Of a DNA stretch of 64,000 bases, positions 1 through 64,000 are shown piece by piece (within the stretch, counting starts at the first letter, position 1; each line of letters opens with the position of its first letter). Under the pieces are notes generated by a model. That model ran no database searches, was not told the DNA's origin, and saw only the letters and a program-made list of their open reading frames with translations. The position numbers and the translations under genes are program-made. The stretch covers positions 124,001-188,000 of the forward strand of contig JAQUAX010000003.1 in NCBI GenBank assembly GCA_028687035.1. Reading direction: 5' to 3'. The DNA comes from Dechloromonas sp. (lineage in GTDB: Bacteria > Pseudomonadota > Gammaproteobacteria > Burkholderiales > Rhodocyclaceae).

Positions 1-2121
1 TTCGCCGACCATGCGGATCACGTTGAAACGCGGCGAGATGCTGGCGATCGAGCGCTTCGCCATCGCGATCCATTCCGGCGAATAGCCCATCGGGCCGGTC
101 CGGTAATAGGTCGGGATCACGTGGTCCTGCAGCAGTTCGTACAGCGCGCGGGCTTCCTCGGCGTCGCGCTGGGCGTCGTCGAGATGGCCGGGCACCGGCT
201 TGATCGCCCAGCCGTTGGGCAGGCCTTCGCCCTCGTCGTAGCCTTCGCCCCACCAGCCGTCGAGCACCGACAGGTTGAGCGCGCCGTTCATCGCCGCCTT
301 CATGCCCGAGGTGCCTGACGCTTCCAGCGGGTAGATCGGGTTGTTCAGCCAGACGTCGACGCCGGCAACCAGCGAGCGCGACAGGTGCAGGTCGTAGCCC
401 TCGACCAGCAGGATGCGTCCCTCGAATTCGGGCAGCCGGGCCATCTGGGCGATCTGGCGGATGATTTCCTGGCCCGGCAGGTCGGCCGGGTGGGCCTTGC
501 CGGCGAACAGGAAGAGTACCGGCCGGTCGGCCTGCTCGATGATCTCGCGCAGCCAGGACGGGTCCTGGAACAGCAGCGCGGCGCGCTTGTAGGTCGCGAA
601 GCGGCGCGCGAAGCCGATGGTCAGCACCTTCGGGTTGTCCGGATCGACCAGCTTGAGCAGGCGGTCGAGGTGCGACGGCGAGCCCTGGTTGCGCTTGTGC
701 TGCTCGCGGATGCGCTCGCGGACCAGTTCGAACAGCTTGGCCTTCAGCTGCTGGCGGATGCTCCAGAAGGTCGCGTCCGGAATCAGCTCGATGCCGTCCC
801 AGTTGGCCGGGTCGGTCTGCCGTGCCTGCCAGCCGATGCCGAGGTAGCGCTCGAAGGTCTCGAACCACTCCGGGGCCAGGAAGGTCGGCAGGTGCACGCC
901 GTTGGTCACGTACTCCATCGGGTTCTCGGCCGGCTCGATCTGCGGCCACAGGTAGCGGCAGATGTCGGCCGACACGTCGCCGTGGATGCGCGACACGCCG
1001 TTGTGGTGGCGCGAGCCGCGCAGCGCCAGCGCGGTCATGTTGAACTCGGCCTTGCCGGGTTCGGCGCCGAGCGCCAGCAGCTGCTCGCAGCCGATGCCCA
1101 GTTCCTGGCACCAGTGGGCGAAGTAGCGGCGGATCATTTCCTCGGCGAAATGGTCGTGGCCGGCCGGCACCGGGGTGTGCGTCGTGAACACGACGTTGGC
1201 GGCGACCGCCTCGAGCGCCGCGGCATAGGGCAGGCCGCCGGCGACCAGGCGGCGGATGCGCTCGAGGATCAGGAAGGCGGCATGGCCCTCGTTGACATGC
1301 CAGACCGTCGGCTTCAGGCCGAGCGCGGCGAGCGCGCGGACGCCGCCGATGCCGAGCAGGATTTCCTGCTCGATGCGCGTCGTCTTGTCGCCGCCGTACA
1401 GCCGGTGCGTGATGTCGCGGTCGTGTTCGGAATTCTGCGCCAGCCAGGTGTCGAGCAGCACCAGCCGGACGTGGCCGACGCGGACTTCCCAGACCTTGGC
1501 CTGCACGGTGCGTCCGGGCAGTTCGACCGGAACCAGGATTTCGCGGCCGTCGGCGTCGAGCACCGGGGACACCGGCAGGTCGTCGAAGTCGGAGTCGGTG
1601 TAGGTCGCGTGCTGGTGGCCGTCGGCGCTCAGCGTCTGCTGGAAGTAGCCCTGGCGGTAGAGCAGGCCGACGCCGACGAAGGGCAGGCCCAGGTCGCTGG
1701 CTGCCTTGCAGTGGTCGCCGGCCAGGATGCCGAGGCCGCCGGAGTAGATCGGCAGGCTCTCGTGGAAGCCGAATTCGGCGCAGAAATAGGCGATCAGGTC
1801 GTCGTCGCGAAAGGGATGGCCGTGCACGTGGGCCATGCCCGGCATCTCGTGATAGGTGTCGTAGGCCGACACGACGCGGCTCAGCGCGGCGAGGAAGACC
1901 GGGTTCTCGGCGGTGGCTTCCAGGCGCTTCTGGTCGGCCCGCTTCAGGAAGGCCTTGGGATTGTGGTTGGTCGCCTTCCACAGCGGCGCCGACAGGCTGG
2001 CGAACAGGCCGCGGGTCGGCCGGTCCCAGCTGTACCACAGGTTGTTGGCCAGTTCCTCGAGGCGTTCCAGGCGCTCCGGCAGCTGCGGGTTGATCTCGAG
2101 CGTGTAGACGGTTCCGGTCAT
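1..2121 (-). CDS. glgP: Alpha-glucan (glycogen/maltodextrin) phosphorylase, 3' part beyond window
   Basis: This enzyme releases glucose-1-phosphate from glycogen or maltodextrins with a PLP cofactor in the cytoplasm. Translation from the ATG at 2119-2121 runs open to base 1, giving 707 codons, so the C-terminus lies outside the window. Visible family signatures are an N-terminal DUF3417-type region (LANNLWYSWDRPT), the segment EFGFHESLPIYSGGLGILAGDH, the WHVNEGHAAF motif and the PLP-domain motif EASGTSGMKAAMNG near residue 605. These place it in the short bacterial phosphorylase group (TIGR02094 type), not the MalP type. Its start overlaps the stop of the GH57 gene upstream (ATGA), so it ends a four-gene glycogen operon in view. 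Confidence 0.93.
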   Translation of the reverse strand, partial: MTGTVYTLEINPQLPERLERLEELANNLWYSWDRPTRGLFASLSAPLWKATNHNPKAFLKRADQKRLEATAENPVFLAALSRVVSAYDTYHEMPGMAHVHGHPFRDDDLIAYFCAEFGFHESLPIYSGGLGILAGDHCKAASDLGLPFVGVGLLYRQGYFQQTLSADGHQHATYTDSDFDDLPVSPVLDADGREILVPVELPGRTVQAKVWEVRVGHVRLVLLDTWLAQNSEHDRDITHRLYGGDKTTRIEQEILLGIGGVRALAALGLKPTVWHVNEGHAAFLILERIRRLVAGGLPYAAALEAVAANVVFTTHTPVPAGHDHFAEEMIRRYFAHWCQELGIGCEQLLALGAEPGKAEFNMTALALRGSRHHNGVSRIHGDVSADICRYLWPQIEPAENPMEYVTNGVHLPTFLAPEWFETFERYLGIGWQARQTDPANWDGIELIPDATFWSIRQQLKAKLFELVRERIREQHKRNQGSPSHLDRLLKLVDPDNPKVLTIGFARRFATYKRAALLFQDPSWLREIIEQADRPVLFLFAGKAHPADLPGQEIIRQIAQMARLPEFEGRILLVEGYDLHLSRSLVAGVDVWLNNPIYPLEASGTSGMKAAMNGALNLSVLDGWWGEGYDEGEGLPNGWAIKPVPGHLDDAQRDAEEARALYELLQDHVIPTYYRTGPMGYSPEWIAMAKRSIASISPRFNVIRMVGE

Positions 2122-4094
2122 GGCTGGGGCATCAGGGTCAGTTGCAGTTGCAGGGTGAAGTGCTCGTCGGGGATCTGCCAGTCGAAACGCAGTTCGGCCG
2201 CCTGCATGATTTTCTCGAAGCCCGCTTCCGACTGCGAAACGGTGTGCACCGGCCGGCCGCGGATTATCGCGGAAAATGACGAGGAAATGTCGACGCGCCC
2301 GCCCAGGATGCCGTCCTCCAGCGCCAGCGCGGTCGCCGCTCCGACGTCGAGCGGCTGGCCGAAACCGCCGGGGATGCGGCCGTCGGCCAGCACGTAGCGG
2401 CCGAGGAAGCCGTCGCAGCTGGGCAGCGCGAGGTTCAGCGCCGTCGTCAGGCGGCGCCCGGCGAGGCCGGTCAGCTGCCAGGTCACGGCCAGCGTCGTGC
2501 CGTACAGCGCGTAGGTCTTGACGATGCCGGGCCGGCGGAATTCGAGGTGGGCGGGGGCGGGCTGCACGTAGTCGGCAAGCGGCGCGCCGTCCAGCGCGTC
2601 GAGGCAGATCGCCCGCGGCAGCGCGTCCGGCACCACGTCCTCGGGGGTGATCGGGTGCTTGCAGCGGACGATGTCGTGCGCCGACGCGATGCCGTCGCCG
2701 CGGTGCTCGCTGGGCGCCTGGCCGATCCGCTCGTGGTAGTGCTCGCGGTAGCGGCGCAGCGTGTCGCCGAAATTGTGGCGCAGCGGGTAGCTGGTCAGTT
2801 CGTGCAGCGCGCCCAGCCCGTCGTCGCGGGCCGCGGCCTGCAGCGCCGCGTTGTGGGCGAGGCATTCGGTTTTGCCGTCCAGGTCGAGGTCGACCGCGAC
2901 GGCCGACGGGCGCGGCTGCAGCGTGTCGAGTTCGGCCTCGAGCGCGATCAGGTTGTCCCAGACGGCGCGCCGCAGGTGGGGCAGGTAGAGCCCGCCGAAC
3001 AGCCCGTGCCAGTAGGCGTCGTTGGCCTGCGCCCGGTACAGCGCATCGACCAGCGATTGCGGCGGGTCCGGGATCTCGGCCAGCCGGGCCGACAGGCCCT
3101 GCATGCGCTTGTGCATCCAGTTGGCTTCCGGGTAGCGGCTCAGGAAGTTGCGCCAGATGCCGCCGCGCACGAAGGGCCGGTGCAGTTCGCCGCGCCCGGC
3201 CGCCTTCTCGGCGGCCAGGAAGCGGGCATAGACGGCGGCCGCCGGCATCGGCAGCGTCCATTCGTTCATCTCGCTGTACGACGCGGTCGGCAGGTAGACG
3301 AGGCCGCGCGTCGGGTGCGCGGCGTGGAAGTCGGCGTAGGTCGCGGTGACGATGTGCGGGCTGGCCAGCACCCCCTCGATCAGCGCCTTCAGCCAGCCGC
3401 GGCCGTAGACCCAGTCGTGGGTTTCCGGCCAGATGCCGAATTTCTCGATGTCGTCGAAGTACACCGCGGCGGCCTGGCCGCGTCCGGCCTGCGCCTCGAG
3501 CCAGGCGACGACCTCGTGCGCCGGCGAGAAGGGCAGCCGGTAGCGCAGCGCTTCGGAAATCGGGAACAGGTCGAGCCGGGTGCCGTCCTCCTCGGTCGAG
3601 AAATAGCCGTCCAGTTCGTCGGCGCTCTTGCCGGTGCAGAAGAAGTGGTAGTCGTCGACGGTCACGTAGCGGATGCCGGTGCCGGCCAGCGCCGGGACGA
3701 CCGAGGATTCCCAGACGCGCTCGGTCAGCCAGGCGCCGGTCGGGCCGACGCCGGTCCACGCGGCCAGCTTGTCGTTCAGCGCGGCGAGCTGGCCGATCCG
3801 GTCGCGCTGCGGGATCGCGGCCAGCACCGGTTCGGTGTCGCCGGAGCTGAACAGTTCGACCTGGCCGCGGCGGACCATGTCGGCCAGGCGTTCCATGTCG
3901 TCCGGGTGGCGCTCGCGCAGCCAGTCGAGCAGCCAGCCGGAGAAGTGCGCGGCGAAGCGGAAATCCGGGTAGGCGTGCAGCGTTTCGAGGAAGGGCTTGT
4001 AGCAGCGCTGGTGGGCATCCTCGATGACTTCGGGGAAATTGCCGACGGGCTGGTGGGCGTGGACGCCGAGCAGCAGGGTCACGGGCCGGGACAT
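2118..4094 (-). CDS. GH57 4-alpha-glucanotransferase / alpha-amylase family protein
   Basis: This is a 658-residue glycoside hydrolase family 57 enzyme that probably transfers or hydrolyses alpha-1,4-glucan chains. The N-terminus has the family motif HAHQP. The probable nucleophile Glu lies in GAWLTERVWE near residue 127, and the probable acid/base Asp lies in YFDDIEKFGIWPETHDWVY near residue 217. Both segments resemble the Thermococcus litoralis 4-alpha-glucanotransferase. The length and C-terminal half fit the DUF1925/DUF1926 arrangement of that subgroup. It sits between a second GH57 gene and glgP, which suggests trimming or disproportionation of glycogen branches. Substrate choice between glucanotransferase and amylase cannot be settled from sequence alone. 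Confidence 0.88.
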   Translation of the reverse strand: MSRPVTLLLGVHAHQPVGNFPEVIEDAHQRCYKPFLETLHAYPDFRFAAHFSGWLLDWLRERHPDDMERLADMVRRGQVELFSSGDTEPVLAAIPQRDRIGQLAALNDKLAAWTGVGPTGAWLTERVWESSVVPALAGTGIRYVTVDDYHFFCTGKSADELDGYFSTEEDGTRLDLFPISEALRYRLPFSPAHEVVAWLEAQAGRGQAAAVYFDDIEKFGIWPETHDWVYGRGWLKALIEGVLASPHIVTATYADFHAAHPTRGLVYLPTASYSEMNEWTLPMPAAAVYARFLAAEKAAGRGELHRPFVRGGIWRNFLSRYPEANWMHKRMQGLSARLAEIPDPPQSLVDALYRAQANDAYWHGLFGGLYLPHLRRAVWDNLIALEAELDTLQPRPSAVAVDLDLDGKTECLAHNAALQAAARDDGLGALHELTSYPLRHNFGDTLRRYREHYHERIGQAPSEHRGDGIASAHDIVRCKHPITPEDVVPDALPRAICLDALDGAPLADYVQPAPAHLEFRRPGIVKTYALYGTTLAVTWQLTGLAGRRLTTALNLALPSCDGFLGRYVLADGRIPGGFGQPLDVGAATALALEDGILGGRVDISSSFSAIIRGRPVHTVSQSEAGFEKIMQAAELRFDWQIPDEHFTLQLQLTLMPQP

Positions 4095-4104
4095 CGGCGG
4101 TCTC

Positions 4105-5760
4105 CTAATTGGCGCGGCGCATCGTGCCGCCGCTCTCGGGTTCGCCGCCGCCGCGGCTGATCGGATGGTCGAGGCCGCTCGGCAGCGGCAGTTTCAGCAC
4201 CTGGTACAGCGCCTTCAGGTTCTCGCGGAACAGCGCGTCGAAGCTGGCGACCGACTGCGGCGAGTTGTAGTCGCCGAGCCACCAGAACCAGTCCGAGCCC
4301 TCGCAGACGGCCAGCCGGCGGATCACGTCGGCGCGCTCGGCCGGACCCAGGCGGTCGCCGTCGAGCGCGCGGTCGACGCAGTGCTTGACCTCGCACAGCA
4401 TTTCCCAGGCGCGGTTCTTGTCCGGGTGGCCGATCCACGTCGACAGCGTGCCGTACACCCAGGAGCCGGCGACCAGCCGCGGCAGCCGGGCGCGCCGGGC
4501 GCGCTGGCTGTCGGCGGCCTCGGACAGCGTCACGGTGCGGATTCCCGGATTCTTCTCGAGCGCGTCGTAGAGGTCGGAAAAGAAGTACCACGCGTTGTAC
4601 GGGTAGTACTCCCACGCGTTCTCGCCGTCGAGGAAGACCGGGATCAGGTGGTTGGCGTCCTGCAGGTGCAGCGCCTTGACCTCGGTCATGAAGTGCTGCG
4701 CGGCGTCGCGCCCGTGCCAGCGGCAGTATTCGAAGCCGATCAGGTCGGACAGCCGTTCGTTGCGGAAGAACAGCGTCAGGTCGCCCGGCGTGCCGTCCGG
4801 CGCCTGCCAGGCCTGCGTCGTCCGGGCGTCGTTGCCGGCCGAGTGCTTCAGCACGCCGTGGCTGCTCGCCGTCCAGCGGAAGCCGGCTTCGCCGACCTGC
4901 TTCAGGAAGGCTTCGGACAGCGCGCCCTCGGCCGGCCACAGCCCGGCCGGCGGGCGGCCGAAGCGCCGGGCGTGGCTGGCGACGGCCTGCGCGACGTGCT
5001 CGGCGACGCGCGAGCGGCCGCCCGGATATTCCGGCGCGGCGGGCAGCGCGCAGTCCGGCCAGGCCTCGCGCGCTGCGTTGAAGTCGAGCAGCAGCGGCGC
5101 CAGCGGGTGGCCGGCCGGCGTGCACGACAGTTCGACGCGGCCGTCGTCGGCCAGCGCCCGGTAGCGCGGGACGATGCCGGCGACCGCGTCGCCCAGTTCG
5201 GCGAGCAGCGCCTGGCGGTCGGCCAGCGAGAAACCGCTGCCCTTGGCCATCAGCTCGGCGATCACGCCGCCGGCCCGGCGCAGGCTCTCGCCGCTCCAGG
5301 CCAGCAGGTACCAGGTCGCGAGGTCGGCGAAATAGGCGCCGGACAGGTAGTCGAGCGCCTCGCCGTCGTGGCTGCGCACGTGCAGCAGCAGGTCGCGCAG
5401 CCGGCGGTAGGGCGCGAAGGGCTCGAGCATGGTCGGCGCGTGGCAGCGGAAGGCGAGGTCGATCAGCCACTGCCGCTCGTCGGCCGTGAAGCATTCGGGC
5501 CGCGGACTGGCCGCCAGGCGCAGCAGCGGGTCGCGCCAGCGGCCGGTGGCGAACTGGTCGGCGTAGTCCTCGATCTGGTCGAGCAGCACCGGAACGAAAT
5601 TGACCGTGCACCGGATGTGCGGGTGGCGCTCGAGGTGCGCCGCCATGTCGGTGTAGTCCTTGATCGCATGCAGCAGCACCCAGGGCAGCCGGAACTCCCC
5701 GCTGTCCGGGTGCCGGTAGTCCGGCTGGTGCATGTGCCAGAGGAAGGCGAGGTCAGCCAT
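4105..5760 (-). CDS. GH57 family glucan-active enzyme, second paralogue
   Basis: This is a 551-residue GH57 protein distinct from its neighbour. The first motif is HMHQPDY at the N-terminus. The probable nucleophile lies in GLWPAEGALSEAF near residue 270, and the probable catalytic Asp in PVFLDGENAWEYYPYN near residue 375. It lacks the long DUF1925/1926 tail of the adjacent paralogue and belongs to the GH57 group often annotated alpha-amylase/alpha-mannosidase. Its start overlaps the end of glgC by 8 bases and it is followed 10 bases later by the other GH57 gene, so all are cotranscribed. Activity on glycogen is inferred from context. Confidence 0.85.
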   Translation of the reverse strand: MADLAFLWHMHQPDYRHPDSGEFRLPWVLLHAIKDYTDMAAHLERHPHIRCTVNFVPVLLDQIEDYADQFATGRWRDPLLRLAASPRPECFTADERQWLIDLAFRCHAPTMLEPFAPYRRLRDLLLHVRSHDGEALDYLSGAYFADLATWYLLAWSGESLRRAGGVIAELMAKGSGFSLADRQALLAELGDAVAGIVPRYRALADDGRVELSCTPAGHPLAPLLLDFNAAREAWPDCALPAAPEYPGGRSRVAEHVAQAVASHARRFGRPPAGLWPAEGALSEAFLKQVGEAGFRWTASSHGVLKHSAGNDARTTQAWQAPDGTPGDLTLFFRNERLSDLIGFEYCRWHGRDAAQHFMTEVKALHLQDANHLIPVFLDGENAWEYYPYNAWYFFSDLYDALEKNPGIRTVTLSEAADSQRARRARLPRLVAGSWVYGTLSTWIGHPDKNRAWEMLCEVKHCVDRALDGDRLGPAERADVIRRLAVCEGSDWFWWLGDYNSPQSVASFDALFRENLKALYQVLKLPLPSGLDHPISRGGGEPESGGTMRRAN

Positions 5761-7084
5761 GCTGCCCCGGCGCCGCGCCCTGGCCGAGCATCTCGGCGGT
5801 GACCAGCGTGATGCCGCCGGGACTGACGTGGAAGCGCTTGCGGTCGACCTCCGGATCGACGCCGATCTGCATGCCTTCCGGGATGCGGCACTGCTTGTCG
5901 ATCACGCAGCGCCGGATCACCGCGTGGCGGCCGACATCGACGCCGGGCAGGATCACCGAGTCCTCGACGCTGGCCCAGCTATGGACATTGACGCTGGTGA
6001 ACAGCAGCGAGCGCTTCACGGTGGCGCCCGAAATGATGCAGCCGCCGGCGATCAGCGAATCGACGGCGCAGCCGCGGCGGTCGTCGTCGTCGAACACGAA
6101 CTTGGCCGGCGGCATCTGTTCCTGGTAGGTCCAGATCGGCCAGTCGCGGTCGTACAGATTCAGCTCCGGCGTGACCTTGGTCATTTCCATGTTCGCCTCC
6201 CAGTACGCGTCGATGGTGCCGACGTCGCGCCAGTAGGGCTTGTCGAGGTCGCTGCCGCCGATGCAGGAATCCGCGAAGCGGTGCGCGTAGACCCGGTGGC
6301 GCGGCACGATGTGCGGAATGATGTCCTTGCCGAAGTCGCGGCTCGAGCCCGGCGTCCGGGCGTCGCGCTCGAGCTGTTCGAGCAGGAAGGCGGTGTTGAA
6401 GATATAGACGCCCATCGACGCCAGCGCCCGGTCCGGCTGGCCGGGAATGGCCGGCGGATGCTGCGGTTTCTCGACGAAATCGATGACGCGGCCGCCGTCG
6501 TCGATGCCCATCACGCCGAATTCGCGGGCGTCGGCCAGCGGCACGTCGATGCAGGCGACGGTCATGTCGGCATGGTGCTGGACGTGGTGGGCCAGCATGC
6601 GGCCGTAGTCCATCTTGTAGATGTGGTCGCCGGCGACGACCAGCACGTGGTCAGGCGCGTAGCGGCGCAGGAAGTGGATGTTCTGGTACACCGCGTCGGC
6701 GGTCCCCTGGTACCACTGCGTCTCGTCGATCTGCTGCTGCGCCGGCAGCAGCTGGATGAACTCGTCGAAGCGGCCGTCGAGGAAGCTCCAGCCGCGCTGG
6801 ATGTGGCGGATCAGGCTGTGCGCCTTGTACTGCGTGGCGACGCCGATCTTGCGGATGCCCGAGTTGACGCAGTTGGACAGCGTGAAGTCGATGATCCGGA
6901 ACTTGCCGGCGAAGGGTACGGCCGGCTTCGAGCGGAAGTCGGTCAGCTGCTTCAGCCGCGTGCCGCGGCCGCCGGCCAGGATGATGGCGAAGGTATTGCG
7001 CGTCAGCTGGCTGATGAAGCGCATGTCGGTCTGCTCGCGCATCTCGCAGTAGGGTTGATGCGGGCACTGGCTGCTGCTGGGCAT
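5753..7084 (-). CDS. glgC: Glucose-1-phosphate adenylyltransferase (ADP-glucose pyrophosphorylase)
   Basis: GlgC makes ADP-glucose from ATP and glucose-1-phosphate, the committed step of bacterial glycogen synthesis. The 443-residue product has the nucleotidyltransferase signature [14 protein letters not shown], the lysine-bearing segment [17 protein letters not shown], the substrate segment EKPQHPP and a C-terminal left-handed beta-helix region. The start at 7084 is supported by GGGGAGG six to twelve bases upstream. It is first in the minus-strand operon glgC-GH57-GH57-glgP and is divergent from glgB with a 53-base gap, so synthesis and breakdown enzymes share one control region. Confidence 0.96.
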
Positions 7085-7137
7085 GGCGGACCTCCCCGGT
7101 CTCTGTTTTGCCTTATGATACTTCGCAGGGAGGAAGC
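7085..7137. promoter_or_regulatory. Divergent glgC / glgB control region
   Basis: The 53-base gap carries ribosome binding sites for both genes, GGGGAGG for glgC and GGGAGGAAGC for glgB. The hexamer TATGAT at 7113-7118 reads as a -10 on the plus strand, and its complement reads ATCATA, with TATCAT nearby on the minus strand. The two promoters would therefore overlap. No clear -35 boxes or operator were found. Confidence 0.4.
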
Positions 7138-9003
7138 ATGCAGCATAGCGACGCGCTCTACCTGTTCAACGAGGGCAGGAATTTCCAGGCATGGCGGCTG
7201 CTCGGCGCCCATGCCGGCGAAACCGGCACGAGCTTCCGGGTCTGGGCGCCGAACGCGGCGCAGGTGTCGGTGGTCGGCGACTTCAACGGCTGGAATCCGG
7301 CGGCGCATCCGCTGCATTCGCTGGGCGCTTCGGGCGTCTGGGAAGCCTGCGTCGCCGACGCGCAGCCGGGCAGCCTGTACCGCTTCAGCCTGACCAACCG
7401 CGACACCGGCGAAGTGCTGGTCAAGGCCGACCCCTACGCGCGCGGCTTCGAACTGCGTCCGGGCTCCGCCGCCTACGTCGTGCCGCCGTCGGCCCACGCC
7501 TGGCGGGACGCCGGCTGGCTGGCCCGGCGCGCCGGCTGGGACTGGCAGCGCGCGCCGGTCAATATCTACGAGGTGCATGCCGGATCCTGGATGCGCCATC
7601 CGGACGGACGGCCCTACCTGTGGCGCGAGCTTGCCGAGCGGCTGATCCCCTACGCGCTCGAGCAGGGCTACACCCACCTCGAACTGCTGCCGGTCACCGA
7701 GCATCCGCTCGACGAATCCTGGGGCTACCAGACCACCGGCTACTTCGCGCCGACTTCGCGCTACGGCTCGCCGGACGACCTGCGCGCCTTCGTCGACGCC
7801 TGTCACGCGGCCGGCCTCGGCGTCATCCTCGACTGGGTGCCCGGCCACTTCCCGCAGGACGCCTGGGCGCTCGCCCGCTACGACGGGACCGCGCTGTACG
7901 AGCACGAGGATCCGCGGCTCGGCCTGCACGCCGACTGGGGGACGCACATCTTCAATTACGGCCGGCACGAGGTGCGCAGCTTCCTGCTGTCGTCGGCGCA
8001 CTGGTGGCTGTCGGAATTCCATTTCGACGGCCTGCGCGTCGATGCCGTCGCGTCGATGCTCTATCTCGACTATTCGCGCCAGCCGGGCGAATGGCTGCCC
8101 AACCGCCACGGCGGGCGGGAGAACCTCGAGGCGATCGATTTTCTGCAGGCCCTGAACGCGATGGTCCATGCCGAGTTTCCCGGCGCGCTGACGATCGCCG
8201 AGGAATCGACGGCCTGGCCGCAGGTATCGCGCCCGACCTGGGTCGGCGGCCTCGGCTTCTCGATGAAATGGAACATGGGCTGGATGAACGACAGCCTGCG
8301 CTATTTCGCCCGCGAACCGGTGCACCGGCGCTGGCATCACAACGAGCTGACCTTCGGCCAGGTCTATGCGTACAGCGAGAACTACGTGCTGCCGCTGTCG
8401 CACGACGAGGTCGTGCACGGCAAGGGCTCGCTGCTCGGCAAGCTGCCCGGCGACGAATGGCAGCGCTGCGCCAACCTGCGCCTGCTGCTGGCCTGGCAGG
8501 CCGCGATGCCGGGCAAGAAGCTGATGTTCATGGGCGGCGAATTCGGCCAGCGCCGGGAGTGGTCGGAAGCGCGCGAACTCGACTGGGGGCTGCTCGCCGA
8601 CCCGGCGCACGCCGGACTGCGGCGCCTGTCGGCCGACCTCAACCGGCTGTACCGCGACCTGCCGGCGCTGCACAGCCAGGATTTCGATCCGCTCGGCTTC
8701 GAGTGGATCGACTGCAACGACAGCGAGCATTCGGTGCTGTGCTGGCTGCGCTGGGGGCGGGACGGCAGCCACGTCGTCGTCGTCGCCAACTTCACGCCGG
8801 TGCCGCGCCACGGCTACCGCGTCGGCGTGCCGCGCGGCGGCGAGCATGTCGAGATCCTGAATACCGATTCCGCCCATTACGGCGGCGCCGACCTCGGCAA
8901 CGGCGGGCGCCTGACGGCGACCGGCGAGGCCTGGATGGGGCGGCCGGCCAGCCTCGAGCTGACGCTGCCGCCGCTTTCCGTGCTGATCCTTCAGCCGGCC
9001 TGA
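7138..9003 (+). CDS. glgB: 1,4-alpha-glucan branching enzyme
   Basis: GlgB introduces alpha-1,6 branches into glycogen. The protein has an N-terminal CBM48-like domain ([20 protein letters not shown]) and a GH13 catalytic barrel. The nucleophile Asp lies in [14 protein letters not shown], the acid/base Glu in [11 protein letters not shown], and the transition-state Asp in [15 protein letters not shown]. The start at 7138 is chosen because GGGAGG stands just upstream and because earlier in-frame starts lie in the shared promoter. At about 620 residues it is short for the family, lacking one of the N-terminal domains seen in E. coli GlgB. Its 3' end overlaps glk by 13 bases in the convergent orientation. 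Confidence 0.96.
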
Positions 9004-9959
9004 GCGGCGGCCAGCGCCAGCGCGCCGAGCAGGCCCAGCCTTTCCTCGACGACCAGGCGGACCGGCATCGCTTCGGCCAGCGCGCGGTGTTCGCGCTTGG
9101 CGTTGAACGCGGCGAGGAATTCCGCGGCGCCGAGCGCCGGCATCAGCTTGGCGGCGATGCCGCCGGCCAGCCAGACGCCGCCGCGGGCCAGCCAGTGCAG
9201 CGCCAGATCGCCGGCAAACGCGCCGCAGGCCGCCGACCACAGCCGCCAGGCGGCCAGCGCGCCGGCGTCGCCGGCCAGCGCGGCGCTGCCGATTTCCTCC
9301 GGATTCCGCGGTCGACCGTGCAGAAAGGCGAAAATCCGGGCCAGCCCCGGTCCGGACACGACGTCCTCGGCGGTGACCCGGCCGTGCTGCGCGTAAAGGT
9401 GGTGCCACAGCGCCGCCTGTGTCTCGTCCTGCGGCGCGAAGCCCATGTGCCCGCCTTCGCCGGGGACGACCCGCCAGCCGCCGGCCTCGGGGAGCAGGCC
9501 GGCGACGCCGAGGCCGGTGCCGGGACCGACGACGATGCGCGGGGCGCCGGCTTCCGGCCGGCCGGCCTGCAGCAGCGGCGCCTGGGCGTCGGACAGGCCG
9601 GCCAGGCCGTGCGCCGCGGCGGCGAAATCGTTGACCAGCTGGACGCGGCCGAGGCCGAAGCGGCGGGCGAGGCCGTCGGCATCCAGCGTCCAGGGCAGGT
9701 AGGTCAGGCGGGCGCTCGCCCCGTCGGTCGGGCCGGCCAGGCCGAAGCAGGCCGCCCGCACGGCGGGCCGGCCGTCGAGGAAATCGGCGAGCAGCGCGGC
9801 GAAATCGGCGTGATCGCGGCTTGCGTAGCGCCGCTCGGCGACGATGCGCAGGCCGTCGCCGGCCGCCTCGGCCAGCGCGAGCAGCGTCTTGGTGCCGCCG
9901 AGGTCGCCGCCGAGAACCAGCGGCGCGGACGGGTCGAATTGCAGCTGTGACATTTGCAT
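8991..9959 (-). CDS. glk: Glucokinase
   Basis: This is an ATP-dependent glucokinase of the hexokinase/Glk (PF02685) type, phosphorylating glucose released from glycogen turnover. The phosphate-binding motif [14 protein letters not shown] lies near the N-terminus, [10 protein letters not shown] is the second family motif, [11 protein letters not shown] supplies the catalytic Asp, and [13 protein letters not shown] with EGGHMGFAP follow. A start at 9959 is preferred. An upstream ATG at 10013 would lie on the predicted transcription start, and a further ATG at 9953 is also possible. The gene is convergent with glgB and divergent from the HD-GYP regulator. Confidence 0.88.
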
Positions 9960-9997
9960 GGCATCGTAGCCGAAACGGGAGTGATGCAGGTCGGCGA

Positions 9998-10050
9998 TTG
10001 TGCGAATCCCCATTCTGCCCTTAGAATCCGGAAACTGGCAATATTGTCAA
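9998..10050. promoter_or_regulatory. Overlapping divergent promoters for glk and the HD-GYP regulator
   Basis: On the plus strand TTGTGC (9998-10003), an 18-base spacer and TAGAAT (10022-10027) form a sigma-70-like promoter for the HD-GYP gene. On the minus strand TTGACA (complement of 10045-10050) and a -10 near TTCTAA after 18 bases could serve glk. The leader of the HD-GYP gene holds a near-palindrome, TGGCAATATTGTCA, at about 10036-10049, which could be an operator. All are pattern matches only. Confidence 0.4.
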
Positions 10051-10067
10051 ATTTGCAGGAGTGATTC

Positions 10068-11204
10068 ATGAATGATGCCGGTCGCCCCACCATCCTGGTC
10101 GTCGATGACAACCGGGACAACCTGACCGTCATCGGCGGCCTGTTGAAGGAACACTACCAGGTCCGCGCCGCTAATTCCGGCGAGCGGGCGCTGAAGGTCG
10201 CGGTCTCCGATCCGCGGCCCGACCTGATCCTGCTCGACATCATGATGCCGGGCATGGACGGCTACGAGACCCTGCGGCATCTGCGCGGCGATCCGGCGAC
10301 CCGCGACATCCCGGTGATCTTCGTGACGGCGATGGACGCCGACGAGGACGAGGAAGGGGGCCTGCGCCAGGGCGCCGTCGATTACGTGACCAAGCCGATC
10401 CGGCCGGCGATCCTGCTCGCCCGCATCCGCACCCACCTGGCGCTGAAGGCGGCGCACGACCGGCTGGCCGACCAGAACCTGGCGCTGGAAGGCCAGGTTA
10501 GGCTGCGCACCCGCGAGCTCGAGCTGATCAAGGACGTCAGCGTCGAGGCGCTGGCCAGCCTGGCCGAAAAGCGCGACAACGAGACCGGCAACCACCTGAT
10601 CCGGACGCGCAGCTACATCGAGGTGCTGATGCGCGAACTGTGCCGGCAGCCCCGCTTTGCCGACCAGCTCGATCCGCACAGCCAGGAAATGATCGCCAAG
10701 GCGGCGCCGCTGCACGACATCGGCAAGGTCGGCATCCCGGACCACATCCTGCTGAAGCCCGGTCGGCTGACGCCGGAGGAGTTCGAGATCATGAAGCAGC
10801 ACGCGAAGATCGGCGCCGACGCGCTGACCGAGGCGATCGAGCGCGTGCTGGTCGCGCGTTATGCCGACGTCGAGGCGGATTCGCGCTACGCCCTCGACTT
10901 CCTCGAGAAGGCGCGCGAAATCGCGCACAGCCACCACGAGCGCTGGGACGGCAGCGGTTATCCGCAGGGCCTGGCCGGCGACGCGATTCCGCTGTCGGCC
11001 CGGCTGATGGCGCTGGCCGACGTGTTCGACGCGCTGATCTGCAAGCGCCACTACAAGGCGGCGATCCCGCTCGACGAGACGATCGGCCTGATCCGCGAAG
11101 GGCGCGGCCGCCACTTCGATCCGGACATCGTCGATGTTTTCCTGGAACGCGTCGACGAATTCGCCGGCATCGCCGCACGCCATGCCGATGCGCCTCATGC
11201 TTGA
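10068..11204 (+). CDS. Response regulator with HD-GYP phosphodiesterase domain
   Basis: This is a two-domain signalling protein. An N-terminal receiver domain has the acidic pair in VVDDN, the phosphoacceptor Asp57 in LLDIMMPGMDG, and Thr and Lys in FVTAMD and VTKPI. A coiled-coil linker follows, then an HD-GYP domain with HDIGKVGIPDHILLKPG near residue 220, and HHERWDGSGYPQG with MALADVFDAL further on. HD-GYP proteins hydrolyse cyclic di-GMP. All metal-binding motifs look intact, so an active enzyme is expected. It is followed by an overlapping phosphatase gene and a hybrid kinase, and the kinase may act in the same pathway. A ribosome binding site GCAGGAG precedes the ATG. Confidence 0.93.
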   Translation: MNDAGRPTILVVDDNRDNLTVIGGLLKEHYQVRAANSGERALKVAVSDPRPDLILLDIMMPGMDGYETLRHLRGDPATRDIPVIFVTAMDADEDEEGGLRQGAVDYVTKPIRPAILLARIRTHLALKAAHDRLADQNLALEGQVRLRTRELELIKDVSVEALASLAEKRDNETGNHLIRTRSYIEVLMRELCRQPRFADQLDPHSQEMIAKAAPLHDIGKVGIPDHILLKPGRLTPEEFEIMKQHAKIGADALTEAIERVLVARYADVEADSRYALDFLEKAREIAHSHHERWDGSGYPQGLAGDAIPLSARLMALADVFDALICKRHYKAAIPLDETIGLIREGRGRHFDPDIVDVFLERVDEFAGIAARHADAPHA

Positions 11205-11859
11205 GTCGCTGCGGCGCCTGCTGCGCTCATCCCTGTTCGGGCTGGCCTGCGTGGCCGGCGCAGCAACGGCCCAACCGGGGTTCGAGGTGCCGCCCGCGTT
11301 CGCCGAGCGCATGGCGACCCGCGACACGCTGGATCAATTGCGCCGCGGCGGCTTCGTGCTCTACCTGCGCCACGGCTACACCGACAACAGCCGGGCCGAC
11401 CGCTACCCTGTCGTCGATCCGGACGACTGCTCGACGCAGCGTCTGCTGTCCGATGCGGGCCGCGGCCTGATGCGCGAGGTCGGCCGCAGCTTCCGCGAGG
11501 CCCGGATTCCGGTCGGCGAAATCCTGGTCAGCCCGCTGTGCCGCACCCGCGAATCGGCCAGGCTGGCCTTCGGCGACGATTTCCGTGTCGTCGAGTCGCT
11601 GATGTACTCGGGCAACATGAGCAGCGACGAGAAGAAACCCCGGCTGGCCGCCTTGCGCCGCCTGCTGGCGGCGCCGGTTGCGCCCGGGACGAATCGCGTG
11701 CTGCTCGCCCATGCGCCGAACCTGGCCGACCTGATCGGCTTCTTCGTGAAGCCGGAAGGCAGCGTCGTGATCTTCGCCCAGCGCGGCGAGGCTGGCTATG
11801 AATACGTCGCCACGCTGCCGCCGGCGCTGTGGGCCGAATTGCTGCGAGTCCGGCCTTGA
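11182..11859 (+). CDS. Exported histidine phosphatase family protein
   Basis: The product belongs to the histidine phosphatase (phosphoglycerate mutase-like) superfamily. The catalytic RHG motif is in LYLRHGYTD, the second conserved segment is SPLCRTRESA, and the second catalytic His is in LLAHAPNLADL. The first 30 or so residues form a signal peptide ending in AGAATA, so it should act in the periplasm. The start could be 11182 or 11188; both overlap the end of the HD-GYP gene by about 20 bases. The substrate is unknown. Its 3' end overlaps the following kinase start. Confidence 0.82.
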   Translation: MPMRLMLESLRRLLRSSLFGLACVAGAATAQPGFEVPPAFAERMATRDTLDQLRRGGFVLYLRHGYTDNSRADRYPVVDPDDCSTQRLLSDAGRGLMREVGRSFREARIPVGEILVSPLCRTRESARLAFGDDFRVVESLMYSGNMSSDEKKPRLAALRRLLAAPVAPGTNRVLLAHAPNLADLIGFFVKPEGSVVIFAQRGEAGYEYVATLPPALWAELLRVRP

Positions 11860-14800
11860 TCAGCCGGCTGCGCACCTTTCTGGTCTTCTTCCTGCCGGTC
11901 GTCGTCGCGCTCGGCATCGCCTTCTTTCACGGCTGGTACGAGTTCGACCTGCATCAGGAACGCTACCGCCAGCGGGCGGCGGACCAGACCGCCGACCTGC
12001 GTTTCCAGGCGGCGGCCGACCGCCTCGGACACCAGTTGCAGCAGATCCAGATGGTGCTGCTCGGCCTGCTGCGCGACGCCAGCGCCGGGCGCCTCGACGA
12101 ATCGCGGGCGTATTTCCTGCACAGCCAGATCGTCGACCGCCTGGCCGGGCTGGATCGCGAGTTGTCCAGGCTCGCCGCCGCCAATCCGCATGCCGAACTG
12201 GTCGATGAAATGGAAGGCGCCCGCGCCGTTTTCGCCGACTACCGGCGGCTCGCCGTGTCGGCGACCGACATCGTCGCCATCGAGCCCCGGCGGGCCGGCA
12301 CCTACATCGAACAGGCCGGCGAACGCTATATCGAGTTCGCCGGCCACATCCATCGCCTGGACGAAGCGATCGCCAGTCTGACGGCGCGCCGGAATGCCAG
12401 CGACGAGGCCGAACTGCACGACGATGTGCAGCGTTTCCAGCGCACTGCGCTGACTGCGTACGCCGGCATGAGCCTGATCTGGTTCGTCGCCGTGTTCGGC
12501 CTGACCCGCCAGCTGTCGCGCATCGCCGGCGCGTTGCGCCGCCTCGGCGCGCGCCTGCCGCTGTCGGCCGACGAGCGGAGCGGGCTGGCCCGGGTCCGCG
12601 GCTTCCTGCTGCGCGATCTGGCCGGGACCGCGCTGTCCTTCGCCGACGCGCTGCGCGCCCGCGACGCGGCCGAGGCGTCGCTGCAGGCCGAACAGCAGCA
12701 GTTGAGCCTGCTGCTGCGCAGCCTGCCCGACCTGGTCTGGCTGAAGGACGCCGAGGGCCGCTACCTGCGCTGCAACCCGCGTTTCGAGGCGTTCGCCGGA
12801 CTCGACGAGTCGGCCCTGTGCGGCCGGACCGATCGCGAACTCTTCCCGGGAAACGAGGCCGCCCATTACCGCGAGCGCGACCAGGTCGCCGCGGCGGCCA
12901 GCGGGGTCGTCACCGAGGAGGAGTGGCGGACTTTCCCGGACGGGCATCGCGAACTGCTCGAAATCCACAAGATCGCCGTCCGCGACGCGCAGGGAGCCCT
13001 GTTCGGCGTGCTCGGCGTCGCCCGCAACATCACCGCGCAGCACATGGCCCACGAGGAACTCCGCGACAGCCAGCTGGCGCTGCGCCGGACCCAGGCAGTC
13101 GCCCAGATCGGCAGCTGGGTCTGCGATTTCCGCTTCAACATGCTGGTCGGTTCGGAGGAGGCCTACCGGCTGCTCGGCATTCCGCTCGGCCAGACTTTCA
13201 CGCCGCGCGAATTCTTCCAGTTCGTGCACGCCGAGGACCGGGAACGGGTCTGGGATGCCTGGCACGCGGCGGCGCAGAGCGGCGTTTTCCATGTCGAGCA
13301 CCGGATCGAGGTCGGGGGGCAGCTGCAGTGGGTCGCGCAGCGTGCCGAGATCGAGCGCGACGAGTCCGGCCAGCCGCAGCGCGCGGTCGGCATGGTCCAG
13401 GACATCACGGTGCTGAAGTCGGCGACCGAGGCGCTGCGCCAGCGCGAAGAGGTGTATTCGGCCATCGTCAACCAGGCGGAGAGCGGCATCCTGCTGATCG
13501 ACATCGAAAGCCTGGGCTTCGTCGAGTTCAATGCCGCCGCCTGCGCCCATCTCGGCTATACCCGCGAGCAATTCGCCGCGATCGACTATGCCACGATCTC
13601 GACCGACGCCGACCGTGAGGCCTGCCGGCAGCGGCTCGACGCCATCGTCGCACGCGGCGGCGATTCCTTCGAGGCACCGCAACGCTGCCGCGACGGTGCC
13701 ATCCGTTATTTCTGGATTTCGCTGAAGCCGATCCGCGTCGGCGAGACCCTGCGCCTGTCCGCGGTCTGGAGCGACATCACCGAGCGCAAGCGGGCCGGTG
13801 CCGAACTGGAGCGCTACCGCAACCATCTCGAGGAGCTGGTCGCGGTGCGCACCGCCGAACTGGCCCGCGCCCGCGACGAGGCGCATGCCGCGAACCGCGC
13901 CAAGAGCGCCTTCCTGGCCAACATGAGCCACGAGATCCGGACCCCGATGAACGCCATCATCGGCCTGACCCACGTGCTCCGGCGCAGCGTCCGCGACCGC
14001 CAGCAGGGGCAGCAGCTGGAAAAGATCTCGGGGGCGGCGAACCACCTGCTCGGGATCATCAACGACATCCTGGACTTCTCGAAGATAGAGGCCGGCAAGA
14101 TGACCGTCGAACGCAGCGACTTCGACGTCGCCCGCGTCGTCGACGACGCCTGCGCGCTGGTCGCCGACAAGGCCGCGGCCAAGGGGCTGGCGCTGACCGT
14201 CGAGCTGTCGGGGCTGCCGCCCCGGCTGAACGGGGACAGCCTGCGCATCGGCCAGATTCTGCTCAATTTCATCGGCAATGCGGTCAAATTCACCGAGCGC
14301 GGCGGCATTGCGCTGCGCGCGCGAACTCTCGAGGAGCGGGACGGCGAACTGCAGGTCCGCTTCGAGGTCGAGGACAGCGGGATCGGCATGAGCGCCGAGC
14401 AGTGCGAACGCCTGTTCCGTCCCTTCGAGCAGGCCGACAGCTCGACGACCCGCCGCTTCGGCGGGACCGGGCTCGGTCTGGCCATTTCCCGCCGCCTCGC
14501 CGAGCTGATGGGCGGGCGCATCGGTGCCGACAGCCGGCCCGGCGAAGGCAGCACCTTCTGGCTCGAGGTGCCGGTCCGCCGGGTCGCCGCGGCGGCGCCG
14601 GGCGAAGCCCCGGAGGGCCAGCCGCTGCGCGACGGGGTGCAACCCGGCCTGGCCGGACACCGCGTGCTGCTCGCCGAGGACAATCCGCTGAATCAGGAAG
14701 TCGCCCTCGCGCTGCTGCGCGACGCGGGCCTCGACGTCGATCTCGCCGAGGACGGCCTGGCTGCGGTCGAACTGGCCGGCGCCGCGGACTACGACCTGAT

Positions 14801-15674
14801 CCTGCTCGACGTCCAGATGCCGGGGCTCGACGGTCTCGAGGCGGCACGCCGGATACGGGCCCAGGAGCGCCACCGGCAGACGCCGATCATCGCGATGACG
14901 GCCAACGCCTTCGACGAGGACCGCACGGCGGCCTTCGCCGCGGGCATGGACGACCATGTCGCGAAACCGGTCGACCCCGACGTGCTGTACGCGACGCTGT
15001 CGCGCTGGCTGGCGGCGGCTGTGCCCGGCGAACCGGCGCTGGCGTCCGGGTCGGGCGCTGCGATCGACGACGGGCTGGCCGAGGTCGATCCGGCGATCGG
15101 CTTGCGGTCGACCGCCGGCGATCGGGCAAAACTGCAGCGCCTGCTGGTCCGCTTTGCCGAGATGCATGCCGGCGATGCCGAGAAAATCCGGGACTGCCTG
15201 GCGGCGGAGGATTTCAGCCAGGCCCGCCTGCTCGCCCATACGCTGAAGGGCACGGCGGCGACGCTCGGTCTGAGCGGTGTCGCGCGGCGGGCGGCCCGCC
15301 TCGAACGGGAGATCGCCGGCCAGGCTTCGCTCGCGGCAGTCGCCGCCGGCATCGCCGACCTGTCGGCTGCGCTGGCGGAGGCCCGGGCCGGCCTGGGGGC
15401 GGATCTGGAGCCAGCGGCGCCGGCGCTGCCGGGCGTCGATGCCGCCGCGCTGCGCGAGGCGCTGGTCCGGCTGCGCAGGCTGGTGGCGACCGACGATCTG
15501 GCCTCGGTCGATTGCTTCAACGAATTGCGGGAAAGTCTCGTGGCCTCGGCCGGCACGGCGACCGACCGGCTCGGCCGGGAAATCGAGGATTACGCGTTCG
15601 AGGATGCGCTGCAGACGCTCGACGCGATCATCGCCGGCCTCCCGGCGGCGGCGCCGCCGGGAGCGTCCGTTTAG
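11856..15674 (+). CDS. Hybrid sensor histidine kinase with PAS, receiver and Hpt domains
   Basis: This is a large membrane sensor of about 1270 residues. Domains in order are a transmembrane helix near 5-25, a periplasmic helical region, a second helix near 205-225, three PAS-like domains (about 290-400, 400-520 and 530-650), a HisKA domain with the phosphoacceptor His in SHEIRTPMNAI near 691, an HATPase_c domain (DSGIGM, GTGLGLAI), a receiver with Asp near 983 (LLDVQMPGLDG) and an Hpt domain with His near 1127 (AHTLKGTAATLG). It is a complete phosphorelay in one chain. The start is probably the TTG at 11856, overlapping the previous stop as TTGA; a GTG at 11829 is the alternative. It ends convergently over nosL by 4 bases. 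Confidence 0.9.
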   Translation: MISRLRTFLVFFLPVVVALGIAFFHGWYEFDLHQERYRQRAADQTADLRFQAAADRLGHQLQQIQMVLLGLLRDASAGRLDESRAYFLHSQIVDRLAGLDRELSRLAAANPHAELVDEMEGARAVFADYRRLAVSATDIVAIEPRRAGTYIEQAGERYIEFAGHIHRLDEAIASLTARRNASDEAELHDDVQRFQRTALTAYAGMSLIWFVAVFGLTRQLSRIAGALRRLGARLPLSADERSGLARVRGFLLRDLAGTALSFADALRARDAAEASLQAEQQQLSLLLRSLPDLVWLKDAEGRYLRCNPRFEAFAGLDESALCGRTDRELFPGNEAAHYRERDQVAAAASGVVTEEEWRTFPDGHRELLEIHKIAVRDAQGALFGVLGVARNITAQHMAHEELRDSQLALRRTQAVAQIGSWVCDFRFNMLVGSEEAYRLLGIPLGQTFTPREFFQFVHAEDRERVWDAWHAAAQSGVFHVEHRIEVGGQLQWVAQRAEIERDESGQPQRAVGMVQDITVLKSATEALRQREEVYSAIVNQAESGILLIDIESLGFVEFNAAACAHLGYTREQFAAIDYATISTDADREACRQRLDAIVARGGDSFEAPQRCRDGAIRYFWISLKPIRVGETLRLSAVWSDITERKRAGAELERYRNHLEELVAVRTAELARARDEAHAANRAKSAFLANMSHEIRTPMNAIIGLTHVLRRSVRDRQQGQQLEKISGAANHLLGIINDILDFSKIEAGKMTVERSDFDVARVVDDACALVADKAAAKGLALTVELSGLPPRLNGDSLRIGQILLNFIGNAVKFTERGGIALRARTLEERDGELQVRFEVEDSGIGMSAEQCERLFRPFEQADSSTTRRFGGTGLGLAISRRLAELMGGRIGADSRPGEGSTFWLEVPVRRVAAAAPGEAPEGQPLRDGVQPGLAGHRVLLAEDNPLNQEVALALLRDAGLDVDLAEDGLAAVELAGAADYDLILLDVQMPGLDGLEAARRIRAQERHRQTPIIAMTANAFDEDRTAAFAAGMDDHVAKPVDPDVLYATLSRWLAAAVPGEPALASGSGAAIDDGLAEVDPAIGLRSTAGDRAKLQRLLVRFAEMHAGDAEKIRDCLAAEDFSQARLLAHTLKGTAATLGLSGVARRAARLEREIAGQASLAAVAAGIADLSAALAEARAGLGADLEPAAPALPGVDAAALREALVRLRRLVATDDLASVDCFNELRESLVASAGTATDRLGREIEDYAFEDALQTLDAIIAGLPAAAPPGASV

Positions 15675-16153
15675 TCGAAGCGGCCGTTGTCGAGCGCGGC
15701 CGGCAGTTCCGGCGGCACGCGGTCGAAGGCGATGATGCGCTTGCCCTTGTGGTCCTTCAGGAAATCCTCAGCGTCAGTGCGCGAGGCCAGCGGCACCAGT
15801 TCGTGCCCCATCGGTCCGAGCACGTCGGAGCCGACGACGAACAGCGCACGGCGCGCATCGATGCGTTCGAGGTTGTAGAAGTCGGTCACGTAGATGCCGG
15901 CGATGTCCTCGCGGCGGTGGCCTGGGGCGTACTTGCGCAGGTCGTTCAGGAACTTGAACATGTCCTTGGCGCCGTCGAAGAAGTGCGCGTGGCCGTCCTT
16001 CCAGGTCACGACGGCGACCCAGTTCGGGTATTTCGACACGATCATGCCGCAGACCGGGCAGAGATCCTTGGGGCCGGGCTTCGGCACCTGCTGGGCGGAG
16101 GCGAGCCCCGCCCAGCAGGCGAGCGCGGCGGCGAGCAGGGTGCGGCGCAGCAT
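15671..16153 (-). CDS. nosL: NosL-family copper-binding protein (canonical form)
   Basis: This is a 160-residue NosL-like protein, a family that binds Cu(I) and assists assembly of nitrous oxide reductase or other copper proteins. A signal peptide ends at ASAQ. The family motif CPVCGMIV has Cys32, Cys35 and Met37, and the conserved segment FFDGAKDMFKFL follows. The start is the ATG at 16151-16153, which overlaps the stop of the second NosL-like gene as ATGA, so the two are translated together. Unlike classical NosL it has no obvious lipobox. No nosZ or other nos gene is in the window, so its client is unknown. Confidence 0.87.
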   Translation of the reverse strand: MLRRTLLAAALACWAGLASAQQVPKPGPKDLCPVCGMIVSKYPNWVAVVTWKDGHAHFFDGAKDMFKFLNDLRKYAPGHRREDIAGIYVTDFYNLERIDARRALFVVGSDVLGPMGHELVPLASRTDAEDFLKDHKGKRIIAFDRVPPELPAALDNGRFD

Positions 16154-16752
16154 CAGGCCGGCTTCTGCGCGGCGCGCCGGCGGCGTTCCTCGCGGTTCCT
16201 GCGGATCATCATCACGTCGCCGGCCATGTCCAGATAGGACTCGCGCAGCGCGTCGTTGAAGTTGCCCAGCGTGCCGCCGTGCTTGGCCTGGAATGCCTGC
16301 GCCGTCGTCAACGACGCGAAGGAGTGCTTGCTGCGCTTGGTCATCGCGTGCTTCAGGTCGGCGCCGATCAGGTAGACCAGGTTGTCGACGGCGACCAGCG
16401 GCCGGGGTTCGACGGTCGACCCGTAGTCCGGGCCGAAAATGGCTTTCGGTTCGCGGTCGATGTTCAGTCCCAGACTCAGCGACAGGCAGTGGATGGAGCA
16501 GACGCCGTCGACCAGGTCGTCCGAATACTGGACCAGCATCCGGGCGCGGTGGTGTTCCTTGCGATCCATGCCGCAGTACGGGCACTTCGGGTATTTTTCC
16601 AGTTCGTTTTCCAGCGGTTTGGCGTCGGCCGGCTTCTTCGGGATGAACTGGTTCGGGGTTCCGTCGCCCGTGCAGGCGTCGGCGGCGGCATGGCTCGATG
16701 CGGCGGCGAGGCCGGCGAGCGCGGAGATCTTCAGCAGATCGCGGCGTTTCAT
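16153..16752 (-). CDS. Tat-exported NosL-like protein
   Basis: This 199-residue protein is exported by the twin-arginine pathway (MKRRDLLKISALAGLAAASS). It carries a NosL-type metal motif CPYCGMD (Cys57, Cys60, Met62) and a second cysteine pair CSIHC (Cys85, Cys89) that classical NosL lacks. The start at 16752 is supported by GGGAG upstream; an earlier in-frame ATG lies near the -10 box. It is clearly homologous to the protein at 27003-27548. A promoter of the shared operator class stands 28 bases upstream. A periplasmic copper chaperone role is inferred. Confidence 0.82.
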   Translation of the reverse strand: MKRRDLLKISALAGLAAASSHAAADACTGDGTPNQFIPKKPADAKPLENELEKYPKCPYCGMDRKEHHRARMLVQYSDDLVDGVCSIHCLSLSLGLNIDREPKAIFGPDYGSTVEPRPLVAVDNLVYLIGADLKHAMTKRSKHSFASLTTAQAFQAKHGGTLGNFNDALRESYLDMAGDVMMIRRNREERRRRAAQKPA

Positions 16753-16780
16753 TGGATGACTCCCTGAATTGAGCAAAGGC

Positions 16781-16825
16781 ATATTAGCCCCCGGTGATGC
16801 GTGCCGGCTGCGACATAGTGTCGCA
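16781..16825 (-). promoter_or_regulatory. RegA-type operator and -10 box before the nosL pair (site A)
   Basis: Bases 16809-16825 form a perfect inverted repeat, read on the minus strand as TGCGACACTATGTCGCA. After 22 bases comes TAATAT (16781-16786), then 28 bases to the ATG. No -35 hexamer is visible, which suggests activator dependence. The half-sites GCGAC and GTCGC with a five-base spacer match the RegA/PrrA pattern as I recall it. It is the best-conserved member of a set of five. Confidence 0.75.
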
Positions 16826-16827
16826 CC

Positions 16828-17523
16828 TCAGCCGAGCAGGCGGTTCATCACGCTGAAGTAGCGCAGGCCCTGCCACAGCGTCGAGATGCCGAGCGCGATG
16901 ACGAACAGCGCCGCGCCCTTGAGCAGCCAGCCGCGCAGTTCCGGGCCGAGGCGGCCGAACAGGAAGGACGCGGAGAACATCGCGGGCAGCGTGCCGGCGC
17001 CGAAGGCCAGCATCAGCAGAGCGCCTTCGGCCAGCGACGGCGACGTCGTTGCCTTGACCGCCATGGCCATCGTCATCGAACACGGCATCAGGCCGTTGAT
17101 CGCGCCGCCGATCGCGGCGCCGAGCCGGGGGCCCTTGCTGAAGGCTTGGCCGAACTGGCGGCGCAGCCAGGCGACCGGCGCGAAGCCCAGGCTGTTGCGG
17201 ACCGGGGAGACGCCGAGCAGGTCGAGCCCGAGCAGGATCACGGCGAGTCCGGCGACGATCTGCAGCACGCCCTGCCAGCGGCCGAACTCGCCGGTCTGCA
17301 CGAGCACCGCGCCGAGACCGGCGGCGATCAGGCCGATCACCGCATAGACCGTGATCCGGGCGCCGTGGTAGGCCAGGTAGGGCGTCACGCCGCGCGCGCC
17401 CAGCCGGATGAAGAAGCTGGAGACCAGTCCGCCGCACATGCCGAGGCAGTGGCCGCTGCCGAGCAGGCCGGTCATGAAGGCGAGGCCGTACGAAAGTTCG
17501 GCGAGGTGGTGACTTTGTTCCAT
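16828..17523 (-). CDS. SafE/DsbD-type polytopic membrane protein
   Basis: This is a 231-residue membrane protein of the TauE/SafE-like, DsbD_2 (PF13386) type with about six transmembrane helices. The signature GSGHCLGMCGG stands in the first helix and a second conserved cysteine motif, LMPCSMTMAMA, near residue 147. Such proteins often sit beside copper oxidase assembly genes and are proposed to take part in copper or thiol transfer. The stop lies three bases beyond operator site A, so it is upstream of and codirectional with the NosL pair. The start at 17523 is assigned from the first methionine; a weak ribosome site is present. Confidence 0.8.
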   Translation of the reverse strand: MEQSHHLAELSYGLAFMTGLLGSGHCLGMCGGLVSSFFIRLGARGVTPYLAYHGARITVYAVIGLIAAGLGAVLVQTGEFGRWQGVLQIVAGLAVILLGLDLLGVSPVRNSLGFAPVAWLRRQFGQAFSKGPRLGAAIGGAINGLMPCSMTMAMAVKATTSPSLAEGALLMLAFGAGTLPAMFSASFLFGRLGPELRGWLLKGAALFVIALGISTLWQGLRYFSVMNRLLG

Positions 17524-17628
17524 GCGCTGCGGGCTTCCGGCGGTCGACGGAGCGGCAGTCTAGCAAATGCCGAGCCCCGGCAGGTCGGCGCAGCGCCGCC
17601 GCAGTGAAAATCCTGGCCGGAGCGCGGG

Positions 17629-17814
17629 CTACAGGCGGGTTTGCCGGAACAGCAGTCCCATCCACTGCAGGAAGCGGTTGGAGCAGTCGTTGCAGGTCAG
17701 GTGGCGGCTGCCGGACAGCAGGCGCATCAGCGGCGTGCGCGGAATCCGGCGCATTTTCCCGCGGCACTTCGGGCAGCGGACGACGGCTTCTTTCGGGGAG
17801 TTGACTGATGGCAT
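17629..17814 (-). CDS. Small zinc-ribbon protein
   Basis: This is a 61-residue basic protein with two CxxC pairs, CPKCRGKMRRIP and CNDCSNRFL, arranged as a zinc ribbon. The ATG at 17814 is preferred because the predicted promoter and palindrome lie immediately upstream; an earlier in-frame start would run through them. I do not recognise a specific function. It stands alone between the cydX terminator and the SafE-like gene. Confidence 0.6.
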   Translation of the reverse strand: MPSVNSPKEAVVRCPKCRGKMRRIPRTPLMRLLSGSRHLTCNDCSNRFLQWMGLLFRQTRL

Positions 17815-17840
17815 GACGTATAAATTATTGTTTACAAGCC

Positions 17841-17855
17841 GGATACATTGTATCC
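17841..17855. promoter_or_regulatory. Perfect 15-base palindrome overlapping a -10 box
   Basis: The plus strand reads GGATACATTGTATCC, two perfect 7-base arms around one base. On the minus strand it contains TACAAT, a good -10 hexamer for the zinc-ribbon gene that starts at 17814. A protein bound here would block transcription. The spacing resembles GntR-type operators, but I cannot name the regulator. AT-rich sequence follows (17821-17835), unlike the rest of the region. Confidence 0.5.
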
Positions 17856-17888
17856 CGTTATGCCCTGATCGTACCCGTTCCGGGTTGC

Positions 17889-17917
17889 AAAAAGATAACG
17901 GGGGCCGCAGCCCCCGT
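17889..17917 (-). terminator. Intrinsic terminator of the cyd operon
   Basis: On the minus strand an 8-base perfect stem, ACGGGGGC with GCCCCCGT, encloses the loop TGCG. It is followed by TAT and then C and five T residues (complement of 17889-17893). It lies about 20 bases past the cydX stop. Confidence 0.85.
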
Positions 17918-17937
17918 GACACGGAATCAGCGGGCCG

Positions 17938-18036
17938 TCAGTCCCGGCCGGCTTCCTGCGCCTCGAACCACAGCGCGTTGACGACGGCGAGCAGGATGGC
18001 CATAGCCAGGCCGAGTACCCAGGTGAAATACCACAT
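17938..18036 (-). CDS. cydX: Cytochrome bd oxidase small subunit CydX
   Basis: This is a 32-residue single-helix protein starting MWYFTWVLGLAMA and ending in a short charged tail. The N-terminal WYF.W.LG pattern is that of CydX, which stabilises the haem b/d centres of cytochrome bd oxidase. It follows cydB by 16 bases in the same direction, and a Shine-Dalgarno-like AAGGAG stands before the ATG. The operon terminator follows. Confidence 0.92.
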   Translation of the reverse strand: MWYFTWVLGLAMAILLAVVNALWFEAQEAGRD

Positions 18037-18052
18037 GAAATTATCTCCTTGT

Positions 18053-19192
18053 TCAGTAAGCGGAACGCTCGTTGGCTTCGATGAAGCGCGAGGTGACCTT
18101 GCCGGCCATGACCTTGTAGGCCCAGCCGGTGTAGGCGATCACGACGGGCGTGAAGATCAGCGCGGCCCAGAACATCACCGACAGCGTCAGATGGCTTGAA
18201 ACACTGTCCCACGCGGTCAGGCTGGAGCGCGGGTCGGAGGACGACGGCATCACGAACGGGAACATCGAGACGCCCGCCGTGCCGATCACGCCGAGTTCGG
18301 CGACGGCGCTGCAAACGAAGGCAGGCAGCGGCTTGTCGGCGCGGACCATGATCAGCGCGACCAGTCCGCCGGCGAAGCCCAGGCCCGGAACGATCCGCAG
18401 CAGCGGATACTTGCCGAAGTTCGCCATCCAGGCGCCGGCCTGCACGGCGACGGTCTTGTCGAGGGGATTGGGCAGCGCGCCCGGGTCGACCGCGGAGGTG
18501 ATCACGTAGCCCGGAATGCCCAGCGCAACCCAGAAGCCGGCGGCGGCGAAGGCGAGCAGCATCAGCCCGCCGAAGATCAGCGCGGCCTTCTTCGCGCGCT
18601 GGTAGATCGCGCCTTCGGTGCGCAGCATCAGGTAATTCGCGCCGTGGAAGGTCAGCATCGCGAAGCTGACGACGCCGGCGAGCAGCGCGAACGGGTTGAG
18701 CAGCGCCCAGAAGCTGCCGGTGTAGACCGGCATCAGGTCGTTCTGGAAGTGGAAGGGAACGCCCTGCAGCAGGTTGCCGAAGGCGACGCCGAAGATCAGC
18801 GAAGGCACGGCGCCGCCGGCGAACAGCCCCCAGTCCCAGGCCTTGCGCCAGGTGGGGTTGTTCACCTTGGAGCGGTAGTCGAAGCCGACCGGGCGGAAGA
18901 AGAGCGCCCACAGCACCGCCAGCAGGGCCCAGTAGAAGCCGGAGAAGGCGGTCGCGTAGACCAGCGGCCAGGCGGCGAAGATGGCGCCGCCGGCGGTGAT
19001 GAACCAGACCTGGTTGCCGTCCCAGTGCGGGCCGACGGTGTTGATGACGACGCGGCGTTCGACGTCGTCCCGGCCGACGAAGGGGAGCAGCGTGCCGACG
19101 CCCATGTCGTGGCCGTCCATGATCGCGAAGCCGAGCAGCAGCACGCCGACGAGCAGCCACCAGACGAGTTTCAGGGTTACGTAATCGAGCAT
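18053..19192 (-). CDS. cydB: Cytochrome bd ubiquinol oxidase subunit II
   Basis: CydB is the second large subunit of the quinol oxidase in the inner membrane. The 379-residue product starts MLDYVTLKLVWWLLVGVLLLG and has the conserved FAIMDGHDMGVGTLLPF segment and WDGNQVWFITAGGAIFAAWP, both hallmarks of true CydB rather than CioB. Eight or nine helices are evident. It lies between cydA (10-base gap) and cydX and is cotranscribed with them. Confidence 0.96.
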   Translation of the reverse strand: MLDYVTLKLVWWLLVGVLLLGFAIMDGHDMGVGTLLPFVGRDDVERRVVINTVGPHWDGNQVWFITAGGAIFAAWPLVYATAFSGFYWALLAVLWALFFRPVGFDYRSKVNNPTWRKAWDWGLFAGGAVPSLIFGVAFGNLLQGVPFHFQNDLMPVYTGSFWALLNPFALLAGVVSFAMLTFHGANYLMLRTEGAIYQRAKKAALIFGGLMLLAFAAAGFWVALGIPGYVITSAVDPGALPNPLDKTVAVQAGAWMANFGKYPLLRIVPGLGFAGGLVALIMVRADKPLPAFVCSAVAELGVIGTAGVSMFPFVMPSSSDPRSSLTAWDSVSSHLTLSVMFWAALIFTPVVIAYTGWAYKVMAGKVTSRFIEANERSAY

Positions 19193-19202
19193 TTCAGCGT
19201 CC

Positions 19203-20768
19203 TCACGATGCGGTGTTCAGGGCCGGTTCGCCGTCGTAGCGGCCGGTGCCGAGGCTGGCCGGGCCGAGCCGGGCGTACTTGAACATCAGGTACAGTTCGA
19301 CGACGAGCAGGCCGGTGTAGAAAAACATGAAGCCGGCCAGCGAGCCGTACAGGCTGCCGGCGCCCAGCGCCGACGTGGACAGGTGGGTCGGCAGCACGCC
19401 GAAGATGGTCCACGGCTGGCGGCCGTATTCGGCGACGAACCAGCCCATTTCGCAGGCGATCCACGGCACCGGGATGAACCACAGCGCCCAGCGCAGCAGC
19501 CAGCGCCGGTTCTGGAAGCTGTTGCGGGCCGAATGCCAGAAGGCGAGCACGACCAGCGCCAGCATCGCAAAGCCGAGCACGACCATGATCCGGAAGGTCC
19601 AGAACATCGGGGCAACCCTGGGGATCGTGTCGCGCGCGGCCTGCGCCATCATCTCCGGCGTGGCCTGGGCGACGTCGGCGACGTATTTCTTCAGCAGCAG
19701 GCCGTAGCCGAGATCGTCCTTGTGGCTCTCGAAGCGGGCCTTGACCCCGGCATCGGCGGTGCCGGCGCGCAGGCTTTCGAGGTCCTTGACGGCAGTCACG
19801 CCGCGCTTGATGCGTTCGAGCGCCTGCGCTTCGAGCTGGTCGATGCCGGGCAGCACCTTGTCCGTCGACCGCGTCGCGATCAGGCCGAGCAGGTAGGGCA
19901 GTTTGATTTCGGCGGCGTTCTCGCGCCTGTCGTCGTCGGGAATCGCGAACAGCGTGAACGGGGCCGGCGCCGCCTCGGTCTTCCACATGCCTTCCATCGC
20001 CGCCAGCTTGGTCTGCTGGTGTTCGGTGACCGCGTAGCCGGATTCGTCGCCGAGCACGATCACCGAACAGGCCGCGGCGAAGCCGAAGGCGGCGGCGATC
20101 CGGAAGGAGCGCTTGGCGAATTCGACATGGACGCCCTTCAGCAGGTACCAGGCGCTGATGCCGAGCACGAACAGCGACCCGGTGACGTAGCCGGCCGACA
20201 CCGTATGCACGAACTTGGCCTGCGCCGCCGGGTTGAACAGCAGTTCGGCGAACGAGGTCATTTCCATGCGCATCGTCACGTAGCTGAATTCGGCGCCGAC
20301 CGGGTTCTGCATCCAGCCGTTGGCGATCAGGATCCAGACCGCCGACAGGTTGGAGCCGATCGCCGTCAGGTAGGTGATCAGCAGGTGGCCGCGCTTCGAC
20401 AGGCGGTCCCAGCCGAAGAAGAACAGGCCGATGAAGGTGGATTCGAGGAAGAAGGCCATCAGTCCCTCGATGGCCAGCGGCGCGCCGAAGATGTCGCCGA
20501 CGTAGTGCGAGTAGTAGGCCCAGTTGGTGCCGAACTGGAACTCCATCGTGATGCCGGTGGTGACGCCGAGCGCGAAGTTGATGCCGAACAGCTTGCCCCA
20601 GAACTTGACCATGTCCCGGTAGATTTCCTTGCCGCTCATCACGTACACCGTCTCCATGATGGCGAGCAGGAAGGACAGGCCCAGCGTCAGCGGGACGAAG
20701 AGGAAGTGGTAAAACGCGGTGGCCGCGAACTGTAGTCGCGACAGGTCGACGACCGTTGGGTCGATCAT
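19203..20768 (-). CDS. cydA: Cytochrome bd ubiquinol oxidase subunit I
   Basis: CydA oxidises quinol and reduces oxygen with high affinity. The start at 20768 is supported by GGGAG upstream and gives 521 residues. Recognisable ligands and channel residues are His21 (AFYHFLF, haem b595), Glu101 and Glu109 in [15 protein letters not shown], and the haem-b558 His in [11 protein letters not shown] near residue 185. The Met ligand of b558 lies in the Q-loop region. The length matches E. coli CydA, so it is the long Q-loop form, also consistent with the presence of CydX. The gene is in the order cydP-cydA-cydB-cydX, next to the redox regulator genes regBA. Confidence 0.97.
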
Positions 20769-20770
20769 GG

Positions 20771-20968
20771 CTATTCTCCCTGATTGATTTGAATGGATGG
20801 CCCGGCGATGCGGACCGCCGCCTGCTCGACGTCGATACGGACACGGTGCGGCTTGACGAAGCTGTGCCAGAGTCCGAACAGGACGACGGTCTTGACCAGC
20901 AGGACGACGGCGATGTGCTTCCGCAGCCGTGCCGGCCTGCCCTCCGGATGGCGATGTTTTTTCTGCAT
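20771..20968 (-). CDS. cydP: Putative small subunit CydP of cytochrome bd oxidase
   Basis: This is a 65-residue single-helix protein with a basic N-terminus and a hydrophobic segment, [20 protein letters not shown], followed by VKPHRVRID. It matches what I recall of the CydP family, short proteins encoded just before cydA in beta- and gammaproteobacteria. Only 2 bases separate its stop from the cydA start. GGGGAG stands upstream of the ATG. Its exact role in the oxidase is not settled. Confidence 0.8.
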
Positions 20969-21124
20969 GGCTCCCCTCGTGCCGGGACGGATGGTCGTAA
21001 GGCGGCGGGACCCGACGCCCCGCCTTCCCCGGGCGCGGAGCCCGGGGCGGCACGGATTCTCCGGGGGCGGGCCGGCGCCGAGGAAGTGACCAAACGCCGC
21101 GCGACCGCCGGCCGCAACAGGCCC
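20969..21124. promoter_or_regulatory. Upstream region of the cyd operon
   Basis: This GC-rich gap must carry the cyd promoter but no clear -35/-10 pair was found. It contains a strong hairpin at about 21033-21053, CCCCGGGC with GCCCGGGG around GCGGA, with no T run, so it may shape the cydP leader rather than end transcription. A weak second RegA-pattern match, GCGAC-N5-GCCGC, lies at 21101-21115. Confidence 0.4.
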
Positions 21125-21169
21125 CGCGACAATCCGTCACTTCCGCGGACGGGCCGCATTTCCTAAAGT
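21125..21169 (+). promoter_or_regulatory. RegA-type operator and -10 box before regB (site C)
   Basis: Bases 21125-21141 read CGCGACAATCCGTCACT, an imperfect copy of the shared inverted repeat. After 22 bases comes TAAAGT (21164-21169). Predicted transcription starts near 21176 and passes through a terminator-like hairpin before regB. The site is also in range to influence the divergent cyd operon. If it is a RegA site, regBA regulates itself. Confidence 0.6.
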
Positions 21170-21175
21170 GGCCGG

Positions 21176-21238
21176 GTTCCTTCCCAGGACACCTCTCCAT
21201 TTTTTTCGAGCCCCGGTTGCGGGGCTTCTTTTTGCGCG
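21176..21238 (+). ncRNA. Possible short RNA or attenuated leader before regB
   Basis: Between the predicted promoter (site C) and the regB start lies a 6-base stem, AGCCCC with GGGGCT around GGTTGC (21210-21227), followed by TCTTTTT. It has the form of an intrinsic terminator on the plus strand. RNA starting near 21176 would be about 60 bases long. It contains CACCTCTCC upstream of the hairpin, which could pair with Shine-Dalgarno sequences. It may be a leader attenuator or a small RNA; either reading is inference. Confidence 0.4.
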
Positions 21239-21252
21239 AAGCGGACCGTCCG

Positions 21253-22503
21253 ATGACCTCGCTGACTCAACTCGCCCGGGCGCGGCTGATCAAGCTGCGC
21301 TGGCTTTCGGTCGGCGGCATGTTCGCCGCCGCCGTGCTCAGCCCGCACGTGCTCGGCACCGGCGAGGTGATGCACCGCCTGCTAGCCTTCACCGCCGTCG
21401 TCGCCAGCGTCAGCCTGGCCCAGCCGCTGCTCGGGCTGCTCGACCGGGGCGACCGGCTGTCGCCGTTCTCCCCGCTGCTGCAGCTCGGCTTCGATCTCGC
21501 GGCCTGGGCCGTCTACATCTACCTGTCCGGCGGCGCGACCAATCCGCTGATCTCGATCTTCCTGCCGCTGGTCGCCATCGGGGCCAGCGTGCTCGGCCGC
21601 GTGCAGGCCTGGGGGCTGGGCATCGCGGCGATCCTCGCCTATTCCTTCCTGTGGCGTTTCCATGTGCCGCTGCCGGTGCCCGACGCGGAGCGCGCCGCCC
21701 ATCTGCACCTGGCCGGCATGTGGCTGGTCTTCGCGGTGTCGGCGCTGGTCGTCGTCTGGTTCATCCGGCAGATGCGCCAGGCCGTGCGCGAGCGCGACGC
21801 GGCGCTGGCCGAGGCCCGCGAGAAGGCGATCCGCAACGACTGGCTGGTCGCCATGGGCGGCCTCGCCGCGGGCGCCGCGCACCAGCTCAGCACGCCGCTC
21901 GGCACGCTCGGCCTGCTCGTCGACGAGTGGCTGGACGAGAGTGCGCTGCCGGCGGCGCTGCATGACGACCTGGCGCTGATGCAGCGTCAGGTCGCGGTCT
22001 GCAAGCAGGCGCTGACGCAATTGACCGAGCGCGCCGGCCAGCCGCGCGGCGGCGACGGCATGCCGGTCGGCCAGTGGCTGCAGGGCTGCCTGCTCGCGTG
22101 GCAGGCGCTGAATCCGGCCGCGGCGACCGACGTCGCCATCTCGCCCCGCCTGGACGGCGTCGGCCTGCCGATCGACGTGTCGCTCGAGCGCGCGCTGGCC
22201 AACCTGCTCGACAACGCCCGCCATGCCGGCGCGACGCGCATCGACATCCGCGCCGAGCGCCACGGCGGCGAGTTGCGCGTCGATATCGACGACGACGGTC
22301 CCGGCATTGCGCCGGCCGCGCTGGCCGATCTGGCGGCGGGGCGGCCCGCCGCATCGAACGGCGGCATGGGGATCGGCCTGCTGCTGACCCGCGCCGCGCT
22401 CGAACGCCTGGGCGGCCGCCTGGCGCTGCAGCGCCTGCCCGGCCGGGGCACCCGGGCCAGCCTGCTGCTGCCGCTCGCCCCATTTTCCGGAGAAACGACA
22501 TGA
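21253..22503 (+). CDS. regB: Redox sensor histidine kinase of the RegB/PrrB family
   Basis: This is a 416-residue membrane kinase with about six helices in residues 15-170. The segment GGATNPL at 93-99 corresponds to the RegB quinone-sensing heptad GGxxNPF, with Leu in place of the final Phe. The phosphoacceptor His210 lies in [16 protein letters not shown], which is the RegB-type H box. Cys250 in QVAVCKQAL matches the position of the redox-active cysteine of RegB. The kinase domain ends with [18 protein letters not shown]. The ATG at 21253 is preferred over a TTG at 21217, which lies in the terminator-like hairpin. The stop overlaps the regA start (ATGA). Confidence 0.88.
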
Positions 22504-23048
22504 ACCCCCACGAAATGCGCCTGCTGATCATCGACGACGACGATGCCTACCGCGAAGTGCTGTCCCGTTCGCTGGGCCGCCGGGGATTCTCGGTCAGCCT
22601 GGCCGGCAGCCTCGACGAGGGGCTGGCGGCCTGCCGCGACCACGATCCGGACTACGTGCTGCTCGACCTGAACCTGGACGGTCAGTCCGGGCTGAGCCTG
22701 ATCCAGCCGATTCTCGACCTCGCGCCGGGCGCGCGCATCGTCGTCCTGACCGGCTACGCCAGCATCCAGACCGCGGTCGGCGCACTGCGCCTGGGCGCCG
22801 GGCACTACCTGCCGAAGCCGGCCGGCGTCGCCGACATCGTCAAGGCGCTGCTCGAGGACGAGGTCGACATTCCGGACGACGGCCCGGACGACCGGATGAC
22901 GGTCCGCCACCTCGAGTGGGAATACATCCAGCGCATGCTGGCCGAGCACGACGGCAACATCGCGGCGACGGCGCGGGCGCTGAAGATGCACCGGCGCACG
23001 CTGCAGCGCAAGCTGGCCAAGAAGCGGCCGCTGGCCATCGAGGTCTGA
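22500..23048 (+). CDS. regA: Redox response regulator of the RegA/PrrA/ActR family
   Basis: This is a 182-residue response regulator. The receiver has the acidic cluster IIDDDD, phosphoacceptor Asp56 (LLDLNLDG), Thr in VVLTGYAS and Lys in YLPKPAG. After a short linker a Fis-type helix-turn-helix follows (GNIAATARALKMHRRTLQRKLAKK), the DNA-binding arrangement of RegA, PrrA and ActR. It is translationally coupled to regB. RegBA systems respond to quinone redox state and control terminal oxidases, denitrification and related genes. Five promoters in this window carry a fitting operator. Confidence 0.9.
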   Translation: MNPHEMRLLIIDDDDAYREVLSRSLGRRGFSVSLAGSLDEGLAACRDHDPDYVLLDLNLDGQSGLSLIQPILDLAPGARIVVLTGYASIQTAVGALRLGAGHYLPKPAGVADIVKALLEDEVDIPDDGPDDRMTVRHLEWEYIQRMLAEHDGNIAATARALKMHRRTLQRKLAKKRPLAIEV

Positions 23049-23055
23049 ACGGCGC

Positions 23056-23100
23056 TGCGACAATCGGTCGCGGGGGGCGCCCGGCGTTTGCCACTAGAAT
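23056..23100 (+). promoter_or_regulatory. RegA-type operator and -10 box before fecI (site D)
   Basis: Bases 23056-23072 read TGCGACAATCGGTCGCG, with perfect GCGAC-N5-GTCGC arms. After 22 bases comes TAGAAT (23095-23100), 43 bases before the sigma factor ATG. It lies 8 bases after the regA stop, so fecI has its own promoter rather than relying on regBA readthrough. Confidence 0.7.
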
Positions 23101-23143
23101 CGCCGGGCTGGAAATACTGCCCGGAGCGGGCTGGCAGGAACGC

Positions 23144-23635
23144 ATGGCCGATACGATCGCCCATCTCTACATCGAACATCTCGGGGAAATCCGGCGCTTC
23201 CTGGCCCGCCGGCTGGCCTGCGTCGACGCCGCCGCCGAACTGGCGCAGGAGGTCTTCGTCCGCTACCTGGTCGCCGCGCCGGGCCGGCAGATCGACAACC
23301 CGCGCGCCTTCCTGTTCCGGATCGCCGGCAATCTCGCGGTCGACCGCCACCGGGCGGCCGTTTCGGTCCGCCACGTCGATATCGACGAATGCGTCGACCT
23401 CGCCTCCGACTATCCGTCGCCCGAGCGCTTCGCGATCGCCCGCCAGGAAGTCGAGCGCCTGCGCCGGGCGATCGAGGAACTGCCGCCGAAGTGCCGCGAG
23501 GTGTTCGTCCGCCACAAATTCGACGGCATTCCGCAGGCGACGCTGGCCGAGGAGTACCGGGTGACGCTGAACGCGATCGAGAAACACCTGGTCCGGGCGC
23601 TGGTGCACCTGCGTTGCCGGGTGATGCCGGCATGA
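23144..23635 (+). CDS. ECF sigma factor, FecI type
   Basis: This is a 163-residue extracytoplasmic-function sigma factor. Region 2 includes ELAQEVFVRYL and NPRAFLFRIAGNLAVDRHR, and region 4 includes LPPKCREVFVRHKFDGIPQATLAEEYRVTLNAIEKHL. These are FecI-like features. The ATG at 23144 follows CAGGAA. The gene is coupled to the FecR-like gene by an ATGA overlap, and a TonB-dependent receptor with an STN domain follows, so it should switch on that receptor when ligand binds. The ligand is not iron-specific by sequence. Confidence 0.9.
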   Translation: MADTIAHLYIEHLGEIRRFLARRLACVDAAAELAQEVFVRYLVAAPGRQIDNPRAFLFRIAGNLAVDRHRAAVSVRHVDIDECVDLASDYPSPERFAIARQEVERLRRAIEELPPKCREVFVRHKFDGIPQATLAEEYRVTLNAIEKHLVRALVHLRCRVMPA

Positions 23636-24528
23636 ATCCGCCATCCGCCAAAACGAAGGCGCTGGCCGAGGAGGCCGCTGCCTGGTTCGTCCGCCTGCGC
23701 CGCCCCGGCCTCGACGACGCCGAGCGCCGGCGCTTCGAGCAGTGGCTGGCCAGCGCCCCGGAACACCGGCGCGAATACGCCTGCATCGAGCGCCTGTGGG
23801 GTAGCCTCGACCGCGTCGGCCGGCCGGCCCCGCGCCGCCGGCGGGCGGCGGCGCTGGCCGCGGCGCTGGCCGCCGCCGCGGTGCTGCTGCACGCGACTTT
23901 CGCGGTCGACCTGCGCGAAGGCACCAAAATCGGCGAGCTGCGCCAGGTCGTGCTGCAGGACGGCACCGTCGTCGAACTGGATGCCGACACCGTGCTCGAC
24001 ATCGACTACACGCCGTGGCGGCGGCGCATCACGCTGGAGCGCGGCCAGGCCCAGTTCCGGGTCGCGCCGGGCTGGCGCCCCTTCTCGGTCCGCGCCGGCG
24101 ACGGCACGGTGCGCGACATCGGGACGACCTTCAACGTCTGGGAAGAATGCGGCGAGGTCCGCGTCGCGGTCCAGCAGGGCGAGGTCGAAATCGACCTCGA
24201 TGCCGGCGGCGCGCCGCACCGGCTGCACGCCGGCCAGCAGACCAGCTACCGCGCCGGCGGCGTCGACGAGCCGCGCCCGGCGCCGGCAGCGCCGGCGTGG
24301 CGCAGCAACCGCTGGCTGTTCGAAGGCGCGACGCTGGGCGAGGTGGTCAGCGAGATCAACCGCCTGCACGAGCGGCCGGTCGTGCTGTCCGACGCCTCGC
24401 TGGCCCGGCTCCGGGTCAGCGGCGTGTTCGAGCGCAGCGACCGGGCCGGCCTGCTCCGCGCGCTGGCGCTGGCGCTGCCGCTGCGCGTCGAGGAAACGCT
24501 GGACGCGACGATGCTGCGTCGGCGCTGA
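23632..24528 (+). CDS. FecR-family anti-sigma / sigma regulator
   Basis: This 298-residue protein has an N-terminal cytoplasmic DUF4880-like region with EEAAAWFVRLRRPGLDDAERRRFEQWLA, split over residues 13-40. One transmembrane helix lies near 64-83. The periplasmic FecR domain (LREGTKIGELRQVVLQDGT, DIGTTFNVW, VQQGEVEI) and a short STN-like C-terminus follow. It would relay receptor occupancy to the adjacent sigma factor. It overlaps the sigma gene by ATGA and is 100 bases from the receptor gene. Confidence 0.9.
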   Translation: MNPPSAKTKALAEEAAAWFVRLRRPGLDDAERRRFEQWLASAPEHRREYACIERLWGSLDRVGRPAPRRRRAAALAAALAAAAVLLHATFAVDLREGTKIGELRQVVLQDGTVVELDADTVLDIDYTPWRRRITLERGQAQFRVAPGWRPFSVRAGDGTVRDIGTTFNVWEECGEVRVAVQQGEVEIDLDAGGAPHRLHAGQQTSYRAGGVDEPRPAPAAPAWRSNRWLFEGATLGEVVSEINRLHERPVVLSDASLARLRVSGVFERSDRAGLLRALALALPLRVEETLDATMLRRR

Positions 24529-24628
24529 AAATAGTTGCCCGTCCGTGTCAGGGTGCGCCCCGGTTCTCCGTCTTATCCGGAGGAGGGCAAACGCCCTCGC
24601 CAGAAAAACACGACAACCGGGGAAAATC

Positions 24629-26992
24629 ATGCATCGACCGTTACGGCTCGCCCTGCTGCTCGCCGCCCTCCATGCCGGCGGCGCGCAGGCCCAGGCGAAG
24701 AGCATCGACATCGCCGCGCAGGACCTGTCCGGCGCGCTGACAGCGCTGGCCAGCCAGGGGGGCATCCAGCTGCTGTTCAGCACCGATGAGCTGAAGGGCG
24801 CCCGCTCGGCCGCAGTGCGCGCCGCGCCGGGACCGGAAGAGGCGCTGCAGCGCCTGCTCGACGGCAGCGGCTTCACCTTCGTCCGCTCCGGACCGGGCAG
24901 CTACGTGATCCGCAGGCGGCCGCCGGCCGGGCAGTCGGCGACGGTCTTGCCCGAGGTCGTCGTGACTTCGGCGGCGGAGCGCGGCTACAAGGCCGACAAG
25001 GTCGCCGTCGCCGGCAAGATTCCGCTGTCGCCGCGCGAGATTCCGAACTCGGTGTCGGTGCTGACCCGGGAACAGATCGAGGAGCAGGGACTGGTGACGA
25101 TGCAGGACGGCCTGCAGCAGGTGACCGGCATCAACGTCGTCGCCAACGACACCTCGAACGCCCAGTACTGGGCCCGTGGTTACGGACTGGGCGTGATGTA
25201 CGACGGCGTCGCGTCGTACAACGGCATGACGCCGTCGCACCAGTTCGACCTTGCGCTGTACGAGCGGATCGAGGTGCTGCGTGGTCCGGCCGGCCTGCTG
25301 CGCGGGGTCGGCGAGCCGGGCGGCGTCGTCAACCTGGTCAAGAAGCGCCCGCAGGAGCAGTTCGGCTTCGCGTGGAGCGCCGGCGCCGGGTCCTGGAACA
25401 ACTACCGCGCCGAAGCCGATGTCACCGGTCCGCTGAACGAGGCGCGCAGCCTGCGCGGCCGCCTGGTCGTCGCCAACGAGGATCGCGGCTATTTCTACGA
25501 TCATACGCACGGCCGGAAATGGCTGGCGATGGGGGCGCTCGAGTATGCGCTGTCGCCGGCGACCCGCTTCTCCCTGTCATTCACGGCCCAGGACGCCGAC
25601 GTCCGGGCGCCGTGGTCCGGCCTGCCGACTTCCAGCGCGAAGGATGCGGAGGGGCACTTCCGGCTGCTCGATGTCGACCGGTCGACCTTCCATGCGCCGG
25701 AGTGGGGCCGGATGCTTTACCACACCGAGGAAAGCTCGGCCGCCGCGGAGCAACGCTTCGACAACGGCTGGTTGGCGAAGGCCAGCCTGAATCACCGGGA
25801 GTGGCGGCAGGACTACAAATATGCCTACAGCTATTCGTCGGTCGATGTATCGACCAAGCGTCTCGACTACAGAACCACGCGGGGCGACGGGGATTATGCG
25901 CGCGACGGCATCGACCTCTACGCCAGCGGCCCGTTCCAGTGGCTCGGCCGGCAGCACAGGCTGCTGTTCGGGTTCAACGCCGAGGAGTACCGCTACCGCA
26001 GCAAGTCGGGCAGCGGCCCGGTCATCTCCGGCGTGCTGTTCGGCGACCTGTCGCCACTGGCCGAGCCGGACATCGCCTATACCTCGGGCAAGGAAAACTC
26101 GACGGTGCAGTCCGGCTTCTACACGCAGTTGCGCCTCAGCCTGGCCGATCCGCTGACGCTGGTCGCCGGAGCGCGGACGACGAGTTTCGAGAACCGCTAC
26201 CACAACGTCGCGCCGTCCAAGGCGCAGGCATGGATCAGGGGCGCCAAGGCCGACAACGAGGTGACGCCCTACGCCGGGCTGCTGTTCGACGTCAGCCGGG
26301 AAGTCACGCTGTATGCCAGCTACGCCGACATCTTCGTGCCGCAGACGCAGGCGAAGACCGGCGGCGGCGTGCTCGATCCGCGGGTCGGCCGGCAGTACGA
26401 GATCGGCAGCAAGGCCGATCTGCTCGACGGCCGACTGGCGGCCTCGCTCGCGCTGTTCGACATCCGCGACCGCAACCGGGCCTATCTCGACCTGGTGGGC
26501 GACCCGGACGGCAATTCCTACCTGAACGCGGGCGAGGTCGAAAGCAAGGGCTGGGAGCTCGAATTCGCCGGCAAGCCGCTGCGCGGGCTGGACCTGAGCG
26601 CCGGCTACACCAACCTGAGCACCTCCTACCTGAAGGACAAGGACAACGAAGGCAAGTCCTATTCGATTTTCTCGCCGCGCCACCAGTACAAGCTGTGGAG
26701 CAACTACCGCTTCGCCGCCGATGGCGAGCTCGCGGGCTTCAGCGTCGGCCTCGGGCTGATCGCGCAGAGCCGGGCGCAGAGCACGCGCGGCTGGCGCGAC
26801 GAGGTGGTCAATACCGCCTATACCGTGGTCAATGGCCGCATCGGCTACCAGATCGACGCCCGCCATTCGGTCAGCCTTGCGGTGAACAACCTGTTCGACC
26901 GCAAATACTACGCATCGGTCGGCACGCCGAATAACTACAACTTCTACGGGGAGCCGCGCAGCCTGATGCTGACCCTCCGTGGCAGTTACTGA
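24629..26992 (+). CDS. TonB-dependent outer membrane receptor with signalling domain
   Basis: This 787-residue receptor has a signal peptide ending at GAQAQA, an STN (secretin/TonB N-terminal) signalling domain at about 25-95, a TonB-box-like segment (LPEVVVTSA), a plug domain (PRSIPNSVSVL-type sequence at 130-240) and a 22-strand barrel ending in RSLMLTLRGSY with the usual terminal aromatic. It resembles FpvA/FoxA-class transducers, which take up metal chelates. The next gene, 10 bases away, encodes a Tat-exported NosL-like copper protein, so copper or a copper chelate is a reasonable guess for the ligand; ferric siderophores remain possible. Confidence 0.9.
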   Translation: MHRPLRLALLLAALHAGGAQAQAKSIDIAAQDLSGALTALASQGGIQLLFSTDELKGARSAAVRAAPGPEEALQRLLDGSGFTFVRSGPGSYVIRRRPPAGQSATVLPEVVVTSAAERGYKADKVAVAGKIPLSPREIPNSVSVLTREQIEEQGLVTMQDGLQQVTGINVVANDTSNAQYWARGYGLGVMYDGVASYNGMTPSHQFDLALYERIEVLRGPAGLLRGVGEPGGVVNLVKKRPQEQFGFAWSAGAGSWNNYRAEADVTGPLNEARSLRGRLVVANEDRGYFYDHTHGRKWLAMGALEYALSPATRFSLSFTAQDADVRAPWSGLPTSSAKDAEGHFRLLDVDRSTFHAPEWGRMLYHTEESSAAAEQRFDNGWLAKASLNHREWRQDYKYAYSYSSVDVSTKRLDYRTTRGDGDYARDGIDLYASGPFQWLGRQHRLLFGFNAEEYRYRSKSGSGPVISGVLFGDLSPLAEPDIAYTSGKENSTVQSGFYTQLRLSLADPLTLVAGARTTSFENRYHNVAPSKAQAWIRGAKADNEVTPYAGLLFDVSREVTLYASYADIFVPQTQAKTGGGVLDPRVGRQYEIGSKADLLDGRLAASLALFDIRDRNRAYLDLVGDPDGNSYLNAGEVESKGWELEFAGKPLRGLDLSAGYTNLSTSYLKDKDNEGKSYSIFSPRHQYKLWSNYRFAADGELAGFSVGLGLIAQSRAQSTRGWRDEVVNTAYTVVNGRIGYQIDARHSVSLAVNNLFDRKYYASVGTPNNYNFYGEPRSLMLTLRGSY

Positions 26993-27002
26993 GGAGGCCG
27001 CC

Positions 27003-27548
27003 ATGGACAGACGCACCCTGCTGCTCGCCGGCCTGGGCTTCGCCGCGTCCGCGGCGGCGCGGGCCGCCGACGGGCCGGCCGCCGGCGACGACCCGCTGGT
27101 CGACGAACTGGAAAAACACCCGCGCTGCGTGATCTGCAACATGGACCGCCGCAAGTTCCACGATGCCCGCCACCTGCTGCACTACGGCGACGGCAGCGTG
27201 CAGGGCACCTGCTCGGTGCATTGCGCGTCGGAGTGCATGCTGCGCGAGCGGCGGCGCGGCTTCCGGGCGATCTACGCGCCGGATTTCGGCGCGGCCGGCG
27301 AGCCGAAACCGCTGGTCGAGGCGGCGTCGGCGACCTACCTGATCGGCAGCGACCTGCGCGGCGTGATGACGCCGGTCAGCAAGGTCGCCTTCGCCAGCCG
27401 CGACGCGGCCCTGCAGGCGCGCGCCGTGTATGGCGGGGAGATCGCCGGCTTCGCCGCCGCGGTCGCCGCGTCGCTGGAGGAGATGGCGGCCGGGCTTGCC
27501 CGCCGCTACGACAACGACCGCGAGCGCCTGCGCCGGCGTGCCGGCTGA
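27003..27548 (+). CDS. Tat-exported NosL-like protein linked to the receptor
   Basis: This is a 181-residue paralogue of the protein at 16153-16752. A short twin-arginine signal (MDRRTLLLAGLGFAASAAA) precedes the metal motif CVICNMD (Cys42, Cys45, Met47) and a second pair CSVHC (Cys70, Cys74). The segments PKPLVEAASATYLIGSDLRG and MTPVSKVAFAS align with its paralogue. The ATG at 27003 follows GAGGAGG and lies 10 bases after the receptor stop, so it is cotranscribed. It probably receives metal in the periplasm from the receptor system. Confidence 0.82.
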   Translation: MDRRTLLLAGLGFAASAAARAADGPAAGDDPLVDELEKHPRCVICNMDRRKFHDARHLLHYGDGSVQGTCSVHCASECMLRERRRGFRAIYAPDFGAAGEPKPLVEAASATYLIGSDLRGVMTPVSKVAFASRDAALQARAVYGGEIAGFAAAVAASLEEMAAGLARRYDNDRERLRRRAG

Positions 27549-27567
27549 GGCCTGCGGCGCTTTGCCG

Positions 27568-27613
27568 CGCGACAATTTGTCCGATTCCCGGGCGGGCGGC
27601 GACTGCCTAGCAT
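27568..27613 (+). promoter_or_regulatory. RegA-type operator and -10 box before the Sel1 gene (site E)
   Basis: Bases 27568-27584 read CGCGACAATTTGTCCGA, an imperfect copy of the shared inverted repeat. After 23 bases comes TAGCAT (27608-27613), 66 bases before the ATG. The spacing and lack of a -35 box are as at the other four sites. Confidence 0.6.
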
Positions 27614-27679
27614 AGACGTCCGGCGGTTCCGCGCAGGCCATTCCGGTCGCGGCCGCCACCCCGTTTCCGGAGGATCACG

Positions 27680-28249
27680 ATGTCCGCGCTGCCCGCCCGC
27701 CTGCTTGGCATTGCCTGCCTGCTGTTGTCCGCCGCCGCCGTCCGCGCGGCACCGATCGACGTCGAGATGCGCGAGGCCGCGCAGCGCCACCGCCAGGGCG
27801 ACACCGCCGCAGCGGTCGCCATCTGGCAGCGCTGGGCCGGCCAGGGCGACGCCGATGCCGCCTACAACCTCGGGCTGGTCTACCAGCACGGCGACGGCGT
27901 GCCGGCCGATCCGGCGCGGGCGCTGACCTGGTACCGCGCCGCCGCCGACAAGGGCGACAAGCCGGCCCAGTTCCAGATCGGGCTGATGTACCAGAACGGC
28001 GAAGGCGTCGCCGCCGATCCGGCCGAGGCGCACCGCTGGTTCACGCTGCACCGGCGCCACCACATGCACCATGCGCACACCCCGCAGATGGTCGCCTGGC
28101 GCCAGCAGGCGCTGGCCCTGATCGACGACCGGGACCGCCGCGAGCAGCTGGCCGCGGCGCGCCGCGACGGCGCGCTGGTCGTCGCCGAACTGCAGCGCCG
28201 GGCCGGGCTGACGCCCCGCCCGGCACAGCTGGCCCTGGCCGCCGACTGA
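27680..28249 (+). CDS. Periplasmic Sel1-repeat protein with His-rich segment
   Basis: This 189-residue protein has a signal peptide ending at VRAA and two or three Sel1-like repeats (AAYNLGLVYQHGDGVPADPARALTWYRAAAD and QFQIGLMYQNGEGVAADPAEAHRWF; each is a separate copy). The segment RRHHMHHAH near residue 129 is rich in His and could bind metal. GGAGG precedes the ATG. It converges on the Cu(I) ATPase gene with a single base between the stops. A role in copper or envelope maintenance is inferred from the neighbourhood and operator only. Confidence 0.78.
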   Translation: MSALPARLLGIACLLLSAAAVRAAPIDVEMREAAQRHRQGDTAAAVAIWQRWAGQGDADAAYNLGLVYQHGDGVPADPARALTWYRAAADKGDKPAQFQIGLMYQNGEGVAADPAEAHRWFTLHRRHHMHHAHTPQMVAWRQQALALIDDRDRREQLAAARRDGALVVAELQRRAGLTPRPAQLALAAD

Positions 28250-28250
28250 G

Positions 28251-30680
28251 TCAGTCGCGCTGCAGGCGCAGCGAGTTGGTGACCACCGACACCGAGCTCA
28301 GCGCCATCGCCGCCGCGGCGATCATCGGGTTGAGCCTTCCGGCCGCGGCGAAGGGGATCGCGACGACGTTGTAGCCGAGCGCCCAGAACAGGTTCTGGCG
28401 GATGATGCCCATCGTCCGCCGCGACAGGTCGATGCCGGCGGCGACGCGCGCGATGTCGCCGCCGACCAGCGTGACGTCGGCCGACTCGACGGCGATGTCG
28501 GCGCCGCCGCCGATCGCGAAGCCGACGTCGGCGGCGGCCAGCGCCGGCGCGTCGTTGATGCCGTCGCCGATCATGCCGACCTTCTGCCCGGCCGCCTGCA
28601 GTTCGCGGATCACCGCCAGCTTGTCGGCCGGCGTCGCGCGGGCGATCACGCGGTCGATGCCGACCAGTTGCGCGACGTGGCGCGCTACCGCTTCGACGTC
28701 GCCGGTCGCCATCACGGTCTGCAGGCCGAGCCGGTGCAGGGTTGCGATGGCGTCGGCGGCGCCGTCGCGCGGCCGGTCGGCGATCGCGAAAACGGCCGCG
28801 ATCTGCCCGTCGACCGCGACGAAGACCGGGGTCTTGCCCTGTTCGGCGAACTGCCCGGCGTCCGCGGCGAAAATCCCGTCGGCGACGCCGTTCGCGCTCA
28901 GCAGTGCGGCGTTGCCGACCAGCAGGTCGCAGCCGTCGACGCGGGCGCTGACGCCGCGTCCCGGGTGGGCGACGAATTCGTCGGCGGCCAGCGTCCGCTG
29001 CCGGCGCGGCCGGCACCATTCGGCCAGCGCGCGCGCCAGGAAATGCTCGGAGCCGGCCTCGGCGGCATCGACCAGGTCGGCAATCCGGGCTTCGGCGAAC
29101 AGCGGCAGGATGCGGTGGTCGGTGACCGCCGGGCGGCCCTCGGTGATCGTCCCAGTCTTGTCGAAGACCACGGTGCCGAGCCGGGCGGCGGTTTCCAGCG
29201 CCTCGCCGTTGCGGATGTAGATGCCGCGCTTCGCGGCCTGGCCGGTGCCGACCATGATCGCGGTCGGCGTCGCCAGGCCGAGGGCGCACGGGCAGGCGAT
29301 CAGCAGCACGGCGACCGAGTGGGCCAGCGCGGCCGACAGCGGGGCGCCGGCCAGCGCCCAGCCGGCGAAGGTGGCCGCGGCGACGCCGCCGACTGCCGGC
29401 ACGAAGCGCGCCGAAATGCGGTCGGCCAGCTTCTGCACCGGCAGCTTGCTGCCCTGTGCATGGTCGACCAGCTTGACGATGCCGGACAGCACCGTGTCGC
29501 CGCCGACCGCGGTGACGGTCATCACGAAGCTGCCGTTGCCATTGACGCAGCCGCCGGTCACCGGGGCGCCAGGGCGCTTGGCGACCGGCAGCGATTCGCC
29601 GGTCAGCATCGCTTCGTCGACGGACGAGGCGCCTTCCAGCACGCGGCCGTCGGTCGGTACCCGGTCGCCGGCGCGGACGCGCAGGCGGTCGCCGACGACG
29701 ACCTCGTCGATCGGCACGTCGCGCTCGCTGCCGTCGGCGGCGAGGCGCAGCGCGGTCTCCGGCTGCAGTTCGATGAGCTTCCGGATCGCCTCGCCGGCCT
29801 TGCCCTTGGCGCGTTCCTCGAGGTAGCGCCCGAGCAGCACGAAGGTGCAGATGCCGGCGGCCGATTCGAAATAGACGTGGTGGTGCATCTTCAGCACGCC
29901 CGGCAGGCTGTAGGCCCACGCGGCGCCGGCGCCGATCGCGATCAGCGTGTCCATGTTGGCCTCGCGCTGGCGGGCCAGCGCCCAGGCCTTGCGGAAGATG
30001 CTGTTGCTGCTGCCGAACAGGATCGCCGTCGACAGCGCGAATTCCATCACGCGCAGCGCCGGCGAGCGGTGCATCAGCATGCCGGAGATCATCACCGGCG
30101 CCGTCAGCAGCGCCGACTGCACGAAACGCTTCTTCGCCTCGGCGATGCGCTGCTTCTCGCGCTCGACCAGCAGCCGGCGCTGGGCCAGCGTGTCCATCGG
30201 GTGCGCCTCGTAGCCGAGGCGGCGGATCACGTCGGTGACGCCGTCGCGGTCGATCGCGCCAAGCACGCTGACGGTGGACGCGGCAAAATTGACGGCGGCC
30301 GAGCGCACGCGCGGGTCGCGCCTGAGCTTCATCTCGATCAGCAGCGCGCAGGACGCGCAAGTCATGCCCTCGACGGCCAGCGAGCATTCGGCGACCGGCC
30401 CGTCGACCGGCGCGGCGGCGGGCGGCGGGGCCGGCGGGGCCGCGAGCAGCTGGCCGACGACCTTCTCGAGCAGCGCCAGCAGTGCGGCTTCGGGCATGTG
30501 CTGCGGATCGTAGCGTACGGTCAGCGAGCCGATGTCGGCGACCAGCTTCACGTCCTCGACGGCCGGATGCTTGCGCAGCAGGATTTCCAGGATGTAGCAG
30601 CGTTCCGGATCGCGGGCCAGGCGCGGCGCGACGATGCGCAGGCGCCGGCCGAGGCGGTGGGCGATGCGGAAATGCCTCAT
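28251..30680 (-). CDS. Cu(I)-translocating P1B-type ATPase (CopA family)
   Basis: This 809-residue heavy-metal ATPase pumps metal out of the cytoplasm. It has a degenerate N-terminal HMA-like domain without cysteines, then a normal HMA domain (GMTCASC, Cys108 and Cys111), eight helices with CPC in [14 protein letters not shown], the phosphorylation motif [16 protein letters not shown], and YN in GYNVVAIPF with MALSS near the C-terminus. These last motifs are the Cu(I) (P1B-1) signature. The start at 30680 overlaps the preceding stop (ATGA); a longer start would run through that gene. As the last gene of a SCO-containing operon it may feed periplasmic copper proteins rather than act only in detoxification. 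Confidence 0.92.
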
Positions 30681-31276
30681 CGGCCGGACTTGCGGTAGCG
30701 GATCAGCAGGAAGACCAGGTAGAAGGTGGTCATCCACGCATTGCTGTGCGCCAGCGGCTGCTTCAGCCACTGCTTGGTGATCAGGTCCCAGTGCACCCTG
30801 ACCAGGTAGAAGACGACGATGTCGTTGAAGAAATTGAGGATCGCCTTCTCGTTCAGCGCGCTGTCGAGCACCGGCAGCAGCCGGGCCTGCAGCGAGCCCG
30901 GCGGCGCCGCATCGGCCGGCGGCAGCGCGGCGCGGACGCGGTCGAGCAGCGGCTGCAGGCCGCCGCCGGCCGGCGCCGCTGCGTCGGTCCGGGGTGCGCT
31001 TTCCGCCGCCGTTTCATCCGGCAGTGCGTCGATCAGCCCGGCCAGCCGGCGGGCGAGTTGCGCGGTGCCCAGCACGGCCGGGTCGTGGCGCAGCGAAATG
31101 CGCCGCCAGCCGCGGTCGACCGCGGCCGAGCGGACGCCGGCCAGCGCGGCGGCGCCGCGTTCGAGCGCCTCGGCGCGGGTGGCGGTGCACAGTTCGGCCG
31201 GCAGTTCCAGGCGCAGGAATCCCGGCTCGCGGTGGCAGACGACGATGCGGCTGGCCAGTTGGGCGCTTCGCGACAT
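30677..31276 (-). CDS. HMA-like protein of unknown function
   Basis: This 199-residue protein starts with a ferredoxin-like fold resembling the degenerate HMA domain of the adjacent ATPase ([36 protein letters not shown]). A proline- and alanine-rich linker near 95-125 is followed by a C-terminal half with one or two hydrophobic segments ([30 protein letters not shown]). No cysteine pair is present apart from isolated Cys14 and Cys30. It overlaps the ATPase start. It may be a membrane partner of the pump; I do not recognise a named family. Confidence 0.65.
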
Positions 31277-31286
31277 GCGGCCTCCG

Positions 31287-31661
31287 TCAGGCGGCCGGGG
31301 CGTCGCCGGCGGCGGGCGCTGCGGCGGCAGGCGGCGTGTCCTGGCCCTTTTCCTCGGCCTCGGCCATCAGGTCGGCCAGGTTTTCCTTCTGGTGCAGCGC
31401 GAAGTCCTTGCCCATGCCGCTCAGCTTCGATGCGCCGTCGATGATTTCCTTCTGGTACTTGTGCAGCAGGAAACCGGCGGCGATACCGCCGGCCACGCCG
31501 GCCGCCAGCAGCATCAGCGGGCTGCGCAGCAGCAGGCCGCGGCCGGCCGCGAAACCGGCGCCGGCCATCATCGCGCCGGTGGTCAGCGGCTTGTGCAGCA
31601 TCTGGGAGGCGCCGTCCATCATCATGTGCGGCATCTGCTTCATCATTTCCTGGGTCATCAT
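31287..31661 (-). CDS. Small membrane protein with Met-rich N-terminus
   Basis: This 124-residue protein has nine methionines among its first 21 residues, with one His (MPHMMMD), a composition typical of periplasmic or membrane Cu(I)-binding segments. One or two helices follow (MMAGAGFAAGRGLLL, LMLLAAGVAGGIAAGFLL) and the C-terminus is Ala- and Glu-rich. It overlaps the upstream metal-binding gene as ATGA. The function is unknown; a copper relay role is inferred from composition and neighbours. Confidence 0.65.
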   Translation of the reverse strand: MMTQEMMKQMPHMMMDGASQMLHKPLTTGAMMAGAGFAAGRGLLLRSPLMLLAAGVAGGIAAGFLLHKYQKEIIDGASKLSGMGKDFALHQKENLADLMAEAEEKGQDTPPAAAAPAAGDAPAA

Positions 31662-31849
31662 GGCGTTTCCTTTCGGGGTTCGGTCGGGGCCGGGCTTTCA
31701 TTCTGGACCGGCGTATCCGGGATGTCATGCAGCATCGCGTAGATGCCGCGGCAGCCTTCGCAGCAGAACTGCAGCGTCCGTCCGTCGGCGGCCAGCGCGA
31801 AGGGGCGGACGCCGACCGGCAGGCCGCACAGCTCGCAGCCCGCGCTCAT
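31658..31849 (-). CDS. Stand-alone ATPase metal-binding domain protein (PF12156-like)
   Basis: This 63-residue protein consists of the four-cysteine module CELCGLPV ... FCCEGCRGIY, which I know as the N-terminal domain (PF12156) of CcoI/FixI-type copper ATPases. Here it is encoded separately, three genes upstream of an ATPase that lacks it. Both ends overlap neighbours by ATGA. It may deliver copper to the pump or receive it. Confidence 0.75.
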   Translation of the reverse strand: MSAGCELCGLPVGVRPFALAADGRTLQFCCEGCRGIYAMLHDIPDTPVQNESPAPTEPRKETP

Positions 31850-32337
31850 TTCAGCAGCGCCAGCGCCTGGCGCTCGAAGGTCGCCTCGTCGGCCTCGCCG
31901 ACGACCTTGCCGCGCACGGTGCCCCGGGCATCGACGAAGAAGGTCGTGGGCAGACCGACGACGCCGTAACTGCGGGCGATCGCCGAGTTCTCGTCGAGCG
32001 AGGCCGGGTAGGAGACGCCGATCCGGCGCATGAACGCGTCGACGGTTCTGGCGTCCTGGCCGGCGTTGACCGCGAGCACTTCGAGTCCCTTGTCGTGGTG
32101 GCGGCGGTACACGTTGTCGATCGCCTTCATTTCGCCTTCGCAGTACTTGCACCAGTCGGCCCAGAAGCGGATGACCAGCGGCTTGCCGGCGTAGGCGGTC
32201 GGGAAGTCCTGCATGCCGCCGTCCGTGCGCACCGCCAGGAAGGCCGGCGCCGGGCTGCCGACGTTGATGTTGACCTTGGGCGAGCCGTCGCCGCAGGCGG
32301 CGAGCAGCAGGGGGAGGAGCAGGAACAGCAGACGCAT
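31846..32337 (-). CDS. TlpA-like thioredoxin-fold lipoprotein
   Basis: This is a 163-residue membrane-anchored thiol-disulfide protein. The lipobox LLAAC places the lipidated Cys at residue 15. The active site is WCKYC (Cys63, Cys66) and the cis-Pro loop is VGLPTTFFVD. TlpA/ResA-like proteins reduce apo-SCO, CuA sites or cytochrome c apoproteins. The SCO gene in the same operon is a plausible client. It is tightly packed between the 8-TM protein (1-base gap) and the metal-binding domain gene. Confidence 0.88.
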   Translation of the reverse strand: MRLLFLLLPLLLAACGDGSPKVNINVGSPAPAFLAVRTDGGMQDFPTAYAGKPLVIRFWADWCKYCEGEMKAIDNVYRRHHDKGLEVLAVNAGQDARTVDAFMRRIGVSYPASLDENSAIARSYGVVGLPTTFFVDARGTVRGKVVGEADEATFERQALALLK

Positions 32338-32338
32338 G

Positions 32339-33346
32339 TCAGGGTTCGATCAGCAGCAGGTTGGAGTCCAGTATGAACCAGGTCGCGATGCACGCAAAGA
32401 GAGAGAAACCGGCCAGCGCGGCGGTCGCCAGCCGGCGGCTGGTGCGCGGCACGATCGCGGCCAGCCCGGGCCGCCCGGCGAAAGGCTGCAGCGCGCCGGC
32501 AGCCAGGCCGGCGGCGGTGGCGACGAACAGCGGGACGTACAGCGCGTAGCCGCGATAGTCGTATTCGGGCTTCAGGATGCAGAACGGGCAGTGGTGGTGC
32601 GGGTGTTCGTAGATGTACAGCGACACGAAAGAGATCACGCCGGCCAGCGCGGCGGCGAAGGCGGCGGCGCTGCTTGCGGCCAGCGCGGCGCCGGCGGCGC
32701 GGCCCGGCCGCTGCCGGCACCACGCGGCGGCGCCGAGCGCGGCGGCCAATGCGCCGTAGCACAGGCCCATCGCCAGCCGCGGCTCGAGCCCCGACGCCTC
32801 GCTGGCCAGGCTTTTCGCCTCGCCGGAGAACATGCTGCCGCAGCACGAGGTGATCACGTTGGCCTTCAGATTGACGAAGTACTGCCATTCCAGCGCGAAG
32901 CTGGCGGCCAGCGCCGGCAGCAGACCGAGCAGCAGCGCGTACTTGATGCGCACCAGCGGGTAGTCGCGGGCCTGCGTGTCGACGTGGTTGATCGCCAGCC
33001 AGGTCGAGGCCAGGAAGAACACGCCGATCTGTGCGAGCAGCGCCGGGAAGCCCCAGGGATTGACGTTCAGCGTGCCGACCGCGCACATCGCGCCGACGAA
33101 CATCACCGACAGGCGGTCGGCGTTGAACACGAAGAGCAGCAATGCGCCGAGCTGGGCGACCAGCACGAAGCCGAGCAGCGTCGAGAACAGGTAGGTCCGC
33201 CGCTCGAAGGCGAGCTGGCGTTCCGAGCCGCTGCCGATGTCCCAGTGCCGGATGATCTGCAGCGCGAAGGGGGTGACGGCGGCGAGCATGATCACGGCCA
33301 GTCCGGCCGCCATCAGCAGCGCGATGATCGCCGGCTGGAACAGCAT
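32339..33346 (-). CDS. Eight-helix membrane protein with HPHHHCPFC motif
   Basis: This 335-residue integral membrane protein has about eight helices. A loop or helix end near residues 247-255 reads HPHHHCPFC, followed by ILKPEYDYRGYALY, and a second cysteine pair is in SCCGSMFSGEA near 170. These His and Cys clusters could bind copper or haem. The stop/start overlap with the ABC ATPase is one base. I do not recognise a named family; it may form the substrate path of the neighbouring ABC transporter. Confidence 0.65.
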   Translation of the reverse strand: MLFQPAIIALLMAAGLAVIMLAAVTPFALQIIRHWDIGSGSERQLAFERRTYLFSTLLGFVLVAQLGALLLFVFNADRLSVMFVGAMCAVGTLNVNPWGFPALLAQIGVFFLASTWLAINHVDTQARDYPLVRIKYALLLGLLPALAASFALEWQYFVNLKANVITSCCGSMFSGEAKSLASEASGLEPRLAMGLCYGALAAALGAAAWCRQRPGRAAGAALAASSAAAFAAALAGVISFVSLYIYEHPHHHCPFCILKPEYDYRGYALYVPLFVATAAGLAAGALQPFAGRPGLAAIVPRTSRRLATAALAGFSLFACIATWFILDSNLLLIEP

Positions 33347-34020
33347 CAGGCGTCGACCAGGCGGCCGTCGCGCATGCCGACGACGCGATGCACGGCGCTC
33401 GATTCGACGACCAGCGGGTCGTGGCTGGTCAGCAGCACGGTCTTGCCGGCCGCCGTGAAGCTTTCGAGGATGGCCATGAATTCCTTCGACAGCGCGGTGT
33501 CCAGGTTGGCGGTCGGCTCGTCAGCGATGATCACTTCCGGATCGTTGATCAGCGCGCGGGCGATCGCGACGCGCTGCTGCTCGCCGCCGGACAGCCATTC
33601 GACGCGGGCCGCGGCGCGGTGGCCAAGCTGCAGCTGGTCGAACAGCCGGTTCGCGCTCTCCACCAGTTCGGCGCGCGGGCGGCCGGTCGGGAAGGCGGGC
33701 AGGATCACGTTCTCGAGCGCCGACAGCCCCTTGATCAGGTTGAACTGCTGGAACACGAAGCCGAAGCTCTGGCGGCGGATGTCGGTCAGGAAGCGCTCGG
33801 GCAGGCCGGAAATGTCCTCGCCCTTGAAGCGGACGCGGCCGCTGGTCGGGCGGGCCAGGCAGCCGACGATGGTCAGCAGCGTCGTCTTGCCGGAACCGCT
33901 GGGGCCGCGGAAGGCGGTCACGCGGCCGGGCTCGATCGCCAGATCGATGCCGTGCAGCGCCCAGTATTCGTTGTCGCGGCCCTGGTTGAAGGCCTTCTTG
34001 ATGTCGGAAAGCTCGATCAT
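33346..34020 (-). CDS. ABC transporter ATP-binding protein, MacB/LolD type
   Basis: This 224-residue ATPase has Walker A GPSGSGKTT, Q-loop FVFQQFNLI, signature LSGGEQQRVAIARAL and Walker B VIIADEPTANLD, followed by the H-loop TSHDP. It belongs to the MacB/LolD/FtsE group, which drives mechanotransmission across the envelope rather than classical import. The stop of the permease overlaps its start by ATGA, making them a pair. Confidence 0.9.
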   Translation of the reverse strand: MIELSDIKKAFNQGRDNEYWALHGIDLAIEPGRVTAFRGPSGSGKTTLLTIVGCLARPTSGRVRFKGEDISGLPERFLTDIRRQSFGFVFQQFNLIKGLSALENVILPAFPTGRPRAELVESANRLFDQLQLGHRAAARVEWLSGGEQQRVAIARALINDPEVIIADEPTANLDTALSKEFMAILESFTAAGKTVLLTSHDPLVVESSAVHRVVGMRDGRLVDA

Positions 34021-35153
34021 GCGCGCATCACCGAATCGGGGTCGGTGATCGCCGCGCGCCAGATCGGCACCAGCACCGCCGCCGTGTAGGGGAAAACCGT
34101 GAAGAAGAACAGCGTCGCCACCTGCAGGCCATCGACCGCCGGAACCAGCGCGAACTTCGGGTAGAGCACCGACCAGCCCTTCAACACCGGCTCGAACACC
34201 GCAGCGCCGAAATGGAAGACATGGACGTAGGCGGCGACGAAGCCGAGCAGGAAGGCGGTCAGCGAGATCAGCAGGCCTTCCCAGACCTTCATCCGGATCA
34301 CGTCGCCGGTTTCCCAGCCGATCGCCTTCAGGATGCCGATCTCGCGCTTCTCCTCGGCCGACAGCCCGGAGGCCTTTTCCCAGGCGAGGATCGCGAAGGC
34401 GAGGATGGCGCCGGCCAGCACGGTCAGCACGATGCCCTCGCGCCAGTCGAACACGCTCTGGTAGGTGCGCAGCACCTCCTCGCGCAGGATGGGCCGCGAA
34501 TCGGGCAGCGCGGCCGCCAGCTTGGCGGCGACGTTGCGCACCTCCTGCGGGTTGGCGACCGACAGCGCGATGTCGGTGTAGTGGCCGGCCGGGTATTCGA
34601 AGAAGCTGCGGAAATCGGCTTCCGACAGCAGCACGAGGTCGGCCGACAGCAGTTCGGCGTCCGGCGACAGCACGCCGGCGACCTCGAAGGTGAACAGCTT
34701 GCCGGAATAGGAACGGAAGGACACGGTGTTGTGCTGGGCCAGGCCGCGTTCGCGGGCGAGCGCGGCGCCGACCATGATCGTGCCGTCGGCGACCTCGCTG
34801 GCCGGGCGCGCCATGAAGGTGTAGTTGGCGTTCAGCACCGGGTCGTAGTAGTAGCCCCAGAGCCGGCCTTGCTGCTTCTGGACGCCGCGGATGCGGCCGA
34901 TCTTCTCGAGGTAGCCCGGCGGGATCAGGTCGTGGCGGCCGGCGACCATGCGCTGCAGGATGACTTCCGGCGAGCCGGCCAGCACGAAGGCGGCCTCGGT
35001 GCGCAGCGCGTTGGAGAACAGCGTCAGCGACGCGAGCACGAAGACCAGCGTCGCGTAGGCGGCGAGCAGCCCGAGGTTCTTGGTCTTGCGCCGGGCCAGC
35101 GAGGCCAGTGTGAAGTCAATCAGGTGACGTTGTTTTTCCAGCCAGGGGTGCAT
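34017..35153 (-). CDS. ABC transporter permease, FtsX/MacB type
   Basis: This 378-residue permease has the FtsX/LolE layout: one N-terminal helix (residues 28-48), a long periplasmic domain and three C-terminal helices. The cytoplasmic coupling segment EEKREIGILKAIGWETGDVIRMK is typical. The periplasmic domain has no Cys. It works with the ATPase downstream. The substrate is unknown; the operon suggests copper-protein assembly or metal delivery. Its first 38 bases overlap the small membrane gene upstream. Confidence 0.88.
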   Translation of the reverse strand: MHPWLEKQRHLIDFTLASLARRKTKNLGLLAAYATLVFVLASLTLFSNALRTEAAFVLAGSPEVILQRMVAGRHDLIPPGYLEKIGRIRGVQKQQGRLWGYYYDPVLNANYTFMARPASEVADGTIMVGAALARERGLAQHNTVSFRSYSGKLFTFEVAGVLSPDAELLSADLVLLSEADFRSFFEYPAGHYTDIALSVANPQEVRNVAAKLAAALPDSRPILREEVLRTYQSVFDWREGIVLTVLAGAILAFAILAWEKASGLSAEEKREIGILKAIGWETGDVIRMKVWEGLLISLTAFLLGFVAAYVHVFHFGAAVFEPVLKGWSVLYPKFALVPAVDGLQVATLFFFTVFPYTAAVLVPIWRAAITDPDSVMRA

Positions 35154-35445
35154 GGTGTCGGGTCAGCGAGGCCGGCGGCGGCAGCAGCGAGCCGGACGGG
35201 AAATGGTCGAAGCCGCCCGGGTGGTCCTGCAGCGCCGAATGCAGGTCGGCCTGGGTCGGATGGCGAGTGTAGCGGGCTTCGGTGAACAGCGCGAGGTCGG
35301 TCAGGCCGAGGCGTTCGACCAGGTCGCGGGTGGCCTCGAGGCGCGGCGCGTGCGCCGCGGTGGACTGCGCCGCGACGACGAAAATGCCGGCCGCCGCCGT
35401 GGCCAGCGCGCCGATCACCAGCAGGGCCGCGGTGGACGGGCGCAT
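35116..35445 (-). CDS. Small membrane-anchored protein between sco and the ABC permease
   Basis: This 109-residue protein has an N-terminal helix (residues 5-25) and a periplasmic tail with LFTEARYTRHPTQADLHSALQDHPGGFDHFPSGSL, split over residues 55-90. The tail is rich in His, Asp and Phe. It starts by ATGA overlap with sco and overlaps the permease start by 38 bases. The reading frame is open and the C-terminal sequence is ordered rather than random, so I take it as real. Function unknown. Confidence 0.65.
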   Translation of the reverse strand: MRPSTAALLVIGALATAAAGIFVVAAQSTAAHAPRLEATRDLVERLGLTDLALFTEARYTRHPTQADLHSALQDHPGGFDHFPSGSLLPPPASLTRHHAPLAGKTTSPD

Positions 35446-36023
35446 CACAGGTATTTCCGGACCGTCGAGACGATCTGCGCGGTCGGCGTGCCGAGATCGA
35501 GCACCGCGGCCAGCTTGCCGTCGCGGTCGACGACGTAGGTCGCCGTCGTATGGTCGATTGCGTAGCTGCCGTCGGCCTGGACCGGTCCCTTCAGGTAACC
35601 GGCGCCGTAGGCGCGGGCGACTTTGGCGATCTGTGCCGGGGTGCCGGTGACGCCGGTCATCGCCGGGTGGAAGAAGGCGGTGTAGCGCTTCAGGTGCTCG
35701 ACGCTGTCGCGCTCCGGGTCGACGGAGACCATCAGCAGCCGGACCCGGGCCCGCTCGTCGGACGTCAGCGCGTTCAGCGCCTGGCCGCCGGCGGCCAGCG
35801 AGGCCGGGCAGACGTCGGGGCAGTGCGTGTAGCCGAAATAGACGAGCAGCACCTGGCCGCGCAGCGCCAGCGTATCGACGGCGCCTTCGGCCGAGTTCAG
35901 CACGAAATCGCCGCCGGCCGGACGGGCCGGGCCGGCGTCCTGGCGGGCGCCCTGCCACAGCAGCGCGCCGCCGAGCAGCAGGGCGAGCAGGCCGGCGACG
36001 CCGAACAGCGCGTAAGGTTTCAT
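35445..36023 (-). CDS. SCO1/SenC-family copper chaperone
   Basis: This 192-residue membrane-anchored thioredoxin-fold protein has an N-terminal helix and the copper motif THCPDVCP (Cys68, Cys72) with the third ligand His near residue 158 (YAIDHTTATYVVD). SCO proteins load Cu into the CuA or CuB sites of oxidases and related enzymes. It is the second gene of the eleven-gene operon and its C-terminus overlaps the next gene by ATGA. No cytochrome oxidase of the haem-copper type is present here. Confidence 0.93.
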   Translation of the reverse strand: MKPYALFGVAGLLALLLGGALLWQGARQDAGPARPAGGDFVLNSAEGAVDTLALRGQVLLVYFGYTHCPDVCPASLAAGGQALNALTSDERARVRLLMVSVDPERDSVEHLKRYTAFFHPAMTGVTGTPAQIAKVARAYGAGYLKGPVQADGSYAIDHTTATYVVDRDGKLAAVLDLGTPTAQIVSTVRKYL

Positions 36024-36090
36024 GATCGGGAACAGTCGGGGAACCGGGCGGCATTCTGCCCGGCACCGGGGTTTCTGGCCAGCGGGTCTT

Positions 36091-36270
36091 TCAGAAGCGG
36101 TTGGCGGCGCGCATCAGCGCCCCGCGCAGCGCGATGGTCAGGCTGGAACCCATGCCGATGCGCTGGGCGACGGCCGGCAGGATGATCAGAGAGGCCAGGG
36201 CGAAACCGGCGCCGAGCAGCAGGGAGGCCATTTCGGGCTGGGTTTCGGTCGTTTTCGGTGTTTGGCTCAT
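36091..36270 (-). CDS. Small single-pass membrane protein, first gene of the operon
   Basis: This 59-residue protein starts MSQTPKTTETQPEMAS and has a hydrophobic segment LLLGAGFALASLIILPAVA, then a basic tail. The ATG is preceded by GGGGAG and lies 30 bases after the -10 of site B, so it is the first gene transcribed. Its stop is 67 bases before sco. I do not recognise it. It is short, but its ribosome site, promoter and length of open frame support it. Confidence 0.65.
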   Translation of the reverse strand: MSQTPKTTETQPEMASLLLGAGFALASLIILPAVAQRIGMGSSLTIALRGALMRAANRF

Positions 36271-36300
36271 CGCATCGTCTCCCCAAGGACTTCGGGAAGC

Positions 36301-36346
36301 ATCGTAGCCGCTTCCCGGCGACCGGGGGATGCGACATATTGCCGCA
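36301..36346 (-). promoter_or_regulatory. RegA-type operator and -10 box of the eleven-gene operon (site B)
   Basis: Read on the minus strand, 36330-36346 is TGCGGCAATATGTCGCA, one base from a perfect inverted repeat. After 23 bases comes TACGAT (36301-36306). This would drive all genes from 36270 down to the Cu(I) ATPase ending at 28251. Confidence 0.7.
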
Positions 36347-36354
36347 CATCCGCT

Positions 36355-36633
36355 TCAGGTCTCGCCCGCCTCGTAGGCCGACAGCGTGATTCCGGCGTGT
36401 GCCAGGAATTCGCGCAGCGTCTTGATGTCGGTCCGGCTGCAGGTGTTGCTGTTGTGCGGGTGGTGCAGGTAGGCCTCGGCCTTGTTCAGCTTCACGTGGA
36501 AGCGGGCGCCGTGCGCCGACTCGACGTCGGCGCCGAGGTGGCCGAGCAGCGACTCGACCTCGCGCCAGTGGATGTTGGCCGGCGGCGGGTCCTGGAAGAT
36601 GCTGCGCAGCAGGTGGGCGTGCTTGTGGCTCAT
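36355..36633 (-). CDS. HicA-like protein without visible HicB partner
   Basis: This 92-residue protein has the HicA/YcfA (PF07927) double-stranded RNA-binding fold pattern: ANIHWREVESLLGHLGADV, a Gly-rich turn and RFHVKLNKAEAYLHHPHN, then a C-terminal helix LREFLAHAGI. HicA toxins are mRNA interferases, with the catalytic His on the second strand; here the usual G-S-H pattern is changed. No hicB gene follows or precedes it, so it may be a housekeeping single-gene relative common in betaproteobacteria rather than a toxin. The start at 36633 is the first ATG. Confidence 0.7.
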   Translation of the reverse strand: MSHKHAHLLRSIFQDPPPANIHWREVESLLGHLGADVESAHGARFHVKLNKAEAYLHHPHNSNTCSRTDIKTLREFLAHAGITLSAYEAGET

Positions 36634-36689
36634 GGCGATGCTCCGCGGACAGGTCGATGCCGACATTCTATGCCGGTCGCCGTCGACCG

Positions 36690-37175
36690 TCAGGAAATCG
36701 CGATTTTCAGCAGGGCTAGCGTCAGCAGCGTGTAGCCGGCGGCGACCAGGTCGTCGGCCATCACGCCGAAGCCGTTCTTGACGTGATCGTCGAACCAGCG
36801 CGCCGGCTGCGGCTTGGTGATGTCGTAGAAACGGAACAGCGCGAAGGCCGCGGCCTGCCACAGCCAGCCGGGCGGCGTCAGCAGCAGCACCAGCCAGAAG
36901 GGGACGATCTCGTCCCAGACGATGCTGCCGTGGTCCGGGTCGCCCAGCGCGCGGCCGGCGACGTCGATGAACCAGATGCCGCCGAGGTAGGCGGCGGCGA
37001 ACAGGAAGAGCAGCTGGGCGTCGTCGAAGAAGGGGCGGAACAGCATGAAGCTGGCCCACGCGAACAGCGTGCCGAAAGTGCCCGGCGCCTTCGGCACCAG
37101 GCCGCTGCCGCAGCCGCACGCGAAGAAGTGCGCCGGGTGGGCGAGCAGGAAGCGGACGCTGGGCGGCCTAGGCAA
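36690..37175 (-). CDS. pgpA: Phosphatidylglycerophosphatase A
   Basis: PgpA dephosphorylates phosphatidylglycerol phosphate in membrane lipid synthesis. The 161-residue membrane protein has the family opening FFACGCGSGLVPKAPGTFGTL, the acidic motif IVWDEIVPFW and DITKPQPARWFDD near the C-terminus. Its start overlaps thiL by 8 bases, the usual arrangement in beta- and gammaproteobacteria. Confidence 0.94.
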   Translation of the reverse strand: MPRPPSVRFLLAHPAHFFACGCGSGLVPKAPGTFGTLFAWASFMLFRPFFDDAQLLFLFAAAYLGGIWFIDVAGRALGDPDHGSIVWDEIVPFWLVLLLTPPGWLWQAAAFALFRFYDITKPQPARWFDDHVKNGFGVMADDLVAAGYTLLTLALLKIAIS

Positions 37176-38136
37176 AGTGCTCGTACCCCCGGCGTTCGAA
37201 CTCGACCGGCTGGCCGTCCGGGTCGAGCACGGCGACCTCGCCGGCCGGGCCGGCGGTCATCTCGCCGATGCACCACAGCGGCAGCTCGAGGCGGGCGGCG
37301 ATCTGCGCGATCGCCTGGCTCTGGCTGCCCGGTGCGGTGAAGCACAGTTCGTAGTCGTCGCCGCCGGCAACCTGGCATTCGAGCGCGATGCGCCGCAGGT
37401 CGGCGTCGTAGGTCTCGCCCTTGGGCAGGTGCGGCAGCTGGACCAGCCTGACCGTCGCGGCGCAGCCGGAGCGGCGGGCGATGTGGCCGAGGTCGGCGAG
37501 CAGGCCGTCGGAGACGTCGATCGCCGCGCTGGCGATGCCGTCCAGCGCGCGGCCGAGGGCGACGCGCGGGCGCGGCTTCTCGAGCGCGGCGACGCACAGT
37601 CGCGGCCAGGGTTCGGGCAGCGCGACGCGGCCCTGCAGGTGGGCCAGGCCGAGCGCGGCCAGGCCGGGGCGGCCGGAAACCCAGATCAGGTCGCCGGGGC
37701 GGGCCCCGTCGCGGCGCAGCGCGCGGCCGGGGGCGACTTCGCCGAAGGCGGTGATGCACAGGTTCAGCGGGCCGCGCGTCGTGTCGCCGCCGACCACGTC
37801 GACGCCGTATTCGGCGGCGCAGGCGAAGAAGCCGTCGGCGAATTTCGCGATCCAGTCCTCGTCGACCGCGGGCAGTGCGCCAGCCATCAGCGCCCAGCGC
37901 GGTGTCGCGCCCATCGCGGCGAGGTCCGACAGATTGACGGCGAGCGCCTTCCAGCCGAGCCTGAGCGGATCGGTGTCGGGCAGGAAATGGGTGCCGGCGA
38001 CCAGCATGTCGGTGGTCACGGCCAGCTGCATGCCGGGCGACGGCTGCAGCAGCGCGCAATCGTCGCCGGGGCCGAGCACGGCCGACGGCGTCGGCCGCGC
38101 GAAGTACTTGTCGATCAGGCCGAACTCGCCGGCCAT
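37168..38136 (-). CDS. thiL: Thiamine-monophosphate kinase
   Basis: ThiL phosphorylates thiamine monophosphate to thiamine diphosphate. The 322-residue product has GPGDDCALL near residue 22, TTDMLVAGTHFLPDTDP, VVGGDTTRGP and DVSDGLLADLGHI, the metal- and ATP-binding segments of the PurM-like kinase. The start at 38136 overlaps the nusB stop by ATGA; a longer start inside nusB is unlikely. Confidence 0.95.
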   Translation of the reverse strand: MAGEFGLIDKYFARPTPSAVLGPGDDCALLQPSPGMQLAVTTDMLVAGTHFLPDTDPLRLGWKALAVNLSDLAAMGATPRWALMAGALPAVDEDWIAKFADGFFACAAEYGVDVVGGDTTRGPLNLCITAFGEVAPGRALRRDGARPGDLIWVSGRPGLAALGLAHLQGRVALPEPWPRLCVAALEKPRPRVALGRALDGIASAAIDVSDGLLADLGHIARRSGCAATVRLVQLPHLPKGETYDADLRRIALECQVAGGDDYELCFTAPGSQSQAIAQIAARLELPLWCIGEMTAGPAGEVAVLDPDGQPVEFERRGYEHFA

Positions 38137-38624
38137 CAGCGTCCCTGGCGGCGCGCGGCGACCTCGTCCGGGCGGACGATGGCGGCGACCTTGTCGAGCA
38201 CGCCATTGACGTACTTGTGGCCGTCGGTGCCGCCGAAAGCCTTGGTCAGCTCGATCGCCTCGTTGATGATCACGCGGTACGGGGTTTCCGGATGGTTGAC
38301 CATCTCGAAGCTGCCCAGCATCAGCACGCAGGCTTCGACCGGCGACAGTTCGGCGAACGGGCGGTCGATGTGGGCCGAGATGCGCTCGACCAGCGCCTGG
38401 TGCTGGCCGATGACGCCGCGCAGCGTGCCGACGAAGAATTCGCGGTCGGCCTTCGCGAAGCCGTCCATTTCGGGCGCGTAGGCTTCGATCGCGGCTTCGT
38501 CGGCACCCCCGACGCGCCACTGGTACAGGCCCTGCAGCACGAATTCGCGGGCCCGGCGGCGGGCCGACTTGGGCGGCGCCTTGGGTTCGGCCGGGAGATT
38601 GGAATCGCTGGCGAAGGTGGTCAT
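38136..38624 (-). CDS. nusB: Transcription antitermination factor NusB
   Basis: NusB binds boxA RNA with NusE and takes part in rRNA antitermination. The 162-residue product has [17 protein letters not shown] at residues 20-36 and the C-terminal [28 protein letters not shown] family signature, in two parts around residue 130. Its start overlaps the ribH stop by ATGA and its stop overlaps thiL. Confidence 0.95.
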
Positions 38625-39094
38625 TGGGCAATCGCTTTCTGGAGGTTGGCCATCTCGACGGCGGCCTGGGCGCAGTCGGCGCCCTTGGGTTGCATGCGGA
38701 CTTCGGCCTGCTCGTCGGTCTCGCAGGTCAGGATGCCGTTGGCGATCGGGATGCCGGTGTCGAGCTGGACTTCCATGATCGCGCGGCAGGAATCGTTTGA
38801 AACCACCTCGAAATGGTAGGTTTCGCCGCGGATCACGGCGCCGAGGGCGATCAGCGCGTCGTATCGGCCGCTGTTGGCCAGGCTCTGCAGGATCAGCGGG
38901 ATCTCGAGGGCGCCGGGGCAGGTCGCGATCGCCATGTCGGCGTCGGCGACGCCGAGGCGCTTGAGTTCGGCGACGCAGGCGGAGAGCAGGCCCTCGCAGA
39001 CCGGCAGGTTGAAGCGGCTCATCACGATGCCGACCCTGAGGCCGGCGCCGGCGAGGTTGGCGTCGTATTCGTAAACGTTGTCGAAGCGGGACAT
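38621..39094 (-). CDS. ribH: 6,7-dimethyl-8-ribityllumazine synthase
   Basis: RibH condenses the RibB product with a ribitylaminouracil to form lumazine, the penultimate riboflavin step. The 157-residue protein contains [34 protein letters not shown] (with the catalytic His) and [13 protein letters not shown]. It lies 3 bases after the ribB stop, so the two riboflavin genes are paired. Confidence 0.96.
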
Positions 39095-39097
39095 GGC

Positions 39098-40207
39098 TCA
39101 GAGCTCCGCGGGAGAGGTGACGAAACCGGTGACCTCGAGGTCGAAGCCGGTCATGGAAGGCATCTTGCGCGGGCTGGAGAGCAGCCGCATCTTGGTCACG
39201 CCGAGGTCGCGCAGGATCTGCGCGCCGATGCCGTAGGTGCGCGGGTCCCATTTCTGGCGGACGGTCGGCTTTTCACCGGTCAGCCGGGCGAGCAGCGCTT
39301 CGCCGTCTTCGGGACGGTGCATCAGCACGATGACGCCGTGGCCGAACCTGGCCATCGCCGCCTGCGCCTCGTCGATCGAGAAGGATTGCTGCTTGCTGGC
39401 CGGATCGAGGAAGTCGAGCACCGACAGCGGCTCGTGCACGCGGACCAGCGTCTCGCCGCCGGCCGGGATCGTGCCGCGGACCAGCGCCAGGTGGGTGGCG
39501 CCGCTGGCGCGGTCGACGTAGGCGTGCAGCGTGAATTCGCCGTGCGGCGTCGGCACCGGCTTGCTGGTCACGCGCTCGACCAGCTTTTCGGACGCGGCGC
39601 GGTAGTGGATCAGGTCGGCGATGGTGCCGATCTTCAGGCCGTGCTCCCGGGCGAATTCGATCAGCTCCGGCAGGCGGGCCATCGTGCCGTCGTCGTTCAT
39701 GATCTCGCAGATCACCGACGACGGCTGGAGGCCGGCCATGCCGGCGAGGTCGCAGCCGGCTTCGGTGTGGCCGGCGCGGACCAGCACGCCGCCTTCGCGG
39801 GCGGTGATCGGGAAGACGTGGCCGGGCTGCACGATGTCGTCGGCGACGACGTTCTTGGCCACTGCGGTGCGGATGGTGTGCGCGCGGTCGGCGGCCGAGA
39901 TACCGGTGGTCACGCCCTCGGCGGCCTCGATCGAGACCGTGAAGGCGGTGCCGTACTGGGTCTTGTTGTTGCGGGCCATCTGGACCAGGCCGAGCTTCTT
40001 GCAGTGCGCTTCGGTCAGCGTCAGGCAGATCAGGCCGCGGCCGTACTTGGCCATGAAATTGATCGCTTCCGGCGTGATGTGCTCGGCGGCCATCACGAGG
40101 TCGCCCTCGTTCTCGCGGTCTTCCTCGTCGACCAGGATGACCATCCGGCCGGCTTTCAGCTCGGCGACGATTTCTGCGGTGGTGGCGATGGCGGGATGCG
40201 GAGGCAT
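39098..40207 (-). CDS. ribB: 3,4-dihydroxy-2-butanone-4-phosphate synthase with degenerate RibA-like domain
   Basis: The N-terminal half (about residues 1-205) is a normal DHBP synthase with VDEEDRENEGDLVMAAEHI, KYGRGLICLTL and RAGHTEAGCDLA. The C-terminal half keeps the GTP cyclohydrolase II fold end (RTYGIGAQILRDLGVTKMRLL) but lacks the three zinc-binding cysteines; RVHEPLSVLDFL stands where RVHSECLTG is expected. The RibA activity is therefore probably lost, and a separate ribA is expected elsewhere. The ATG at 40207 gives 369 residues. Confidence 0.92.
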   Translation of the reverse strand: MPPHPAIATTAEIVAELKAGRMVILVDEEDRENEGDLVMAAEHITPEAINFMAKYGRGLICLTLTEAHCKKLGLVQMARNNKTQYGTAFTVSIEAAEGVTTGISAADRAHTIRTAVAKNVVADDIVQPGHVFPITAREGGVLVRAGHTEAGCDLAGMAGLQPSSVICEIMNDDGTMARLPELIEFAREHGLKIGTIADLIHYRAASEKLVERVTSKPVPTPHGEFTLHAYVDRASGATHLALVRGTIPAGGETLVRVHEPLSVLDFLDPASKQQSFSIDEAQAAMARFGHGVIVLMHRPEDGEALLARLTGEKPTVRQKWDPRTYGIGAQILRDLGVTKMRLLSSPRKMPSMTGFDLEVTGFVTSPAEL

Positions 40208-40335
40208 GGGAATCCGGGGGCTGCGAAAAAGGGGAGTTATTTTCTCAGAAACAGGGGCTTGCGTGGGCGCGGATTTCGTCCCTTGCAGTACGGCGCCGGC
40301 CCGCAAACGCGAAAACCCCGGTAGCATCCCGCTCC
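40208..40335. other. Divergent region between ribB and the spermidine-synthase-like gene
   Basis: This 128-base gap carries promoters for both genes. I looked for the FMN riboswitch pattern typical before ribB and did not find it. No terminator or clear operator is visible. Confidence 0.4.
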
Positions 40336-41835
40336 ATGCGGCATGCGCTCCTCTTCTCGGTCTTCGTCATCGCTTCCTGCGGGCTCGCTTACGAGCTGGT
40401 CGCCGGCGCGCTGTCGTCCTACCTGCTCGGCGACTCGGTGACCCAGTTTTCGACGGTGATCGGCACCTACCTGTTCGCGATGGGGGCCGGTTCCTGGCTG
40501 TCGCGCTACGTGACGCGCGACCTGGTCGGCGCCTTCGTCCGCATCGAACTGCTGGTCGGCCTGCTCGGCGGCTTCTCGGCGCTCGGCCTGTTCGTCGTCT
40601 TCACGTGGCTGGCGGCGCCGTTCAAGCTGCTGCTCTACCTCGCGGTGTTCGGCGTCGGCGTGCTGGTCGGCCTGGAAATTCCGCTGGTGATGCGCATCCT
40701 GAAGCGCGAGCTGGCCTTCCGCGACCTGGTGTCGCAGGTGTTGACCTTCGACTACCTCGGTGCGCTGGCCGTTTCGATCCTGTTTCCGCTGGCGCTGGCG
40801 CCGCATCTCGGCCTGGTGCGCACCGGCCTGCTGTTCGGGTTGCTCAACGTCGCCGTCGCGCTGTGGGCGCTGCACCTGTTCCGCGACCAGTTGCCGGGCC
40901 GGCGCTGGCTCGCGGTGCAGAGCTGGGGCGCCGCCGCGCTGCTCGCCGGCGGACTGGCCGGGGCCGGCGAACTGACGACGCTGGCCGAGGGGCAGCTGTA
41001 CGCCGACCAGATCGTCCACGCCGAGACGACGCCCTACCAGCGCATCGTCGTCACGCGCTGGCGCGACGACCTGCGGCTGTTCCTGAACGGCAACCTGCAG
41101 TTCTCGGCGCATGACGAGTACCGCTACCACGAGGCGCTGGTCCATCCGGGGCTGGCCGCGCTGCCGGCGGCCCGGCGCGTGCTGGTGCTCGGCGGCGGCG
41201 ATGGGCTGGCGGTGCGCGAGATTCTGAAATACCCGGGTGTCGAGTCGGTGACGCTGGTCGATCTCGATCCGGCGATGACCCGGCTGTTCTCGACGGCGCC
41301 GGCGCTGGTCGCGCTGAACGGCGGCGCGCTGGCCGCGCCGCGCGTCCGCATCGTCAATGCCGATGCCGCGCGCTGGCTGGAGGACAGCCGCGAGCATTTC
41401 GACTTCATCGTCGTCGACTTTCCCGACCCGAACAATTTCGCGCTCGGGAAGCTCTACACGTCGGCCTTCTACCGCCTGCTCGAGAAGCGGCTGTCCGCCA
41501 ACGGCCTGATCGTCGTCCAGGCGACGTCGCCGTTCTACGCGCGGCAGTCGTTCTGGTGCGTCGTCGCGACGCTCGAGGACGTGGGCCTGCGCACCGCGCC
41601 GTATCACGCGCTGGTGCCGTCCTTCGGGGAATGGGGTTTCATCCTGGCCGGGCGCCGGGAATTCGCGCCGGTCGCGGTCGACCCCGCGAAAACGCGGTTT
41701 CTGACGCCGGACATGCTGCCCGGCCTGTTCGCCTTCCCGGCCGACATGGGGCGCCTGGAGGTCGAGGTCAATCGCCTCAACAACCAGGCGCTGGTCCGTT
41801 ACTTCGAAACGGAGTGGCGGCGCGTCAGACGTTGA
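40336..41835 (+). CDS. Membrane-fused spermidine synthase-like protein
   Basis: This 499-residue protein joins about seven N-terminal transmembrane helices (residues 5-200) to a C-terminal aminopropyltransferase/methyltransferase-like domain. That domain has [38 protein letters not shown], the acidic VDLDPAMT and [12 protein letters not shown], and a [11 protein letters not shown] segment. These match spermidine synthase folds and retain the Asp used in putrescine binding. Membrane-fused spermidine synthases are widespread in betaproteobacteria, but their substrate is not established. The 3' end overlaps ychF convergently by 11 bases. Confidence 0.85.
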
Positions 41836-42916
41836 ACAGGAAGTTCATCACGTCGCCGTCCTTGACGACGTAGTCCTTGCCTTCGGCGCGCATCTTGCCG
41901 GCTTCCTTGGCGCCGGCCTCGCCCTTGTACTGGATGAAGTCGTCGTAGGCGATGGTCTGGGCGCGGATGAAGCCGCGTTCGAAGTCGGTGTGGATGACGC
42001 CGGCCGCCTGCGGCGCGGTGTCGCCGACGTGGATGGTCCAGGCGCGGACTTCCTTGACCCCGGCCGTGAAGTAGGTCTGCAGGCCGAGCAGCTGGTAGCC
42101 GGCGCGGATCAGGCGGTCGAGGCCGGGTTCGTGCAGGCCCATCGATTCGAGGAACTCGATCTTGTCGGCGTCGTCGAGGTCGGCGATCTCGGCTTCGATC
42201 GCGGCGCACAGCGCGACGACCTGGGCGCCTTCGGTGGCGGCGTGGGCGCGCACCGCGTCGAGGTGCGGGTTGTTCTCGAAGCCGTCCTCGGCGACGTTGG
42301 CGGCGTACAGCACCGGCTTCGCGGTGATCAGGCAGAAGGGCCTGATGCTCGCCCATTCTTCCTTGGACAGATCGAGGGCGCGCACCGCCTTGCCCTGGTC
42401 GAGCTGGGCGAAGCACTTGTCGAGCACGGCAACCAGCACCTTGGCGTCCTTGTCGCCGGCGTTGGCCGGCTTGCGGTAGCGGTTCAGCGCCTTCTCGACG
42501 GTGGCCATGTCGGCCAGCGCCAGTTCGGTGTCGATGACCTCGATGTCGCGGATCGGATCGACGCTGCCGGATACGTGCACGACGTTGTCGTCGGCGAAGC
42601 AGCGCACGACATGGACGATCGCGTCGGTTTCGCGGATGTTGGCCAGGAACTGGTTGCCCAGACCTTCGCCCTTGGAGGCGCCGGCGACCAGGCCGGCGAT
42701 GTCGACGAACTCGACGATGGCCGGCTGCATGCGCTGCGGCTTGACGATCTCGGCCAGCTTGGCCATGCGCGGGTCGGGCACCTCGACGATGCCGACGTTC
42801 GGCTCGATGGTGCAGAAGGGGTAGTTGGCCGCCTCGATGCCGGCCTTGGTCAGCGCGTTGAACAGGGTGGATTTGCCGACGTTGGGCAGGCCGACGATAC
42901 CGCATTTCAAAGACAT
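41825..42916 (-). CDS. ychF: Redox-regulated ribosome-binding ATPase YchF
   Basis: YchF is an Obg-related P-loop protein that prefers ATP and binds the ribosome. The 363-residue protein has [15 protein letters not shown], a G3 segment [19 protein letters not shown] and a TGS domain at the C-terminus ending in [22 protein letters not shown], in part. It is 9 bases downstream of pth, the common order in proteobacteria. Confidence 0.97.
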
Positions 42917-42925
42917 AGGTTTTCC

Positions 42926-43504
42926 TTAGACGGCTTTGCCGTGCAACTGTTGCTGGGCGCCGGCGAAATCGCCGGCGGCCAGCCGGGGCCAGGCGAGCAG
43001 GCTGCGATGCAGGGCCTGCTCGATGTCCGGCTGTTCTTCCTTGCGCGGCGGGTGGAGTACGAAATCGACGACCTGCTGCGACAGGCCGAGCGTGCGCGGA
43101 TGGCCGATGCCCAGGCGCAGGCGCCAGAAATCCGGCGTGCCGAGCTTGGCCTGGATGTCCTTCAGCCCGTTGTGGCCGCCGTTGCCGCCGCCCTGCTTCA
43201 GGCGGATGCCGCCCGGTGGCAGGTCGAGCTCGTCGTGGATGACGAGGATCTCGGCCGGCGGAATCTTGTAGAAATTGGCCAGCGCCGCGACCGACTGCCC
43301 GGAGCGGTTCATGAAGGTGGTCGGCTGCAGCAGCCAGAGGTCGCCGGCGCGCGCCGCCTTGCCGAAGAACTTGGCCTGCGGGGCGAGGGAGACCTTCAGC
43401 TGGTCGGCCAGGCGGTCGACGAACCAGAAACCGACGTTGTGCCGGGTGGCTTCGTATTCCTGGCCCGGGTTGCCGAGGCCGACGATCAGGCGGGGAGAGG
43501 TCAT
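42926..43504 (-). CDS. pth: Peptidyl-tRNA hydrolase
   Basis: Pth recycles peptidyl-tRNA released from stalled ribosomes. The 192-residue product has [20 protein letters not shown] with the catalytic His, the [12 protein letters not shown] motif and [10 protein letters not shown] with [10 protein letters not shown]. It lies between rplY and ychF in the conserved order. Confidence 0.97.
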
Positions 43505-43574
43505 GGGTCGTCAAACGAAATGGCCGCCGGCGGCGAAATGCCGGCGGCGGCCTGGATGTTGCGGAGCGCCCGGA

Positions 43575-44180
43575 TTACTCGGCGGCGGCTTCGCCTTCGG
43601 CGGCTTCGGCGGAACCGCCCTTGCCGACGACGCCGGCAACGATCGGATCATCGGAGCCGTGCTGGACCAGCTGGACGCCGGCCGGCAGCTTCAGCTGGGA
43701 AGCGTGGATGCTTTCGCCGACGTTCAGCGAGCCGAGGTCGACTTCGATGAATTCCGGCAGGTCCTTGGCCAGGCAGTGCACGTCGACTTCGGTCAGCACG
43801 TGGTTGACCAGGCCGCCGTTCAGCTTGACGCCCGGGCCGTTCTCTTCGTTGACGAAGTGCAGCGGCACCTTGATGTGCAGTTCGTGCGTGGCATCGACGC
43901 GCTGGAAATCGATGTGCAGGATCTGCTGCTTGTAGGCGTGCGTCTGGTAGTCGCGCAGCAGGACTTGTTCCTTCTTGCCATCGACGACGACGTTGATGAT
44001 CGAAGAATGGAAGGCTTCCTTCTTCATCTTCAGCAGCAGGTCGTTGTGGTGGGTTTCGATGGCGATCGGGGCGGCTTCGCCACCGTAGATGATGCCCGGC
44101 ACCATGCCGGCGCGACGCAGGCGGCGGCTCGCACCCGTTCCCTGCAACGTACGCGCTTGGGCGATAACTTCGAATTGCAT
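43575..44180 (-). CDS. rplY: 50S ribosomal protein L25 (general stress protein Ctc type)
   Basis: This 201-residue protein binds 5S rRNA. It has the L25 N-terminal domain ([21 protein letters not shown]) and the C-terminal Ctc-type beta domain, ending in an Ala/Glu-rich tail (GEAAAE). The two-domain form is the usual betaproteobacterial length. It is followed by pth and preceded by prs. Confidence 0.96.
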
Positions 44181-44237
44181 GTCGATACTCCAGAGTATTT
44201 CCCGTTCCGCGACCAGAGCGGGAAGGTTGTAAAAGAC

Positions 44238-45194
44238 TTAGTCGATGAACAGCGAGGACACGGAGTCGTCGTTGCTGATCCGGCGAATGGTTTCGGCCAT
44301 GATCTCGGCGACCGAGAGCTGGCGGATGCGGGGCGACGCGGCGGCATCGTCGCGCAGCGGAATGGTGTCGGTGACGACCAGCGCGTCGAGGTCGGAGCTG
44401 TTGACGCGCTCGACGGCCGGGCCGGACAGCACCGGGTGCGTGCAGTAGGCGACGACCTGCTTGGCGCCGTGCTGCTTCAGCGCGGTGGCGGCCTTGCACA
44501 GCGTGCCGGCGGTGTCGACCATGTCGTCCATGATGATGCAGGTGCGGCCGTCGACGTCGCCGATGATGTTCATCACTTCGGAAACGTTGGCCTTCGGGCG
44601 GCGCTTGTCGATGATCGCCAGGTCGCATTCGAGGCGTTTGGCCAGCGAGCGGGCGCGGACGACGCCGCCGTGGTCGGGCGAAACGACCATCGGGTTTTCG
44701 TAATTCTGCTTCTTGATGTCTTCGAGCAGGATGGGCAGCGCGTAGATGTTGTCCACCGGGATGTCGAAGAAGCCCTGGATCTGCTCGGCGTGCAGGTCCA
44801 TGGTCAGCACGCGGTCGACGCCGGAGGCGACCAGCATGTTGGCGACCAGCTTGGCGGCGATGGGCACGCGCGAGGAACGCGAACGGCGGTCCTGGCGGGC
44901 GTAGCCGAAATAGGGGATGGTCGCGGTGATGCGGCCGGCCGAGGCGCGCTTCAGCGCGTCGACGACGACCAGCAGTTCCATCAGGTTGTCGTTGGTCGGG
45001 GCGCAGGTCGATTGCAGCACGAAGATGTCGCGGCCGCGGACGTGTTCCTGCAGTTCGACGGAGACTTCGCCGTCGGAGAAACGGCCGACATTGGCGCGGC
45101 CGAGATCGACATTGAGATTGCGGGCGACGCCGGCAGCCAGTTTGGGGTTGGCGTTGCCGGTGAAGACCATCAAGCTGTTGTAGGCCATGCTCAT
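44238..45194 (-). CDS. prs: Ribose-phosphate pyrophosphokinase
   Basis: Prs makes PRPP from ATP and ribose-5-phosphate for nucleotide, His and Trp synthesis. The 318-residue product has [47 protein letters not shown] and the PRPP loop [14 protein letters not shown]. The ATG at 45194 follows a weak AAGG element. A terminator stands between the upstream tRNA gene and prs. Confidence 0.97.
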
Positions 45195-45230
45195 ATCCTT
45201 CGGGCCTTCTCTGTTTCGCCCGCCACAATG

Positions 45231-45258
45231 AAAATCGGGCAGGCGTTTAGCCTGCCCG
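45231..45258 (-). terminator. Terminator-like hairpin after tRNA-Gln
   Basis: A perfect 9-base stem, CGGGCAGGC with GCCTGCCCG around a five-base loop (45236-45258), is followed on the minus strand by ATTTTC. It lies 9 bases past the tRNA 3' end and would separate tRNA from prs transcription. Confidence 0.75.
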
Positions 45259-45266
45259 GGGGAAAC

Positions 45267-45343
45267 TGGCTGGGGAAGAAGGATTCGAACCTTCGAATGC
45301 CGGAATCAAAATCCGGTGCCTTGACCAACTTGGCGACTCCCCA
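45267..45343 (-). tRNA. tRNA-Gln (anticodon TTG)
   Basis: The minus strand forms a full cloverleaf: acceptor TGGGGAG, D arm with AAGTTGGTCAAGG, anticodon stem CCGGA/TCCGG around loop TTTTGAT (anticodon TTG), T arm GAAGG-TTCGAAT-CCTTC, discriminator G and an encoded CCA at 45267-45269. It lies between ispE and prs, the typical place of tRNA-Gln in betaproteobacteria. Confidence 0.95.
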
Positions 45344-45398
45344 GCGGTCGTTCAAACGGGGTGCGTTCAAACGAGGCGCGAATGTTACAGGGCGTTTT

Positions 45399-46265
45399 TC
45401 AGGAAGTCCAGTCTTTTTCGAAATTTTTTGCCAATGGATGTTCGGCCAGTCCGTCCGCGACCCAGCCGGCGATGCCGCCGGGAAGCCCGGCCAGCACGGC
45501 GTCGGCGGCGGTGCGGGAGGGAAATGCGGCGAACACGCAGGCGCCGGAGCCGGTCATCATCGCGTCCGGCGCGTGGCGGCGCAGCCAGGCCAGGGTGTCG
45601 GCGACGGCCGGAAACTTCGCGGCGGCGACGGCTTCCAGATCGTTGCGGCCGACCCCGGGGCGCCAGTCGGCCGGGCGCATCGCGGCGGTGTCACGCTTCA
45701 GTTCAGGCGCGCCGAAAATGGCCGCGGTCGGCACGTGGACCGCAGGCTGCAGCACCAGGTAGCTGGCCGGGGGCAGGTCGACGTCGGTGAAGGCTTCGCC
45801 GACCCCTTCGGCGAAGGTGTTGCGACCGTGCACGAAGACCGGCACGTCGGCGCCCAGCGCGAGCCCCAGCCTTTCCAGTCCGGGACGGTCGAGGCCGGTT
45901 CCCCACAGGTGGTTCAGCGCGAGCAGCACCGTCGCCGCGTCCGACGAGCCGCCGCCGAGTCCGCCGCCCATCGGCAGGCGCTTGTCGAGACGGATCGTCG
46001 CGCCCTGGCGGCAGCCGGTGGCCTGCTGCAGCAGGCGGGCGGCGCGCACGGTCAGGTCGGTCTCCGGCGGCACGCCGGGGATCGGCGTCGCCAGCACGAT
46101 GTCGCCGTCGGCGCGCGGCGCGAAATGCAGCGTGTCGCAGCGGTCGATGAAGCGGAAGACGGTCTGCAGCAGGTGGTAGCCATCGGCGCGGCGGCCGACG
46201 ACGTGCAGGAAGAGGTTCAGCTTGGCCGGCGCCGGCCAGGCCGCGTCCCAGGTCCATTCCTTCAT
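45399..46265 (-). CDS. ispE: 4-diphosphocytidyl-2-C-methyl-D-erythritol kinase
   Basis: IspE is the fourth enzyme of the MEP isoprenoid pathway. The 288-residue GHMP kinase has [21 protein letters not shown] at the start, the ATP-binding [21 protein letters not shown] and [11 protein letters not shown] near the C-terminus. The ATG at 46265 overlaps the lolB stop by ATGA; an in-frame ATG 15 bases earlier is less likely. Confidence 0.95.
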
Positions 46266-46828
46266 GGCAGCTCCCGCCACGACTCGATGCGCAGCTTCAG
46301 TTCGATCTCGCCGGCGCGGTTCAGCGTCAGCGCCGACGGTGGCGCGTCCGGTGCCGCGTCGGCGTAGGCGTAGTCGACCTGCCAGCCGGCCTCGCTGAGC
46401 CGGGCCGGGCGTCCGGCGGCGTCGCGTTCCAGCGTGCCGCCGGCCGTCGTGCGGCCGAGCAGCCAGTCGGACAGGCGGCCGACCGGCAGGCGCTGGCCGG
46501 TGACTTCCTCGGTCAGGCTCTCGGGGTCGGCCGATTCGATGCGGCGGCCGTCGGCGGTGCGCAGCCGGGCGAGGCCGGGCGCCATGTCGATTTCGGCCAG
46601 GCCGATGCCGAGCGGGCTGGACAGCAGCAGGCGGTCGCCGCGGCCGTCGTGTTCCCAGCTCAGCAGCCCCCCGGAACTGCGCGGCGCCCGGTCGGGCGGG
46701 GTCACGCGCAGCGCGAAGCGGGCTTCCAGCGCGAAATCCCGGAGCCGGCTGCGTTCGGGCGGCAGCTTGGGAACGGCGGCGCAGCCGGCGAGCAGGGCCG
46801 CGGCCAGCAGGGCGGACAGCAGTCTCAA
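46262..46828 (-). CDS. lolB: Outer membrane lipoprotein insertion protein LolB
   Basis: LolB receives lipoproteins from LolA and inserts them in the outer membrane. The 188-residue protein has a lipoprotein signal ending in LLAGC, the conserved [17 protein letters not shown] and DWLLGR. The start appears to be a TTG at 46826-46828, overlapping the stop of the TPR gene as TTGA; no ATG or GTG is available near the signal peptide. It is coupled to ispE downstream. Confidence 0.88.
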
Positions 46829-48531
46829 GGCTGCAGCTTCTGGCGCGCCGCGTTCAGGACCTCGTTGTCCGGATGGCGGCCGGCGGCTTCCTGCAGGATG
46901 CGCCGGGCGTCGTCGCGCCGCTCGAGCTTCCACAGCACTTCGCCGAGGTGGGCGGCGATTTCCGGGTCGGCCTTCAGCCGGTAGGCGGTTTCCAGCACCT
47001 GCAGCGCTTCCGGCAGGCGGCCCTGGCGGTAGAGCACCCAGCCCAGGCTGTCGGTGATGAAGGGGTCGTCCGGCGACAGCGCCAGCGCGCGCCGGATCAG
47101 GTCGTGGGCCTCGTCGAGCCGGACGTTGCGGTCGGCCAGCGAATAGCCGAGGGCGTTCAGCGCGTGGGCGTGGTCCGGCTTCAGTTCGAGCAGGCGCTTC
47201 AGGTGGGTCTCGAGGATTTCCGGCTTGCCGATGCGTTCGGCGGTCAGCGCCGCCTCGTACAGCAGGTCGGGGTTGTCCGCCTGCGTCTCGAGCGCCGTCG
47301 CCAGCGTGATGTAGGCGTCGTTGTGGCGGCCCGCCTCGCGCAGCAGCTGGGCTTCGGCCAGCGTCAGCTGGACGCGTTCGGCCGGCGTGCCGGCGCGGGT
47401 CTCGTGCAGCAGCTGGCGGGCGGCGTCGGCCTGGCCCTGGCCGAGCAGGATCTGCGCGGCCCGGCCGCGCGCCGGGATGTACTGGTCGCCGCCGCTGACC
47501 TGGAGGTAATGGGCGAGCGCCGCGGCGGGCTGCTTCTGTTCCTGGTCGAGCTGGCCGAGGAAGAAATGGACCGTGCTCTTGTCCGGGAAGTCGGTCTGCA
47601 GCAGGTGTTCGAGCTGCTGGCGGCCGGTCGTCGTGTCGCCGTTCTGTAGCGCCAGCATCGCCACGGGGTAGATGATTTCCGGGTTGTCCGGGTGGTCCTT
47701 CAGCAGGCGTTCGAAATGCGTGCGCGCCTCGCCGTAGCGTTTCTCGGCGATCAGCAGGCGGGCCAGCGTCAGGCGGGCGTCGCGGGCGCCGGGGTTGCGG
47801 CCGACGAAGTCGCCCAGGCTGTCGGCGGCGCGGGCCGGGCCGAGCAGGCGGGCCTGCAGCTGCGTGCGGATCAGCGCCGCGACTTCCCAGTCGGGGCGCA
47901 GCTGGAGCGCGCGGTCGGTCTCGGCCAGCGCCCGTCCTTCGTCGCCGGCCGCGGCGGCGGCCTGGGCCATCGCGAAATGCGCTTCCGGCCGGTCGCCGTA
48001 GGGGGCGGTCAGGCGGTCGACCATTCCCTGCAGCGCTTTCTTGTCGCCGATCCGGGACAGCAGGCGGTTCAGGTGCAGCAGGTTGTTGCCCAGGTTGTCC
48101 GGGTCCTGCGCCAGCATCGCCGCCAGCTGGGGCGCGAGCTCGTCGAGCCGGCCGCTCAGCGTCAGCAGCGAGGCCTGCATCTGCCGGGCCTTGGCCGAAT
48201 CCGGCTCGATTTCCAGCCACAGCGCGGCCAGTTCGATGGCCCGGTCGTATTGCCGGGCGAAAGCGGCGACTTCGGTCGCCCGGGCGACCACCGCCGGGTC
48301 GCGGGTGCGCACCGCGAGGTCGGTCCAGGCGTCCGAGGCGAGGCGGGCGTCGCCGCGCTGCAGCGCGAATTCGCCGACCAGCGTCTGGAACACCGTGCGC
48401 GCGACCAGGTCCTCGCCGGGCGGCGCCTTCGGCCCGCTGCGGGCCGGTGCGTTCCCTGCGGCCAGGATGCCCGGCGCTTGAATCAGCCCCAGGGCCAGGG
48501 TCAGTGCGGCGGCGATGTGCTTCGGCGACAT
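46825..48531 (-). CDS. Exported TPR-repeat protein
   Basis: This 568-residue protein has a signal peptide ending at ILAAGN and many tetratricopeptide repeats from about residue 45 to the end, for example [24 protein letters not shown] and [23 protein letters not shown] proteins of this type upstream of lolB are common in betaproteobacteria, and a role in envelope biogenesis is suggested but unproven. The ATG at 48531 is used because it starts the signal peptide. It is divergent from mutM. Confidence 0.85.
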
Positions 48532-48616
48532 GTTCGGCTTTCGGTGGTTTGTGTCTTTGAGCGCATAAAATGGCGCAGGTTGCGATGTTATTGGGCTTTG
48601 ATCGGGGGAACAAGCG

Positions 48617-49450
48617 ATGCCGGAATTGCCGGAGGTGGAAGTCTGTCGGCGGGGGATCGCGCCGGAGCTGGAAGGGGAGGAGATTCGCGGCGTCGTGATC
48701 CGCGCGCCGAAACTGCGCCACCCGATTCCAACGGAGCTGGTCCGGCTGCTGCCGGGCTGCCGCGTCGTCGCGGTACGCCGGCGGGGCAAGTACCTGCTGA
48801 TCGACTGCCGCGGCGAAGGCGTCGAGGGGACGCTGATCCTGCACCTCGGGATGTCGGGCAACCTGCGTTTCGTGCCGCCGGCGCTGCCGCCGGAAAAGCA
48901 CGATCACGTCGACCTGGTGCTCGGCGGGCAAATCCTGCGCTTCGCCGATCCGCGGCGCTTCGGCGTGCTGCTGTGGCAGCCGGGGCCGCCGGAGGCGGCC
49001 GGGGTGCATCCGCTGCTCGCCGTGCAGGGCATCGAGCCGCTGTCCGGGGAATTCACGGTCGACTGGCTGCACGCGGCCTTTTCCCGGCGCAGCGGGCCGG
49101 TCAAGCCGGTGCTAATGGACAGCCACCTGGTGGTCGGGATCGGCAACATCTATGCGTCGGAAAGCCTGTTCCGGGCCGGGATTTCGCCGTTGCGCGCGGC
49201 CAACCGGATCAGCGCGGCCCGCTGCGGCCTGCTCGTCGATGCGGTCCGCACGACCCTGTCCGATGCGATCGCCGCCGGCGGCAGCAGCATCCGCGACTAC
49301 GTGCACAGCGACGGCGGGGCCGGCTGCTTCCAGATCCAGGCCGGCGTCTACGACCGGGCCGGGCTGCCCTGCCTGCGTTGCGGCGGCGAGGTCCGGCAGG
49401 TCCGCCAGGCCGGGCGCAGCACCTACTATTGCCCGGGCTGCCAGCACTGA
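48617..49450 (+). CDS. mutM: Formamidopyrimidine-DNA glycosylase
   Basis: MutM excises 8-oxoguanine and other oxidised purines. The 277-residue enzyme begins PELPEVEVCRRGI with the catalytic Pro1 and Glu2 after Met removal. The lysine corresponding to Lys56/57 lies in GKYLLIDC, GIGNIYASESLF contains the helix-two-turn-helix motif, and the C-terminal zinc finger is CLRCGG ... YYCPGCQ. The start follows GGGGGAAC. Confidence 0.97.
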   Translation: MPELPEVEVCRRGIAPELEGEEIRGVVIRAPKLRHPIPTELVRLLPGCRVVAVRRRGKYLLIDCRGEGVEGTLILHLGMSGNLRFVPPALPPEKHDHVDLVLGGQILRFADPRRFGVLLWQPGPPEAAGVHPLLAVQGIEPLSGEFTVDWLHAAFSRRSGPVKPVLMDSHLVVGIGNIYASESLFRAGISPLRAANRISAARCGLLVDAVRTTLSDAIAAGGSSIRDYVHSDGGAGCFQIQAGVYDRAGLPCLRCGGEVRQVRQAGRSTYYCPGCQH

Positions 49451-49506
49451 AATCCTGCCATTCATGTTAAATTGGCCATTCCGATAGTATTTCCGGAGTC
49501 TTTGCC

Positions 49507-51453
49507 ATGTCGCTCGCCAACCAATTCGCCGCCTACACCGAGTGGCGCTCCCGCCTGTCCGCCGACATCGGCGAATTCCAGGGCTGGCTGGGCCGGAACG
49601 AGCTGTCGGACGGCCAGACCGACCTGCGCCTGACCCAGCTTCAGGAAAGGCTGCGCGAAGACCGGCTGAACGTCGCCTTCGTCGCCGAGTTCTCGCGCGG
49701 CAAGTCGGAGCTGATCAACGCGATCTTCTTCGCCGATTACGGCAACCGGATGCTGCCGTCGTCGGCCGGGCGGACCACGATGTGCCCGACCGAGCTGCTG
49801 TTCGACGCCGCCAAGGCGCCGTCGATCGAGCTGCTGCCGATCGAGACGCGCGCGTCGAATTCCAGCGTCACCGAGTACAAGCGCTTTCCCGAGGAATGGA
49901 GCGTCGTGGCGCTCGATACGGCCTCGCCGGAATCGATGCAGGAGGCCCTCCGCCACGTCAGCCAGACGACGCGCGTCGATCCCGAGACCGCCGGGCGCCT
50001 GGGCTTCGAGATCGGCCGCCGCGAGACTGACCTGTTCCGGGTCGGCGACGACGGCCTGGTCGAGATTCCGCGCTGGCGCCATGCGCTGATCAATTTCCCG
50101 CACCCGCTGCTCCGGCAGGGGCTGGTCATCCTCGATACGCCGGGTCTCAATGCGATCGGCGCGGAGCCGGAGCTGACGCTGTCGCTGCTGCCCAGCGCGC
50201 ACGCGGTGCTGTTCATCCTGGCGGCCGATACCGGCGTCACGCAATCCGACCTGGCGATCTGGAAGGAGCACATCTGCAACGGCGGCACCGCCCGGCGCGG
50301 TCGACTGATCGTGCTGAACAAGATCGACGGCCAGTGGGACGAACTGAAGTCGGATGCCGAGATCGATGCCGAAATCCGCCGCCAGGCAGAAACCAGCGCC
50401 AGCCTGCTCGCCGTGCCGGTCGCCCAGGTTTTCCCGGTGTCGGCGCAGAAGGGGCTGGTCGCCAAGATCAACGGCGACGCGGCGCTGCTCGAACGCAGCC
50501 GGCTGCCGCTGCTCGAGGCGGCGCTGTCCGAGGAACTGATCCCGGCCAAGCGCGACCTCGTCCGCGACAGCACCGACAGCGAATTCGGCGACGTTGCCGG
50601 CCGCGTCCGCGGCCTGCTCGACTCGCGCCTGCTCGGCCTGCGCGAACAGCTCGGCGAACTCAACGAGCTGCGCGGCAAGAACAAGGGCGTCGTCGAGTAC
50701 ATGATGGGCAAGGTGCGCGCCGAGAAGGAGGAATTCGAGGCCGGCCTGCAGCGCTACTACGCGGTGCGCAGCGTGTTCTCGACGCTGACCAACAAGCTGT
50801 TCGGCCACCTCGGGCTGGACGTGCTGCGCCAGCTGACGCACGAAACCCGCGCCGTGATGCAGGAAGCCGCGTTCTCGAAGACGCTGTCGGACGCGATGGC
50901 CGGCTTCTTCGCCGGCTCGCGCGACGCGCTGGCCCGCTCGAACGGCGAGATCGCCGAGATCCTGAAGATGATGGAGGCCGTGTACAAGAAGTTCGCCGTC
51001 GAGCACGGCCTCAAGCTCGGGGCGCCGACCGCCTTCTCGCTGCTGCGCTACGAGAAGGAGCTCGACCGCCTGCAGGCGTGGTGCGACGACCACCTGAACA
51101 GCATGGTCAGCCTGCTGACCACCGACAAGAAGCACATCACGCAGAAATTCTTCGACGAGGTCGCGGTCCAGGTCCGGCGCGCCTTCGAGCACGCCAACAA
51201 GGATGCCGAGGTCTGGCTGCGGGCGATCATGGCGCCGATGGAAACCCAGGTCCGCGAACACCAGATCCAGCTGAAGCGCCGGCTCGAGAGCATCAAGCGC
51301 ATCCACCAGGCGACCGATACGCTGGAGGACCGGATCGCCGAACTCGAGGGCGTCGAGCGCGGGCTGCAGCAGCAGTTGCAGGCGCTGGCCGAGATCGTCG
51401 GCCGGGTCCGCGGGCGGCTCGACCCGCCGGACGAGGAACGTCTGGCCGCCTGA
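49507..51453 (+). CDS. Dynamin-like GTPase family protein
   Basis: This 648-residue protein has a dynamin-type GTPase domain: P-loop AEFSRGKSELIN (Gly65-Lys66-Ser67), a switch-I TTMCPTELLF, G3 LDTPGLNA and G4 LNKIDG. The C-terminal two thirds is helical, with coiled coil predicted by heptads near 375-415 and 580-640. No transmembrane paddle is obvious. Bacterial dynamin-like proteins remodel or repair membranes. It is a single gene between mutM and a shared terminator. GGAGT precedes the ATG by about 10 bases. Confidence 0.85.
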   Translation: MSLANQFAAYTEWRSRLSADIGEFQGWLGRNELSDGQTDLRLTQLQERLREDRLNVAFVAEFSRGKSELINAIFFADYGNRMLPSSAGRTTMCPTELLFDAAKAPSIELLPIETRASNSSVTEYKRFPEEWSVVALDTASPESMQEALRHVSQTTRVDPETAGRLGFEIGRRETDLFRVGDDGLVEIPRWRHALINFPHPLLRQGLVILDTPGLNAIGAEPELTLSLLPSAHAVLFILAADTGVTQSDLAIWKEHICNGGTARRGRLIVLNKIDGQWDELKSDAEIDAEIRRQAETSASLLAVPVAQVFPVSAQKGLVAKINGDAALLERSRLPLLEAALSEELIPAKRDLVRDSTDSEFGDVAGRVRGLLDSRLLGLREQLGELNELRGKNKGVVEYMMGKVRAEKEEFEAGLQRYYAVRSVFSTLTNKLFGHLGLDVLRQLTHETRAVMQEAAFSKTLSDAMAGFFAGSRDALARSNGEIAEILKMMEAVYKKFAVEHGLKLGAPTAFSLLRYEKELDRLQAWCDDHLNSMVSLLTTDKKHITQKFFDEVAVQVRRAFEHANKDAEVWLRAIMAPMETQVREHQIQLKRRLESIKRIHQATDTLEDRIAELEGVERGLQQQLQALAEIVGRVRGRLDPPDEERLAA

Positions 51454-51468
51454 AACCGGCGGTCAACG

Positions 51469-51500
51469 AAAAAGCCCGCGGCAGGCCGCGGGCTTTTTTT
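51469..51500. terminator. Bidirectional terminator between the dynamin-like gene and fdx
   Basis: A 9-base stem, AGCCCGCGG with CCGCGGGCT around CAGG (51473-51494), is followed by seven T on the plus strand and five A before it, so it serves both converging genes. Confidence 0.88.
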
Positions 51501-51514
51501 ACGGCAGGCGTCGC

Positions 51515-52819
<1,305 letters not shown>

Positions 52820-52823
<4 letters not shown>

Positions 52824-54121
52824 TCGCCGGCGACCGTCACGGTGACCAGATGCTCCGGGCGGACGTGCCGGGAAAAGGCCCGTTTGACGTCGTCGACCGT
52901 GACGGCCCGGATCCTGTCCTGGTACTGGTCGAGGTAGTCGAGCGGCAGGCCGTAGAAGCCGATCACCGCGACGTTGTCGAGCAGCTTCCTGTTGCTGTCC
53001 AGGCGCAGCGGGAAGCTGCCGGTCAGGTTGGCCTGGGCGGCGGCCAGCTCGTCGGCGCTCGGGCCGTCGCGGACGAAATCCTCGAGGATGCGGCGGGCCA
53101 GCGCGGTCGCCTCGGCGGCCTGGGCGCGCCGGGTCTGCAGACCGATCTGGAACGGGCCGCGCTGCTTCAGCGGCGCGAAATAGCTATACACGCTGTAGGC
53201 GTAGCCGCGCTTGTCGCGGACTTCCTTCATCAGCCGCGACACGAAGCCGCCGCCGCCCAGCGTGTAGTTGCCGACCAGCAGCGGGAAGAAGTCCGGGTGG
53301 CCGCGCTCGATCGCCGGCAGGCCGAGGTAGATGTGGGCCTGGCTGGCCGGGTGGGCGATGCGGACGGCGCCGCCCTTCGGCTGCCCTGGCGCCGCCGGCA
53401 TGGCCAGTGCGGGCGCCGCCGGCAGGCCGCCGGCGAGCGTTTCGGCGATCGCCTCGGCCTCGGCGCGCGACAGGTCGCCGACCAGCGTGATGCTGGCGTT
53501 GGCCGCGCTGTAATGGCGGGCGTGGAAGGCCGCGACGTCGTCGCGGCTCAGCACGGCGACGCTTTCCGGCGTCGCCTGGCGGCCGTAGGGGTGGTCCGGG
53601 TAGAGCGCGGCCCAGAAGGCCTTGCCGGCGATGCTGTCGGGACGGGTCATCGCTTCCTTGAGGCCGGCGACGGTGCGCGCCTGCTCACGGGCGAACACCG
53701 CCGGGTCGAAGCGCGGCCGCTGCAGCACGTCGCGCAGCACGGCGAGCGCCGGCACGCGCTGGGCTGGGGCGGACAGCGTGCGCAGCGACACGCTGGCGCG
53801 GTCGGTGTCGGCGCTGCCGCCGAGGCTGGCGCCGAGGTCGGCCAGCTGTTCGGCGATCGCGGTCTCGTCGCGGTCGCCGGCGCCGAGGTCGAGCGTCGCC
53901 CGGGTCAGCGCGGCGAGGCCGGACTTGCCGGCCGGGTCGAACATCGAGCCGGCGGCGAAATCGACCTGGACGTCGAGCATCGGCAGCACGCGGCTTTCGA
54001 CGAACTGGACGCGGGCGCCGGAACTGGTCTGCCAGTGCTCGATGCGGACGCCGGCCAGCGCGGCCGGGGCGATCAACAGGGCGAAAGCGGCGGTCAACAG
54101 TCGTTTCATGGCAATTTTCAT
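52820..54121 (-). CDS. M16-family peptidase homologue lacking the zinc motif
   Basis: This 433-residue exported protein (signal peptide to ALAG) has the M16 fold but no HxxEH motif; the corresponding segment reads GKSGLAALTRATLDLG. It keeps the C-terminal half features such as GFVSRLMKEVRDKRGYAYSVYSY. Inactive M16 partners usually form heterodimers with an active subunit, here the upstream gene. The stop and start overlap by one base (TGATG). A start 12 bases later is also possible. Confidence 0.88.
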
Positions 54122-55479
54122 CAGTGGCGGGTGGCGACGGCCGGACGGCGCGGCTTGCCGTCGAGCGGCTGCGGATCGAGCACGCCGACGGTCAGGCCGT
54201 CGTCGGTCAGGTACTTGCGGGCGACGGCCTGGAGGTCGGCGGCACCGACCTGCTGCAGCTTCTCCAGCATGCGGGCGATCTTCGTGTAGGGCAGGCCGGC
54301 GGCCTCGGTCTGGCCGATTTCCATCGCCTGGCCGAACATCGAGTCGAGCTTGTAGACCTGGCTGGCGACCAGCTGGGCGCGGGCCCGCTTCAGCTCGGCC
54401 TCGCTGACGCCTTCCTGCTGGACGCGGGCGAGTTCGGCGCGGATCGCGGCTTCCAGTTCGGCGACCGTGCGGCCCTCGGCCGGCGTGCCGGAGACGTAGA
54501 TCATGCCGGGGCCGCGCGCCGTGCCGTCGTAGCCGAAATCGACCGACAGCGCGACCTTGTCCTCGCGGACCAGCTTCTTGTTGAAGCGCGCCGCGTCGTG
54601 GCCGTCGAGCACGGCGGCGAGCATTTCCAGCGCGTAGGGTTCGCTGTCCTGCTCGATGTCGCGCAGCGCCGGTGCCTTCCAGCCCATGATCAGCGACGGC
54701 AGTTCGGCCGGCGCCTTGACGACGACCCGGCGCGTCCCTTCCTGGGCCGGTTCGGCGGTCGCCCGGCGGGCCGGCAGCGCACGGCCCTCGAGGCCGCCGT
54801 AGTACTTGTCGGCCAGCGCGAACACCGCCAGGTGGTCGACGTCGCCGGTGATCACGACGTAGGCGTTGTTCGGCACGTACCAGGTGTCGTACCAGGCCTT
54901 GGCGTCGGCCGCGCTCATCTTCTCGAGGTCGTCCATCCAGCCGATGATCGGCCGGCGGTACGGGTGGGCCTGGAAGGCGGTCGCGTTCATCTGCTCGAAC
55001 AGCTTCGCCTGCGGGTTGTCGTCGGTGCGCATCCGGCGCTCTTCCATGACGACCTTGATCTCCTGCTCGAATTCCTTGGCATCGACGTTCAGGTGGCGCA
55101 TCCGGTCGGCTTCCAGCTGCATCATCTCGGGCAGCTTCTCCTTCGGCACCTGCTGGAAGTAGGCGGTGTAGTCGCGGCTGGTGAAGGCGTTGTCGCGGCC
55201 GCCGGCTGCGGCGACGCGCCGGTTGAACTCGCCGGGGCCGACCGCCGGCGTGCCCTTGAACATCATGTGCTCGAGCACGTGGGCGACGCCGGACGCGCCG
55301 TCGACTTCGTCCATGCTGCCGATCCGGTACCAGACCATCTGCACCGCGGTCGGTGCCCGGCGGTCTTCCTTGACGATGACGCGCAGGCCGTTCTTCAGCG
55401 TGGTTTCGTAGGGGTTGGCGAAGGCCGCGGTCGACAGGCCGCAGGCGAGCAAAACGGGAAGCAGGGATTTGAAGCGCAT
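54121..55479 (-). CDS. M16-family zinc peptidase, active subunit
   Basis: This 452-residue periplasmic peptidase has a signal peptide to AFAN and the inverted zinc motif HVLEH in GVAHVLEHMMFKGT, with the distal Glu in EIKVVMEERRMRTDD. It pairs with the catalytically degenerate homologue downstream, an arrangement common in proteobacteria. The pair probably degrades small peptides in the periplasm. It is divergent from ftsY. Confidence 0.92.
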   Translation of the reverse strand: MRFKSLLPVLLACGLSTAAFANPYETTLKNGLRVIVKEDRRAPTAVQMVWYRIGSMDEVDGASGVAHVLEHMMFKGTPAVGPGEFNRRVAAAGGRDNAFTSRDYTAYFQQVPKEKLPEMMQLEADRMRHLNVDAKEFEQEIKVVMEERRMRTDDNPQAKLFEQMNATAFQAHPYRRPIIGWMDDLEKMSAADAKAWYDTWYVPNNAYVVITGDVDHLAVFALADKYYGGLEGRALPARRATAEPAQEGTRRVVVKAPAELPSLIMGWKAPALRDIEQDSEPYALEMLAAVLDGHDAARFNKKLVREDKVALSVDFGYDGTARGPGMIYVSGTPAEGRTVAELEAAIRAELARVQQEGVSEAELKRARAQLVASQVYKLDSMFGQAMEIGQTEAAGLPYTKIARMLEKLQQVGAADLQAVARKYLTDDGLTVGVLDPQPLDGKPRRPAVATRH

Positions 55480-55599
55480 GGGGAGTCGGGCCTGAAAAGG
55501 GGCTTTCTGCTAGAATTTGCGACTGATTTCGCATCCATCCGGGCGGCATCTTAACGGCTAGCCGCCCGCCTGTCAGCAAGGCCTGAGACCCGATTCCCC
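55480..55599. promoter_or_regulatory. Divergent region between the M16 operon and ftsY
   Basis: TAGAAT at 55512-55517 is a good -10 for ftsY. Downstream of it the sequence TGCGACTGATTTCGCA at about 55518-55533 forms a TGCGA/TCGCA inverted repeat with a six-base gap. It differs in spacing from the five RegA-type sites and lies after the -10. Confidence 0.4.
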
Positions 55600-56589
55600 A
55601 TGTTCAGTTTCCTGAAAAAATCCAAGCCGGAGGCCGTCGAGGCCGCGGCGCCCACCCCCGTGGCCGAGCCCGAGGCGCCCAAGCTGTCCTGGCGCGAGCG
55701 CCTGTTCAAGGGCCTGGCCAAGACCCGCGCCCAGTGGGGCGGCAAGCTGAAGTCCATCTTCTCGCGCGGCAAGGTCGATGACGAGCTGCTCGAGGAGCTG
55801 GAAACCCTGCTGCTGACGTCCGACGTCGGCATCGAGGCGACCACCCACCTGCTCGACGAGCTGAAGAAGGCCGCCAAGCGCGACAAGCTGGAAACGCCGG
55901 AGGCGATCCAGAAGGCGCTGCACGACGCGCTGCTCGAGACCCTGCAGCCGCTCGAGCAGCCGCTCGACGTCACGACCCACAAGCCTTACGTGATCATGAT
56001 TGCCGGGGTCAACGGCGCCGGCAAGACGACGTCGATCGGCAAGCTGGCCAAGTATTTCCAGACCCAGGGCAAGAGCGTGCTGCTGGCCGCCGGCGACACC
56101 TTCCGCGCCGCGGCCCGCGAGCAGCTGCAGACCTGGGGCGAGCGCAACAACGTCACGGTGATCGCGCAGGAATCCGGCGACCCGGCGGCGGTGATCTACG
56201 ACGCCATTTCCGCGGCCAAGGCGCGCGGCATCGACATCGTGCTGGCCGACACCGCCGGCCGCCTGCCGACGCAGCTGCACCTGATGGAGGAAATCGCCAA
56301 GGTCCGCCGCGTGATCCAGAAGATCGATCCGGAAGGCCCGCACGAGACGCTGCTGGTCCTCGACGCCAACATCGGCCAGAACGCGCTGGCCCAGGTCAAG
56401 GCCTTCGACAAGGCGGTCAGCGTCACCGGCCTGGTCGTCACCAAGCTCGACGGCACCGCGAAGGGCGGCGTCGTCGCGGCGATCGCCCGCCAGTGCCCGA
56501 AGCCGATCCGCTTCATCGGCGTCGGCGAGCAGATCGACGATCTCCGGCCGTTCTCGGCGAAGGACTTCGTGGACGCGCTGTTCGAATAA
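55600..56589 (+). CDS. ftsY: Signal recognition particle receptor FtsY
   Basis: FtsY docks ribosome-nascent chain complexes at the membrane. The 329-residue protein has a short acidic N-terminal A domain, the N domain and the G domain with [34 protein letters not shown] and [10 protein letters not shown]. The short A domain is typical of betaproteobacteria. The stop overlaps the ftsE start as TAATG. Confidence 0.97.
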
Positions 56590-57239
56590 TGATCGTCGCC
56601 AGCAACCTGACCAAGCGCTACCCGGGCGGCCACGAGGCGCTGTCCGACGTCAGTTTCGAGATTTCCGCCGGGCAGATGGTTTTCGTCACCGGCCATTCCG
56701 GCGCCGGCAAGACGACGCTGGTCAAGCTGATCTCGACCATCGAGCGGCCGACCTCGGGCAGCCTGGTGGTCAACGGCCAGAACCTCGCGGCCATCCGGCG
56801 CAGCGCGATTCCCTACGTGCGGCGCAACTTCGGCCTGGTCTTCCAGGACCAGAAGCTCTTGTTCGACCGCAGCGCGCTCGACAACGTGCTGCTGCCGCTC
56901 GAGATCGCCGGCCTGCCGCGCCGCGACGCGATCCGCCGGGCGCAGGCCGCGCTCGACAAGGTCGGGCTGCTCGCCCGCGAGAAGGCCTTGCCGATCGCGC
57001 TGTCCGGCGGCGAACAGCAGCGGCTGGCGATCGCCCGCGCCGTCGTCAACCGGCCGACCGTGCTGATCGCCGACGAGCCGACCGGCAACCTCGACGCCGA
57101 GTCGGCGGCCGAGATTCTCGAAATCTTCGCCGACTTCCACCGGGTCGGCGTCACCGTCGTCGTCGCCACGCACGACCAGAACTGGATCGAGCGCTACCAC
57201 CCGAACGTGCTCACGCTGTCCCGCGGGAGGCTCGCATGA
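56589..57239 (+). CDS. ftsE: Cell division ATP-binding protein FtsE
   Basis: FtsE powers FtsX, which activates periplasmic amidases during division. The 216-residue ATPase has GHSGAGKTT, the Q-loop LVFQDQKLL, LSGGEQQRLAIARAV and VLIADEPTGNLD. The ATG at 56589 overlaps the ftsY stop, and the gene overlaps ftsX by ATGA, the canonical ftsYEX order. Confidence 0.97.
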   Translation: MIVASNLTKRYPGGHEALSDVSFEISAGQMVFVTGHSGAGKTTLVKLISTIERPTSGSLVVNGQNLAAIRRSAIPYVRRNFGLVFQDQKLLFDRSALDNVLLPLEIAGLPRRDAIRRAQAALDKVGLLAREKALPIALSGGEQQRLAIARAVVNRPTVLIADEPTGNLDAESAAEILEIFADFHRVGVTVVVATHDQNWIERYHPNVLTLSRGRLA

Positions 57240-58135
57240 AGGCCTGGTTCGCCCAGCATCGCGCGGCGCTCGGCTCGGCCTTCCGCCGGCTGTGGGCGTC
57301 GCCGCTCAATACCGCGCTGTCGCTGTTGGTCATCGGCATCGCGATGACGCTGCCCGGCTTCGGCTACGTCGTGCTCGACAACCTGCGCGAACTCGGCCGC
57401 AACGCGTCCGGCGCGCAGCAGATCAGCGTCTTCATGGAGCTGTCGGCCACCCGCCGCGACGTCGCCGACATCGAAAACCGCCTGCGACAGGCGTCGACCG
57501 CGACCTGGCGCTTCGTGCCGAAGGAGGAGGCGCTGCAGCGCATCCAGGCCAGCGAGGGCATGGCCGAGATCGTTTCCAGCCTGCCGCGCAATCCGCTGCC
57601 CGACGCCTTCGTCGTCGAACCCCGGAACACCGATCCGGAGGCGCTCGAAACGCTGAAGAAGGAGCTCGCCGGCTGGCCCAAGGTCGCCCACGTGCAGCTC
57701 GACTCGTCGTGGGTCAAGCGCTTCGACGCCTTCCTGCGCCTCGGCAAGCTGGCGCTGGCGCTGCTCGCCGGGCTGTTCGGTGCCGGCCTGGTCGCCGTGA
57801 CCTTCAATACCATCCGGCTGCAGGTGCTGGCCCAGGCCGCCGAGATCGAGGTCGCCCGGATGATCGGCGCGACCGATGCCTTCATCCGCCGGCCGTTCTA
57901 CTACTTCGGCGCGCTGCAGGGCGCTTGCGGCGGCCTGCTCGCCGCCGGCCTGGTGCTCGGCGCGCTGCAGTTGCTGGCCGGTCCGGTCGGCGAACTGGCG
58001 ACGCTGTACGGCGCCGGCTTCGCGCTGCACCTGCCGGGGCTGCCCGAGATCGCCGGTTTCGCCGGCCTCGGCGCCTTCCTCGGCTGGCTCGGCGCGCAGC
58101 TGTCGGTCAGCCTGTCGCTGCGGAAGTTTGACTAG
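57236..58135 (+). CDS. ftsX: Cell division protein FtsX
   Basis: This 299-residue permease-like protein has an N-terminal helix (NTALSLLVIGIAMTLPGF), an extracytoplasmic domain with QISVFMELSATRRDV, and three C-terminal helices around LEVARMIGATDAFIRRPF-type sequence. It works with FtsE at the division site. The 3' end overlaps the FAD oxidoreductase start by 8 bases. Confidence 0.96.
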   Translation: MKAWFAQHRAALGSAFRRLWASPLNTALSLLVIGIAMTLPGFGYVVLDNLRELGRNASGAQQISVFMELSATRRDVADIENRLRQASTATWRFVPKEEALQRIQASEGMAEIVSSLPRNPLPDAFVVEPRNTDPEALETLKKELAGWPKVAHVQLDSSWVKRFDAFLRLGKLALALLAGLFGAGLVAVTFNTIRLQVLAQAAEIEVARMIGATDAFIRRPFYYFGALQGACGGLLAAGLVLGALQLLAGPVGELATLYGAGFALHLPGLPEIAGFAGLGAFLGWLGAQLSVSLSLRKFD

Positions 58136-59723
58136 CCGGCGGGATTTTCTGCGCGCGGCCGGCGCGGCCGCGTTGGCCGGCTGCGCCCCTTCCGCCCATC
58201 CCCCGTTGCCGCCGGGCGAACTGCTCGGCATGGACGCCGCGCTCGGCCACCGGCTGCGCGACGGCGGATTCCCCCCGCCGGCCGAGACCCGGCGCACGGG
58301 TATCGTCATCGTCGGCGCCGGCATTTCCGGGCTATCGGCCGCGTGGCGGCTGGCCCGTTCCGCGGTGGACGACTTCCTGATCGTCGACATGGAGTCCGGG
58401 GCCGGCGGCAATTCGCGGGCCGGCGCCTCGCCGGTCACCGCCTACCCGTGGGGCGCCCACTACCTGCCCTTGCCCGGAACGGAGGCGGTTCTGGTTCGCG
58501 AACTGCTTGCCGAACTCGGCGCATTGCAGGGCGCCCCGGCGGCGCGCCGGCCCGTGTACGACGAGCGCCTGCTGTGCGCGACGCCTCAGGAGCGGGTGTT
58601 CCGCGACGGCCTGTGGGAAGAGGGCCTGTTGCCGCAGCGCGCCGTCGATGCCGGCGAGCGCGGGCAGCAGCGCCGCTTCCACGAGCACATGGACGAACTG
58701 AAGCGGGCGCGCGGCCGCGACGGCCGGCGCGCCTTCGCGCTGCCCATGGCACGGTCGTCGGCCGACCCGCAGTGGCGGGCGCTCGACCGCATCTCCTTCG
58801 CCCGCTGGCTGGACGAGCACGGCTACACGGCGCCGACCGTGCGCTGGCTGGCCGACTACGCGTGCCGCGACGACTACGGCACCAGCGCCGCGCAGACCTC
58901 GGCCTGGGCCGGGCTGCACTATTTCGCGTGCCGCGACGGCGAGGCGGCCAACGCCGCACCCGACTGCGTGCTGACTGCGCCCGACGGCAACGCGTGGCTG
59001 ATGCGCGGCCTAGCCCGTCATGCCGAGGGGCGGCTGCTGGCCGGCGCGCTGGTCTGGCGCATCGACGAGGGCAAGGCGGGCGTCGCGGTCGACGTGCTGC
59101 GCGACGGCAAAACCGTCCGCATCGAGGCGAAGCGGCTGATCTGGGCGGCGCCGGCCTTCGTGCTGCCGCGCGTCTGGCCGGCGATTCCCGGCGCGCTGCG
59201 CGGCGCGGCGCTGGCCGGCGACTATGCGCCGTGGCTGGTCGCCAACCTGCACCTGTCGGCGCCGGCGGAGGAACGCCACGGCGCGCCGCCGGCCTGGGAC
59301 AACGTGCTGTTCGACAGCGCCGGCCTCGGCTACGTCAATGCGACGCACCAGGCGCTGTGCCGCCATCCGGGGCCGACCGTCCTCACCTGTTACCGGGCGC
59401 TGCACGAGCTGACGCCGGCCGAAGGGCGCCGCCGCCTGCTCGACACGCCGCGCGCCGCCTGGGCCGAGGCCCTGCTCGGCGAACTGGAGCGCGTGCATCC
59501 GGACGTCCGGCGGCTGGCCACTCGGCTCGACGTCTTCCGCTACGGCCACGCGATGCGCCGACCGGTGCCCGGCAGCCTGTTCGGCGGTGGACGCGACATC
59601 CTGGCCGGATTCCGCCACCCGCGGATCGCGCTGGCGCATGCCGACCTGTCGGGTTTCTCGCTGTTCGAGGAGGCGCAGTACCGCGGCGTGCTCGCCGCCG
59701 ACCGCGTGCTCGGCCGGGCCTAG
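58128..59723 (+). CDS. Tat-exported FAD-dependent oxidoreductase
   Basis: This is a 531-residue flavoprotein of the amine oxidase/NAD(P)-binding Rossmann type. The N-terminus SRRDFLRAAGAAALAGC has both a twin-arginine motif and a lipobox, so it is probably a periplasmic lipoprotein. The FAD motif IVIVGAGISGLSAAWRLAR follows near residue 60 and GGNSRAG further on. The start is a TTG at 58128-58130 inside the ftsX end, so it is likely translated with ftsEX. The substrate is unknown. It ends convergently over the next kinase gene by 4 bases. Confidence 0.82.
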   Translation: MTSRRDFLRAAGAAALAGCAPSAHPPLPPGELLGMDAALGHRLRDGGFPPPAETRRTGIVIVGAGISGLSAAWRLARSAVDDFLIVDMESGAGGNSRAGASPVTAYPWGAHYLPLPGTEAVLVRELLAELGALQGAPAARRPVYDERLLCATPQERVFRDGLWEEGLLPQRAVDAGERGQQRRFHEHMDELKRARGRDGRRAFALPMARSSADPQWRALDRISFARWLDEHGYTAPTVRWLADYACRDDYGTSAAQTSAWAGLHYFACRDGEAANAAPDCVLTAPDGNAWLMRGLARHAEGRLLAGALVWRIDEGKAGVAVDVLRDGKTVRIEAKRLIWAAPAFVLPRVWPAIPGALRGAALAGDYAPWLVANLHLSAPAEERHGAPPAWDNVLFDSAGLGYVNATHQALCRHPGPTVLTCYRALHELTPAEGRRRLLDTPRAAWAEALLGELERVHPDVRRLATRLDVFRYGHAMRRPVPGSLFGGGRDILAGFRHPRIALAHADLSGFSLFEEAQYRGVLAADRVLGRA

Positions 59724-61303
59724 GCCGTCGCGGCGGCGCAGTCGACCGGCAGCGTGACGCGGAAGCGCGTGCCGCGGCCGGGCTGGCTGTCGACGTCGAT
59801 GCGTCCGCCGTGCTTGCGGACGATGTCGTAGGACACCGACAGGCCGAGCCCGGTGCCCTGGCCGACCGGCTTGGTCGTGAAGAAGGGCTCGAAAACGTGC
59901 TGGACGGTGTCCGGCGCCATGCCGCAACCGGTGTCGGCGACCTCGAACCACACCTCGTCGCCGACGCGGCCGGTGCGCACGGTGATCGTGCCGTGCTGTT
60001 CGATGGCGTGCGCCGCATTGACCAGCAGGTTCATGACGACCTGGTTGATCTGCGCGGCGACGCAGATCACCGGCGGCAGTTCGCCGTATTCGCGGACGAT
60101 GTCGGCCTTGTATTTCAGTTCGTTGTTGACGACGTTCAGCGTGCTTTCGATGCCGGCGTTGAGGTCGGCGGCGTGCCATTCGGCCTGGTCGACGCGCGAG
60201 AAGTCCTTGAGATCGGCGACGATCTTCTTGACCCGGGCCAGCCCGCTCTGCGATTCGCGCAGCAGGTCGGCGACGTCGTCCTTCAGATAGTCGAACTCGA
60301 TCGCCGCGAAGTCCGCCTCGCTGGCCCGGCCGGCCCGGCAGGCCTCGAGCAGTTCGATGAACTGCCGGTTGTATTCCTTCAGCGTGCCCAGGTTGGAATT
60401 GACGAAGCCGATCGGGTTGTTGATCTCGTGCGCGACACCGGCCGCCAGCTGGCCGATCGACGCGAGCTTTTCCGACTGCAGCAGCTGGACCTGGGCCTGT
60501 TCCAGTTCCTGCATCTTGCCGGCCAGTTCCAGCCAGCGCCGGCGCAGCGTTTCGAGCAGCAGCCAGCCCAGCCCGGCGACGCCGAGGAAGGTGGCGATCG
60601 ATCCGGCCACCGTTTCGACGATGCCCTGGCGCATCGCTGCGGCGATCGGCGCATAGGGTTGCGAAACGCCGATGCCGCCGCGGATGTCGCCGATCCGGTA
60701 ACCCTGTTTGGCGTGGCAGGCCAGGCAGCTCTGCTGGACGCGCAGCGGTGCCATGTAGCGCAGCGCCATGCCCTGCGGCCCGACCTCGAGGCTGCTGAAT
60801 TCGCGGAGGCCGGTCTCGAAGCGGCGCAGTGCGCCGGCTTCCCAGTCGTCCGCCTGGTTTTCCGGGCGCAGCGGGCGCAGGCTGGTCAGCCGGAAGCTGA
60901 CGCCGGTGCCGGCCTCGGCCATCTGCGCGATCAGCCGGGTCATGTAGGCCGGATTGATCATCGTCAGCTGCAGGCCGTCGGTCGTCGTCACGTCGCGCTG
61001 CGGATGGTCGAGATAGGGATTGGGCTGGGTGGCCGGCGTGACCGGCACATAGACGCCGCCGTGGCTGGCGTTCCAGTTGCGGGTCAGCACGACCATCCGG
61101 AACATGTTGCGGGCGCCCTGCAGCGCGACCTCGAGGGTCTGCTCGCGGATCTGGCCGATATGGATGTACAGGTAGAGTCCGGTCGCCGCCGTCCACAGCG
61201 CGAGCGGCAGCAGCCACCAGCGGCGGTCGCGGATCAGCCGCGGCACGCCCCGTCCGCTGTCCGGCAGGGCAGCGGTCTGGGTGGGCGGCGGGGGCTGGGG
61301 CAT
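59720..61303 (-). CDS. Sensor histidine kinase with periplasmic DUF3365 domain and CxxCH motif
   Basis: This 527-residue kinase has a helix near 30-48, a periplasmic DUF3365/Tll0287-like domain and a second helix near 235-255. The periplasmic domain carries CLACH (Cys193, Cys196, His197), a c-type haem attachment motif, so it may sense redox state or gas with haem. The cytoplasmic part has the H box GVAHEINNPIGF near residue 291, VMNLLVNAAHAI (N box) and GTGLGLSVSYDIV. There is no receiver domain and no adjacent response regulator. Confidence 0.87.
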   Translation of the reverse strand: MPQPPPPTQTAALPDSGRGVPRLIRDRRWWLLPLALWTAATGLYLYIHIGQIREQTLEVALQGARNMFRMVVLTRNWNASHGGVYVPVTPATQPNPYLDHPQRDVTTTDGLQLTMINPAYMTRLIAQMAEAGTGVSFRLTSLRPLRPENQADDWEAGALRRFETGLREFSSLEVGPQGMALRYMAPLRVQQSCLACHAKQGYRIGDIRGGIGVSQPYAPIAAAMRQGIVETVAGSIATFLGVAGLGWLLLETLRRRWLELAGKMQELEQAQVQLLQSEKLASIGQLAAGVAHEINNPIGFVNSNLGTLKEYNRQFIELLEACRAGRASEADFAAIEFDYLKDDVADLLRESQSGLARVKKIVADLKDFSRVDQAEWHAADLNAGIESTLNVVNNELKYKADIVREYGELPPVICVAAQINQVVMNLLVNAAHAIEQHGTITVRTGRVGDEVWFEVADTGCGMAPDTVQHVFEPFFTTKPVGQGTGLGLSVSYDIVRKHGGRIDVDSQPGRGTRFRVTLPVDCAAATA

Positions 61304-61327
61304 GGCGGCTCGCTGGCAGGGAGGAAA

Positions 61328-62545
61328 TCAAGAATAGATAAGGTGGTCGGCCCGTTCCTTGATCCAGGTCGCCTCGTCGGCGGCCGCGATCGTGTCGAGA
61401 TTTTCCGGCATCGCGTCCGCATCGTCGACCCATTCGCGCAGCAGCGGCGAGCCGTTGATCAGGTCGATCGCCAGCCGGTCGAATTCGTACTCGTAACCGA
61501 AGTCGCGCCACAGCGGGTAGTCCGGGTACAGCCGGCGGATCGCCTTGAAGGCCAGCGCCTGCACGCGCCACGGCTTGAACGCGGCGTGGTCGTAGTACGG
61601 CCCCTCGCAGTGGATCTGGATGCCGTGGCACTGGCGGCCGGCGTGCTTGTGGAAGGTCGGCTCGAACCAGCATTCGCGCAGCCGGCAGCCGGCCAGCCAG
61701 TGCGGTGCGAAGGCCTGCATTTCGGCGAGCACGGCGCGGGCGTCGAGGTCGGGCGCGCCGAACAGTTCGAGCGGGCGCGTCGTGCCGCGTCCCTCGGACA
61801 GCGTTGTGCCCTCGAGCAGCACGGTGCCGGCGTAGGCGCGGGCCATCCACAGGTTGGGGGCGTTCGGGCTGGGGTTGATCCAGGTCCGCTCGCCCAGCGG
61901 CCAGCCGTGGCCGGGGACGGCGTCGGGCTGCCAGCCGGTCATTTCGATCACCTGATAGTCGACGTCGAGTCCCAGCGTCGCGACGAACCAGCGGCCGAGT
62001 TCGCCCATCGTCAGGCCGTGGCGCATCGGCATCGCGCCGGCGCCGACGAAACTCTCCCAGCCCTCGCGCAGCGTCAGGCCCTCGACCGGGCGGCCGGCCG
62101 GGTTCGGGCGGTCGAGCACCCATACCGACTTGCCGTGCGCGGCGGCGGCTTCGAGTACGTAGCGCAGCGTCGTGATGAAGGTGTAGATGCGGCAGCCGAG
62201 GTCCTGCAGGTCGACCAGCAGCACGTCGAAGCTGTCCATCATCGCGTCGGTCGGCCGGCGCACCTCGCCGTACAGGCTGAACACCGGGATGCCGGCGACC
62301 GGGTCGATGAAGTCGGGCGACTCGACCATGTTGTCCTGCTTGTCGCCGCGGATGCCGTGCTGCGGGCCGAAGGCGGCGCTCAGCCGCAGGTCGGGCAGCG
62401 CGGCGAGCGCGTCGAGCGTGTGGGTCAGGTCGGCGGTCACCGACGCCGGGTGGGCGAGCAGCGCGACGCGGCGGCCGGCGAGCGGGCGGCGCAGTTCCGG
62501 ATCGGCGAGCAGGCGGTCGATGCCGAATTGAAGGGCAGGGTTCAT
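61328..62545 (-). CDS. namZ: DUF1343/NamZ family protein (probable exo-beta-N-acetylmuramidase)
   Basis: This 405-residue protein belongs to DUF1343, whose characterised member NamZ removes N-acetylmuramic acid from the end of peptidoglycan fragments. Motifs include LLAHPASVT, FGPQHGIRGDKQDNM, DLQDLGCRIYTFITTL, LDRPNPAG and YAGTVLLEGTTLSEGRGTT-type sequence. No signal peptide is evident, unlike exported members, so it may act in the cytoplasm on recycled muropeptides. It overlaps the DOMON-like gene by ATGA. Confidence 0.85.
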   Translation of the reverse strand: MNPALQFGIDRLLADPELRRPLAGRRVALLAHPASVTADLTHTLDALAALPDLRLSAAFGPQHGIRGDKQDNMVESPDFIDPVAGIPVFSLYGEVRRPTDAMMDSFDVLLVDLQDLGCRIYTFITTLRYVLEAAAAHGKSVWVLDRPNPAGRPVEGLTLREGWESFVGAGAMPMRHGLTMGELGRWFVATLGLDVDYQVIEMTGWQPDAVPGHGWPLGERTWINPSPNAPNLWMARAYAGTVLLEGTTLSEGRGTTRPLELFGAPDLDARAVLAEMQAFAPHWLAGCRLRECWFEPTFHKHAGRQCHGIQIHCEGPYYDHAAFKPWRVQALAFKAIRRLYPDYPLWRDFGYEYEFDRLAIDLINGSPLLREWVDDADAMPENLDTIAAADEATWIKERADHLIYS

Positions 62546-63081
62546 GGTCGGTTCAGGCGCAGCGCGAAGCCGGCGCGGAGGTGAAAGTCGGGGCGCTGCG
62601 CGGCGTGTGCCAGCGCCCAGTAGGAGAGGCTGCCGTCGCCGGCTTCGAGCACGGCGCTGAGGCCGAGCTGCAGCGCCGGCCCGGCCGGGAGCAGCGCCGG
62701 ATCGAGCCGGGCGAGCAGTTCGCAGACCCCGGCCGTGCGGCGGAATTCGAGCTGCGGCGCGGCCGGTGGGAGATCGCCGGTCGCGCGCTCGCGGTAATCG
62801 GCGAAGCGGTAGGCGGCCCACTGGCCCGAAGGCGAAAAATTGAATTCGCGGTATTCCGGGGCGTCGACCGCGGCGACGAAGGCTTCGCAGCAGGTGTGCT
62901 GCCACAGCCCGTCGGCCGGGCCGGCGGGCGCCGGCGCCGGGAGGCGCAGGCGGTCGATGCCGCCGCGGATCCGGTAGTGCAATAGCAGGCCGCCGTCGTC
63001 GGTCGGGGCGGCGGCGGCCTCGACGGCGAGCCCGGCGGGAGCGGCGACGGCAACGTGGGAAAGGAGGGGGTGAAAAGTCAC
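62542..63081 (-). CDS. DOMON-like domain protein
   Basis: This 179-residue protein resembles the DOMON-like proteins of proteobacteria, with a beta-sandwich pattern and the segments DGLWQHTCCEAFV and EYREFNFSPSGQWAAYRFADYR. It has no signal peptide. The start is most likely a GTG at 63081 (MTFHPLLSHV as translated), since longer frames run into the trpB promoter. Function unknown; it is coupled to the NamZ gene. Confidence 0.78.
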   Translation of the reverse strand: MTFHPLLSHVAVAAPAGLAVEAAAAPTDDGGLLLHYRIRGGIDRLRLPAPAPAGPADGLWQHTCCEAFVAAVDAPEYREFNFSPSGQWAAYRFADYRERATGDLPPAAPQLEFRRTAGVCELLARLDPALLPAGPALQLGLSAVLEAGDGSLSYWALAHAAQRPDFHLRAGFALRLNRP

Positions 63082-63201
63082 GGTCGACAGCGCGGAAGGC
63101 CCGGAAACAGGCGCTACTTTACCCGCTCCGCCCTTGGTCGGGGCAGGCTTTTGGGTTAATTTACCGGCTTCGCAGGCACGCCTGCTGGGAGAGCAAACAA
63201 T

Positions 63202-64000
63202 GACACCGCTGCGCATCAATCTCGAACAAGAAGAAATCCCCACCCACTGGTACAACGTCGTCGCCGACATGGTCAATCCGCCGGCGCCGCCGCTCGGTCC
63301 GGACGGCAATCCGGTGCCGCCGGAGGCGATGGGCGCGATTTTCCCCGATCCCATCATCGAGCAGGAAATGTCCGCGCAGCGCTGGATCGAAATCCCGGAA
63401 GAAGTCCGCCAGATCTACGCGCAATGGCGCCCGGCGCCGCTGTGCCGCGCGCTGCGCCTGGAACAGATGCTGGGTACGCCGGCCAAGATCTTCTTCAAGT
63501 ACGAAGGCGTGTCGCCGGCCGGTTCGCACAAGCCGAACTCGGCGGTGCCGCAGGCCTATTTCAACAAGCTGGCCGGCACCCAGAAGCTGACCACCGAGAC
63601 CGGCGCCGGCCAGTGGGGCTCGTCGATCGCCTATGCCGGCCAGATGTTCGGCCTGCCGGTGCGCGTCTACATGGTCAAGGTCAGCTACCAGCAGAAGCCC
63701 TTCCGCCGCTCGATGATGCAGACCTGGGGCGCCGAGGTCTTCGCCAGCCCGTCCAACCTGACCAACGCCGGGCGCGCCGCGCTGGCCGCCGATCCGGATT
63801 GCCAGGGTTCGCTCGGTCTGGCCATTTCGGAAGCTGTCGAGGAAGCGGCGGCCGATCCGAACACCTGCTACACGCTGGGCTCGGTGCTGAACCACGTCGT
63901 GCTGCACCAGAGCGTGATCGGTCTCGAAGCCAAGAAGCAGTTCGAGAAGATCGGCCTCTATCCGGACGTCGTTTTCGGCCCCTGCGGCGGCGGCTCCAGC
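63202..64000 (+). CDS. TrpB2-type tryptophan synthase beta chain, 3' part beyond window
   Basis: This PLP enzyme condenses indole or a related acceptor with serine to give tryptophan. The visible 266 residues include the PLP lysine in GVSPAGSHKPNSA and ETGAGQWGSSIAYAGQMF, the form found in TrpB2 (TIGR01415), which differs from TrpB1 in its N-terminus and in the longer segment before the lysine. The start at 63202 follows GGGAGAGC. TrpB2 is usually encoded apart from trpA, and that is so here. The end lies beyond base 64000. Confidence 0.92.

What the first reader, a model, noticed from the sequence alone, without database searches (positions are those of the whole stretch)
16781..36346. Five promoters share one operator and -10 architecture: a candidate RegA regulon
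Seen directly: 17-base inverted repeats at 16809-16825, 21125-21141, 23056-23072, 27568-27584 and 36330-36346, each followed by 22, 22, 22, 23 and 23 bases and a TANNNT -10 box (TAATAT, TAAAGT, TAGAAT, TAGCAT, TACGAT), and none with a -35 box. Two sites are on the minus strand and three on the plus strand, all oriented toward a gene start. Known: the RegA/PrrA/RegR sites I recall have arms GNGRC-N5-GNCGC. Inference: RegA encoded at 22500-23048 activates copper handling genes, the ECF/receptor set and its own operon from a class II-like position near -43.
Basis: partly seen in the sequence, partly recalled or inferred. Interest (0 to 1): 0.9.

Follow-up and report, generated by a model that had tools for sequence, protein, structure and literature searches.

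The report
Fixed-spacing RegA promoters for copper genes
Five promoters in this bacterium, and matching ones in many relatives, carry the same DNA landing site at a fixed distance from the start of transcription, which suggests that a respiration-sensing regulator (RegA) switches on the cell's copper supply through one standard promoter design.

Summary
In detail: all five 17-mers, orientations and 22/22/22/23/23-base spacings to TANNNT are as described, and not chance. In 119 loci outside the genome, the palindrome TGCGACA-N3-TGTCGCA is followed by TANNNT at spacer 22/23 in 48 of 221 oriented sites, against 2 of 267 for shuffled palindromes. A model trained only on relatives puts four of the five sites among the top six matches in the genome; site 2 is missed. 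Orthologues chosen by protein alone carry site and -10 box in 14 of 16 relatives for NosL and 14 of 15 for SCO1, against 0 of 11 second NosL copies and 0 of 14 distant SCO1 genes. Matches follow RegA in 198 family genomes (40 of 106 with, 4 of 92 without). Downstream genes are mostly copper delivery or TonB uptake. One correction: 23-base promoters carry TTCCC where a -35 box would sit. The window's RegA is a divergent second RegA; a genus-wide RegA1 lies elsewhere, and which acts is unresolved. Binding, activation and copper response are inferred. A new promoter-level variant of a known regulator.

The parts
16809..16825 (-). operator 1 (TGCGACACTATGTCGCA), 22 bases before TAATAT, NosL promoter
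   Evidence: model R1 22.1 bits, genome E 8.6e-4; same site and -10 box before NosL in 14 of 16 relatives with the orthologue
16781..16786 (-). -10 box TAATAT of the NosL promoter
16153..16752 (-). NosL-family protein
   Evidence: Pfam NosL 1.4e-12; start
21125..21141 (+). operator 2 (CGCGACAATCCGTCACT), 22 bases before TAAAGT, regB promoter
   Evidence: same arrangement before regB2 in 6 relatives; not reported by model R1
21164..21169 (+). -10 box TAAAGT of the regB promoter
21253..22503 (+). RegB-type histidine kinase (RegB2)
   Evidence: NCBIfam NF033792 E 1.5e-51, 175.6 bits, cut-off 350; start
22500..23048 (+). RegA-type response regulator (RegA2), receiver plus Fis-type HTH
   Evidence: Pfam Response_reg and HTH_8; NCBIfam NF033791 E 6.9e-49, 166.2 bits, cut-off 250; tree
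23056..23072 (+). operator 3 (TGCGACAATCGGTCGCG), 22 bases before TAGAAT, promoter of the ECF/FecR/TonB receptor/NosL set
   Evidence: R1 17.0 bits, genome E 0.038; 4 relatives
23095..23100 (+). -10 box TAGAAT of the ECF promoter
23144..23635 (+). ECF sigma factor
   Evidence: NCBIfam sigma70-ECF 7.7e-20; start
23632..24528 (+). FecR-type anti-sigma regulator
   Evidence: Pfam FecR 1.1e-18; start
24629..26992 (+). TonB-dependent receptor with STN signalling domain
   Evidence: Pfam; NCBIfam TonB-siderophor 350.3 bits, cut-off 223.5
26979..27548 (+). second NosL-family protein, last gene of the set
   Evidence: Pfam NosL 5.6e-12
27568..27584 (+). operator 4 (CGCGACAATTTGTCCGA), 23 bases before TAGCAT, Sel1-protein promoter; TTCCCG directly after it
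   Evidence: R1 16.4 bits, genome E 0.056; 4 relatives
27608..27613 (+). -10 box TAGCAT of the Sel1 promoter
27680..28249 (+). Sel1-repeat protein
   Evidence: Pfam Sel1 5.6e-19
36330..36346 (-). operator 5 (TGCGGCAATATGTCGCA), 23 bases before TACGAT, SCO1-operon promoter
   Evidence: best R1 match in the genome, 26.6 bits, E 3e-5; same site and -10 box in 14 of 15 relatives with the SCO1 orthologue
36301..36306 (-). -10 box TACGAT of the SCO1-operon promoter
36091..36270 (-). 59-aa membrane-type leader protein (GAGFALASL family)
   Evidence: relatives right after the site in 19 of 57 loci
35445..36023 (-). SCO1/SenC copper chaperone; on the same strand an ABC system (33346-35153), a redoxin (31846-32337) and a CopA-like ATPase (28251-30770) follow and could be one operon (not tested)
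   Evidence: Pfam SCO1-SenC 3.1e-39; ATPase: NCBIfam ATPase-IB1_Cu 565.9 bits, cut-off 397

Best explanation
The five sites are operators of a RegA/PrrA-type response regulator, a 17-base palindrome TGCGACA-N3-TGTCGCA, each placed so that its centre lies about 43 or 44 bases before the predicted start of transcription, directly upstream of the -35 position of a promoter with a good -10 box and a poor (22-base class) or TTCCC-type (23-base class) -35 region. A RegA dimer bound there would contact RNA polymerase and make up for the missing -35 contacts, as class II activators do. The genes so controlled look like a copper supply regulon: outer-membrane uptake (TonB receptors, TonB, ECF/FecR signalling), periplasmic delivery (SCO1, NosL, PCuAC), and regBA itself (autoregulation). 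RegB probably reports the redox state of the quinone pool, so the cell would raise copper supply when copper-dependent terminal reductases run short. Shown: site geometry, conservation, co-occurrence with RegA, gene content. Inferred: RegA binding, activation, promoter starts, copper response, quinone signal.
For: Spacing peak at 22/23: 48 of 221 against 2 of 267 in shuffled palindromes. A model trained on relatives alone re-finds four of five sites among the top six matches in 3.33 Mb. Orthologues picked by protein alone have site and -10 box in 14 of 16 (NosL) and 14 of 15 (SCO1) relatives, against 0 of 11 and 0 of 14 for second NosL copies and distant SCO1 genes. All five promoters have counterparts in relatives, with the spacer much less alike than site and -10 box (these rows were chosen by having the site, so the contrast is inflated). 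Matches follow RegA: 7 of 8 against 1 of 16 genomes outside the genus, and 40 of 106 against 4 of 92 in the family for matches over 15 kb from regA. A cluster of 20 elements precedes regB (identified from the nine members shown and their place before regA). Genes: 18 TonB receptors, 16 SCO1, 3 NosL, 2 PCuAC, 2 TonB, 1 MbnP of 54. The motif resembles RegR GNGRCRTTNNGNCGC as quoted in PMC5506826 (passages).
Against: No binding or transcript data exist here. Site 2 (regB) is not reported by the model. At E <= 0.01, 58 of 106 RegA-bearing family genomes other than the own show no match, and 4 genomes without RegA do. Inside the genus all 35 relatives have a match at E <= 0.05, including G001 and G015, which lack a close RegA (one match each, E 0.018 and 0.031), so the genus does not discriminate. 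Four of 15 places in the own genome lie inside genes, all at E > 0.3. The sites at nosZ, at C11:200878 and at regB1 lack TANNNT at 22/23, so the geometry is not universal. The model was trained on loci near regA, and related genomes are not independent, so the co-occurrence tests are partly circular. Control palindromes were unequal: one gave 118 of the 267 sites, and one was drawn twice. Three of the six TonB receptors tested match the copper receptor family TIGR01778, far below its cut-off (46-70 bits against 472), and the window's receptor scores as a siderophore receptor. RegA-type proteins in the passages read bind further upstream.
Confidence: 0.72

Rival explanations
1. The operator is read mainly by RegA1 (contig C11), the RegA conserved in the genus; the window's RegBA2 is a divergent copy that carries the same operator or tunes the response.
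For: Of the 16 relatives with the NosL orthologue, 11 have no RegA2-type protein (best RegA match 57% or less); 9 of these 11 have the site and -10 box within 200 bases of NosL, and in G011 a site lies 210 bases upstream. The recognition helices are nearly identical. RegB2 of the window has HQ in the H-box where 49 of 83 rows have HE and 7 HQ.
Against: RegA2 is kept in five same-genus relatives, with site-bearing SCO1 or NosL within 15 kb in G006, G010, G014 and G023, and regB2 carries its own operator in all four of these five genomes where its upstream region is on the contig: G006, G010, G014, G016.
Confidence: 0.5
2. RegA represses rather than activates: bound next to the -35 position it blocks RNA polymerase.
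For: PrrA acts both ways (PMC4263372, passages); the site abuts the -35 position.
Against: The promoters lack a consensus -35 box, which fits need of an activator; spacing is held exactly, which a roadblock would not need.
Confidence: 0.15
3. Another regulator reads the palindrome, for example the Crp-like protein encoded in the C1 TonB-receptor operon.
For: Crp/Fnr proteins are classic class II activators (recalled); the Crp-like gene sits in a site-bearing operon, and 24 of 36 genomes of the genus have it.
Against: At E <= 1e-10 it is absent from the 7 RegA-bearing genomes outside the genus that have matches and from 12 genomes of the genus that have matches; its only match outside the genus is in G044, which has no site match. 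Other Crp-family proteins were not tested. The palindrome has N7 between TGCGA and TCGCA, not the N6 recalled for Crp.
Confidence: 0.08
4. Chance palindromes in G+C-rich DNA near random TANNNT.
For: The bare arms occur at chance level.
Confidence: 0.01

Closest known systems
RegB/RegA of Rhodobacter capsulatus, PrrBA of R. sphaeroides
   Same: Receiver plus Fis-type HTH; GCG-type inverted repeat; respiratory targets; link to the SCO1-type chaperone SenC.
   Different: PrrA ChIP gave no strong consensus, and a degenerate repeat with varying spacer is described (PMC4263372, passages); R. capsulatus ChIP, however, reports 61 sites with a well-conserved sequence (PMC5359404, abstract and passages). 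R. capsulatus ccoN is protected at -80 to -49 (PMC9147068, passages). The window RegA lacks a cysteine near the HTH: its only cysteine is Cys45.
RegSR of Bradyrhizobium japonicum
   Same: RegR box GNGRCRTTNNGNCGC (quoted in PMC5506826) is close to the motif here.
   Different: Half sites differently spaced; fixR-nifA element around -67 (PMC4064962, passages).
RegBA of Acidithiobacillus ferrooxidans
   Same: Binds the regulatory regions of respiratory operons, cyd included.
   Different: Binds generally upstream of the -35 box, and no shared motif was found (PMC5506826, passages).
CrtA-CrpH copper uptake operon of Bordetella (TonB receptor plus PepSY_TM)
   Same: Two TonB receptors with sites upstream in G051 lie beside PepSY_TM genes.
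   Different: There, control described is post-transcriptional through CruR (PMC12914433, PMC13038864, passages).
Class II activator promoters (Crp, Fnr; recalled)
   Same: Activator site near the -35 position, good -10 box, poor -35 box.

Membership tests
RegA/PrrA/ActR response regulators | Receiver domain plus C-terminal Fis-type HTH | tested here: met
   Pfam PF00072 3.2e-22, PF02954 2e-10; best PDB sequence match 3rqi over residues 6-175, and 1umq (photosynthetic apparatus regulatory protein) over the HTH
RegA/PrrA/ActR response regulators | NCBIfam equivalog cut-off NF033791 | tested here: not met
   166.2 bits against 250: same family, not the equivalog
RegB/PrrB/ActS kinases | NCBIfam equivalog cut-off NF033792 | tested here: not met
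   175.6 bits against 350
RegB/PrrB/ActS kinases | Quinone motif GGXXNPF (PMC8191878, passage) | tested here: inconclusive
   GGATNPL in the window; GGATNPL is the commonest form, 23 of 83 rows
RegB/PrrB/ActS kinases | Redox-active cysteine after the H-box | tested here: inconclusive
   A cysteine lies in VAVCKQAL; equivalence to Cys265 is recalled, not aligned
Group 1 RegB/RegA | Cotranscribed with senC, and Cys156 in RegA (PMC9147068, passage) | tested here: not met
   SCO1 lies about 13 kb away on the other strand; RegA2 has only Cys45
RegA regulon | Direct binding of RegA to the operator | not testable with these tools
   Only conservation and co-occurrence
Class II activator promoter | Activator site at fixed distance overlapping or abutting -35 | tested here: met
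   22/23 peak; start sites not mapped, so the position is relative to the -10 box only
TonB copper receptor TIGR01778 | Score above cut-off 472.45 | tested here: inconclusive
   L201 46.1, L176 48.1, L142 69.6 bits; L176 and L142 sequences are cut short, L201 is whole and misses; three other receptors tested, the window's among them, show no match at E <= 1e-10

The most novel reading that the evidence does not exclude
In Rhodocyclaceae and related bacteria, RegBA is the transcriptional regulator of copper acquisition and delivery: a quinone-redox sensor used as an indirect copper gauge, acting through one standard class II-like promoter (RegA at -43/-44, TANNNT, TTCCC in place of -35), sometimes serving two divergent promoters from one palindrome.
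Probability: 0.42. Interest if true: 0.75.

Novelty: new variant of a known kind. Interest (0 to 1): 0.6.

Why it matters
Reports on RegA-type sites differ: degenerate with variable spacing in several systems, well conserved in one. A strict motif with a fixed promoter position would make the regulon predictable from sequence. It would also offer a regulator for copper acquisition in beta-proteobacteria, which a survey calls less well known (PMC6769254, passage), and tie copper supply to N2O reductase, the enzyme that removes a greenhouse gas.

Tried and rejected
Chance: bare arms GCGACN5GTCGC are at chance level, so significance was sought with the full palindrome, spacing and relatives.

Crp-like regulator as reader: disfavoured by distribution. 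Copper-driven RegA disulfide (PMC9147068 model) as the signal: unlikely here, because RegA2 has no cysteine near the HTH. Site 2 as a cydAB operator: no TANNNT at 22/23 on the minus strand (read). A TTGACA -35 box: the 22-base class is no better than shuffled spacers; the 23-base class is better, through TTCCC.

Rows dropped or caveats: A1 and model R1 used 48 of 57 non-redundant elements (9 of the 13 with three mismatches left out). The 57 loci behind searches are the best match of the best-scoring genomes only (29 of 43 other genomes with a match, 28 of 52), and some overlap the training loci. One search scanned 54 of the 57 (L183, L186, L232 left out: site near a contig end, gene on the other strand, or no clear gene); for L212, L221, L227 and L229 the second gene was given; 208 elements include own-genome and both-orientation rows, not all with TANNNT; its clusters are single-linkage, up to nine members shown. 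In one search the L162 row of the SCO1 group is out of register by one base (its 22 should read 23), and its rows were chosen by having the site; one search was run to remove that bias. In one search the two NosL relatives without a site within 200 bases are G011 (a site 210 bases upstream) and G021; the SCO1 relative without one (L272, G028) starts three bases into its contig, so its upstream region is missing.

Literature searches showed, in the rows listed, no paper on this promoter geometry or on RegA control of copper uptake in these bacteria; only open papers of that library were searched, only the top rows were seen, and I read passages found by terms, no whole text.
Full report
OBSERVATION. 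One search confirms all five 17-mers, their strands and the spacing to TANNNT. The downstream genes are NosL (site 1), RegB (site 2), ECF sigma/FecR/TonB receptor/NosL (site 3), a Sel1 protein (site 4), and a 59-aa ORF followed by SCO1 (site 5). The bare arms are common in this 69.5% G+C window and prove nothing.

IS IT MORE THAN CHANCE. In 119 loci outside the own genome (mostly RegA loci) I took every match to TGCGACA-N3-TGTCGCA with up to two mismatches (221 oriented sites) and recorded TANNNT downstream: spacer 22 has 21, spacer 23 has 27, and the others between 10 and 33 mostly 0 to 3 (21 has 8, 27 has 6, 28 has 4). Twelve draws of shuffled-arm palindromes (one drawn twice, one giving 118 of the sites) gave 267 sites with 1 and 1, and at most 7 at any spacer, 28. 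From 57 non-redundant elements, 48 were aligned and made into a sequence-only model with no member from the own genome.

ORTHOLOGUES CHOSEN BY PROTEIN ALONE. To avoid picking promoters by their sites, I searched 60 genomes with the window's NosL and SCO1 and looked upstream whatever was there. For NosL, 15 of 17 orthologues (14 of 16 relatives, 74-86% identical) have the palindrome with at most one mismatch and TANNNT at 22 or 23; of 11 second NosL copies none has (the window's own second copy among them, which lies inside the ECF set). For SCO1, 15 of 16 (14 of 15 relatives, 50-67% identical) have it; of 14 more distant SCO1 genes (46-51%) none has. All these relatives are of the same genus, except one distant SCO1 genome (G049).

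OWN GENOME. The model returned 20 matches (E up to 1.46; 150 of 2289 first-look candidates scored), which I group into 15 places. The top six are site 5 (3e-5), site 1 (8.6e-4), C1:219575 before a TonB receptor (9.3e-4; -10-like GACAAT at 23), site 3 (0.038), C19:91285 before a nosZ (0.053), and site 4 (0.056). Others lie before a second nosZ with a divergent 161-aa/SCO1/PCuAC operon, a TonB receptor at C11:157017, an ECF sigma at C11:162941, a 173-aa protein at C11:200878 (the site overlaps the end of the preceding ORF) and a TonB receptor at C12:12598. Four places lie inside genes, all with E > 0.3. Site 2 is not reported. The nosZ sites, C11:200878 and the regB1 site lack TANNNT at 22/23, so other geometries also exist.

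PROMOTER DETAIL. Aligning each of the five promoters with relatives found to carry the element: identity in the operator is 79-89%, in the -10 box 80-93%, in the spacer 31-51%, and in the downstream flank 32-39%; since these rows were chosen by the element, the contrast is inflated. Spacing is kept per promoter: 22 for NosL (9 rows), regB2 (7) and ECF (5), 23 for Sel1 (5), and 23 for SCO1 except in G006 and G010; one NosL (G016) has 23. In 62 non-redundant 23-base elements the spacer starts TTCCC (T 55, T 40, C 38, C 38, C 35), exactly where a -35 hexamer 17 bases from the -10 box would begin; 41 22-base elements show no such preference. Taking the -10 box as -12 to -7, the operator centre is at -43 or -44. 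Five palindromes have TANNNT at 22/23 on both sides (L085, L087, L088, L115, L121): one operator, two divergent promoters.

WHO READS IT. Outside the genus, matches at E <= 0.05 occur in 7 of 8 genomes with RegA and 1 of 16 without (p 1.8e-4). Inside the genus all 35 relatives have a match, the two without a close RegA (G001, G015) with one weak match each. In 198 family genomes other than the own one, matches at E <= 0.01 occur in 48 of 106 with RegA (E <= 1e-30) and 4 of 92 without (p 1e-11); counting only matches more than 15 kb from a regA, 40 of 106 and 4 of 92 (p 4e-9). More than half of the RegA genomes have no match at this threshold, related genomes are not independent, and the model was trained near regA genes. 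The Crp-like gene found in a TonB-receptor operon does not share the distribution. The own genome has two RegA proteins: RegA1 on C11, of the genus-wide clade, and the window's RegA2, grouped with G006, G010, G014, G016, G023, Azonexus R2A61, D. aromatica HJP_bin19 and Azospira oryzae (the deeper branches are weakly supported, and a Streptomyces-labelled contig falls beside them). Both have nearly the same recognition helix, and most genomes with the NosL promoter have only RegA1, so the sites cannot tell the two apart.

WHAT IT CONTROLS. In 208 elements (both orientations, own genome included, not all with TANNNT) the first genes cluster as regB 20, TonB receptors 19 and 17, SCO1 16, NosL 10, a 161-aa-type protein 10, an unknown 313-aa protein 8, PCuAC 7, nosZ 7, Sel1 5, ECF 4 and smaller ones. 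For 54 of 57 best matches of the best-scoring genomes, Pfam gives 18 receptors (Plug), 16 SCO1, 3 NosL, 2 PCuAC, 2 TonB, 1 MbnP, and others once or twice; 19 of 57 have the small leader protein of the SCO1 operon. SCO1, NosL and PCuAC are known copper chaperones; the receptors' copper role is inferred, since the ones tested miss the TIGR01778 cut-off and the window's receptor scores as a siderophore receptor. PepSY_TM partners in G051 recall the CrtA-CrpH copper operon (passages).

MECHANISM. RegB senses the quinone pool (stated in passages). A shortage of active copper enzymes would leave the pool reduced and RegB active; RegA would then raise copper uptake and delivery. The cydAB genes next to regBA2 encode an oxidase that, from general knowledge, needs no copper, which fits. 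All of this step is inference.

COMPARISON AND VERDICT. In the passages read, RegA, PrrA and RegR sites are mostly degenerate and placed further upstream, though one ChIP study reports a well-conserved sequence. A strict motif in a fixed class II-like position serving mainly copper genes is a new variant of a known regulator family. Direct binding, activation and copper response remain to be tested.

Noticed in passing
window 27553-27569: A second, weaker palindrome (TGCGGCGCTTTGCCGCG) overlaps operator 4 by two bases; in the four Sel1 relatives a better site stands there: a tandem pair 15 bases apart.
   Followed up: partly
window 21253-22503: The RegB2 H-box reads HQLSTPL; 49 of 83 rows have HE and 7 HQ. 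Kinase activity may be altered.
   Followed up: partly
G000 C19:84402 and C19:91285 (L189): Two nosZ genes (Sec-dependent type) about 7 kb apart, each with an operator-like palindrome upstream but no TANNNT at 22/23.
   Followed up: partly
window 18053-20768: cydAB lies divergent to regBA2; apart from site 2 itself, 360 bases away, no operator of this type stands before it.
   Followed up: no
L122 and L133: Contigs labelled Streptomyces cinereus and Rhizobium sp. carry proteobacterial-type RegA; the RegA of L133 is almost identical to that of Thiobacillus thioparus. Possibly mislabelled or contaminant contigs.
   Followed up: no
L115:7627-8568, L217, L231: A family of about 310-330 aa proteins with CG..FC or a similar motif near the start is repeatedly the first gene after the operator; the one scanned (L115) has no Pfam match.
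   Followed up: partly
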